Source: a virus. From it: 39,231 nt of DNA. The translations under genes and the position numbers were made by a program. The first letter of the stretch is position 1. Each line of letters opens with the position of its first letter. Positions 1-39,231 of this stretch are shown here, in pieces. Location: the IMG/VR virus record IMGVR_UViG_3300046450_002069, positions 1 through 39,231 of that record; one strand, 5' to 3'. Below the pieces are notes generated by a model. That model was not told where the DNA came from and searched no databases. It saw only the letters and a list, made by a program, of their open reading frames with translations.

Positions 1-3
1 CGC

Positions 4-33
4 TAAACATAACATGCTTATGTTTAAGTTTTT
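4..33 (+). terminator. AT-rich hairpin plus T-tract, putative terminator
   Basis: A perfect 9-bp inverted repeat (TAAACATAA at 4-12, TTATGTTTA at 18-26) with a 5-base loop is followed on the plus strand by a run of five T at 29-33. This is the form of a rho-independent terminator for a plus-strand gene lying upstream of the window. The stem is A/T-rich and therefore weak, and the matching A-rich stretch means it could also act for the minus-strand lipoprotein transcript. Confidence 0.45.
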
Positions 34-95
34 CATATTAGTCCTTTATTAGCCTGATGTTAGAGTTTCGGTTAGGCGTAACTTAGATAGCCACG

Positions 96-105
96 CCCGG
101 CCGGG
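96..105. repeat. GC-rich 10-bp palindrome next to the lipoprotein stop
   Basis: CCCGGCCGGG is a perfect palindrome abutting the lipoprotein stop codon (106-108 on the minus strand). It stands out in this AT-rich window. A flanking GTAAC (78-82) and GTTAC (105-109) pair could extend it into a larger structure. No T-tract follows on the minus strand, so it is not a standard intrinsic terminator. It may be part of the terminator or the edge of an inserted segment. Confidence 0.3.
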
Positions 106-807
106 TTACTGAGTTTTTGGAACAGTTCCTTTTGGAATTGTAAAGAAGTCATCCTCAGTGATACCTTCTTCTTCTACCAGTTTCCAAAATTCCATACTTT
201 GTATGGCTTGTGCTTTAGCAACTTCATTAACGGCATTCCCTGCTTCAGTCTGTGCTTTAAACACATTCGTTTTTGCAGTATTACTAAACGCCTTAAAGAA
301 ATCTTTCTTAGGCATGGCTACAAGTGCAAAATACTTGTATCCTGGACGCCCAACCATATCGGCTTCACGTTCAAAATACCACTTAGTAGTACGAGCACCT
401 TTAAGAACATTCATATGAACGAACTTGTAATAACCTCGGGTACCAATAGTTGGAGATAATGTTGCTCCGTCAAGCCCAAAACCCATTTCTGCTTGTTCGT
501 ATTTTGCCTTAGCAATGGTGCTCAAATATTCCATACCGGAAAATAAAGCATCACGCTTTGCATCACGCCTAGCAGATTTTTCTGTAGCATAAAGTGAACT
601 TACACCTGTGAAAAACAGCAAATCACCATCAAGCAACGGTTCACTCATTACCCATTCAGGACGATTTGATTGATCAGGATATGATACTGGCTTCAACGCA
701 TTGATCGATGTAGTACGCATTTCTTCTGAAGTCAGAGTAGGTCTGGTATTGCTGGAACACCCAACAGCCAGTATTGCGACGATTGTCGCTAAGAGGAAAT
801 TTTTCAT
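106..807 (-). CDS. LPP20-like outer-membrane lipoprotein (phage moron candidate)
   Basis: A 233-residue predicted lipoprotein. The start at 807 is chosen because an ATG there follows an AGG-type ribosome site (GAAAGGCAAAT) and opens directly into a signal peptide; a longer reading from TTG at 825 would put charged residues in front of it. The signal peptide has a Lys, a hydrophobic core and the lipobox LAVGC with the acylated Cys at residue 17. The mature part has a PEWV motif, then a segment rich in Ala, Arg and Lys (SARRDAKRDALFSG), which resembles the LPP20 lipoprotein family. Orientation is opposite to the virion genes. Hand counts on three sampled lines give about 38% G+C, against about 27% in one sampled virion-gene line. 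It has its own sigma70-type promoter. A role in the host envelope, for example superinfection exclusion, is inference; the family assignment is moderately sure. Confidence 0.75.
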   Translation of the reverse strand: MKNFLLATIVAILAVGCSSNTRPTLTSEEMRTTSINALKPVSYPDQSNRPEWVMSEPLLDGDLLFFTGVSSLYATEKSARRDAKRDALFSGMEYLSTIAKAKYEQAEMGFGLDGATLSPTIGTRGYYKFVHMNVLKGARTTKWYFEREADMVGRPGYKYFALVAMPKKDFFKAFSNTAKTNVFKAQTEAGNAVNEVAKAQAIQSMEFWKLVEEEGITEDDFFTIPKGTVPKTQ

Positions 808-833
808 ATTTGCCTTTCTATGCAAGTATTAAA

Positions 834-853
834 TTGCAGGAAAGTCCCTGCAA
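834..853 (-). promoter_or_regulatory. Hairpin in the lipoprotein 5' leader
   Basis: TTGCAGG (834-840) and CCTGCAA (847-853) form a perfect 7-bp stem with a 6-base loop. On the minus strand it lies between the predicted transcription start (about 893) and the lipoprotein ATG at 807. It may stabilise the mRNA, act as a weak terminator for the upstream glycosyltransferase transcript (no clear T-run follows), or take part in attenuation. Its function is unknown. Confidence 0.4.
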
Positions 854-899
854 ATGATTAAGCACACCATGTGATAACCATTCTTCTCTCATTATGTAT

Positions 900-928
900 A
901 TTATACGCTACTCTTGATTAAAAGTCAA
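900..928 (-). promoter_or_regulatory. Sigma70-type promoter for the lipoprotein gene
   Basis: On the minus strand, TTGACT (923-928) is separated by exactly 17 bases from TATAAT (900-905). This is a perfect -10 hexamer, a -35 with one mismatch and optimal spacing. The expected start of transcription is near 893, giving a leader of about 85 bases before the ATG at 807. The -35 lies inside the last codons of the glycosyltransferase gene. It differs from the T4-late-type elements before the virion genes, so the lipoprotein could be transcribed by unmodified host RNA polymerase. Confidence 0.8.
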
Positions 929-1615
929 CCGTTTTTTGTATTTTTTTTCATAATATAGCCATTTTTTTGCAAAATCACAGGATTTTGTCTCATCAGCCCA
1001 CGGTCCGCCTAAAGTATAATGATAATTTTTTATATTTTTGATTGGTCCATATTCATCTACAAGAAAATTATATTGTAACGGCATTTTGCCTATAAACGGT
1101 GTTTCAGTCCATTTAAAATGTAATAAATCACTTGCAGGAGCATTATTAACATAATCTAATGTTAGTCGTTGACAGTCTGGATGTTCATTATTAAACAGCA
1201 TAAAACTAGACCAGTTTTTACGTTGGAAACTGGAATTGTTATCAACCTTATTTCCCGTACTTGGATATTTTATTTTGGTAGGATTGTATCTGTGTTGCAC
1301 TACACTGACAGCCTGCATGTCATTTATATAACGAAATGTTTCTTTTAAATTACATTCTACTATAAAATCATCATCCATGAATATACTGTATCCTTTAAAG
1401 TTACAAAAAGCAGGACACATAAATCTAGCAATCGTATGATCAGTATATTGATCAGCAGGCCGTTTTCTAGTCCAGCCATGTATGTGTTGGGGATGCATAG
1501 GAAATATACTAACACCAGGATTGTGTAGTAATATGCTCTCTTTGCACACTTCTGTAACAAATGGACGCTCATGTGTGAGGCCAATAAAGATATGTAAATT
1601 AGGTAGTTTTTTCAT
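908..1615 (-). CDS. DxD glycosyltransferase (GT8-like, GT-A fold)
   Basis: A 235-residue protein that probably transfers a sugar from a nucleotide-sugar donor. The motif FMDDDFIV supplies a DxD metal/nucleotide-sugar site at residues 81-83. A C-terminal NYHYTLGGPW around residues 195-205 supplies the His and Gly-rich end typical of GT8-like and related small glycosyltransferases. It is short for a GT8 enzyme and has no signal peptide or membrane segment, so it is cytosolic. It is divergent from the gp25-like gene with only 30 bases between the two starts, and no good ribosome site precedes its ATG. Acceptor and sugar are unknown. Related GT-like genes occur in the 18.9-39.2 kb cluster, which suggests a shared glycan job. 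Confidence 0.7.
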   Translation of the reverse strand: MKKLPNLHIFIGLTHERPFVTEVCKESILLHNPGVSIFPMHPQHIHGWTRKRPADQYTDHTIARFMCPAFCNFKGYSIFMDDDFIVECNLKETFRYINDMQAVSVVQHRYNPTKIKYPSTGNKVDNNSSFQRKNWSSFMLFNNEHPDCQRLTLDYVNNAPASDLLHFKWTETPFIGKMPLQYNFLVDEYGPIKNIKNYHYTLGGPWADETKSCDFAKKWLYYEKKYKKRLTFNQE

Positions 1616-1616
1616 C

Positions 1617-1624
1617 GATAAATA
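1617..1624 (+). promoter_or_regulatory. Putative T4-type late promoter (GATAAATA)
   Basis: GATAAATA matches seven of eight positions of the T4 late promoter TATAAATA and fully matches the NATAAATA form known from marine T4-like cyanophages. It lies in the 30-base divergent gap, 21 bases before the gp25-like ATG, leaving a very short leader with AAGG at 1634-1637 as ribosome site. Confidence 0.5.
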
Positions 1625-1645
1625 ATTAAAATTAAGGCGTTTCGC

Positions 1646-2029
1646 ATGGCAACAATACTATTTAAAGGATATTCATCAGTAGATAAAAAAATTGGAAGTA
1701 CTCAATTATTTGATTTAAATTTAGCAAAACAGGATTTAAAAAACCATTTTTACACCCGACAAGGTGAGCGTTTAATGGATCCCGGGTTTGGATCCATTAT
1801 TCCTTCATTGCTATTTAATCCGATGAACGACAGTTTAGCTGATGAAATTTTAGATGATGCAAAACGTATTGTAACTATAGACCCTAGGTTTGAATTAGTA
1901 ACACTAGATCATACTATAAATTACGATGGTAACGCAATAACATTAAATTTTATGTTACATTATAAACCAGAAAATAAACAAACTGCTATGGAAATACAGT
2001 TTGACATAAACGCAGAAGAGGCAATTTAA
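1646..2029 (+). CDS. 25: gp25-like baseplate wedge protein
   Basis: A 127-residue protein close in length to T4 gp25 (132 residues). The central motif FYTRQGERLMDPGFGS is the hallmark of the GPW/gp25 family, in which the protein sits in the inner baseplate wedge and helps nucleate the tail sheath. The rest is a compact alpha/beta domain ending in an acidic tail. It is the first plus-strand gene of the block, preceded by AAGG and a late-promoter-like octamer. Its stop overlaps the start of the gp6-like gene by one base (TAATG), so the two are translationally coupled, as expected for wedge partners made in fixed ratio. Assignment is confident. Confidence 0.93.
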   Translation: MATILFKGYSSVDKKIGSTQLFDLNLAKQDLKNHFYTRQGERLMDPGFGSIIPSLLFNPMNDSLADEILDDAKRIVTIDPRFELVTLDHTINYDGNAITLNFMLHYKPENKQTAMEIQFDINAEEAI

Positions 2030-5000
2030 TGGCAACAACATTACGACAAAAGAAACTTTTAGCCGCTGAGGACTTCACCGCATTATACGAATCTTTTGCT
2101 AATGCTAATTTTAAAGCATATGACTATGATACTATACGGGAAGCATTAGTTAATTATGTACGTGATAATTATGCAGAAGATTATAATGATTGGATTGAAA
2201 GCAGTGAATTTATTGCATTAGTTGATCTGTTTAGTTTTATAGGCCATAGTTTAGCATTTAGATTAGACTTGGCTACACGAGAAAATATTTTAGATACAGC
2301 AACTAAAAAATCAAGTATTTTAAACTTAGCAAAATTTATTGGATATAATCCAAGCAGAAACAATCCTGCAACTGGGTTGCTAAAATTAAAGTCAATAAAA
2401 ACATCTGAAATAGTGTATGACTTTAACGGAAATAATATTGGTAATACAGATATTTTATGGGGCGACTCAGGTAATACTGATTATTACGAACAGTTTATTA
2501 CAATTCTAAATAAAGTATTTCAACAAATTAATAAATTTGGTAATCCTTATAAAAAAGGTAAAGTTGATTCTGTTACAACAGAACTTTATAAACTTAATAC
2601 CGATACAAGTAAAAATGATGTAACAAATTCTTTTTCTGCTATAGCAAACGGAACCAGTGAATCATTTGAAGTTGTTAACGGAACCTTTTTAGATGATGGT
2701 TACTTTTATGAAGATGCACCTGATCCAAACGCCGCTATGGGAATGTATTATAGAAATGATGGCACAGGATTCTTAAGTGAAAACACAGGATTTTTTGTTT
2801 TGTTTAAGCAAGGCGAACTAAACTATTCGGATTTTACTTTAAATGAAGCCGTTGAAAATAGAGTTATTGATGTTGATGTAAAAGATATTAATAATACAGA
2901 TGTATGGGTTCAAACTATATCATCTGATGGTACTGTAACTGATGCTAATAAATGGACTAAGGTTGACAACACAGAAGGTAATAATGTAATATATAATTCC
3001 ATTAATAAAAATATACGTAAGATATTTTCTGTTATTACTCGACAAGATGACCAAATTAGTATAAAATTTGCAGACGGAAGTTATGGCGAAATTCCACGTA
3101 ACTTAATTCGAATTTGGTACAGAAAAAGTAATGCCCAAACGTATGTACTTCGAAGTTCAGATGTACAAGATGTATCTATTACATTTCCGTATATTGGAAC
3201 AGATGGTTTAGTGTATGATTTAACCTGTACATTTGATTTAGAATATACTGTTAGAACTGCTACTGCATCAGAAAGCGTTGATAATATAAAACAAAATGCT
3301 CCATTAGTTTATGCAAGCCAAAATAGAATGGTTACTGCTCAAGATTATACAGTATTTCCGTATACGCAATCTAGTGCTTTGAAAAAGATAAAAGCAATTA
3401 ATAGAACTAACATCGGACATAATAGATTTTTAACTTTTAATGATCCAACTGGTGTCTATAATAATCTTAATATTTTTGGCGACGATGGTTATTTGTATAA
3501 AGAATTGTTGTTAAAACGTAAAGTTATTACCTTGCCAAGCAAATATACTAATGATGAAATAGTAGATGATCTTACTAGTAACATGCTATTTGATGCAAGT
3601 GTAATGAATTTTTATTATGAACGGTATCCTACTACATCGGCTACCTATATCGGAAGTGGAGTAGCAGAGAATAAGATTTTTAAACAAGTATCAAGCACTT
3701 CAACAACATCAACTGGATATTTTAAAATAGGTACTGCCCTATCGACCGCGGCGGCACTTGGAGCATCTTATACAACTGATGCTATTCTTAAATTTGGACT
3801 TAAAGATGCATTGATATATTTTGCAGAACCTCGGGCTACTACTGATAACGAAACTGCAGGATGGGCCACCGGTACATATACATACACGTGGGCAAAAGTA
3901 ATAAGTGTTGAAGGATCCGGACAAGGTGCAATCGATACAGATGGTAATTATACAGGAAAAACTACAGCAGGATTAGGAACTGTTGTTCTTAGTAAACGTA
4001 TACCTAATAATGCTCGAATTGTTAAAATATTTCCTAGATTTAGACGCAAATTTACTTCGGCTGAAAAAACATTAATGACAAAACAATTAGGATTACGAAA
4101 TAATTTTGGTATAGGATTTAATGAAGGCATTGACTTATGGTATATTATTGACGAAGATAATATAAGTGGATCCAATTCTACATTTAAAAGAAATGATGTG
4201 TCTAGTAACGATAATTCAAATGATGGATGGTTTTTACGATTTGAATTTGTACAAAATAGATTAGAAATATTATCTAGACAAGCAAGGTATATTTTTAGTA
4301 GTGATAAGCAAGTGCGATTTTATAATCCTAATATTAAACGATCTATTGATGTAGATACTAATAAACCAATTAACGATACAATATCTGTTCTTGGAAACAA
4401 TACTGCGCCAGGTGCAACTACTTTACTTGGAACTGACATTAAGTTTAATCCTGTTGGTACAGTAACGTATAGTGATGGATACAATGATCCATCTAAATTA
4501 ATAGTAACACCGGTTGATGAGAATTTAGATTTAGTGCCTGATGTTCCGGATTCGTTTGCTTTAGTAGTTGGTCCTGATTCAAATACACTTAATTTTACGG
4601 ATGTTGTCGAAGATGGTTACAAATATTCACGTTATACTACTAACACAACTGGTGTAACTAATACTGGAAGAGCAACTCTAAAGTTTCAATGGAAACATTT
4701 TGCAACTGAAGAACGAAGAATAGATCCTTCAGCAAGTAATATAATTGATTTATATGTGTTAACAGAAAATTATGATACTGAATTTAGAGAGTGGATTACA
4801 GCCGACGGAAGTGCAAAAACAAAACCTAATGAACCAACACAAACTGATTTAACTACATTACTTGGTTCTATTAAAGATTATAAAATGAGTTCAGATGAAA
4901 TTATATATAAGCCTGTAAAATATAAAATATTGTTTGGTTCATCGGCTGATATAGAATTACAAGCAAGATTTAAAGTTGTAAAGTCGCCTGGTACAAACTT

Positions 5001-5355
5001 AACTGATAACGAAATAAAAAGTAAAGTGATAAGTGCTATTGAAACATATTTTAATGTTGATAACTGGGACTTTGGCGAGACATTTTATTTTACTGAATTA
5101 TCGGCATATATTCATCAAATATTAGCCGGAGTTGTAAGCTCAGTAGTTATTGTACCAGTTAATCAAGCAAGTGTATTTGGCGATCTTTTTCAAATCACCC
5201 CAAATAATAACGAAGTGTTTATAAGCTCAATCTCTGTAAATGATATAGATATAGTAAGTGCATTAACAGACGCTAATTTACGCTCGGGGGGTGTCACAAC
5301 AATTGAATCTAGCACAGAAGAAATTGCAACAACATCATTTGTAGGATCAAATTAA
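2029..5355 (+). CDS. 6: gp6-like baseplate wedge protein, enlarged
   Basis: A 1108-residue protein, against about 660 in T4 gp6. The N-terminal 130 residues (acidic DYDTIREALVNYV, then SLAFRLDLATRENILDTA) match the start of gp6/baseplate J-type proteins. Near residues 420-470, RMVTAQDYTVFPY followed by LKKIKAINR matches the conserved gp6 segment after the first domain. The C-terminal NVDNWDFGETFYFTELSAYI matches the gp6 end. The additional length lies between residues about 480 and 950 and is Thr/Ser/Asn-rich beta-type sequence. In T4, gp6 dimers join neighbouring wedges and gp25 packs on them, which fits the gene order here. The gene is followed after two bases by the giant protein. Family is confident; the role of the insert is unknown. 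Confidence 0.88.
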   Translation: MATTLRQKKLLAAEDFTALYESFANANFKAYDYDTIREALVNYVRDNYAEDYNDWIESSEFIALVDLFSFIGHSLAFRLDLATRENILDTATKKSSILNLAKFIGYNPSRNNPATGLLKLKSIKTSEIVYDFNGNNIGNTDILWGDSGNTDYYEQFITILNKVFQQINKFGNPYKKGKVDSVTTELYKLNTDTSKNDVTNSFSAIANGTSESFEVVNGTFLDDGYFYEDAPDPNAAMGMYYRNDGTGFLSENTGFFVLFKQGELNYSDFTLNEAVENRVIDVDVKDINNTDVWVQTISSDGTVTDANKWTKVDNTEGNNVIYNSINKNIRKIFSVITRQDDQISIKFADGSYGEIPRNLIRIWYRKSNAQTYVLRSSDVQDVSITFPYIGTDGLVYDLTCTFDLEYTVRTATASESVDNIKQNAPLVYASQNRMVTAQDYTVFPYTQSSALKKIKAINRTNIGHNRFLTFNDPTGVYNNLNIFGDDGYLYKELLLKRKVITLPSKYTNDEIVDDLTSNMLFDASVMNFYYERYPTTSATYIGSGVAENKIFKQVSSTSTTSTGYFKIGTALSTAAALGASYTTDAILKFGLKDALIYFAEPRATTDNETAGWATGTYTYTWAKVISVEGSGQGAIDTDGNYTGKTTAGLGTVVLSKRIPNNARIVKIFPRFRRKFTSAEKTLMTKQLGLRNNFGIGFNEGIDLWYIIDEDNISGSNSTFKRNDVSSNDNSNDGWFLRFEFVQNRLEILSRQARYIFSSDKQVRFYNPNIKRSIDVDTNKPINDTISVLGNNTAPGATTLLGTDIKFNPVGTVTYSDGYNDPSKLIVTPVDENLDLVPDVPDSFALVVGPDSNTLNFTDVVEDGYKYSRYTTNTTGVTNTGRATLKFQWKHFATEERRIDPSASNIIDLYVLTENYDTEFREWITADGSAKTKPNEPTQTDLTTLLGSIKDYKMSSDEIIYKPVKYKILFGSSADIELQARFKVVKSPGTNLTDNEIKSKVISAIETYFNVDNWDFGETFYFTELSAYIHQILAGVVSSVVIVPVNQASVFGDLFQITPNNNEVFISSISVNDIDIVSALTDANLRSGGVTTIESSTEEIATTSFVGSN

Positions 5356-5357
5356 TA

Positions 5358-8300
5358 ATGGCAAATCTACCTCATGTTCCGGCTACCTTAAAGAATATTA
5401 CTAAGCCCGGAACAAATGCTACACCAACAAAAAAAGAATTTGCTAACCTACTTCCCGCATATCTTCGAACAGACACTAATAGAAAAGTATTATCCACTAT
5501 ATTGGAATTTCTTATTAGTAACGGTGAAACCAGGCAGTTTAGTCAATATCACGGCAGAGCTACAGGTGGATATCACAAGGCATCGCAAGATCAAATAGCA
5601 AGTTTACTATCAACTTTACAACAAAATTATAGTTTTAGTCCTGGGTGGTTTAGTAAAAACCAAGGAACAGATGAGGTGTATCATGCGTTAACAACTGATG
5701 ATTTTTTTGAAGTATTAAAAAGATACGGAGTTACCTCAACTGATATAAATGAAATTTTTGAGCATTCAGCATATACATGGTCACCACCAATGGATATAGA
5801 TAAATTTGTCAATTATGACAAGTATTATTGGATCAATTGGGATTTGCATATTAAATTTACAACCCTTGATACATCTACTATTGTTGGTAAACGTACTGCA
5901 ACTGTTGGTACTGTTGAATTACAAGATGGTATGCGTATTAAATTTGATGCTGATACTGCATCATTTAATGCATATAGTACAAGTGTAATATGGATAGTCA
6001 GCGGTGTTGGTAACAGTATTACATTAGAAGCAATGGATACTTTTACATCTGCTGGTAAAACAAAATTAGGAGATAATCCTGAATCACATAATAAAGAATA
6101 TCAAACAATAAAACATGGTAATCCTAATCTTAATCATTGGGCAATATCAAATTATTGGGCTCACGAAAATGTTGTACAAGTTATAGAAACAAATATTGCG
6201 TGGGATAATGGTACAACTTATGCAATTAATAATATTATAAGTTATAATGGATTTTTTTATAAAGCATTGCAAACAACTGAAGGAAATAATCCCGGCACAC
6301 AAGATGCAATAACTTATTGGAAATTAGTAGAAAAAGTATTAGATAGTGGTAAACGTGCTAATAGACCTATTGTAGAAATGCATAACGATGTTGCATTATA
6401 TAATTATGGAACTGTCTTTCAAGGTAACGTTACCTATATAGTTTCAGGCGTTGCTAGTTCATCGTTAATTGGTAATACGAATACTACTATAACAATCAAC
6501 GGAGAAGATCTTACACTTAGCGATGGTGTTAAATTACTTTTTATAAATTCGTCGTTGGATATTAATAATAATGCTTATACATTATCAGGCGTTGGCACAT
6601 CATTAGTCCTTGGTTCGCCAATATTTACAACAGCAACTGATAATTATGTTTTTGTAAATGTTGGAAATAATACTGCTGATAAAGCAGATGTATGGCATAA
6701 TAATGGAACTACATGGATTAAATCTCAACAGAAAATTACAAGAGGGCAAGCCCCGTTGTTTAAATTATACGATGATAACTGGGTTGAGTTAGATGATTCT
6801 ACAATTTATCCTAATAGTAACTTTGCTGGATCAAGCATTTTTTCATATAAAACAGATACCTCTGGAACAATTGATACTGAATTAAATTTAAATCCTGTAT
6901 TAAACACAACAGGCATACAAACTCCAGATTTATTTGCAAGTAATAATGATTATACATTTGTGTGGGATCAACAAGCAACTCGTTATCAGTACAAAGAAGG
7001 AAGTGTTACTACTAAGTTAGCCGGCTTATATCATTTTAAACAAGGTACAGTATATAAATCAGGCTGGAGTCCTTGTTTGTATGAGGCATATACTCCTCGG
7101 ATTAAAGATGTTGAAGTTGGTAATACAATTGATGATACAAATTATGCTATTGTTGGTAGTTCAGGATTAGCAGGTTCATATAAAATACCATTTATAAATG
7201 ATAGTTATCTTGGTGATAATTTTGAAGTATATGCACAATTTGATGGTGATCGTTGGCGCTGGTTTAAAAATAAACATGGACGAATGATTGAGATACCGCC
7301 AGAATCGTCTGATACAAACCCTACAATATATATGGAAGGGGAAACTGTATCTACGATTTATGTTAAAAGCGAAACACACGGACTTGAAATTGTACAACCA
7401 GATGGTTCAGCAGTACCTAGTGGTATTACAAATAATGGAGCATCAACTGGTGAGTTATCTTTTATTGTTGACGAAGATACATATCCGCATTTACAATATA
7501 GATCAACCGTTGATAATTCAATTAAAGGTAATATTTGGTTACATAAAAAAGCTACAAATTATGGTAACGTTGAAGTATATAGAAATGGAACTTTACAAAA
7601 AGCAGGAACCCAAGTAGAAGCTGAAGCAAAGACTGCTGATTATTGGAGAGAGAGCACCAATGTAACTTTTCCATATTGGGTAACAGAAAAATCACAAGGC
7701 ATTGATGTTACATTTGATACAACTGATGGTGATGTAGTTATTCCAAGTGCTACTAGTAATCAATTACTAGAAACTACAACTATTCAAGAAGGGGATGTTA
7801 TCAATCTTTCGGCTTATAGTCCTTCAAATCCAAACTGGCAAGAACTACAAGGTGATATTAATCCGTTAGTTAAAAATCCGTTGTGGGATCAACCTGGTGA
7901 CATAAGTTATCAACAGGTATTTACACATGCCAAAACATTGATACAAAATCAACCATTTTTATCTGGTGATGCTTTAGGAAATAATAATTATAGAAATATA
8001 AGAGTATTAGATACTGTACCAGGAACAATACTACAATATAAAAATCCTGCTTTATTAACTGGATTTTTACTTGATAATGATTTAGTACAAAGTGTAATAT
8101 GGTATGCTCAACAATATGAAATTTTTAAGTTTAAATTAATAAACGAAATACAAAATCAACACCAACTTAAAGATTATACAACATTAGCGTCTAGACAACT
8201 ATTAGATGATGCCTTAATGTCATTAGCACAAGGTAAAGCAACAGGATTTCCGTTTAGTATAACAAATCATATTTCATATAAATTTGTTAGTGATAATGAA

Positions 8301-11300
8301 AAATTTCATGTTGGTGACGGAACTACTACTGCATTTGCATTGCCCTCAACATTTACAACATGGACAACAGCAGATGGTTATAATGATAATGTTGAAATTT
8401 ATGTTAGTAATGTATTAAAAGTATTAGATACTGATTATACTTGTGTCGGAAATGGTACAATTACATTTTTAACTGCTCCGATTAACGGTGCGGTTATTCT
8501 AACTAGAATTGCAAAAGCAAGTAGCAATGATAGTTTTATTCCTAATTCGCCAGCAAGTTTGTCGTTAAACAAATTATATATACCACAGATAATATCAGAT
8601 AGTACAGGACAGCCAACGCATGTTCTTAAAATGAATGCCATGGATAATGGTTCAAAAACTATTAATGTTCATGATAATTTTAAACATTTTATACAAGGAC
8701 ATGATGGTAGTTTATATCCAGTTAGTTCTACTACATTAACAATAGCAGAACAAGCATTAATGGATTTTGAAATGAGAATTTACAATCATACACTATCATT
8801 TCATAAATTTGAAGATAGTTTTCATACAGGCATTCAAAAGAAAGAATTAAACAACAAGTTTACTCGATATAATCAGTCAAAAGAAATCCGCAAAGAACTT
8901 TATAATATCTGGGAAAAATTATTTAATGTACAACCATTTACTTTTACTTTTGATACAGCTAGTAATTTTACAATAAATTATAGTGGTATTGCTAATCAGC
9001 CTGGTCATGCATTAGGTATTATAAAAGATAAGTTTTTAACTGGTAGGCCAGATCTTTATCCGTGGAAAATATTTGCCTGGACTGATAAACCTACATGGTG
9101 GGATACGTATTATTGCTGGAAAAATACTGCAAATGGTGGCGATGATACTAAACGAGCAAATCTTATAACTGCAATCAAAAAAGGACACTGGAACAATCCT
9201 GCTGATATTGGTAGATATGATGCTCGCTATGAAATTAATACTACAATTACTGATAATATTGTCGCAGTTACCGGAAACTTAAATGATCCTGTTGCCGCCG
9301 GCCTTATTAGTGCAGGTGAATTAGCATCATTAACTAATGGAAATAAACAAACAAGTTTTGAGTATGAAGATTATGGTCCTGCAGAACAAGCATTTGAGAA
9401 TAGTAGTTTTAGTAAATTTGTTGATGTGTTACAGTATTGTTTTTCTTATCCTAATGAATATATTAATAGATATTTTGATTCATTAAAATTTAAAAAATTA
9501 GCAAAAAACATTAATACTGTTGATACAGATGGTGGCAGAACTGCATTTAATTCTTATATAACACACGGCGAAGTAACGTCAGATAATGTTATAACAAAAA
9601 AGATAGGACTACAGAATTTTATATTTGAATTCTTATTAGCTCAAGATAAAGATAATACAATATTTGGAAAAACATTAAGAAATTTAACACCTGAAATATT
9701 GTGTAAAACAAATAATTTTATTATTAATAATAGAACAGCAATAAAATTACCTGTTAGTTTTAATTTGCAAGCAGGTAATACGTTACCAGAAGAAAATCAA
9801 CAAATATTTTTATATGAAGGTCCAGCAAATGAACGATTTGTTTATAGTAATATAAAGATTACGAAAAAAGATACTGGGTTAGCAATATCGACATACGATT
9901 CAATTGGTAAGAAAATTATATTTCATCAATATCAATCTGATGTTAAAAGTTTAGAATCTGTTAGTGATAGTAAGATTGCTAATAAAACGTATTCTACAAC
10001 AGAAGTAACAATTGATTCGGGTAAAATATATGAAAATAATCAGGCTATTGTTGATGTGTTACGAGGGATATATCATTACTATACTGCTAAAGGTATTACA
10101 ACTGATAAAACAATAAAAGATATTGTTCAATCATATGTTATATGGGGAGAACAAAATCAAACAACAGGCGCAAGCATCACAATTTATTTTTCCTCCAAGG
10201 CTGTTACTATTGAAAAAGCACGAGGCACAGTTTTACTTGATAAAGACTTTGGATATCAAAATATAAATGGATTTACAACTACAGGCAAGATAGTTCATGA
10301 TAAAACTTTAGAAGTAAGTCGAACAGGAAATGATTTTAAAATTGTGCATGATAATGCTGGCATGGGTTGTTTATTTTTTAAAGTAATCATGTATGAACAT
10401 GTAATTGCAATAGATAAAAATACAATTTTTAATGATGTTGTTTATAGTCCGTTGTTAGGAATTAAACAACCTCGAGCAAAACTATCAACTGTTGGCTTAT
10501 TAGACTGGACAGGACGGCTTGCTGAACCAGGCTATATGATTAAAAGCAATACAATAGAAGCCAATATAGATACAAGCATTAAACAAATAAGTACAGATTA
10601 TTTTGCAGTTGAACAAGGCATTCCAAATCAAGAATTAACAAAAGCATTACGGTATAATGTTGGATATACAGAAAAAAACTTTTTACGTAATCTAAACACT
10701 GATAACGATGTAAGTTTTGAATTTTATAGAGGATATATTCAAAATAAAGGAACTAATGAAAATTTTAATAGATTAGAAAGAAATATTAATACATTATACA
10801 ATGATAGTAACAGTATAACATCTGTTAATGAAGAATGGATGATTAAAGAAACTGATTTTGGAGCAACACGAGAGAGTGATACTATAGAGTTTGTAGTTCA
10901 ACCTAGAGATTTTAATCAAGAAAGACAATTAATTGAATTCTCAAAATTTAGAGATGAAACAAATAAAGACCTTAAAGCAGATACTAAAATTAATATATTA
11001 GGGCAAGATTCTCGTTGGGTTTGGAAGCCAAAAGGATTAGATACAAGTTTAGAAACAATACGTGTTACAACAGTACCACTAGGAACTAGTAATGCTTTTG
11101 CACTTGACGGAATCCGAAGAAAAGTACAGCGGCTTGTTCAAGGCATAACATATAGATTTGATTTAAGTGATTCATCTAATGATAATCATCATTTATATTT
11201 CTCAACATCAGTTGATGGAACATGGCAAGGCGGAACTCGATATGATGTAAATGCTCGTTATTATCTTGATGGTGTGCAAGTAGCAGATGCGTTAGTATGG

Positions 11301-14300
11301 GCGGCAAGTTACAAAACCTCAACTACTCGATGGGTTGAAATTACCGTTGTATCAGGCACTGGTAATCGTTTATTTTATTTCTGTTCCGAACATGCTAACA
11401 TGGGTGCAACGTTTATACTTTGTGATAATGAATATGGATATAATACAGATATCTTTTATGATAGAGCAAAATATAAAGTAGGTGGCGATTATATTACATC
11501 AGCCGCTGGTGCACCGTTTGAAGGAGATTTGCCGTATGGTGGATATGCACTTATAAGCGAAGCCGATCATTTTATATTAAATCTAACTGAATTGTCTACT
11601 ATATATGATTCTATTGAACTTACTCAGCATAAAGAATGGGTAGCAACAGAAAATTATGGAATGGGATGTAAGGTACGATACAAAGGTAAATTGTGGGAAG
11701 CACAACAAGGCGTTATTAGTTATGAAGCTAAAACAATTTATGTTAATGGTGCCGATCAAAGTGGTGATACTATTTTTGTTGATGGGCTAACACAAAAGCC
11801 ATATGTTGGAACAAAACTTACATGGACTGGTGCTGATGCTGACGGTACAGTACCTACTGAAACTCATGTTGTTGAAGAAGTAGAATCTTGGGATGCATCA
11901 GCAGGTACAGCGGCCTTAGTTATATATCCTGCTAAAGTAACAAAATCATCTGATAATGCGGCTATTACAGTAAACATGCCACCTCCTGCATTATGGTTAG
12001 TAGACGGAACCGGATATGATGGATTCTATCTTGATGAACCAACATGGTTAGCACAAGAAGATACTCTAGGTAAATCTCGTGTATGGGTAGCAAATTATGA
12101 TTTAAATGGTTGGAATATGTTACAACTTATGGATTATGATAATACTACTTTTACTTCTCAAACAACCACTGCAACGTTAGAACCTGCAAATGCTATTATA
12201 GAAGTTTGCAAAGGTATAGTAACAGGCGACGAAGCACAAATTACAACTAAAGGCGTACACAATTTAATCAAAGGCGAGTATGTTGTTATTGCAGGTATTA
12301 CAACTGCAAATACTAATTTAAATGGAATACATAAAATAATTGGTTTTCCAGCAGGTAACAATGCTGATGGTTCATTAAAATCAACTAATCATTTTTTAAT
12401 TGACGAGTTTGTTGGATCTACTGTAATTGCAACTGAAGGTAAATTTTATACATTTAAACCAGTACGTTTTCAAACAGTAACCGAACTAACAGCAACTACA
12501 TCTGATCCATCATATTTTTGGAGACAAGGGTCAGTTGCTTACGTAGATTATGATGCTATATATGGTGGTTGGGCAGTATACAGGCACGATATGTTACATG
12601 CATTGGATGTATTTTTAATGTATGATGCAGATAATTATCAAGAAGCCGTAAACAATTGTTATGGATGGGGGTTGCTTCCTGATAATACATTGGGCCAACC
12701 TGTTTTACGCTGGCAACAACCTAAAGTTGATGAAGCAAATATTGATAAAATTATTTTATATAACGGCGATACAAATAAAAAAATTGTTGAATGCGAATTA
12801 TATGATCCATTTAAAGGTGTAATTCCTGGCGAAGCTGATAAAAACATTGATTATAAAAGTTTGTATGATCCTGCAATGTATAGTAACTCTACTGATGCTT
12901 CGTATTCAACTGACTGCGGACAAGGCTCATCAATAATAGATACAACACGAGCATGGGCTAACGAAAACGAAGGTCTAATTTGGTGGAATCTTAATACTGT
13001 AAAATATATTGAATACGAACAGAATTCAATTTCATATAGAAACGATTACTGGGGTAAAGTATTTCCAGCATCAACTATAGATGTATATGAATGGACAAAA
13101 AGTCCAATTGATCCGGAAGCATGGGTTGCAACGACAGAAGGTACTATTAAAGATGAAATTGAAATAAGCGGAACACCTTATTTTGTTACCTCAGGTAGCA
13201 ATACCTATTACTATTATACAATAGAAGATGAGATAGATGCAACCGGAACTTTAAAAAATTATTATTATTTTTGGGTTAAGAATAAAACATATGCAGTTAA
13301 TCAAAATAAAACATTAAGCACATATGATATTGCAAGATACATTTCAGATCCAACTGCAATGGGCGTAAATTGGGCGGCACCAATTGCACCTAATGCAATT
13401 ACTATAGCAAATGTACAAAATTTAATAGAGACAAATACGGTTGTACAAATAAGAATGAATACTACCGATAAAGCAGTTCATGATGAATGGGTTACTATAA
13501 TTGAAAATGATTCAAGTAAGAAACTTAATGAAAAATATCGAGCACAACTTGTAGATAACTTAATAGGATTTAATACAGATTACACTGAACATAAAATATG
13601 GACATATAAAACGGATTACATTGCAACAGCCAGATATGTAATTGGTGATATAATTATGTTTGAGAGCAAATATTGGAAGGTATTAAAACCACACTTTGGA
13701 GGAAATACTACAACCGCCGTAGCCGCCGGTAATTTAGTAGATGCTGGATCTTTCCTTAATGGAGATATTATATATTATGATAGTGTATATTTCGAATGTA
13801 CTATTACACATGCACCATCTGATAGTCCTGCTACTCCGGGCCAAAGTACTGCCGGTCTTCAACTGCCATTCGGTGTTTGGCAAACTCCGTGGGTAACCAA
13901 GGTAGATGGACATCAATATTATAATTTACCCGATTCAAATGAGTTTAACATTAATCCGTGGACTCAAGTGTATGATTTAGAAGATATAGATGTAACAGTT
14001 ATACCGGCTGATACAATAAATCCTATATTTAAAAAGAAACAGAAACGACTTTCATTGCCTGATTATAATTTGCATCCATATGCAAGACAAGGTAATTTAA
14101 TTCGTCCTCGGCAAAGTTGGTTTGAAAATAGAAAAGAAGCAAAACGAGAATTTGTAAAACGTGCTAATCTTATACTAAAAGATATTAATGTTGTTGATGA
14201 AATGCCAGAATGGAGTTCATCAAGCTCGAGTACAGTTACGTTAGATATGCAAAAATCTATTGTAACACACGGAACAGTTACATATAATCCAACAACTTAT

Positions 14301-16064
14301 TGGCAATATGTTGATTGGATTAAAAGCGGAGTTAAATTTCAATCAAGTGCAACAACCATTGCGGATTTAAGTATATTAAATACCCTTGATGCAAGTACAA
14401 GGTCACTTAATGAAATTATCGAAGTTACAGATAATGGTACTGGAAATAAAGAATATTATCAAGTACAAAAAGTTGGGGACTCACAAAAATTTGTTTTAAT
14501 TAAAAAAGAAAATGGTACAATAGAATTATTGGATACGTTATGGGAGACGATTGTAGTTGGGTATGATGTTGACTTATTTGATTTTGTCGGATTTGATAGC
14601 GATGCTGAAGTTGAATTTGAAATTATAGCAAGTGATGTATTGTTTAAATTGTTTACTGATACGTACGAATCAAAATTTAATAACATATTTTTTAATATGC
14701 TACGTTATATTTTACATGAACAATCATTTGTTCCTTGGATACAAAAAACTAGTGAAAGCAACTTTAGACTTGTAAGTAAAGGTGATATACAACCAGGCGG
14801 ATATAACGTAGAAAATGTAGAAAATACAATAGATTACTACAACGAAGCAAAACCATATCATTCTAAATTAGAAAAACAGTTATTTTCTAAGCATATGTTT
14901 GATATGAACAATTCTACCCTGACAGAAATAGATAGTCGAACAGCCACATATGGTAACTCACTTTCACATGTTGCTAAAATGCAAATCCAGCAGAGTAATG
15001 TAGATGCTTATTTGTATGAATATACAATGACTACTGCAACTGATCATGTTATTATTCCTGCTAATGAGTTTCCAAGTACACTGAACGGCACAACTATTAG
15101 TTGGAACCCAGGTAGTGTGGTATTTAAAATTACTGTCAATAATATTGAAAAACATACTTCTACATATACAGTACAATACGGTCCATTAGGGCGAGTTGTT
15201 AATTTTACATCTAAGTTAGCAATAAACGATATAGTTAGAGTATTGTTTACTGTAGTAACAAAAGAATCCGCTGGTGTTATGAATCCTGAAGGTACAGATG
15301 TGTCAACAAATGATATGGATTTAATATACAGTGGTGGTGCGTTTACTGACGCTTCTTTTGGTACATCAATATTAGGTCCTGTAATGGCGGCATATAGTTC
15401 AGTAGCCAATCCGAATAATATAATAAGTGGAAGTAACTTTTATATTCCGTATGGTGAACAAAATTGGAATAATGAGATGGTACCGCAATTTTTACGTGAA
15501 TCTGTTGTAATTAATATACAAAATAATCCAGCCGATGCAACTGAAGTATTATCCGGCTCTCCAGCAACAAGGTCATGGAGAACGATAATTGGTGATAGAG
15601 ATAATCATGCTAAGTGGATTCAAATTGATGACTCTGCTGGTAGTACATTATCTAGTGCTATTGTTGCAACCGACACAGAAATTGATGTTGTTAGTGCAAG
15701 TACAATTGAAGATCCTGCTTATATAAGCGGCGGCACAATCATACCAATTGCATGGAAAGTAGGACGAGTGTGGATTGGTGCTGAATGTATAGAATTTGAC
15801 GGAATAGATGGTAATACTTTAAAAAGTTGCCACCGAGGTGCATTAGGCACTTCTCCGGCCGATCATGATGCAGGAACAGTAGTACGAGATGCAACAAAAG
15901 AAATAAATGTTAATAGATATTGTCATGAAAATATAACTAGTGGCGATACATATAGAGATAGAGGATTTCCTAGACATCCTCAATGGAATGATTTAAATAC
16001 AATACTAGATAGTAGTACCAATGAAATAGCAACAAAGATAAAAGATAGTATCGGTACTATTTAA
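5358..16064 (+). CDS. Giant baseplate/tail-fibre structural protein (3568 residues)
   Basis: A 3568-residue virion protein placed where T4 has gp7 (1032 residues), so it may be a wedge protein fused to fibre-like domains. Visible modules: an N-terminal region with many Tyr/Trp motifs (NYDKYYWINW near residue 155); three segments with the W..G..Y..YxGxxYKA pattern of CBM5/12-type carbohydrate-binding modules (residues about 285-325, 2090-2110 and 2755-2845); a GDGTTTAFALP beta-domain near 990 of a type common in phage tail proteins; a cupredoxin-like module at about 1930-2020; and a second tail-type beta domain near 3230-3300. No signal peptide or membrane segment is evident. AGGA at 5343-5346 may be the ribosome site. 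A structural role is confident; the gp7 equivalence is only positional. Confidence 0.8.
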   Translation: MANLPHVPATLKNITKPGTNATPTKKEFANLLPAYLRTDTNRKVLSTILEFLISNGETRQFSQYHGRATGGYHKASQDQIASLLSTLQQNYSFSPGWFSKNQGTDEVYHALTTDDFFEVLKRYGVTSTDINEIFEHSAYTWSPPMDIDKFVNYDKYYWINWDLHIKFTTLDTSTIVGKRTATVGTVELQDGMRIKFDADTASFNAYSTSVIWIVSGVGNSITLEAMDTFTSAGKTKLGDNPESHNKEYQTIKHGNPNLNHWAISNYWAHENVVQVIETNIAWDNGTTYAINNIISYNGFFYKALQTTEGNNPGTQDAITYWKLVEKVLDSGKRANRPIVEMHNDVALYNYGTVFQGNVTYIVSGVASSSLIGNTNTTITINGEDLTLSDGVKLLFINSSLDINNNAYTLSGVGTSLVLGSPIFTTATDNYVFVNVGNNTADKADVWHNNGTTWIKSQQKITRGQAPLFKLYDDNWVELDDSTIYPNSNFAGSSIFSYKTDTSGTIDTELNLNPVLNTTGIQTPDLFASNNDYTFVWDQQATRYQYKEGSVTTKLAGLYHFKQGTVYKSGWSPCLYEAYTPRIKDVEVGNTIDDTNYAIVGSSGLAGSYKIPFINDSYLGDNFEVYAQFDGDRWRWFKNKHGRMIEIPPESSDTNPTIYMEGETVSTIYVKSETHGLEIVQPDGSAVPSGITNNGASTGELSFIVDEDTYPHLQYRSTVDNSIKGNIWLHKKATNYGNVEVYRNGTLQKAGTQVEAEAKTADYWRESTNVTFPYWVTEKSQGIDVTFDTTDGDVVIPSATSNQLLETTTIQEGDVINLSAYSPSNPNWQELQGDINPLVKNPLWDQPGDISYQQVFTHAKTLIQNQPFLSGDALGNNNYRNIRVLDTVPGTILQYKNPALLTGFLLDNDLVQSVIWYAQQYEIFKFKLINEIQNQHQLKDYTTLASRQLLDDALMSLAQGKATGFPFSITNHISYKFVSDNEKFHVGDGTTTAFALPSTFTTWTTADGYNDNVEIYVSNVLKVLDTDYTCVGNGTITFLTAPINGAVILTRIAKASSNDSFIPNSPASLSLNKLYIPQIISDSTGQPTHVLKMNAMDNGSKTINVHDNFKHFIQGHDGSLYPVSSTTLTIAEQALMDFEMRIYNHTLSFHKFEDSFHTGIQKKELNNKFTRYNQSKEIRKELYNIWEKLFNVQPFTFTFDTASNFTINYSGIANQPGHALGIIKDKFLTGRPDLYPWKIFAWTDKPTWWDTYYCWKNTANGGDDTKRANLITAIKKGHWNNPADIGRYDARYEINTTITDNIVAVTGNLNDPVAAGLISAGELASLTNGNKQTSFEYEDYGPAEQAFENSSFSKFVDVLQYCFSYPNEYINRYFDSLKFKKLAKNINTVDTDGGRTAFNSYITHGEVTSDNVITKKIGLQNFIFEFLLAQDKDNTIFGKTLRNLTPEILCKTNNFIINNRTAIKLPVSFNLQAGNTLPEENQQIFLYEGPANERFVYSNIKITKKDTGLAISTYDSIGKKIIFHQYQSDVKSLESVSDSKIANKTYSTTEVTIDSGKIYENNQAIVDVLRGIYHYYTAKGITTDKTIKDIVQSYVIWGEQNQTTGASITIYFSSKAVTIEKARGTVLLDKDFGYQNINGFTTTGKIVHDKTLEVSRTGNDFKIVHDNAGMGCLFFKVIMYEHVIAIDKNTIFNDVVYSPLLGIKQPRAKLSTVGLLDWTGRLAEPGYMIKSNTIEANIDTSIKQISTDYFAVEQGIPNQELTKALRYNVGYTEKNFLRNLNTDNDVSFEFYRGYIQNKGTNENFNRLERNINTLYNDSNSITSVNEEWMIKETDFGATRESDTIEFVVQPRDFNQERQLIEFSKFRDETNKDLKADTKINILGQDSRWVWKPKGLDTSLETIRVTTVPLGTSNAFALDGIRRKVQRLVQGITYRFDLSDSSNDNHHLYFSTSVDGTWQGGTRYDVNARYYLDGVQVADALVWAASYKTSTTRWVEITVVSGTGNRLFYFCSEHANMGATFILCDNEYGYNTDIFYDRAKYKVGGDYITSAAGAPFEGDLPYGGYALISEADHFILNLTELSTIYDSIELTQHKEWVATENYGMGCKVRYKGKLWEAQQGVISYEAKTIYVNGADQSGDTIFVDGLTQKPYVGTKLTWTGADADGTVPTETHVVEEVESWDASAGTAALVIYPAKVTKSSDNAAITVNMPPPALWLVDGTGYDGFYLDEPTWLAQEDTLGKSRVWVANYDLNGWNMLQLMDYDNTTFTSQTTTATLEPANAIIEVCKGIVTGDEAQITTKGVHNLIKGEYVVIAGITTANTNLNGIHKIIGFPAGNNADGSLKSTNHFLIDEFVGSTVIATEGKFYTFKPVRFQTVTELTATTSDPSYFWRQGSVAYVDYDAIYGGWAVYRHDMLHALDVFLMYDADNYQEAVNNCYGWGLLPDNTLGQPVLRWQQPKVDEANIDKIILYNGDTNKKIVECELYDPFKGVIPGEADKNIDYKSLYDPAMYSNSTDASYSTDCGQGSSIIDTTRAWANENEGLIWWNLNTVKYIEYEQNSISYRNDYWGKVFPASTIDVYEWTKSPIDPEAWVATTEGTIKDEIEISGTPYFVTSGSNTYYYYTIEDEIDATGTLKNYYYFWVKNKTYAVNQNKTLSTYDIARYISDPTAMGVNWAAPIAPNAITIANVQNLIETNTVVQIRMNTTDKAVHDEWVTIIENDSSKKLNEKYRAQLVDNLIGFNTDYTEHKIWTYKTDYIATARYVIGDIIMFESKYWKVLKPHFGGNTTTAVAAGNLVDAGSFLNGDIIYYDSVYFECTITHAPSDSPATPGQSTAGLQLPFGVWQTPWVTKVDGHQYYNLPDSNEFNINPWTQVYDLEDIDVTVIPADTINPIFKKKQKRLSLPDYNLHPYARQGNLIRPRQSWFENRKEAKREFVKRANLILKDINVVDEMPEWSSSSSSTVTLDMQKSIVTHGTVTYNPTTYWQYVDWIKSGVKFQSSATTIADLSILNTLDASTRSLNEIIEVTDNGTGNKEYYQVQKVGDSQKFVLIKKENGTIELLDTLWETIVVGYDVDLFDFVGFDSDAEVEFEIIASDVLFKLFTDTYESKFNNIFFNMLRYILHEQSFVPWIQKTSESNFRLVSKGDIQPGGYNVENVENTIDYYNEAKPYHSKLEKQLFSKHMFDMNNSTLTEIDSRTATYGNSLSHVAKMQIQQSNVDAYLYEYTMTTATDHVIIPANEFPSTLNGTTISWNPGSVVFKITVNNIEKHTSTYTVQYGPLGRVVNFTSKLAINDIVRVLFTVVTKESAGVMNPEGTDVSTNDMDLIYSGGAFTDASFGTSILGPVMAAYSSVANPNNIISGSNFYIPYGEQNWNNEMVPQFLRESVVINIQNNPADATEVLSGSPATRSWRTIIGDRDNHAKWIQIDDSAGSTLSSAIVATDTEIDVVSASTIEDPAYISGGTIIPIAWKVGRVWIGAECIEFDGIDGNTLKSCHRGALGTSPADHDAGTVVRDATKEINVNRYCHENITSGDTYRDRGFPRHPQWNDLNTILDSSTNEIATKIKDSIGTI

Positions 16065-16068
16065 TAGT

Positions 16069-16076
16069 AATAAATA
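16069..16076 (+). promoter_or_regulatory. Putative T4-type late promoter (AATAAATA)
   Basis: AATAAATA matches seven of eight positions of TATAAATA and fully matches NATAAATA. It lies in the 28-base gap after the giant gene, 16 bases before the next ATG and just upstream of the ribosome site AAGGG at 16081-16085. The position is plausible for late transcription of the small structural genes, though AT-rich DNA produces such octamers by chance. Confidence 0.45.
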
Positions 16077-16092
16077 TACAAAAGGGAAAAAG

Positions 16093-16719
16093 ATGATTTT
16101 TGATGATATAGTTGACGCAGGCGCGGTCGAAGGCCACATATGTATAAAAGATTTAACAACAGATCGTATTCTTGTTAATAAGCGTAATAAAATTAACTTT
16201 GAAAATATGAGTGTTGCTCTTGCTACCGGTGCGGCAAATGCAGGCCAAACTATATTTGAAATGCATTTTGGAAATGGTGGAGCAACTGTTGATGCTTCCG
16301 GTGCCATAACTTATAAAAATCCAAATACTGATATTGCATCAGGAAACTTATATAGTGCAAAATTCTTTAAAGTAATTGACGGAACTGATGCTAACAATAC
16401 AAGTGCCGCAAAGAATTACATGACAGTTAATCATATAAGTGGACAGAATTATAGTGATATTATTATTACTTGCACAATGGACTACGGAGAGCCAATTGCA
16501 TCAGATACTACATTTAATTTAGCTGGTGTCGATCAAGGGTCGTTAGATAATAATGCAAGTGTTGATGGAACATTTGTTTTTGATGAACTAGGATTACGGG
16601 CTCGTGCAGGTACATTAGGCGCAGGTATTTTATTAAGTCATGTTATTTTTCACCCAGTAGAAAAATCAGCAAATAGAGTAATACAAGTAATTTACACAAT
16701 TCGAATAAGGTGCGGTTGA
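16093..16719 (+). CDS. Small virion structural protein
   Basis: A 208-residue protein with no recognised catalytic motif. The sequence alternates short beta-type stretches with Gly/Asn/Thr-rich loops (EMHFGNGGATVDASG near residue 55) and ends in beta strands (RVIQVIYTIRIRCG), like small tail or fibre-associated phage proteins. The start is supported by AAGGG about 8 bases before the ATG. It lies between the giant baseplate/fibre gene and two fibre-type genes, and it has a late-promoter-like octamer in front. A structural role is inferred from composition and context; it might be an accessory wedge or fibre-attachment protein. Confidence 0.6.
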   Translation: MIFDDIVDAGAVEGHICIKDLTTDRILVNKRNKINFENMSVALATGAANAGQTIFEMHFGNGGATVDASGAITYKNPNTDIASGNLYSAKFFKVIDGTDANNTSAAKNYMTVNHISGQNYSDIIITCTMDYGEPIASDTTFNLAGVDQGSLDNNASVDGTFVFDELGLRARAGTLGAGILLSHVIFHPVEKSANRVIQVIYTIRIRCG

Positions 16720-16720
16720 T

Positions 16721-17377
16721 ATGGCTTACACAATAACAGGCAGAGATGGTACAGTAATAGCAACTATCTCTGATGGTACAACAGATACAACATCGACTAC
16801 GTTATCTATTCCTGGAAAAAATACTACAAATTATGGATTACACATAAACCAAAATTTTGTAAATTTACTTAACAATTTTTCTGGAGGAACTACTCCAGCA
16901 AATGCGTTAGCAGGTCAACTATGGTTTGATAGTTTAAACAATAGATTAAAATATTATGATACCGGTGGAAATTGGCGGATAAGCCCAAATTTAGTTGTTT
17001 CCGAAGCAACACCAACAGGTTCGCAAGGTGCAGGTGATTTTTGGTTTGATACAAATACTAGCACTTTAAAAGTTTATTCAGGATCTGCTTATGCCTCAGT
17101 TGGAATAGGTTCAAGTAGTGCAGGATCAATAACTGCAAAAACGTTAAATGATAGTACCGGAACTGCTCATAGTATTATGGAATTTGTAGTAGGTGGAAAA
17201 ACAATGTTTATTATGAGTGCCGATACGGTATTCACACCATCATCAACTGCGACACAGGATGATACTACGTTATATACAGCAAATTTTCCAACAATTAAAG
17301 CTGGTATGAATTTAAGACAAGATACAACAATGAATCCAAGATATCATGGCATAGCAAGTAGTGCTGAATATGCTTAA
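16721..17377 (+). CDS. Tail-fibre-type structural protein with GQLWFD repeats
   Basis: A 218-residue protein. After a Thr-rich start it carries LSIPGKNTTNYGLHINQNFV and then two copies of a short beta motif: GQLWFDSLNNRLKYYDTGGNW near residues 65-86 and GDFWFDTNTSTLKVYSG near 105-121. Repeats of the type 'G.lWFD....LkvY.g..W' are characteristic of fibre and hinge segments in T4-like marine phages. The start follows the previous stop by one base, with AAGG upstream for coupling. The C-terminal 90 residues contain a Met-rich stretch and no enzyme motif. A structural fibre or fibre-adaptor role is likely; its exact T4 counterpart cannot be named. Confidence 0.7.
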   Translation: MAYTITGRDGTVIATISDGTTDTTSTTLSIPGKNTTNYGLHINQNFVNLLNNFSGGTTPANALAGQLWFDSLNNRLKYYDTGGNWRISPNLVVSEATPTGSQGAGDFWFDTNTSTLKVYSGSAYASVGIGSSSAGSITAKTLNDSTGTAHSIMEFVVGGKTMFIMSADTVFTPSSTATQDDTTLYTANFPTIKAGMNLRQDTTMNPRYHGIASSAEYA

Positions 17378-17406
17378 TTTAATTTGGTGAAGGATTAGGA
17401 TTACGT

Positions 17407-18489
17407 GTGGCTCATTATGATGTTACCGCGGGTACAGATACTGTATCTCAGGCGCAATTTACAGAAGTTTATAATCAAGTTAACAAAGTCTTCTCAGATT
17501 TATATCCTAATGCCGTCTCAACTTCGCTAGGTACTAATTGTGCTACATACACATTTGGTTGGGGAAACAGAAAATCAAAACAATTCTCGAAAAAGATTAC
17601 ACATAAAGACTGGAACCAGTTAATAGTTCGTATTAATATTGCATTAATACATACTGGATATACGTTAGTATCTGGCGGAAATACTGTTTCACTTGTAACA
17701 CGAGGAGAAAAAATTGCCGCCGCTCATTATAATGCTCTTGCTGATGCATCTAATGAGGTAATTACAAAAAAGATTGACACTGGTATAGTTGGTAATAAGA
17801 TTTATACAACAAGATCTTATGCTAATTATTTAGATTCAGCTCAAGCAGAACTTTCAGCATTAACAACAGCAACTAGAACCGATTCATGGCAAACACAAAT
17901 AATTACAGAACTGCGCCTTTCTTTTAGTGATTTTGACGATGTAAGATATTTTTTTAATGCAGGATGCGATGTACGAATAACACCATCAACTACAGGAGCA
18001 ACTACCGCCGCAGGTATTGAATGGGCGAACATTATTGCCGCTATAGGTACATTTTATTACAACATCGATGGTCCTAACTATACTGGAACTACTGGAACAT
18101 TATATTGGCTTCCTTTTTGTGATTTAACAAGTGAATATCAACTAGCATTTATTAGTGGAGTTGGTAGTAGCGGATATGGTGGTTACTCTGGATACAGCGG
18201 TTACTCTGGATACAGCGGTTACAGCGGTGCTAGTAGTTACTCTGCGTATTCTAGTTACTCAGGGTACTCAATGTCACAACGGGTTAAGATTTATGTAAAG
18301 GTTGAAAACAATTTAGTTTCTTTTAAAATTGTATATATTGGTACAGGTAATATTATTGATGGTACACAAAATATATTATTTCAATTAAGATCAGGTGCTG
18401 ATATTGCTAATCGAGGAATTAAACATCATACTACTAAACCTAGCTGGACTCTAACTAACAATATGGATACTCTTGGTGAAGATTCGTAA
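17407..18489 (+). CDS. Fibre protein with Gly-Tyr-Ser collagen-like repeat
   Basis: A 360-residue protein starting at GTG (17407), chosen because AAGGA lies upstream and the reading MAHYDVTAGTDTVSQAQF resembles phage fibre N-termini. Residues 1-250 form a mixed helical and beta region. Residues about 256-289 are a low-complexity run of (Gly-Tyr-Ser)n, i.e. Gly-X-Y triplets of collagen type but rich in Tyr and Ser. A final beta-rich domain of about 70 residues (KIYVKVENNLVSFKIVYIG) follows. Such triplet repeats are frequent in fibres of marine phages, where they probably form a flexible trimeric shaft. It is the last gene before the modification cluster, so it is a plausible target of it, although no sequence feature proves that. 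Confidence 0.7.
   Translation: MAHYDVTAGTDTVSQAQFTEVYNQVNKVFSDLYPNAVSTSLGTNCATYTFGWGNRKSKQFSKKITHKDWNQLIVRINIALIHTGYTLVSGGNTVSLVTRGEKIAAAHYNALADASNEVITKKIDTGIVGNKIYTTRSYANYLDSAQAELSALTTATRTDSWQTQIITELRLSFSDFDDVRYFFNAGCDVRITPSTTGATTAAGIEWANIIAAIGTFYYNIDGPNYTGTTGTLYWLPFCDLTSEYQLAFISGVGSSGYGGYSGYSGYSGYSGYSGASSYSAYSSYSGYSMSQRVKIYVKVENNLVSFKIVYIGTGNIIDGTQNILFQLRSGADIANRGIKHHTTKPSWTLTNNMDTLGEDS
18181..18270 (+). repeat. In-frame tandem repeat encoding Gly-Tyr-Ser triplets
   Basis: The 18-base unit GGTTACTCTGGATACAGC occurs twice in perfect tandem (18181-18198 and 18199-18216). A half unit (GGTTACAGC at 18217) and degenerate copies follow up to 18270. Near identity at the DNA level, including third positions, points to recent slippage or recombination that could change the length of the fibre shaft. 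Confidence 0.85.
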
Positions 18490-18515
18490 TAATAAGTAAT
18501 CAGAGTTTGCACATT

Positions 18516-18523
18516 TATAAATA
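18516..18523 (+). promoter_or_regulatory. T4-type late promoter (exact TATAAATA) before the modification cluster
   Basis: An exact TATAAATA octamer lies in the 81-base gap between the fibre gene and the 117-residue gene, 48 bases before its ATG. A chance hit is unlikely within one short gap, although several are expected over the whole AT-rich window. It would place the entire downstream cluster under late, sliding-clamp-dependent transcription together with virion genes. No hairpin terminator is visible in the gap, so read-through from the fibre gene is also possible. Confidence 0.7.
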
Positions 18524-18570
18524 CGATGAACGATATAAAACCTACCACATTATAAAAAGTACAAGGAAAT

Positions 18571-18924
18571 ATGGATGAAAGATTAAAAAACGCCTTAGAT
18601 TTTTCTAATTACAGACTGGTATTAGAAAACCAAAAAAATAACCTCAAACTTACCTCCGAACAAAGCCTGCATATAATGCATTCAGGACAAAAAATAATAA
18701 TTGATCAAGTATTAATCAGTTTTCTTAATGCGTTAAAACAAGCAAAACAAACGGAAGTAACTATTCTTGATGCACATGATAACCCTGTTAAGATTGATAA
18801 TATATCTAACATATTAACATCTTGCATTGAAAAATATAATTCTGCAATGAATGTGTGGAATACTAAATTTAGTAAAATTAAAAAAGCAAGAAATATGGAG
18901 AAGTTATTAGATGTCTCAGAGTAA
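18571..18924 (+). CDS. Small conserved-type phage protein, function unknown
   Basis: A 117-residue, Lys- and Asn-rich, mostly helical protein. It begins with DERLKNALDFSNYRLVLENQK and has a central helix-strand region (QVLISFLNALKQAKQTEVTILDAHDNPVKI) and a basic C-terminal helix. From memory, its opening resembles small hypothetical proteins found in the late regions of marine T4-like phages, but I cannot name a function. AAGGA about 6 bases before the ATG supports the start. It is the first gene after the exact late promoter, and its 3' end overlaps the next glycosyltransferase gene by 14 bases, so it leads the coupled series. A chaperone or accessory role for the fibre or for the enzymes is possible but unproved. 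Confidence 0.65.
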   Translation: MDERLKNALDFSNYRLVLENQKNNLKLTSEQSLHIMHSGQKIIIDQVLISFLNALKQAKQTEVTILDAHDNPVKIDNISNILTSCIEKYNSAMNVWNTKFSKIKKARNMEKLLDVSE

Positions 18925-19816
18925 AGGAATATGTGCCTTTGCTTACAATAATGAAGAAATAAATTATGTGTTAATGGCATATATTTGTGCATTGCATGTA
19001 AAGACACATTTAAAAAATAATGATTTTTGCTTAATTACCGACGAAGGTTCGTTAGGTTATGCTAAACAGTTAATTGGTGTTGAAAAATTAAACCAGGTAT
19101 TTGACGAAGTAATGGTCACAAATGATCCTTTAAAGGAAACTGATCAAAAAAATATTCGTACTCATTTTGATAGTCCGTGGACAGAGTTTCAAGCACCATT
19201 TATTAATAATAATAAACACGAAGTGTTTACTATCTCGCCGTATGATAAAACAATTTTAATAGATTTAGATTATCTAGTTCTGTCAAATATGCTAGATAGT
19301 TATTTTGACTTAGAAGTGCCATTTAATATGTTTAGTAATGCAAAAAATATGCGTGGTGACAATGCATTATGGAGGGAAATTTGGCTCCATGATCTTGGAA
19401 TAAAAATGAAATGGTCAACGGTCATTTATTTTGATAAAAGCGATGTAGCTAAAACATTTTTTGACTTATGGGAATATATAAAAGATAATTATAATTATTT
19501 TAAGTTTCTATATAAATTCCCTGGTACCTTATATAGAACAGATTATTGTGTGAGCATTGCTTGTCACATTATGTCAAATTCAAACGCAACAGACTGGCAT
19601 GACTTTAAAGATCCAATGTATTTTAGTGATCAAAAAGATGAAATATATGAATTTACTGAAGGGACATATAGCATACTTGCAAATGATCAAATGGAAAACT
19701 GGAAAGATATTCCAGTAACATGGAATGGAGTTGACATTCACATGATGAATAAACGGGCTGTAGATAGACAGTCAAAAAAAATTACAGATTATTATGAAAA
19801 AAAGCTCGGTATCTAA
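18911..19816 (+). CDS. DxD glycosyltransferase A (GT8-like)
   Basis: A 301-residue probable nucleotide-sugar-dependent glycosyltransferase. An N-terminal Rossmann-like half (CAFAYNNEEINYVLMAYICA, then FCLITDEGS) leads to TILIDLDYLVLSN with the DxD pair at residues 118 and 120. It is followed by NMFSNAKNMRGDNALWREIW and a long Trp/Tyr-rich acceptor half with DWHDFKDPMYF. GGAG ends 10 bases before the start. The gene overlaps the upstream one by 14 bases and the downstream one by 23. The following gene has the same layout, so the two look like an old tandem duplication. Donor and acceptor are unknown; the glycosyltransferase-fold assignment is good. Confidence 0.75.
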   Translation: MSQSKGICAFAYNNEEINYVLMAYICALHVKTHLKNNDFCLITDEGSLGYAKQLIGVEKLNQVFDEVMVTNDPLKETDQKNIRTHFDSPWTEFQAPFINNNKHEVFTISPYDKTILIDLDYLVLSNMLDSYFDLEVPFNMFSNAKNMRGDNALWREIWLHDLGIKMKWSTVIYFDKSDVAKTFFDLWEYIKDNYNYFKFLYKFPGTLYRTDYCVSIACHIMSNSNATDWHDFKDPMYFSDQKDEIYEFTEGTYSILANDQMENWKDIPVTWNGVDIHMMNKRAVDRQSKKITDYYEKKLGI

Positions 19817-20693
19817 GACGGGAATTGACGCAAAGGAATATGCGGACACATCTGCTCAATGGCAAATAGCTCCAATAGAAGCAGATTTTGGAATAACATT
19901 GTTATTAGATAAGCATAGCGATCCCATACAAAAACAATGTGTGGTTGCATGTGTTGCAAGTTTAAAAAAGTTTTTTCCGGATATTCCAATAGCCATAATT
20001 ACAGATTTAAAAGTCAAAACTAAAGCAGATTATATTATGCCCCAAGGTATTGCTATAGATAGTTACTGGTCGAATAAAAAAATTAATCAATGTACAATAT
20101 ATTGGTTAACACCTTTTAAAAAGACATTATATATTGACAATGATTTTATTGCGACAAGTAAAGATAATTTAGATATATACCTGCTAGAAACACTAAGTGC
20201 TATTAAAGTGCCAAGAAATGCATTAAGTTTTAGGGCTAAGAATTTACCATATGAATACGATGTATTAAAAAAGAATAATATTACAACCTTACTACCACAT
20301 TCTATGGTATTTGAGCGTAATAATGATACAGCATTAGAATTTTTTAATTTATGGTATATGGTATGTAGTAATTGGCAAGAATTTTTCCCTTATATAGAAA
20401 AAGGTGTTAATTTTAAACATTATGATACTGTTCTTTCGTTTTCCTTGACTGCTCATATATTAGGTATAAGCAACGAAATGTTAGTTAACGATTATTCATA
20501 TATACATATGAATCCTCTTATAGAAAAAACGTTTCGAAGGATTCGAAACACTGAGTGGTCCTCTTTTATCAACGTATGGCTATCTAATGATGGTTTGTAT
20601 GTTGAGAATTACAAGATCAATCATTTGTTTCATTATAAAGATAAACGCTTTATAGAAACGCACAAGAAGCAAATTGATGAATGGATACGTTAA
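19794..20693 (+). CDS. DxD glycosyltransferase B (GT8-like)
   Basis: A 299-residue paralogue-like neighbour of the preceding enzyme. The N-terminal half reads GITLLLDKHSDPI, then FPDIPIAIITDLK, the usual first strands of a GT-A fold. KKTLYIDNDFIATS places the DxD at residues 115 and 117 (DND). Later SMVFERNNDTALEFFNLWYM resembles the second conserved block of GT8-like enzymes, and HYDTVLSFSLTAHILG the third. The extended N-terminus begins inside the previous gene (23-base overlap) because no later in-frame ATG precedes the fold. It has no membrane segment. It probably adds one sugar in the same glycan as its neighbour. Confidence 0.75.
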   Translation: MKKSSVSKTGIDAKEYADTSAQWQIAPIEADFGITLLLDKHSDPIQKQCVVACVASLKKFFPDIPIAIITDLKVKTKADYIMPQGIAIDSYWSNKKINQCTIYWLTPFKKTLYIDNDFIATSKDNLDIYLLETLSAIKVPRNALSFRAKNLPYEYDVLKKNNITTLLPHSMVFERNNDTALEFFNLWYMVCSNWQEFFPYIEKGVNFKHYDTVLSFSLTAHILGISNEMLVNDYSYIHMNPLIEKTFRRIRNTEWSSFINVWLSNDGLYVENYKINHLFHYKDKRFIETHKKQIDEWIR

Positions 20694-21672
20694 GGCCGTT
20701 ACAAGGGATAATAAATTGTGGATTTACAGTGATAAATTTACTGGTGCTGTTGTAGAATTTAAACACAAACCGCTTGATAAGTATGATTCAAAGAATCTCA
20801 GGGAAACATTACATCAAACTGGAGATATAGAAAAATACTTAAAAGAGACTGTAAATTATGACAAATTACGAATATTTTATAATCCCGACGAACAACGTTA
20901 TGATTTAAAACATAAAGATAACCGACTCCAAATTCAAGTAGATGATACTGAATTATATCAGATGCCGGTATTCGAGTGGGACAATATATATGGTGATATA
21001 AACGTAATAATAGATAAAGACGAGGATGCTTTATTTCTTAAGATTGGTCCGCAAATATATGATCAACTTTTAAATTTAGAGTTATCTAACAAAGTTAATA
21101 TCAATACAAATCAAAAAACTTTAGAATTTTGGATTACCAAAAAAGATCAGCCACATATTTTATTAGATACAATAAAAGTAGATACTAAAAGATTTATAGA
21201 AGAAGGACAGGCTACATTTGATATATCGAAAGTTCAATCATATGTAAATTATAACGAAATAAGTGTTTTTACGCAACGAATTTTTGCTGATTATAAAATA
21301 TTTTATAAAAATCAATTCTCGGCTATATTAGAACACCAGCACACGAAATATGATATTGAAGTTGTAGCACAGGAAAAATACGCAGATGTTGCTATATGGC
21401 TTGATAGTGTCGAAAATGACTTTAAAACAAATACTTGGTCTTCTCGTTTTAATATAATGTCATCAATAAAAAACTTTGCAAAGTATGATATTTTATCAGA
21501 TTATTTAGATTTTTATGTAGTAGATAAAAACAATGTACATAATATGATACAACAAGTACATATACCAATATTAGAAATTAAAAATGATAGGGTGTTTACA
21601 TTCTGGGTAAATACCGACAGAGATGTTCTCTTTTTACATAACCACCACAAAGTATTAGTAGGTATACAATGA
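20677..21672 (+). CDS. Unrecognised beta-rich protein
   Basis: A 331-residue protein I do not recognise. The ATG at 20677 is preferred over the adjacent TTG at 20674, and it overlaps the preceding gene by 17 bases with AAGAAG upstream. The sequence is acidic and rich in Asp, Lys, Tyr and Phe with alternating hydrophobic pattern: DINVIIDKDEDALFLKIG, LEFWITKKDQPHILLDTIKV and VFTFWVNTDRDVLFLHNHHK. These look like related beta-sandwich repeats at about 105-160, 150-200 and 285-330. No catalytic signature, signal peptide or membrane segment is visible. It sits between glycosyltransferases and overlaps the next gene by ATGA. It could be an accessory or scaffold protein, or a virion component that is a substrate of the cluster. 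Confidence 0.6.
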   Translation: MNGYVKAVTRDNKLWIYSDKFTGAVVEFKHKPLDKYDSKNLRETLHQTGDIEKYLKETVNYDKLRIFYNPDEQRYDLKHKDNRLQIQVDDTELYQMPVFEWDNIYGDINVIIDKDEDALFLKIGPQIYDQLLNLELSNKVNINTNQKTLEFWITKKDQPHILLDTIKVDTKRFIEEGQATFDISKVQSYVNYNEISVFTQRIFADYKIFYKNQFSAILEHQHTKYDIEVVAQEKYADVAIWLDSVENDFKTNTWSSRFNIMSSIKNFAKYDILSDYLDFYVVDKNNVHNMIQQVHIPILEIKNDRVFTFWVNTDRDVLFLHNHHKVLVGIQ

Positions 21673-22640
21673 AAATCCCAATTACAGAATATGATGTTAT
21701 ATTCATTAGTTATGACGAACCCAATGCCGATGATAACTATGCTGATTTGTTAAACAAGATTCCTTGGGCAAAACGATCTCATGGAGTATTTGGCAGTGAT
21801 GCCGCACATAAAGCCGCAGGTGCTTTATCTGAAACACCTAGGTTTATAGGTATTGATGCCGATAACATAATAGATCCTGATTTTCTAAACATAGAATTAG
21901 ATGATCGAAAAGTAGATATGAAAGTTGATGTGGTTAGTTGGAGTGGTAAAAATACAGTTAATGGATTAGTATATGGCAATGGTGGTATTAAATGTTGGCC
22001 ACTTGATGTTGTTGAAAACATGTTTACACATGAAAATGCTAATACTTCAGCCGGACAAGTTGATTTTTGTTGGGATATACATTATGTACAAATGAATAAT
22101 GTGTATAGTGATGTACATAACAATGCAACACCATATCAAGCATACAGAGCAGGATTCCGTGAAGGATGCAAGATGAGCCTGGATAATGGTGATGTTGTGC
22201 CAGTTGACAGTTTTAAAAAACGAATACATTGGAAAAATTATAAACGATTACTAGTATGGATGAGTGTTGGAGCCGATTCCCTTAATGGGTTGTGGGCAAT
22301 ATATGGAGCTAGGTTAGGCTGTTGGATGACAAATTTTGACAGGAATTCATGGAACTGGGTAGATGTTCGTGACTTTGAATGGCACACACGATATTGGAAC
22401 GAAACAATTGCACCACAGTTTGAAACTGAAATTGGTGCTACTTGCACACATACTGGATGGACTTATGATCTTGAAAAATTACAAAAAGAAACACGCAGAA
22501 TAGGCGGAGATCTAAGGTCCGAGCTTGCTATAGAAATTGCAGATTTAGATGAATATGGTAGTAGATTTTTTAAAGAAACATATATTAATCCCGCTCGAAC
22601 AGCACCACTGATTCGTGAAAGCGATGTAATATTAACATGA
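21669..22640 (+). CDS. GT-A glycosyltransferase (GT2-like, phage type)
   Basis: A 323-residue probable glycosyltransferase. It opens with a GT-A nucleotide-binding strand (YDVIFISYDEPNADDNYADLL), followed by WAKRSHGVFGSDAAHKAAG. The latter is the 'known position, helix of the donor pocket' element of GT2-like enzymes. RFIGIDADNIIDPDF has the DxD at residues 63 and 65. NGLVYGNGGIKCWPLDVVENM is the acceptor-side Gly-rich block. The C-terminal 140 residues carry several Trp (WKNYKRLLVWMSVGAD; RNSWNWVDVRDFEWHTRYW) and may bind the acceptor. It overlaps its neighbours by ATGA at both ends. Similar proteins are known from T4-like marine phages; the sugar is not predictable. Confidence 0.75.
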   Translation: MKIPITEYDVIFISYDEPNADDNYADLLNKIPWAKRSHGVFGSDAAHKAAGALSETPRFIGIDADNIIDPDFLNIELDDRKVDMKVDVVSWSGKNTVNGLVYGNGGIKCWPLDVVENMFTHENANTSAGQVDFCWDIHYVQMNNVYSDVHNNATPYQAYRAGFREGCKMSLDNGDVVPVDSFKKRIHWKNYKRLLVWMSVGADSLNGLWAIYGARLGCWMTNFDRNSWNWVDVRDFEWHTRYWNETIAPQFETEIGATCTHTGWTYDLEKLQKETRRIGGDLRSELAIEIADLDEYGSRFFKETYINPARTAPLIRESDVILT

Positions 22641-23992
22641 CCGAAGAAAAATTTCCTGATTATAATAAAGAATACAGCAATTCATTTTGTGTATATCCAT
22701 GGGTATCCCTTATGGTTAATACTAGTGGCACTCTTAATTATTGTTGTATTGCTAAGCCTGGCATTCTACGTGACGAAAAGCAACGGCAGTTAACGCTAGG
22801 TAATTCGACACTTCAAGAAGGATGGAACTCGCCTCGTATGAAAGAACTGCGAAAAATGATGGTCAAGGGAGATATAATTGACGAATGCGAACATTGTTTT
22901 TTACAGGAAAAAATAGGTAAAAAAAGTTTTCGAGAAATGCACAATGATGAATGGACAAGAAAATTAGGCGAAGACGAAATACATCGTAGGGTTAAAGAGG
23001 CAAGTGATAATGATTATAAGATGACAAGCGATCCTGTATATTTAGATTTACGATTAAGTAATTTATGTAATTTAAAATGCAGAATGTGTTCACCACATAA
23101 TAGTAGTCAAATAGCAAAAGAACATAAAAAGTTGTTTGATAAAAATGATGATTATACTGATGTATGGAAAAAAACATGGGGCGATAATCTTAACTGGTTT
23201 ACTGACAAAGGATATGTAAAACAATTTTATAGTGATAATTTATGGGAAGATGCTAAAAAATGGATTCCGGGTTTACGTAAAATATATATAACAGGCGGCG
23301 AACCAACATTAATAAAACATAATACTGATTTCTTAGGCGAATGTATTAAACAAGGATATGCAGATAAAATTGAAATTTTTCTTAATACAAATTGTACTAA
23401 TATAAATGAAGCCTTTTTAGAAATTATTAAACAATTTTCTAATGTAGTAATAAATGCTAGTTTAGACGGTATTGGAAAAACAAATGAATATATTAGATAT
23501 CCTAGTAATTGGAATGACTTAGAGATAAATTATTTAGATATGCTTAACCTTCCTAATGTTTGGTCTAATGCAACACCAGTTCTCCAAATTTATAATTTAG
23601 ATACTATACACGAGGTATTTCATTATGCAGATAAAATGAGCGATCAATTATATGGTGCAGATAATACTAAAACAATTGGTGTTGATATTTTAATTAATAC
23701 GCATCCTGCTTTCCTTGATGTACGAAATTTGCCAGTTGAATGGCGACAAGGTTGTAAAAATGAACTGCTTGAATTTAAAGAAGAATATACATTATATGAT
23801 AAAAATTTTATTGCAAGTAATAGCATAGATGGTATTGTTAATTATTTAGATTTGCCTCAGTTAGATGCGTATAAAGAAAACTTAACAGATTTTATAAAGA
23901 TGACAGACATACAAGATAACACTAGAAAACAAAACTTTGCCGATTTAAATCCCTCATTATATAAGCGTATAAAAGAACTGGTCAATGATTAA
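22637..23992 (+). CDS. Radical SAM protein with N-terminal twitch-type domain (1)
   Basis: A 451-residue radical-SAM enzyme. The N-terminal part carries FCVYPW (Cys18), a CC pair (36-37) and CEHC (Cys84, Cys87), the ligand set of an auxiliary Fe-S 'twitch' domain placed before the core. The core has CNLKCRMC (Cys144, 148, 151), which binds the SAM-cleaving [4Fe-4S] cluster. The SAM-binding GGEP is at 220-223, followed by LNTNCTN and a VVINASLDG strand. Twitch- and SPASM-bearing enzymes commonly modify peptides or sugars by hydrogen abstraction. This one is cytosolic, with its substrate unknown. It overlaps the upstream glycosyltransferase by ATGA and the downstream one by 8 bases, which favours glycan tailoring. 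It is paralogous in layout to the protein at 25848. Confidence 0.88.
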   Translation: MTEEKFPDYNKEYSNSFCVYPWVSLMVNTSGTLNYCCIAKPGILRDEKQRQLTLGNSTLQEGWNSPRMKELRKMMVKGDIIDECEHCFLQEKIGKKSFREMHNDEWTRKLGEDEIHRRVKEASDNDYKMTSDPVYLDLRLSNLCNLKCRMCSPHNSSQIAKEHKKLFDKNDDYTDVWKKTWGDNLNWFTDKGYVKQFYSDNLWEDAKKWIPGLRKIYITGGEPTLIKHNTDFLGECIKQGYADKIEIFLNTNCTNINEAFLEIIKQFSNVVINASLDGIGKTNEYIRYPSNWNDLEINYLDMLNLPNVWSNATPVLQIYNLDTIHEVFHYADKMSDQLYGADNTKTIGVDILINTHPAFLDVRNLPVEWRQGCKNELLEFKEEYTLYDKNFIASNSIDGIVNYLDLPQLDAYKENLTDFIKMTDIQDNTRKQNFADLNPSLYKRIKELVND

Positions 23993-25259
23993 CATAGCAA
24001 TTTTAGCAACAGGTCAACCACGAAGTGCTTACATTGCTAGTATATTATGGAAAGAATACTGGATAGATATTCAAGGTTCGTTTGTTGATTGTAATATTAA
24101 AACTTTTGTTTCGGTTGTTAATGATGAAAGTGTAAAATATACTCATGTTGAGCATCAAAATAATTATAGCAATCAAGAACTTACTGACTTAATACATCAT
24201 GATGTTATAGAAATCTATACTCAAGAAGAAGTAACAGAAAAAACATATTCTAAATTTAAGTTTAATTTTGATGCATTAAAAAGAATCGGACATGGAGCAA
24301 CATGGTATCAACTATGGCATTTATTTAATGCTGGTAGAATGGCGTTTGAATATGAAAAAAGTAATAACATAAAATTTGATTTATTCATTAAAATTCGGCT
24401 AGATCATTACTCTGGTCAACTATATGGAGGTACGATAAAGTCAGTATATGGGCCGTTATTGAAAAGACTTACAAGTATAACGGACTATCAAAATAAACGA
24501 ATTGCATTTTTTAATTATATGTATGTGCATTGGTTCCTTTTTTGGAATTGGCAAAGTGACGGCGTGGACTCGATTAAAAATGTTAATTATATAAATGATG
24601 TACTATTTGCATTTTCGAGACAAGCATTTGTTGATATATGCAAGAATGCTGATAATCAAGAATATACTGATTTAGTAGTATCATTATTACTAATGAATAC
24701 AATATTACAGGAAGACGCAGATCACTGGATTCAGCAAGAGGCGTTACAAAGATTAAATATTCCGTGGTTAAACGCTAATACATTCGAAGGACCAAACGGA
24801 ACATGGTTATCTAGAATAATAGCACAAAAACACAGAGGACAAATTACCGAATGGATTAATAACATGTGGCCAATAGTACCAAGTAACAATCCAATTACAC
24901 GTACTTTTTATGGCCAAGAGTTAAAAACTCCGATACAGGTACCAACTGACAAACAAGAATTTATTAACATGTTTTGTCATTCTGATCCTACTATAAAAAG
25001 TCCGCAACTTTTATTAGGTGCTCAATTTCTATCTGCTGAATTTTTACATCTTTGTTACTTTAAAGCAGGAATTGATATTGTTTTTCCTCTTAATAATAAT
25101 GCAACAAATCACTTAGCTAAAATATCTCCGAAAGCAGATCAACAAGAATTTCTTAACTCTGTAAACACATTTGACGATCATACAATAAAGGTTAAAGCAT
25201 TTCACCAATACAACAAGAAGTTTACTTATAGTAAACGAAAGCAACAGATTCATGGCTAA
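23985..25259 (+). CDS. Putative glycosyltransferase, large GT-A-like
   Basis: A 424-residue protein. It starts with INIAILATGQPRSAYIAS, a strand-loop opening typical of a nucleotide-sugar-binding fold. It then has WYQLWHLFNAGRMAFEYEKSN and FDLFIKIRLDHYSG, in which D132 and the 'KIRLD' stretch (D140) resemble the 'yD.firiR.D' block of poorly characterised glycosyltransferases in capsule and giant-virus clusters. The block NDVLFAFSRQAFVDIC is also consistent with that group. A Trp-rich region and a 170-residue C-terminal part follow (QEDADHWIQQEALQRL). It lies between two radical-SAM/unknown genes with 8-base overlaps on both sides. Glycosyltransferase is the best guess, with only moderate support because no unambiguous DxD is seen. 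Confidence 0.55.
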   Translation: MINIAILATGQPRSAYIASILWKEYWIDIQGSFVDCNIKTFVSVVNDESVKYTHVEHQNNYSNQELTDLIHHDVIEIYTQEEVTEKTYSKFKFNFDALKRIGHGATWYQLWHLFNAGRMAFEYEKSNNIKFDLFIKIRLDHYSGQLYGGTIKSVYGPLLKRLTSITDYQNKRIAFFNYMYVHWFLFWNWQSDGVDSIKNVNYINDVLFAFSRQAFVDICKNADNQEYTDLVVSLLLMNTILQEDADHWIQQEALQRLNIPWLNANTFEGPNGTWLSRIIAQKHRGQITEWINNMWPIVPSNNPITRTFYGQELKTPIQVPTDKQEFINMFCHSDPTIKSPQLLLGAQFLSAEFLHLCYFKAGIDIVFPLNNNATNHLAKISPKADQQEFLNSVNTFDDHTIKVKAFHQYNKKFTYSKRKQQIHG

Positions 25260-25866
25260 CATATGTATAACAAACCCGACGCTGAAAAACAATGGGTGGG
25301 ATACTATCTTTACTGATAACTATATTCCATATGAAATGGATGTTGTATTCGATGCTTCGCCTAATGCTTTAGATAAATCATTTTGTGATTTTGTATTAAA
25401 GATATACGAACATAGATCAAAATTGTTTGTAGATGATATTACTCCGTCAATATATTTTTCAAGTATAGGAGTTGGGTTTGATGAGTGGAATTTGTTTGAG
25501 AAATATTATGATAAAAAGACGTTTAGCAATTTTATAATGATTTCGAGCCCAACAAAATATATAATTCAACTTAATATACCACTTAACAATCTTCATAATG
25601 TTATTAGTGAATTAAGTTGGTTAAATTATTATTATCAAACACAAAAGTTTGCTGACACAGTAGCAAGAATAGCTGATAGTTTTAGTGATTCGCTTCCGCA
25701 TAAAGATATTAAAAATCTGTTGGACGGCTTTCTACCAAGTTATATGCAAGTACCTTTTCCGGAAGTTGCAAGATCTATGTATGACACAGTATTTAAATAC
25801 GTAGATACAAAAATAATTCATTTTCCTAGTAACATGACTAAAGACTTATGGCACAAGAATTCTTAA
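25252..25866 (+). CDS. Unrecognised 204-residue protein of the modification cluster
   Basis: A 204-residue protein with no motif I can name. The first 60 residues include KSFCDFVLKIYEHRSKLFVDD, faintly like the entry helix of 2-oxoglutarate oxygenases, but no HxD...H iron triad follows, so I do not assign that. The middle is a beta-helix mix (FIMISSPTKYIIQLNIPL), and the C-terminal half is helical with many Asp, Ser and Phe. It has no signal peptide or membrane segment. It overlaps the upstream glycosyltransferase-like gene by 8 bases and the downstream radical-SAM gene by 19. Its placement directly before a twitch-type radical-SAM gene makes a partner or substrate role worth testing. Confidence 0.6.
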   Translation: MANICITNPTLKNNGWDTIFTDNYIPYEMDVVFDASPNALDKSFCDFVLKIYEHRSKLFVDDITPSIYFSSIGVGFDEWNLFEKYYDKKTFSNFIMISSPTKYIIQLNIPLNNLHNVISELSWLNYYYQTQKFADTVARIADSFSDSLPHKDIKNLLDGFLPSYMQVPFPEVARSMYDTVFKYVDTKIIHFPSNMTKDLWHKNS

Positions 25867-27149
25867 ATGACATATCACCAACGTTTTGCGTTTTACCATG
25901 GATACACATGGCAACGTATACTAATGGCACTCCGTTATTATGTTGTGTTGCACAACCACCAAACGACAAAGAAAAAATTAATCTAAACTATGAGTCCATA
26001 AATGAAATATGGAATAGTGATCATTGGAAACGTGCTAGAAAAGCAATGATAGCTGGGAAAAAAATTCCTGCTTGTAGTCATTGTTATAAAGAAGAAGATG
26101 CTAACATTAGAAGTCATCGAATGAATGAAAATAATTTATGGTGTAGAAAATTAGGCGATGGTGATCAGAAAAAAGGTAAAAAGCATTTTAAAAAGTTAAT
26201 AAAGAAAACAAAAGCGGACGGAACACTCAAAGAAAAATTAATAACAATAGATTTAAGATTAGGTAATACATGTAATTTACAATGTACTATGTGTCGTTCT
26301 GTTGACTCGAGTAAGTGGCAAGGTTCCGAAGATAAAATTATAAGTCGAACCACAGGTATAGTTGCTGACGATTGGCGATGGAAAAAAGATGATACTAGTA
26401 AGTCAGATTTTGATTGGGTTGACGACGAAACGCTTTGGGATAAAGACTTAACAGAATTATTGCCTAATATGCGCCATATTATATTTGCTGGCGGCGAACC
26501 TCTGTTATTAAAAGTACATACAAAATTTTTAGAAAAAGTTGTAAAGCTAGGATATGCTAAAAATATTGAATTACGGTATCACACTAATGCAACTATTTTA
26601 CCTGATAACATATTAAAGTTATGGAAAGAATTTAAATGGGTAGAACTTATGTTAAGCATTGATGGCATTGACAACCAAAATAATTGGCTAAGATACCCAG
26701 CAGATTGGAATGTTATAAAAGCAAACTTAAAAAAGATTGATAAAGCAGGAGAACATTTATACGCTAAAATACTTTGTACTGTTAATGCTATTAACGTATT
26801 ATATTTGGCAGAATTTGGGGAATGGTTATTAGCACAAAAGTTCAAGCGAATAGGCATTAAGGACCATAATGGACTATTTCATCCTGGTATATTACATTAC
26901 CCAACTTATCTGTGTTGTAAAATATTACCACAGAACGTAAAGGATTTAGCAACTAAAAAAATAGATAGATTGCAGGAAAAGTACCCGGATAATAAACAAA
27001 TAAGTAATATTAAGAATGCTATTAACTTTATGAATTTAGAAGATACTAGTCACTTACTTCCTGATTTTAAACAATATATCAAAGCAATTGATTCGATGCG
27101 TAAAACAAATTTTAGTACAACATTTCCTGAATTACAAAAACTTTTATGA
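25848..27149 (+). CDS. Radical SAM protein with N-terminal twitch-type domain (2)
   Basis: A 433-residue radical-SAM enzyme with the same architecture as the protein at 22637. FCVLPW (Cys14), a CC pair (32-33) and CSHC (Cys76, Cys79) form the N-terminal auxiliary cluster site. CNLQCTMC (Cys142, 146, 149) is the SAM-cluster site, GGEP lies at 215-218 and a MLSIDGID strand follows. Between the two Cys regions lies a Lys-rich linker (GDQKKGKKHFKKLIKKTK) that the first paralogue lacks, so the two are diverged rather than a recent duplication. A late CC pair (about residue 358) could add further metal or disulfide chemistry. It ends with ATGA overlapping the next gene. Confidence 0.88.
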   Translation: MAQEFLNDISPTFCVLPWIHMATYTNGTPLLCCVAQPPNDKEKINLNYESINEIWNSDHWKRARKAMIAGKKIPACSHCYKEEDANIRSHRMNENNLWCRKLGDGDQKKGKKHFKKLIKKTKADGTLKEKLITIDLRLGNTCNLQCTMCRSVDSSKWQGSEDKIISRTTGIVADDWRWKKDDTSKSDFDWVDDETLWDKDLTELLPNMRHIIFAGGEPLLLKVHTKFLEKVVKLGYAKNIELRYHTNATILPDNILKLWKEFKWVELMLSIDGIDNQNNWLRYPADWNVIKANLKKIDKAGEHLYAKILCTVNAINVLYLAEFGEWLLAQKFKRIGIKDHNGLFHPGILHYPTYLCCKILPQNVKDLATKKIDRLQEKYPDNKQISNIKNAINFMNLEDTSHLLPDFKQYIKAIDSMRKTNFSTTFPELQKLL

Positions 27150-28039
27150 AACTCGGAAATACACAATTAGAAATTAAATTTAATAAGTCAGATATTGTTG
27201 AAGAATATTTAGATATCTGTAAATCGTGTAAAGATTTACGAGTTATACATAATTCAGTAATCGAAAATGATGAATATCAATATCAATATATTAAGATAAA
27301 GGAAGAAATAAACGAATTTATAAATGAGTGGAATGATACGTTTGATGAAACATTCACTGAACTACCTTCGTATAATTGGACGGAGCTTTTTGAAAATAAA
27401 AAACCTGAAGAATATTACGAGTATCATAGAGTTTTAAATGTGTTACATTTTGAATCACTACAGCATTATAATAACATACTTGGTACAAAGTACTATCCTA
27501 CCAGTGATGAATTACTTAACATTATTAATAAATCACGGGAGTTACGAATACTAATTGAAAATTGTTTTCATGGAACAAATAATAGTAGGTTACAATTTAA
27601 ATATGATAATGATACTAATAGACTATTAACAAACAAACAACTTAAACTATTTTCACTCGGAAAAAAACCAGGCGATGTATTTTTATCTTATAATACAGCA
27701 GGCATTGAGCATGAGAATTATATTAAAGAATACATACCACGAAAAAATACTAGCAAGCCACTTGAAGTAGTTAAAGTATTACCTGGATATGCACATGATT
27801 ATATTAGACCTCAAATTTCGTTTAGCTCTGATATTACTGTTTATCTTGGTGACGAAATAAAGCATACTCCTCGAATGAAGTTATTAAAAACGTCTATTAA
27901 TAGTTGGAATTTAGTAACAGCAAGATTATGGAACTTTGATAACTATAAAAATGCATTTGGATTAATTAAAATTGGACAATTAAAAAAGCCGGCTGTTATA
28001 AGCAAACTAAAAGGTTTACAAGGAATTATAAATGGATAA
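27146..28039 (+). CDS. Unrecognised 297-residue protein between radical SAM genes
   Basis: A 297-residue protein I do not recognise. The N-terminal 110 residues are acidic and helical (YLDICKSCKDLRVIHNSVIEN has a CxxC at 29-32; then KIKEEINEFINEWNDTFDE). Another helical segment has LNVLHFESLQHYNNILG. The C-terminal half has a GDVFLSYNTAGIEHENYI block and strands ending in a basic tail. The CxxC is too isolated to call a metal site. It is sandwiched between two radical-SAM genes, with a 4-base overlap upstream and 8 bases downstream, so a role as partner, substrate carrier or chaperone of one of them is the best contextual guess. A structural virion role cannot be excluded. Confidence 0.6.
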   Translation: MKLGNTQLEIKFNKSDIVEEYLDICKSCKDLRVIHNSVIENDEYQYQYIKIKEEINEFINEWNDTFDETFTELPSYNWTELFENKKPEEYYEYHRVLNVLHFESLQHYNNILGTKYYPTSDELLNIINKSRELRILIENCFHGTNNSRLQFKYDNDTNRLLTNKQLKLFSLGKKPGDVFLSYNTAGIEHENYIKEYIPRKNTSKPLEVVKVLPGYAHDYIRPQISFSSDITVYLGDEIKHTPRMKLLKTSINSWNLVTARLWNFDNYKNAFGLIKIGQLKKPAVISKLKGLQGIING

Positions 28040-29063
28040 TAGTGTCTTTACAGGAATATTTAAGAAACGATCTAAGTTAGTAAAAATACATCAAAAGTAT
28101 AATGATTTTTTTCATATAAATTGGTTTATTACTAATAAATGCAATTTTAGTTGTACATACTGTCATCCGTTTAATCACGAAGGAAGTAGCAAGTTATTTG
28201 ATATTGAAGTATATAAAAAGTTTGTAACAAAAGTATTAACACAAATAGGCGACAAGCAGTTGGTAATAAGTTTTACAGGAGGTGAGCCAACTGCGATGCC
28301 ATGGTTTGATCAGTTTGTAGATTTTTTACTTGAAAATAATGTAAAAATGGGTATAACTAGCAATGGTTCCAAGTCTATTAAATGGTGGAAAAAATATCAT
28401 AAAGCATTTGATTGGGTAAGTTTAAGTTTTCATACTGAAGCATCTACCACTAGGCAATTTATTGATATTGTAGAAGCAATATGGGCCCATTCATTAGTAT
28501 CTGTTCGTATTATGATGCACCAGAAACAAACATATTTTGAAAAAGGATTAGAACTATATAGACTTCTTAAGACTAGGCCCTTTGTAACTATTGTTCATGT
28601 AGAAAAAGTTCCAATCATTGATGACTGGCTTACTGAAAATGAAAAATATCATGAGTATACTCCTGAACAACAAAAGTATTTAAATGAGGATCTATGGTTT
28701 AAACGAGAAACAAGTCTGCCAACAAAAAGCAAGAATCATTATAAAGTACCAATTGATGTAACAGGCGTATTTAAAACTGCTAACGGACAATACGAAGAAC
28801 AATCAGAGTTAGATACAAATGCGATTGCTGAAAGTAGAAAAAATCAATTTTATAATTGGGATTGTTATGGTGGTATAGAACATTTACATGTAAATGATCG
28901 AGGAGAAATATGGCCAGCGGCATGTTTACAAGGCAAACAACTTGGCTGGATACAAGATTTAAAGAATTTTAACTTGCCAACAATACCAATATTGTGCAAA
29001 AAAGAATTTTGCTATTGTGCTACTGATATGATAATTTCAAAAGAAAAAAGGGTAGATGTTTAA
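28032..29063 (+). CDS. Radical SAM protein with C-terminal SPASM-like cysteines
   Basis: A 343-residue radical-SAM enzyme that lacks the N-terminal twitch domain of the others. CNFSCTYC (Cys37, 41, 44) lies close to the start, followed by SFTGGEPTAMP (GGEP at 83-86), ITSNGS and WVSLSFHTE. The C-terminal 70 residues contain five Cys (278, 298, 322, 327, 329) around WDCYGGIEHLHVNDRGEIWP and CKKEFCYC, a SPASM-like auxiliary cluster set with a shortened end. SPASM enzymes typically oxidise peptides or alcohols by hydrogen abstraction; the substrate here is unknown. Overlaps of 8 bases on each side couple it to the unrecognised protein before it and the sulfotransferase-like protein after it. Confidence 0.87.
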   Translation: MDNSVFTGIFKKRSKLVKIHQKYNDFFHINWFITNKCNFSCTYCHPFNHEGSSKLFDIEVYKKFVTKVLTQIGDKQLVISFTGGEPTAMPWFDQFVDFLLENNVKMGITSNGSKSIKWWKKYHKAFDWVSLSFHTEASTTRQFIDIVEAIWAHSLVSVRIMMHQKQTYFEKGLELYRLLKTRPFVTIVHVEKVPIIDDWLTENEKYHEYTPEQQKYLNEDLWFKRETSLPTKSKNHYKVPIDVTGVFKTANGQYEEQSELDTNAIAESRKNQFYNWDCYGGIEHLHVNDRGEIWPAACLQGKQLGWIQDLKNFNLPTIPILCKKEFCYCATDMIISKEKRVDV

Positions 29064-29649
29064 TTTAGCATATGTACCAAAGTGCGGTTCATCAGTACTG
29101 TATAACAACTTTGATTGTTTTAAACACACTACAGATTTTGTTCCTGAAAATACTGTTTTATTATTAAGAGATCCGTTTGATAGAGCATTAACAGAACAAA
29201 TTTACAAATTAGATACAGCCGAAGAGTTTGATGATGCATATCCTGATGAATTATTTGAAGAGTTAATCTTTACTACACGTAATGCAATGTCTAGGCACTT
29301 GCGTCTTGATAAAATATTAAATATAGATTTAGATAACAATGTAATAACTGATGATAAAACTAAGCGACAGTTATTTGAATATTTGCAATCATTTTATCAT
29401 ATAGGTTTGTTTTCTAGTTACGATTGGCCTAACGATAGAATTGCATACAGTAAAGAATTCAATATTATTCAGTGTATTAAACTATTTTGTGATAAAGAAA
29501 ATTTAGGAGAACCGGTTATTGAACTAACCGATAAATTAGATTATATTAATTTAGATTTAGGATTACGAGGAAAATTTACTTCTTATAATAGAATTGACTA
29601 TTTGTTATTTTCTGTAATCAAAAACGTCCTGCGCCATACTGACAAATGA
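29056..29649 (+). CDS. Short sulfotransferase-family protein
   Basis: A 197-residue protein with the two nucleotide-binding signatures of PAPS-dependent sulfotransferases. YVPKCGSS (residues 6-13) is the 5'-phosphosulfate loop, with Lys9 as candidate catalytic residue. LLLRDPFDRALT (35-46) is the 3'-phosphate element. The remainder is helical and acidic. The distance between the motifs is very short (about 25 residues against 60-80 in the other three members here) and the protein is smaller than typical 250-300-residue enzymes, so it is either a minimal form or a degenerate or regulatory paralogue. It overlaps its neighbours by 8 and 4 bases. Confidence 0.65.
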   Translation: MFNLAYVPKCGSSVLYNNFDCFKHTTDFVPENTVLLLRDPFDRALTEQIYKLDTAEEFDDAYPDELFEELIFTTRNAMSRHLRLDKILNIDLDNNVITDDKTKRQLFEYLQSFYHIGLFSSYDWPNDRIAYSKEFNIIQCIKLFCDKENLGEPVIELTDKLDYINLDLGLRGKFTSYNRIDYLLFSVIKNVLRHTDK

Positions 29650-30482
29650 TTAACGTTATTGCTTTTTTACATGTTTTTAAAAACGGTGTAACTACAATAG
29701 TTGACCGGTACCGACATAACCCGAAATTTGTTTATGTTAGAGATAGTGAGTTTGGTCTTTTAAATCATGATACTGAAACAATACCTAGCCGTCGTGTACC
29801 ACTAAAGGTAATTAAAAGTTATGATCCGAGAATGCTTATAGGACACGGTGTTGAGATTGATTTATTTGATTTACCTAAACGTAATATTGTTTATGTAACT
29901 TGTCTTCGCAATCCTGTTGATAGAATGATAAGTGCATATAACTATTATCTATTAGAATTATCAACAATATGGGGTCGAGATGCAGGACACATTGACTTTT
30001 TTACGTGGTTTATAAATAAAAACAGATTATTGCCAACTGTATGTAATTACCAATATGAACATTTTGTTAAAAAACCCAATTATGATTTATTAAAAACATT
30101 ATGTAGTGGTGCTATAATGAACTCACACTTAATGACAGATCATAAAGCAACAATTAATCAAACCGAACTCGAATGGATATACGAACAACAACGTAGACAT
30201 GTACACGAAGCATTGCTATTATTACGTAATAAGTGTCAGCATGTTTTGTTTATGGATGATGATTACATGTATAAATTTGATAAGTTAGTAAAAGAATATG
30301 ATATACCGTGTGAACCCGATCGTGAGGTTATGCATACACACGGAACTGCACCAGAGTTAGCAGAAATAAAGAAAAAATATGTTACATACGATGATTTAGA
30401 TGAAGACAGTAAGAATTTACTTATGATTCATATGGAACAAGATATAGATTTTTATAATAAATGTAAGGAGGAATTTAAATGA
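29646..30482 (+). CDS. Sulfotransferase (Sulfotransfer_2-like) 1
   Basis: A 278-residue protein expected to transfer sulfate from PAPS to a hydroxyl or amine, as in carbohydrate 2-O-sulfotransferases. FLHVFKNGVTTI at residues 7-18 is the 5'-phosphosulfate loop, and VTCLRNPVDRMISAYNYY near 84-101 is the 3'-phosphate motif (Arg88, Ser97). The spacing fits full-length family members. FTWFINKNRLLPTVCNYQYEHF and the later QHVLFMDDDYMYKFDKL match the acceptor half and the 'vlf.e.l...l..l' block. No signal or transmembrane segment is present, unlike Golgi enzymes. Neighbours overlap by ATGA at both ends. The sulfated acceptor is unknown; glycan is favoured from the co-encoded glycosyltransferases. 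Confidence 0.83.
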   Translation: MINVIAFLHVFKNGVTTIVDRYRHNPKFVYVRDSEFGLLNHDTETIPSRRVPLKVIKSYDPRMLIGHGVEIDLFDLPKRNIVYVTCLRNPVDRMISAYNYYLLELSTIWGRDAGHIDFFTWFINKNRLLPTVCNYQYEHFVKKPNYDLLKTLCSGAIMNSHLMTDHKATINQTELEWIYEQQRRHVHEALLLLRNKCQHVLFMDDDYMYKFDKLVKEYDIPCEPDREVMHTHGTAPELAEIKKKYVTYDDLDEDSKNLLMIHMEQDIDFYNKCKEEFK

Positions 30483-31360
30483 GTGATAGTTTTTGGGATT
30501 GTACTGCAAATTATTATTTCAGTACTAGGTTTTATTGGGGCGAACACAAGGTAATTCGTGTCGATGAAGTTCCGCCTTTTTTACCAGTACATGTTGAAGA
30601 AGGAATTGGAATGTATGATGTTAAGCATGAAGCAATCAGTGCTGGCATGTTTAAAAATGATATGTCGTGGGGTATCAATTTAAAACATTGGTCGCATGGC
30701 GAAAAGACTGCGGGTGCTTATACTAAAAATAAGAAAAGCGGAATAGGATTACATATTTGGCCATCCGGAGCAAAGTTTATTGGGCAATTTAGAAATAATA
30801 TGCCTAACGGACTTGGTGTAATGGTATCTGCACACGATGGTCTAACATATGTAGGACGTATATGTGGACAAGATTGTGTTCCGTCGGAGCCGGGTGCGTG
30901 GTATGATAAAGATTATAAACCCATAAAACCTGAAGATTTTAATATGGACGAAAAAGGTCTTAAATTCACTGGTAAAATTAAAAATGGAAAGCCAGACGGC
31001 AATGGTATTTTACGAGATATACTTGGATTCGAAAAAGAAGGAAAATTTGTTGCAGGTGTAAAACAAGGACCATTTATTGAACGATTTAAAGTTGGTCCAG
31101 GAGCTAGTACAACAATTGAGGCATCATATAAAGATGACGTACGTCTTAATCCTGTTAAAGTTACTAAGATATTATATGGAGATATATTTGAAACGTATGA
31201 AGGGGAAATGGTCGAAGGAAGATACGAAGGCGAAGGGAAATTGTCGTATCCAAATGGCATGATAGAAGAAGGTAATTTTGAATGGGGACATTATGTACAT
31301 CCACCGGCTATAACTGAAGCACCAGACAAAGTCAATAGTGAGCTATCAAATGAATCTTAA
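30479..31360 (+). CDS. MORN-repeat protein (1)
   Basis: A 293-residue protein with MORN-type beta-hairpin repeats of the form 'G.y..g..hG.G.......Y.G.f..g...G'. Clear copies lie at about residues 80-125 (KKSGIGLHIWPSGAKFIGQF, then NNMPNGLGVMV), 165-200 (KFTGKIKNGKPDGNGILRD) and 240-270 (YEGEMVEGRYEGEGKLSYPN). The Shine-Dalgarno AAGGAGG at 30465-30471, seven bases before the ATG, is the strongest seen in the cluster and suggests high expression. MORN arrays form elongated sheets that bind lipids or proteins, but here the partner is unknown. It overlaps the preceding sulfotransferase by ATGA and the following methyltransferase by one base. It may be a scaffold for the enzymes or a membrane-tethering factor. 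Confidence 0.8.
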   Translation: MSDSFWDCTANYYFSTRFYWGEHKVIRVDEVPPFLPVHVEEGIGMYDVKHEAISAGMFKNDMSWGINLKHWSHGEKTAGAYTKNKKSGIGLHIWPSGAKFIGQFRNNMPNGLGVMVSAHDGLTYVGRICGQDCVPSEPGAWYDKDYKPIKPEDFNMDEKGLKFTGKIKNGKPDGNGILRDILGFEKEGKFVAGVKQGPFIERFKVGPGASTTIEASYKDDVRLNPVKVTKILYGDIFETYEGEMVEGRYEGEGKLSYPNGMIEEGNFEWGHYVHPPAITEAPDKVNSELSNES

Positions 31361-32064
31361 TGAAATATTCTAGTGTTGCACACCAACATAAAAATAATTC
31401 AACTTTTCGTAGATTTAGCCGTGCTTATAACAAATTTTATGATGCTATATTAAACGAACTTACTCCTAACATATTTCTTGAACTAGGAATTTCAACAGGC
31501 ACTAATTTAATGTTATGGAACGATATATTAAAGGATAGTGTAAAAATAGGAATAGAATTATTAAATCCTAGTCAATCAGTTGAGTCGCTAACAGGTGATA
31601 GTTTTGAAAAACAATTAGATGAATGTAAAGAAGCAGTTGATAATTATTTAAAATATCAATTAAAAGTAAATAACTGTTTTATTTTTAAAAACAATAACTG
31701 GTACTTTGATAGAGATGCATTTAGTATTGAAACTGTTAAAGAAATAATAAACAAACATGGTAAAATAGATTTAATTATCAATGATGCACGACACGGAATT
31801 GATGTATGGAAGAAGTTAGATGTGTGGAAGGATGCATTAACAGATAATGGAGTAATAATAACAGAAGAAATAGGGTGTGCTACTAGAGCTCAAACTAATG
31901 GCGATTTAATAAATGAGGATCAAATTAATTCAGCAATTAACGAAGGCTGGAAAATTTATAATTTTAATAATATTAAAACATGGAATCAATCTAACTGTAT
32001 TATAGGCTATTGGTCTAAAAATCAATTAGGATTAAAGGAGATAAATGAGTTCAGACGAGTTTAA
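31360..32064 (+). CDS. SAM-dependent methyltransferase-like protein (TylF/CmcI type)
   Basis: A 234-residue class I SAM methyltransferase-like protein. FLELGISTGTNLMLWND (residues 39-55) is motif I, in which the acidic residue and Gly-rich turn bind SAM. The next acidic strand VKIGIELLNP fits motif II. IDLIINDARHGIDVW (136-150; Asp142, His145) resembles the 'D.I.dDg.H' metal-binding motif of sugar O-methyltransferases of the TylF and cephalosporin-hydroxylase-like group. A conserved GVIITEEIG strand follows. Substrates in that group are often nucleotide-linked or transferred sugars, which fits the glycan context. It follows the MORN gene with a TAATG junction and overlaps the next sulfotransferase by 20 bases. 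Confidence 0.72.
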   Translation: MKYSSVAHQHKNNSTFRRFSRAYNKFYDAILNELTPNIFLELGISTGTNLMLWNDILKDSVKIGIELLNPSQSVESLTGDSFEKQLDECKEAVDNYLKYQLKVNNCFIFKNNNWYFDRDAFSIETVKEIINKHGKIDLIINDARHGIDVWKKLDVWKDALTDNGVIITEEIGCATRAQTNGDLINEDQINSAINEGWKIYNFNNIKTWNQSNCIIGYWSKNQLGLKEINEFRRV

Positions 32065-32962
32065 AGGTAATATTGTAGTATTTTTTCATATACCAAAAAC
32101 TGCCGGTACTACAATAAGAGAAAGATATCAAAATAGCAACAATTTCTATCTTGTTGACGATGACATAAGAGAAAATCCGTTATGGTATCCTCAAGTTACT
32201 GAAAATAGTTGCTTTATTGGCCACGATGTAGTTATCGGAAACGTTGAGAAGATATATCCTGCGGCAAATGTAGTTTACATTACAGCATTACGAGATCCAG
32301 TTGAAAGAATAATGAGTTCATATAATTTTATCAAAACACAAGCAAAGTATATGAATTCGCACTTTACTGGCGACTTAGATTTTTTGTTGTGGTACGCAAA
32401 TAGAGATGTTATGCGTCCAATGCCTCACCTACATCAATATCAATATGTGTTTAAGCAACATGTTAGTATGAAACAGTTTTACAAATCCGGATCAATTATG
32501 GATGATGAAATAGCAATGAAAGCACTCTATATGAATACTGATGCACTAGAAGCAACAATTGGTGTTGCTTCATCAGGTCATCATCAGACAGTAACTACTA
32601 TTAATACTAAAAAACAATTAAACATACGATTGCAAGCAAATAAAGTTGAAAAACAAAACAGCGAATTTGCACTTGGTCTTGTAACAAAGCATTTCTCTGA
32701 TATATTTTTTGTTAGTCCATCTAGAAGCAGTAGCCAAAATTTTTGTGAACGCTTCGATGGTATACTTGAAAAATATGAAGTAGATGCTACACCCGACAAA
32801 GAAATTATACGGACCAATGATACAAAATTAACAATAGAAAACCAAGGTATCCCCTGGACATTTTTTCATGACCTTCCGGAAGAATATAAAAGATCAGTAA
32901 AGTATGATCAACAATGGGAACAAACGTGGTTTGAAAACATAAAGAAGGAATGGGACGAATAA
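32045..32962 (+). CDS. Sulfotransferase (Sulfotransfer_2-like) 2
   Basis: A 305-residue protein and the clearest sulfotransferase in the window. VVFFHIPKTAGTTIRERY has the textbook HIPKTAGT 5'-phosphosulfate loop (His15, Lys18, Thr22). ITALRDPVERIMSSYNF (Arg83, Ser92) is the 3'-phosphate motif. A following acceptor half has LDFLLWYANRDVMRPMPHLHQYQY and, further on, VKYDQQWEQTWF. AAAGGAG at 32034-32040 is a strong ribosome site four bases before the ATG, inside the end of the methyltransferase gene (20-base overlap). There is no secretion signal. It may sulfate the product of the cluster's glycosyltransferases; host-derived PAPS would be needed, as no PAPS synthesis gene is in the window. Confidence 0.88.
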   Translation: MSSDEFKGNIVVFFHIPKTAGTTIRERYQNSNNFYLVDDDIRENPLWYPQVTENSCFIGHDVVIGNVEKIYPAANVVYITALRDPVERIMSSYNFIKTQAKYMNSHFTGDLDFLLWYANRDVMRPMPHLHQYQYVFKQHVSMKQFYKSGSIMDDEIAMKALYMNTDALEATIGVASSGHHQTVTTINTKKQLNIRLQANKVEKQNSEFALGLVTKHFSDIFFVSPSRSSSQNFCERFDGILEKYEVDATPDKEIIRTNDTKLTIENQGIPWTFFHDLPEEYKRSVKYDQQWEQTWFENIKKEWDE

Positions 32963-33618
32963 TGTATTTAGATGCAGATAGAAATTTCCCACAACCTTGT
33001 TTAAACTTTTTAAAATCAAAAGTTAATATAGAAACAGTTATTGATATTGGTGTGCGACAATGTACACCTTATTTAATGAAAGCATTTCCTGATAAGAAAC
33101 ATATACTATTTGAAATAATTATTGAATGGGCAGAAACAATTAAAGATAGGTATAAAGATTTTAATTATGATTTACATACAGTCGGATTGTCAGATACAAA
33201 TGAAGAAAAATTACAGTTAGTTCATGAGAATCATATGCCGTCATCATATAATTCGTTGTCTACTTTTTTTTCACGTAAATTAAAATATAGTACACTTGAT
33301 AGCATTATGACAGATGAGCAAGTGCCTTACTTAATAAAAATTGATGTTGATGGCGATGAACTTAAAATTTTAACTGGTGCAGTTAGTACAATAAGCAAAG
33401 CAACTATTATTATTGTAGAAGGTAGGTTGCATTGCACTAAAGCTAACATGCTAAAAATTATGAATGCTATGTTTGATTTAAATTTTAGGTTATGGGATAT
33501 GTTTCTGCCGATGTATTACGGAGATGATAGCAAAGGACAACGACTAAATGATGAAGGTCGATTAGAACAAATTGAGTTAGTTTTTATAGGCGAAGCCGAA
33601 TATAGTCGTATATTATAA
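32962..33618 (+). CDS. FkbM-type methyltransferase 1
   Basis: A 218-residue SAM methyltransferase of the FkbM type, probably acting on a hydroxyl of a sugar. The ATG at 32962 is preferred because it forms a TAATG junction with the sulfotransferase stop, with AAGGA 12 bases upstream; the ATG at 32950 would touch the AAGGA directly. VNIETVIDIGVRQCTPYL supplies motif I, HILFEIIIEWAE the acidic strand II, and YLIKIDVDGDELKILTGA (Asp128, Asp130, Glu133) the hallmark FkbM block. Like FkbM proteins it has 'IIIVEG' after that block, here followed by an added segment (LHCTKANMLKIMNAMF). It is one base from its shorter paralogue. Confidence 0.82.
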   Translation: MYLDADRNFPQPCLNFLKSKVNIETVIDIGVRQCTPYLMKAFPDKKHILFEIIIEWAETIKDRYKDFNYDLHTVGLSDTNEEKLQLVHENHMPSSYNSLSTFFSRKLKYSTLDSIMTDEQVPYLIKIDVDGDELKILTGAVSTISKATIIIVEGRLHCTKANMLKIMNAMFDLNFRLWDMFLPMYYGDDSKGQRLNDEGRLEQIELVFIGEAEYSRIL

Positions 33619-34196
33619 TGAAGAAACGCAAGACCTCTGGTTTCAGTTCATTTGAAATGTTAAAAGCAAATGATATTGATTTTAAAACAATAATAGATGT
33701 TGGAGTAGGAATGCATGGTACTCCTGTTTTAATGGAGTTATATCCTAATGCAAAACATATTTTGTTAGAATGCGATATCGATAATATAGATAAAAAATAT
33801 ACTGATGAACAAATAGACTATGAATTAATTGAAGTAAAAGTTGATGAGTTTGATCCATCATTAAACAATATATTAGAACATCACAAGCACAAATGGAAAC
33901 GTCCTTGCTTATTAAAGATAGATATTGATGGATTAGATTTACAAGTAGTACGAGGTGCAGTTGAATTATTTCCGTATGTAGATTGGATAATGATTGAAAC
34001 TACAATTAAGTTAAATAGACTATATAATAAATTAGATTTTCTTTCTGGTAAACATCAATGGGTTCTTTGGGATATAGTAGATTTACACTACGGTTATGGT
34101 AGGTTAGCACAAGTTGATTTACTCTTTTGTCGACCTGAAGTATATAATGAACTAGCACAAAAACGCAACAAGATCTACACACCAATACAAATATAA
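33618..34196 (+). CDS. FkbM-type methyltransferase 2 (short)
   Basis: A 192-residue tandem paralogue of the preceding methyltransferase. FKTIIDVGVGMHGTPVLM is motif I, HILLECDIDNID strand II, and CLLKIDIDGLDLQVVRGA (Asp102, Asp104, Asp107) the FkbM block, with DWIMIETTIKLN after it. The C-terminal part (HQWVLWDIVDLHYGYGRLAQVDLLF) aligns by eye with the paralogue's RLWDMFLPMYYG...RLEQIELVF. It is about 25 residues shorter, mainly because the insert between strand II and the FkbM block is reduced. The pair may methylate different positions or sugars. It starts on a one-base overlap and leaves an 8-base gap to the next gene. Confidence 0.8.
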   Translation: MKKRKTSGFSSFEMLKANDIDFKTIIDVGVGMHGTPVLMELYPNAKHILLECDIDNIDKKYTDEQIDYELIEVKVDEFDPSLNNILEHHKHKWKRPCLLKIDIDGLDLQVVRGAVELFPYVDWIMIETTIKLNRLYNKLDFLSGKHQWVLWDIVDLHYGYGRLAQVDLLFCRPEVYNELAQKRNKIYTPIQI

Positions 34197-34204
34197 GGTA
34201 TAAT

Positions 34205-34666
34205 ATGATAATCACAAAAAAAATGTTAGATAATGAATACACCGGCAATGGTGTATTAGAAGACGAAGAAGAAGGAAAGAAAGTTGTTGCACAATATACT
34301 AAAGGCAAGCATGATGGTATTAGTGTTACACGATATAGTAAAACTAAAACAAACCCTAGAAACATTCATATAGCAGAAGAATTCAAGGACGGGGTAAAAC
34401 ATGGACTAGAAATAAAATGTGATAAAAATATGCCCGGACCTCATGACGTAGAATTATCTGAATATGTCGATGGAGAAAAGACAAACTTTGGCACTCATTC
34501 GTTTGACTACAATGATAACATTTTTTTAGGGCATCTCAACGAAGATATGTCAGGAACAGGGTTGTTACTATGTGACGATCAAATTTATCTTGGAGAACTT
34601 AAAGATGGTATACCAACACCCGACGGTGAATGGATAGACGCTGAAATCTGGAAATATCAAATATGA
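34205..34666 (+). CDS. MORN-like repeat protein (2), short
   Basis: A 153-residue protein with a looser MORN-like pattern. Repeats 'G..v....y..Gkh.G' occur at about residues 15-45 (VVAQYTKGKHDGISVTRYSK) and 55-70 (EEFKDGVKHGLEIKCDK). There are also units at 75-95 and 105-140 (FLGHLNEDMSGTGLLL, YLGELKDGIPTPDGEW). It is acidic overall, half the length of the first MORN protein, and is not obviously derived from it. AAGG lies upstream of its ATG. It is encoded between the methyltransferases and a radical-SAM gene, with an ATGA overlap downstream. A scaffold role is a guess; the repeat assignment is moderate. Confidence 0.65.
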   Translation: MIITKKMLDNEYTGNGVLEDEEEGKKVVAQYTKGKHDGISVTRYSKTKTNPRNIHIAEEFKDGVKHGLEIKCDKNMPGPHDVELSEYVDGEKTNFGTHSFDYNDNIFLGHLNEDMSGTGLLLCDDQIYLGELKDGIPTPDGEWIDAEIWKYQI

Positions 34667-35907
34667 CTCTGAAACGGGGAACTAAGTCCGACACTAGTAA
34701 CGGATTTACCGATACATGGTTAGTTGATCAAGAAGGACTTCCGAATATTCAACGAGATCTTTCTACAAAGTACTGTAAAAATCTTTTTACTAGATTTGAA
34801 GTTGGTACCTCCGGTGGTGTTAAAATGTGTTGTGCTACCTGGTTACCATATACAATAGGTAATCTATTCGATCACGAAGTAGAAGAAATATGGAATAGCA
34901 TAGGTGCTCAACGATTACGTAATCAAATAGTTACTGGAAAATGGAACTATTGTCAACATAAAATTTGTCCACATATAGTAGGTGATAATTTACCCGAAAA
35001 AGAATGGGTTACTACTACTCCAGTCAATGAACCATTAGTTGAAAACGGAGTTCCAAGACGTTATTTTAAGTCAGGGCATCCTGTTTTTGATTGGGAAATA
35101 GATGCTCTTAATAATAAAAGTCTTACTCCTTATCCTCATCCCATTGATATTTTATTTGGAACCGACGAAAGTTGTAACTTATATTGCCCTAGTTGCCGTG
35201 CTAGTAAAATACAACATAGCGAAGGTCCAGAATATGAAAAAAGAAAATACTTAACAGAAAAATTAATGGCAGCCGTGTTACGAATAGATCCAAAACAACC
35301 TGTTGAAATTTGGATAACCGGTTCAGGCGATCCATTTGGTAGTAAAATTTATAGAGAACTATTACAATCATTAGACGGCAGTAATCATCCTAATTTAATA
35401 ATAAATTTACAAACAAACGGAGTAATGCTAACACCTAAAATGTATGATAGTATGCACAAGATACATAATAATTTAGGTTGTTTGGCTGTTAGCCTAGATG
35501 CAGGTACAAAAGAAACATATGAAAATAAAACTAGGTTAGGCGGGCATTGGGATATACTCATGAAAAATTGTGATTATTTAAATTCCAAAGCACGACCGCC
35601 TAAAGAAAGCCACGGAGAATTGGAGTTATCTTTTTCCTTTGTTGTTCAAACTGATAATTACAAAGAAATGCCTGAATATGTACGGTTAATAAAAACTCGT
35701 TTTCCTAATACAACTGCCGGAATTGCGTTTAGTCTTATACTTGATTGGTCAGTTCTAACAGCGCCAATATATGAAGAGAAGTGTGTATGGAAAGTAACAC
35801 ACCCTGAACATCAAAACTTTTTAAAAGTATTACAAGATCCGATATTGCTTGACGAACAAATAAATTTTGGAAACATGAAATATTTACATGAGAAAGCAAA
35901 TCAGTGA
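34663..35907 (+). CDS. Radical SAM protein with N-terminal twitch-type domain (3), GSGDP variant
   Basis: A 414-residue radical-SAM protein. N-terminal Cys38, the CC pair 56-57, Cys97 and Cys102 (CQHKIC) repeat the auxiliary-cluster layout of the two twitch enzymes, around GGVKMCCATWLPYTIGNLFD. The core motif is CNLYCPSC (Cys171, 175, 178). In place of GGEP it has GSGDP (220-224), as in some SPASM-related radical-SAM families, followed by LQTNGV and LAVSLDAGTKETYE. The last 60 residues lack Cys. It is more distant from the other two twitch proteins than they are from each other. It overlaps the next gene, the oxidoreductase-radical SAM fusion, by 20 bases, so the two may act together. Confidence 0.85.
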   Translation: MTLKRGTKSDTSNGFTDTWLVDQEGLPNIQRDLSTKYCKNLFTRFEVGTSGGVKMCCATWLPYTIGNLFDHEVEEIWNSIGAQRLRNQIVTGKWNYCQHKICPHIVGDNLPEKEWVTTTPVNEPLVENGVPRRYFKSGHPVFDWEIDALNNKSLTPYPHPIDILFGTDESCNLYCPSCRASKIQHSEGPEYEKRKYLTEKLMAAVLRIDPKQPVEIWITGSGDPFGSKIYRELLQSLDGSNHPNLIINLQTNGVMLTPKMYDSMHKIHNNLGCLAVSLDAGTKETYENKTRLGGHWDILMKNCDYLNSKARPPKESHGELELSFSFVVQTDNYKEMPEYVRLIKTRFPNTTAGIAFSLILDWSVLTAPIYEEKCVWKVTHPEHQNFLKVLQDPILLDEQINFGNMKYLHEKANQ

Positions 35908-38152
35908 CATATGTATTGTAGGAAGCGGCCGATGGGCAAGAATTATTGCAAGGTCCGGAAGTTTCCATCCAACAACTGCAATTGAAATAGTATCTCTACA
36001 CAACTATAATAACACAAAATCCTGGATAGAGCAACTGGGACTTGACATTCCTTTATATAATAGTTTAAATGATATTACTGCTAATAAAGTAATTGTAGCC
36101 AACCATCCTGCAGATCATTACGATACATGTAAACAATTACTACAAAAAGGTAAAACTGTTCTTTGTGAAAAACCTTTTGTGCCTACCCTTGAACAGGCAA
36201 TCGAACTAGGTCAACTAGGTGAAATTTATATAGGATATGAGTTTAATTTTTCTCAATATTTTAAACAATTGCCAGCTCCTCCGGAACGTGAAATATCAAT
36301 AACATGGCATTCGGTGTTTGATGAAGTAAAATACGGAGAACGTAAAATATCCGATATGACTATTAGTATCTTTGATGATATTAATCCGCATATATTAACA
36401 ATAGTAGATATGGTACTTGGAAAAAAAACATATCAAATTAGTACTATTACACGCAACGAAACAACTATTAATTATACATTGTCAGCACCAGGACACAACG
36501 TTTACAGTTTTTACCGTATTCATGTTGAATTAAAACGCAATGCATCAAAAGCATACAGAGCAATTTCGTTTGGGGACACTATATATGATTTTACTAAATT
36601 AAACGAAGGCTCATTAGACGAAGAACTAGAACATTTTATGAAGGATACAATGCCATATAATCTTAGTGGTAGCCCTAGTGGAATGCAAAAACATAATCAT
36701 TGGATTGTAGATATTACCGAACAAGGTAATAAAATGTTATACAAAGAAAATCTAAAATCTAATGAGTATACTGCATTTAGAGAATATATGTTAAAGCATC
36801 TTTTAAATGCAAACGCATTATCTAATCCTAAAGATGTTACACTTGTAGATAACGTAACTGCTAAAGCAAAAAGTATTGTTAGCATGTTAGCCGACAATCC
36901 ATTTGTGACACAAGAAGAAATAGCAAATAAACTAATTCTTGATAAAGAACAATTAAACAAAATTAATAAAGCAATTAAAGAGTGTAAGTTTGCACAAGAT
37001 CTTATTATAAATGGACAAGGTACAAAATATTGGAAAAATTCTATTATACCTTTACTACAAAAGGATCTTGTTAATAAGTGTTTGAATAATGAGTATCAAT
37101 ATCCATATAGAATAGGTTTGTACTTAGGACAATCATGTATGTTTTATTGTAGTTTCTGTGGGCGTGAGCATGATGCATATTATAAAAAAGATGTACGACA
37201 ACACGGCAACGAATTAATTCATAATATAATTGACACCGCACCCACTGATGATCCACATAGATTTTATTTAAGTGGCGGATTAGAACCGTTGACAAATCCA
37301 GGATTAGGTAGTATAATTAAGCATGGAGCCGCTCGTGGATTTAAATTTGGGTTATATACAAACGGCTACATGTTAACAGAAAAGTATTTAGAACAACAGC
37401 AAGGGGTGTGGGATTTAGATACATTACGTATTAGTTTATATGGGTATGATACTGAGAGTTATTATAATACAACTAAGAGTAAAAAAGGATTTGATATTGT
37501 AAAACAGAATGCAATAACTTTTTCAAAGTTACGAAACAGGTTAGGTAAAAAGGTAAAATTTGGATTTAATTATGTTGTATTACCAGGACAAGCAAAACAC
37601 ATATATAAAATTATTAAATTTGTTGAGGATGTTGGCGGAGACTTTCTTACTTTACGAGAAGATTATTCCAATCCGACTGATGCAAATAAATTTGAAAACC
37701 AACAACAATTAATAGAAGCATTTGAAAAAATAGATACTAATATACATATTGATTACGGTTATGCTTTACATTATCCTAGTTTAGGATTACCTGGTAAAGT
37801 ACTACAACATGTAACGCATAAAGAAATGCAACCTAAGGGTTTCCCGCAAATATCGTGTGTAATTGACTTGTATGGCGATGTTTATTTGTATAGAGAAGCA
37901 GGATTTTTAGATCGTCCAGGTGCAGATAGATATATTATAGGAAGACTTAGCCCAACAAATACATTTAAAGATATTATTAATAATTATAAAGAAATAGCCC
38001 CACAAGAAAATGATACTGATTACTTTGATGCATTTGATCATACTATAACTAAATTATTAAACAAAGAAAAAGCAGATAAATATTTCAATGTGCAAAGTCC
38101 AGTTGTTATTCCACAGGACACACAAGTAATACAAGCATTTTATCCTAAATGA
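35888..38152 (+). CDS. Gfo/Idh/MocA-type oxidoreductase fused to radical SAM enzyme
   Basis: A 754-residue protein with two enzyme halves. Residues 1-300 form an NAD(P)-dependent Gfo/Idh/MocA-type oxidoreductase. ICIVGSGRWARI (Gly12, Gly14) binds the dinucleotide, VLCEKPFVP (Glu94-Lys95-Pro96) is the catalytic-site EKP motif, and DINPHILTIVDMVLG (His168) matches the conserved 'D..pH..D....G' helix. Residues about 330-400 are a helical linker with a winged-helix-like stretch. Residues 410-680 form a radical-SAM domain: CMFYCSFC (Cys417, 421, 424), GGLEP (463-467, one residue longer than GGEP), LYTNGYM and LRISLYGYD. A lone C-terminal Cys near 655 leaves no room for a full SPASM cluster. The combination suggests oxidation and radical chemistry on one sugar-type substrate. 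It shows no frameshift and is one continuous reading frame. Confidence 0.85.
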   Translation: MRKQISDICIVGSGRWARIIARSGSFHPTTAIEIVSLHNYNNTKSWIEQLGLDIPLYNSLNDITANKVIVANHPADHYDTCKQLLQKGKTVLCEKPFVPTLEQAIELGQLGEIYIGYEFNFSQYFKQLPAPPEREISITWHSVFDEVKYGERKISDMTISIFDDINPHILTIVDMVLGKKTYQISTITRNETTINYTLSAPGHNVYSFYRIHVELKRNASKAYRAISFGDTIYDFTKLNEGSLDEELEHFMKDTMPYNLSGSPSGMQKHNHWIVDITEQGNKMLYKENLKSNEYTAFREYMLKHLLNANALSNPKDVTLVDNVTAKAKSIVSMLADNPFVTQEEIANKLILDKEQLNKINKAIKECKFAQDLIINGQGTKYWKNSIIPLLQKDLVNKCLNNEYQYPYRIGLYLGQSCMFYCSFCGREHDAYYKKDVRQHGNELIHNIIDTAPTDDPHRFYLSGGLEPLTNPGLGSIIKHGAARGFKFGLYTNGYMLTEKYLEQQQGVWDLDTLRISLYGYDTESYYNTTKSKKGFDIVKQNAITFSKLRNRLGKKVKFGFNYVVLPGQAKHIYKIIKFVEDVGGDFLTLREDYSNPTDANKFENQQQLIEAFEKIDTNIHIDYGYALHYPSLGLPGKVLQHVTHKEMQPKGFPQISCVIDLYGDVYLYREAGFLDRPGADRYIIGRLSPTNTFKDIINNYKEIAPQENDTDYFDAFDHTITKLLNKEKADKYFNVQSPVVIPQDTQVIQAFYPK

Positions 38153-39000
38153 ATATTTTAGTATATCAACATATCTATAAGAACGGAGGATCTACCGTAT
38201 GGAAACGTTATAAAAATAATGCAGTATCGACATTATTACGTTTTCCTAGTTATGAGTTGCCAACAAAGTGTATAAGAACAAAAGATGACGAAGAATATGA
38301 TACTCCGTTTAATAATAAAATGAATCCCCAACCACAATTTATACATGGTAGACTTCATCCTGGGTTATTAGAAAATAATTTTGATTGTAATCCAATTTAT
38401 ACAACAACATTACGAGAACCCATTGACAGGATAATGAGTGCCTATAATTTTTTTATATCTGACATATGGTATAAATGGGGGAACGAGATGGATGTTGATT
38501 TTAAATTATGGTTTTTAAATAGTTTTAATCTTGTACCAACTGAATATGAAGCACAATATGAATGGTTTATACTTCATACTAATGAAAATCCAATAAGTTA
38601 CAACGATGCATTAGTATCAACATACAAGCGATTTAAATTTAGAGAATGGCAACGACACGAAGAAAGAGAATCAATACCTACCGAAGAACGAGCAATAGCT
38701 CTTGAAGAAAAAAATTGCGAGCTTGCTTTTAATACTATAAAAAAAAGATATAAGCATGTATTCTTTTTAGATCAAGTTGATCGTTTAGAAAAGATTGATA
38801 AATTATTTCAAGATTACGATATACCAGTTAACCCAAATGTAAATATAACAAACGAAAACGATAGCAATGATGCATTTGGACCAATGAAACGAAATGCTGT
38901 ACAATTTACTGACTTATCAACTGAGTATCAAGAATTTGCTTACAAATTTTTAAAATACGAAATACAATTTTATAATAACTGTAAAGATGAATATTCATAA
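38149..39000 (+). CDS. Sulfotransferase (Sulfotransfer_2-like) 3
   Basis: A 283-residue protein with LVYQHIYKNGGSTVWKRY at residues 4-21 (His8, Lys11, Gly14, Ser15, Thr16), a 5'-phosphosulfate loop of the 'H..KnGGST' subtype. TTLREPIDRIMSAYNF near 86-101 (Arg89, Ser98) is the 3'-phosphate motif. Acceptor-half elements FKLWFLNSFNLVPTEYEAQYEWF and HVFFLDQVDRLEKIDKLF line up with the protein at 29646, its closest relative here by eye. The enzyme is cytosolic. It starts with ATGA on the radical-SAM fusion gene and overlaps the next, truncated gene by 14 bases. Function as PAPS-dependent sulfotransferase is likely; the acceptor is unknown. Confidence 0.83.
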   Translation: MNILVYQHIYKNGGSTVWKRYKNNAVSTLLRFPSYELPTKCIRTKDDEEYDTPFNNKMNPQPQFIHGRLHPGLLENNFDCNPIYTTTLREPIDRIMSAYNFFISDIWYKWGNEMDVDFKLWFLNSFNLVPTEYEAQYEWFILHTNENPISYNDALVSTYKRFKFREWQRHEERESIPTEERAIALEEKNCELAFNTIKKRYKHVFFLDQVDRLEKIDKLFQDYDIPVNPNVNITNENDSNDAFGPMKRNAVQFTDLSTEYQEFAYKFLKYEIQFYNNCKDEYS

Positions 39001-39231
39001 TTATTTAAATAACCATTCTGGAAATACTGTTGTTTATTGTGTTGGTGATAAAAATATTATCCCCATGATGCAAAACATGATTACATCACATAATCAAAGT
39101 ACTAGCGAAACTATTGTATTATTTGCTTTAGATAAAGAAATGGCTGATGCTTGTCGTGAAATGTGTCCTGTAATAGATTACTATCCTGCAAGCAAAATTA
39201 GCAACATGTACTTTCAAAAATTACTGATCGC
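38987..39231 (+). CDS. Nucleotide-diphospho-sugar transferase-like protein, cut by window end
   Basis: An open reading frame from ATG at 38987 to the last base, 81 complete codons visible. It begins MNIHNYLNNHSGNTVVYCVG, then NMITSHNQSTSETIVLFALD and KEMADACREMCPVIDYYPAS. That order of strand, loop and helices matches the N-terminal part of the nucleotide-diphospho-sugar transferase group (PF03407-like), which places a 'vvvfaLDe....c...g..v..y' block just there. The gene overlaps the sulfotransferase stop by 14 bases, continuing the coupled series. It shows that the cluster extends beyond the window. The DxD region is not included, so the call rests on the N-terminus only. Confidence 0.6.
   Translation, partial: MNIHNYLNNHSGNTVVYCVGDKNIIPMMQNMITSHNQSTSETIVLFALDKEMADACREMCPVIDYYPASKISNMYFQKLLI

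Follow-up and report, generated by a model that had tools for sequence, protein, structure and literature searches.

A predicted phage operon for a dideoxysugar-containing, methylated and sulfated glycan behind tail-fibre genes

The viral record IMGVR_UViG_3300046450_002069 raises the question of what a tailed phage would make with a long run of radical SAM, glycosyltransferase, sulfotransferase and methyltransferase genes, and what the product would decorate. The window analyzed here is the whole stretch of 39,231 nt taken from this record. It ends in a block of 23 plus-strand open reading frames (ORFs), from 18571 to the contig end, that lies directly downstream of the tail-fibre genes and in the same orientation. 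An 81-base gap precedes the block and the junctions between its ORFs measure -23 to +8 bases, in agreement with a first-pass annotation that had counted about 20 consecutive plus-strand genes with no gap above 8 bases. Twenty-two of the 23 ORFs are complete and the last, 38987, is truncated. The block continues beyond the contig, a point that the first-pass annotation had not made. Promoter and terminator scans gave counts at chance level, and no dehydratase or aminotransferase gene was seen within the window.

Fibre genes and the five-gene core

The genes upstream of the block, like all features described here, lie on the plus strand. A gp25-like baseplate wedge protein (1646..2029; PF04965 29.5 bits against a cut-off of 27.2, with a PHROG baseplate wedge match) is followed by a gp6-like wedge protein (2029..5355; phrog_10646, 1033 bits). 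The latter is 35-40% identical to proteins of PA5oct- and PBECO4-type jumbo myoviruses and 75-81% identical to those of IMG/VR relatives and is, judged by sequence comparison, a marker of the phage lineage. Next come a giant tail-region protein of 3568 amino acids (5358..16064), with homologues at the same position in syntenic relatives, and a conserved, syntenic tail-region protein (16093..16719; phrog_11259, 196 bits). Two fibre-type proteins follow. The structural protein encoded at 16721..17377 has PHROG virion structural and tail fibre matches, and its versions in relatives are ~140 amino acids longer. The other (17407..18489) contains a (GYS)n repeat and is syntenic in G008, G014, G017, G070, G071, G073 and most core loci; its position makes it a candidate target of the pathway.

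The block opens with a five-gene core whose position, behind the genes for fibres, is the same in the majority of 80 loci. Core gene a (18571..18924) encodes a small conserved protein found by iterative profile in 75 loci, and core gene d (20674..21672), present in 79 loci, has no assigned function. Between them lie two genes for GT8-type proteins. The glycosyltransferase encoded at 18911..19816 has no sequence-family match in Pfam or PHROG and reached glycogenin by profile at no better than E 0.9; its AlphaFold model (pLDDT 92.5) adopts the glycogenin fold (Foldseek E 2e-7, prob 1.0, on the predicted structure) and carries a DxD motif whose residues D118 and D120 are invariant. The second protein (19794..20693) belongs to the same iterative profile family and has an IDNDF motif. 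Core protein E (21669..22640; pLDDT 91) may be a GT-A-like nucleotide-sugar transferase, a weak assignment given that its best PDB matches (RmlT, TarS, TarP and a PBCV-1 capsid glycosyltransferase) have E values of 7e-4 to ~1e-2 and TM ~0.3; neither E nor the fibre, searched as a profile, gave a useful match to PDB sequences. At the truncated end, 38987..39229 appears to be the start of a PF03407-type glycosyltransferase, being 29% identical to a PF03407 protein at the syntenic position in L210 (12285-13028). Five glycosyltransferase-like proteins had been proposed originally. The fold of 18911, the profile family of 19794 and the L210 counterpart of 38987 bear this out for three of them; the case for 21669 is weak, and 23985..25259 found no support in family profile searches.

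The DesII-like fusion and neighbouring tailoring enzymes

The most informative gene of the block, missed by the first-pass annotation, is a fusion of a Gfo/Idh/MocA oxidoreductase and a DesII-like radical SAM deaminase (35888..38152; PF01408 45.6 bits, TIGR04426 368.5 bits with E 5e-110). It matches the DesII structure PDB 8hzv at E 8.7e-85. Its TIGR04426 score lies below the equivalog cut-off of 450 bits, so its substrate is possibly other than that of DesII. The SAM-binding and catalytic residues of DesII have been published (PMC11434129), and 35888 keeps all of C141/C145/C148, G188, E190, R238, S240, Y242, D323, Y324, E408 and D456, which include the CX3CX2C, GGE and ribose motifs and the adenine-loop pair D323/Y324. 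Among viral copies, E408 is conserved in 11 of 12 and D456 in 12 of 12. Homology suggests that the DesII half is a deaminase of a TDP-4-amino-4,6-dideoxy-D-glucose-type substrate. In the other half, the PF01408 Rossmann domain scores well above its cut-off of 24 bits, and the EKP lysine K95, D164 and H168 are invariant among six fusions. We take this lysine with the Asp and His to be the Gfo/Idh/MocA catalytic triad.

End-to-end homologues of the fusion occur in L210-L213 and L220; outside viruses, the only such fusion among the matches in this analysis was that of Solihabitans fulvus. A DegT aminotransferase adjoins DesII in L216, L218 and L219, a dehydratase/epimerase-type SDR and a PF03407 glycosyltransferase adjoin the fusion in L210 and G073, and a carbamoyltransferase is present in L211, G073 and L214. 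Recent transfer of DesII from actinomycetes was not supported as an origin: in the tree the viral copies have long branches and separate from those of bacteria.

The fusion is one of five radical SAM proteins claimed for the block, all of which exceed the PF04055 cut-off and contain CxxxCxxC (first cysteine C144 in 22637, C142 in 25848, C37 in 28032, C171 in 34663 and C417 in 35888). SPASM/twitch domains are placed N-terminal to the radical SAM core in 22637, 25848 and 34663. The N-twitch proteins 22637..23992 (354 bits; 50% orthologue in G071 and G073) and 25848..27149 (376 bits; 52-53% orthologue in the same records) are by score full members of N_Twi_rSAM (NF033640; cut-off 170 bits), a family that here forms tandem diverged paralogues in viruses. 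The N-SPASM protein 34663..35907 (PF04055 41.5, PF13186 33.1; 42-44% orthologues) scores 58 on NF033640, below the cut-off, and 28032..29063 (PF04055 46.6 bits; 44-49% orthologues) has no recognised SPASM domain. Also in this region are 25252..25866, without a match in family profile searches, and the weakly conserved 27146..28039 (22% to G071 31957), which has no assigned function.

The claim of four sulfotransferase-type proteins with PAPS motifs holds in part. The carbohydrate sulfotransferase 38149..39000 matches nearly the full Sulfotransfer_2 profile (PF03567) at 22.3 bits against a cut-off of 22; 32045..32962 (20.8 bits; galactose-3-O-sulfotransferase phrog_3347, E 7e-9) and 29646..30482 (19.0 bits; orthologues present) are carbohydrate sulfotransferase-like and fall just under it. 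Both PAPS-binding motifs are present in these three, and the sulfotransferase group profile matches heparan sulfate 2-O-sulfotransferase (HS2ST) at E 4e-5. The fourth protein (29056..29649; 26% orthologue in G071) is short and has PAPS-type motifs alone. Among three methyltransferase-like proteins, 32950..33618 is an FkbM methyltransferase (PF05050 33.9 bits, cut-off 22.7; 32-34% orthologues), and the FkbM-like 33618..34196 (18.1 bits) and the Methyltransf_24/CmcI-type 31360..32064 (17.8 bits, cut-off 26.3; methyltransferase phrog_21658, E 1.7e-4) are below their cut-offs. That two of the three sulfotransferase-like and two of the three methyltransferase-like genes lie under curated cut-offs was counted against the pathway proposed below, as were the TIGR04426 score of the fusion, the lack of dehydratase and aminotransferase genes in the window and the four cassette genes that have no assignment (20674, 23985, 25252 and 27146). 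As for two supposed MORN-type proteins, 30479..31360 is a MORN-repeat protein (PF02493, 59 bits) whose homologue is fused to a methyltransferase in G070, G071 and G073, and 34205..34666 has no Pfam match and resembles MORN-bearing proteins of relatives. MORN-radical SAM fusions are also present among relatives.

Conservation among viral records

Three related records, G070, G071 and G073, share 20, 20 and 19 reciprocal best pairs with the window, of which 18, 19 and 18 are collinear, a result equalled in 0 of 100000 shuffles. The collinear proteins are 21-62% identical and span the tail genes through the DesII fusion, which argues that the cassette is not a chance accumulation. The first-pass annotation had named rare co-occurrence as grounds for refutation; with the genes found together, and in one shared order, in each of three diverged relatives, the pathway as a whole escapes that refutation. 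The block also adjoins fibre genes in other viruses, an arrangement that the same annotation had named as support.

Core protein E occurs in at least 587 IMG/VR loci, and radical SAM genes lie within the downstream run at 64 of 96 core loci. In the 101-kb record G014, all nine matches to NF033640 are confined to 23 kb downstream of E, and 17 of 18 PF04055 matches of the virus fragment G073 fall inside the cassette. Cassette content is highly variable among core-bearing loci. The idea of a phage-encoded tailoring pathway is favoured by conservation of the block beside fibre genes. Its sulfotransferase/DesII part was seen in the window's own group and in few records besides. Fifty other core-bearing records gave no real DesII match; a PF03567 search of 50 such records found no sulfotransferase, an absence that is weakly tested since no control matched either. 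Searches of cultured phages by tblastn with 21669 and with 35888 gave no match. Tandem radical SAM genes are present in the cultured Vibrio phage K566, at 161-166 kb of OZ196521. Exact 8-mer single-protein scans with 35888 and 22637 returned no relatives because exact 8-mers are too strict, and alignment-led scans succeeded.

Proposed pathway, alternatives and significance

The block is probably a virus-encoded operon for the biosynthesis and attachment of a methylated, sulfated glycan with a 4,6-dideoxyhexose, most likely on the tail fibres. Gene order, family assignments, the 18911 fold and active-site residues suggest substrates, an order of reactions and an acceptor, the chemistry by homology and the target by position. 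The starting sugar, a nucleotide-linked 4-amino-4,6-dideoxyhexose, would come either from the host or through the action of dehydratase and aminotransferase genes; such genes adjoin DesII in some relatives, and here they may follow beyond the end of the contig. Radical deamination by the DesII half of 35888 would then produce a 3-keto-4,6-dideoxy sugar, whose ketone the fused Gfo/Idh/MocA half would reduce to yield an NDP-4,6-dideoxyhexose. The sugars would be attached by the glycosyltransferases 18911, 19794, 21669 and 38987. Tailoring would fall to the FkbM and other methyltransferases, to the N-twitch radical SAM enzymes and to the three sulfotransferases. The acceptor would most likely be the adjacent fibre protein or proteins.

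The same sugar pathway might instead modify the surface of the host, on LPS, capsule or S-layer glycan, blocking superinfection or altering recognition, with fibre proximity reflecting late expression. Phage glycosyltransferases that alter host serotype are known (as cited in PMC12619734), and nucleotide sugars would be common to host pathways. This explanation is unlikely given that the block stays linked to fibre genes in viruses that have diverged; no membrane or flippase-type glycosyltransferase was recognised among the matched proteins, and no temperate-phage genes were seen.

SPASM/twitch enzymes frequently act on peptides. The radical SAM enzymes could modify the fibre polypeptide itself, like SPASM/twitch peptide maturases, with the glycan genes as a parallel layer, and the (GYS)n repeat of the window's fibre, replaced by (GY)n or (GGY)n in relatives, would be a candidate substrate. 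Such a role is rather improbable: in the larger sample the repeat is present in 18 of 63 radical SAM-bearing loci and missing from the other 45, EEE-type loci have a Tyr-Gly repeat without radical SAM genes, and the two traits show no independent co-variation on the tree of E (9 pairs, no signal), so the repeat was rejected as the enzyme substrate; this result was also counted against the main reading. In an initial sample the repeat was absent from all cassette-free loci. A RiPP-type cluster was likewise rejected because the gaps of at most 8 bases leave no space for a separate precursor peptide gene. DNA hypermodification by virus-encoded glycosyltransferases is known (Pyle 2024, cited in PMC12619734), but placement of sugars on viral bases is very improbable for a cassette located behind fibre genes whose annotated members include none that modifies nucleotides. 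Least probable of all is a set of moron genes accumulated without shared function; the variability of the cassettes would fit it, and for the genes of the window it is contradicted by the 18 or 19 genes in the same order and by the MORN-methyltransferase and MORN-radical SAM fusions.

The proposed glycan operon resembles the chalcose-type TDP-4,6-dideoxyhexose pathway of actinomycetes, which we take as the comparison for the phage DesII set, in having a DesII-type deaminase with a conserved active site, a ketoreductase-type partner and methyltransferases and, in several phages, an aminotransferase beside DesII. It differs in being phage-borne and next to fibre genes, in the fusion to Gfo/Idh/MocA, and in the accompanying sulfotransferases and N-twitch arrays. 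DesII-type enzymes have so far been known from antibiotic producers. Virus-made virion glycans are already known. To our knowledge, virion glycosylation in mycobacteriophages involves neither a dideoxysugar nor sulfation nor a set of radical SAM enzymes. Capsid and tail proteins of these phages carry glycans (Freeman 2023, cited in PMC12619734). Giant viruses (Megavirinae, chlorovirus) encode clusters that make rare bacterial-type sugars for virion fibrils, including methylated N-acetyl-viosamine, a 4-amino-4,6-dideoxyglucose (PMC10117803). Their hosts are eukaryotic, whereas the set described here belongs to a tailed phage and forms an operon downstream of its fibre genes, and no radical SAM route was found described for the giant-virus clusters (PMC10117803), unlike the one predicted here. 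The impression that no such phage system had been described agrees with the literature searched; as far as found, there is apparently no description of a phage operon in which sulfotransferases and tandem radical SAM enzymes accompany a dideoxysugar route of the DesII type.

More tentatively, and with somewhat less than even confidence, the locus may exemplify radical SAM-based diversification of glycans (or fibres) in large uncultured phages, in which a fixed fibre-glycosyltransferase core precedes arrays that change fast and contain up to ~17 diverged radical SAM enzymes, and one branch has led to a 4,6-dideoxy sugar via the DesII-reductase fusion. If so, no radical SAM deoxysugar pathway would have been known from a virus before, and virion decoration would gain a new radical chemistry. 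The predicted chemistry is specific and testable, namely conversion of an NDP-4-amino-4,6-dideoxyhexose to an NDP-4,6-dideoxyhexose by one fused protein, and the cassette offers a setting in which a role for the orphan N-twitch radical SAM family might be discovered. The operon also suggests that, in a large group of uncultured aquatic phages, the decoration of fibres is among the major traits under evolution.

The Gfo/Idh/MocA-DesII fusion protein

The product of the plus-strand gene at 35888-38152 (754 aa) joins a Gfo/Idh/MocA oxidoreductase to a DesII-like radical SAM domain, the latter matching PDB 8hzv with 38% identity (E 8.7e-85). The DesII structure paper named the SAM ligands, proposed E408 as the base and found D456 essential by mutation (PMC11434129), and every one of these residues is kept in the window copy. 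Among 12 viral DesII copies, D456 is present in all and E408 in 11. Each of the six fusions aligned keeps, in its oxidoreductase half, the EKP lysine (K95) and the D-x-x-x-H pair (D164, H168). The DesII-like domain likely performs the DesII type of reaction. Since the protein scores under the curated TIGR04426 cut-off, the domain is called DesII-like, and its exact nucleotide sugar may differ from that of DesII.

An alignment-led scan recovered ten additional viral contigs with DesII, and four loci (L210-L213) carry the fusion end to end, as in 35888. Of 30 GTDB loci, almost all of which belong to named actinomycetes, the fusion appeared in Solihabitans fulvus alone (L220, 2255-4660; a second copy of the type lies in L221). 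In the tree the viral DesII copies stand apart from the bacterial ones on long branches, which speaks against a recent pick-up of DesII by viruses.

Gene order and tailoring enzymes

The window is an entire IMG/VR contig, a linear fragment of 39231 bp, and the viral records compared with it are likewise fragments. Its left part is a myovirus tail region that encodes two baseplate proteins (one gp25-like, one gp6-like), a protein of 3568 aa and three smaller tail/fibre-type proteins; the gp6-like one shares 35-40% identity with counterparts in PA5oct- and PBECO4-type jumbo phages. Two minus-strand genes 5' of the baseplate genes (106-825 and 908-1615) are 73-80% conserved in locus L009. Beyond a gap of 81 bases, 23 ORFs follow on the plus strand; their junctions range from -23 to +8 bases, and the contig end truncates the last of them. 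From the tail region through the fusion, the genes recur in sequence in three related viral records, with collinear reciprocal best pairs numbering 18/20 (G070), 19/20 (G071) and 18/19 (G073), a collinearity equalled by none of 100000 shuffles.

The chemistry of the cassette, the tailoring block from 18571 to the contig end, is putative and assigned throughout by homology. Five ORFs, already read as radical SAM enzymes in the first-pass annotation, are confirmed as such by both Pfam and motif. Those at 22637 and 25848 are clear members of the N_Twi_rSAM family, and that at 34663 has the same domain order with a score below the model cut-off. Three carbohydrate sulfotransferase-like proteins carry both PAPS motifs, and their profile matches heparan sulfate 2-O-sulfotransferase. 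There is one clear FkbM methyltransferase and there are two further, weaker methyltransferase-like genes. The modelled 18911 protein has a predicted GT8 (glycogenin) fold (pLDDT 92.5, Foldseek E 2e-7), and the model of the 21669 protein appears weakly GT-A-like, its top matches being sugar transferases, including a PBCV-1 capsid glycosyltransferase, with TM near 0.3. The MORN protein and the methyltransferase form one fused protein in G070, G071 and G073, and a radical SAM protein is joined to a further MORN stretch; these fusions tie the MORN proteins to the enzymes.

A proposed sugar route and its destination

Genes beside viral DesII fit as suppliers of steps absent from the window's own set. 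DegT aminotransferases adjoin viral DesII genes in L216, L218 and L219, and the neighbours of viral DesII in L210 and G073 include a class I/II aminotransferase, a 4,6-dehydratase/epimerase-type SDR and a PF03407 glycosyltransferase. The top curated match of the SDR is dTDP-glucose 4,6-dehydratase at 92-109 bits, far below that model's cut-off, which leaves uncertain exactly which reaction the SDR catalyses. The route would run from NDP-hexose through 4-keto-6-deoxy, 4-amino-4,6-dideoxy and 3-keto-4,6-dideoxy intermediates to a 4,6-dideoxyhexose. The last ketone reduction would fall to the fused oxidoreductase domain, by analogy with chalcose-type pathways. The unfused viral DesII genes directly next to a DegT-type sugar aminotransferase span, with it, L216 8836-11170, L218 8865-11149 and L219 9989-12333. 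Carbamoyltransferases lie near viral DesII in L211, G073 and L214; NodU-type genes occur in viral cassettes at L211 8538-10025, L267 9375-10856 and L214 5040-6506, and carbamoylation may thus be a further decoration.

The constant linkage of the cassette to fibre genes is positional evidence that favours decoration of the virion, with action on the host surface instead a possible alternative. Giant viruses make rare bacterial-type sugars, including methylated viosamine derivatives, for their virion fibrils (PMC10117803), and mycobacteriophage virions are glycosylated according to work cited in PMC12619734. The aquatic jumbo phages of PMC12619734 have four core putative glycosyltransferases; radical SAM, sulfotransferase and methyltransferase genes go unmentioned in their description. 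Full-text searches, whose coverage left many subscription papers outside, returned nothing relevant on DesII in phages or on phages that have this gene set.

The fibre protein at 17407-18489 bears (GYS)n, and relatives (L072, L074, L091, L121, L199) have (GY)n, (GGY)n or (GEY)n of variable length at one site. These Tyr-Gly-type repeats group in one part of the tree, and as a candidate acceptor site they failed a phylogeny-aware test. The fibre-type protein at 16721-17377 ends where its relatives in L058, L060 and L064 run about 140 aa further into a DLAERYE... domain; it lacks that domain, and the next gene is only 29 bases away.

The fibre-glycosyltransferase core and radical SAM arrays

IMG/VR contains at least 587 relatives of the core protein E (21669-22640), and tblastn gave no match for it in 50,697 cultured-phage records. 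Retrieved loci share a near-constant core made up of a pair of fibre-type genes, 18571, the GT8 pair (18911 and 19794 in the window), 20674 and 21669, after which come the variable genes. In 96 non-identical loci, each with at least 2 kb 3' of the core, radical SAM genes follow in 64, other cassettes in 16 and none in 16. A group with two E copies (L114, L116, L119, L123, L129, L133, L135 and others) has the core without a downstream cassette, its plus-strand genes stopping there, and forms a natural comparison group. Up to 18 radical SAM genes occur per record (G073, 87 kb; G031, 172 kb), the majority in the cassette stretch. The 18 PF04055 matches in each of G073 (L266-L268) and G031 are mostly diverged tandem N-twitch paralogues 3' of the core. 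The cultured Vibrio phages K566/K567 (L273, OZ196521.1 161548-165950) lack the E core and carry radical SAM genes of the N-twitch-like type in tandem; they may offer a laboratory model for these genes.
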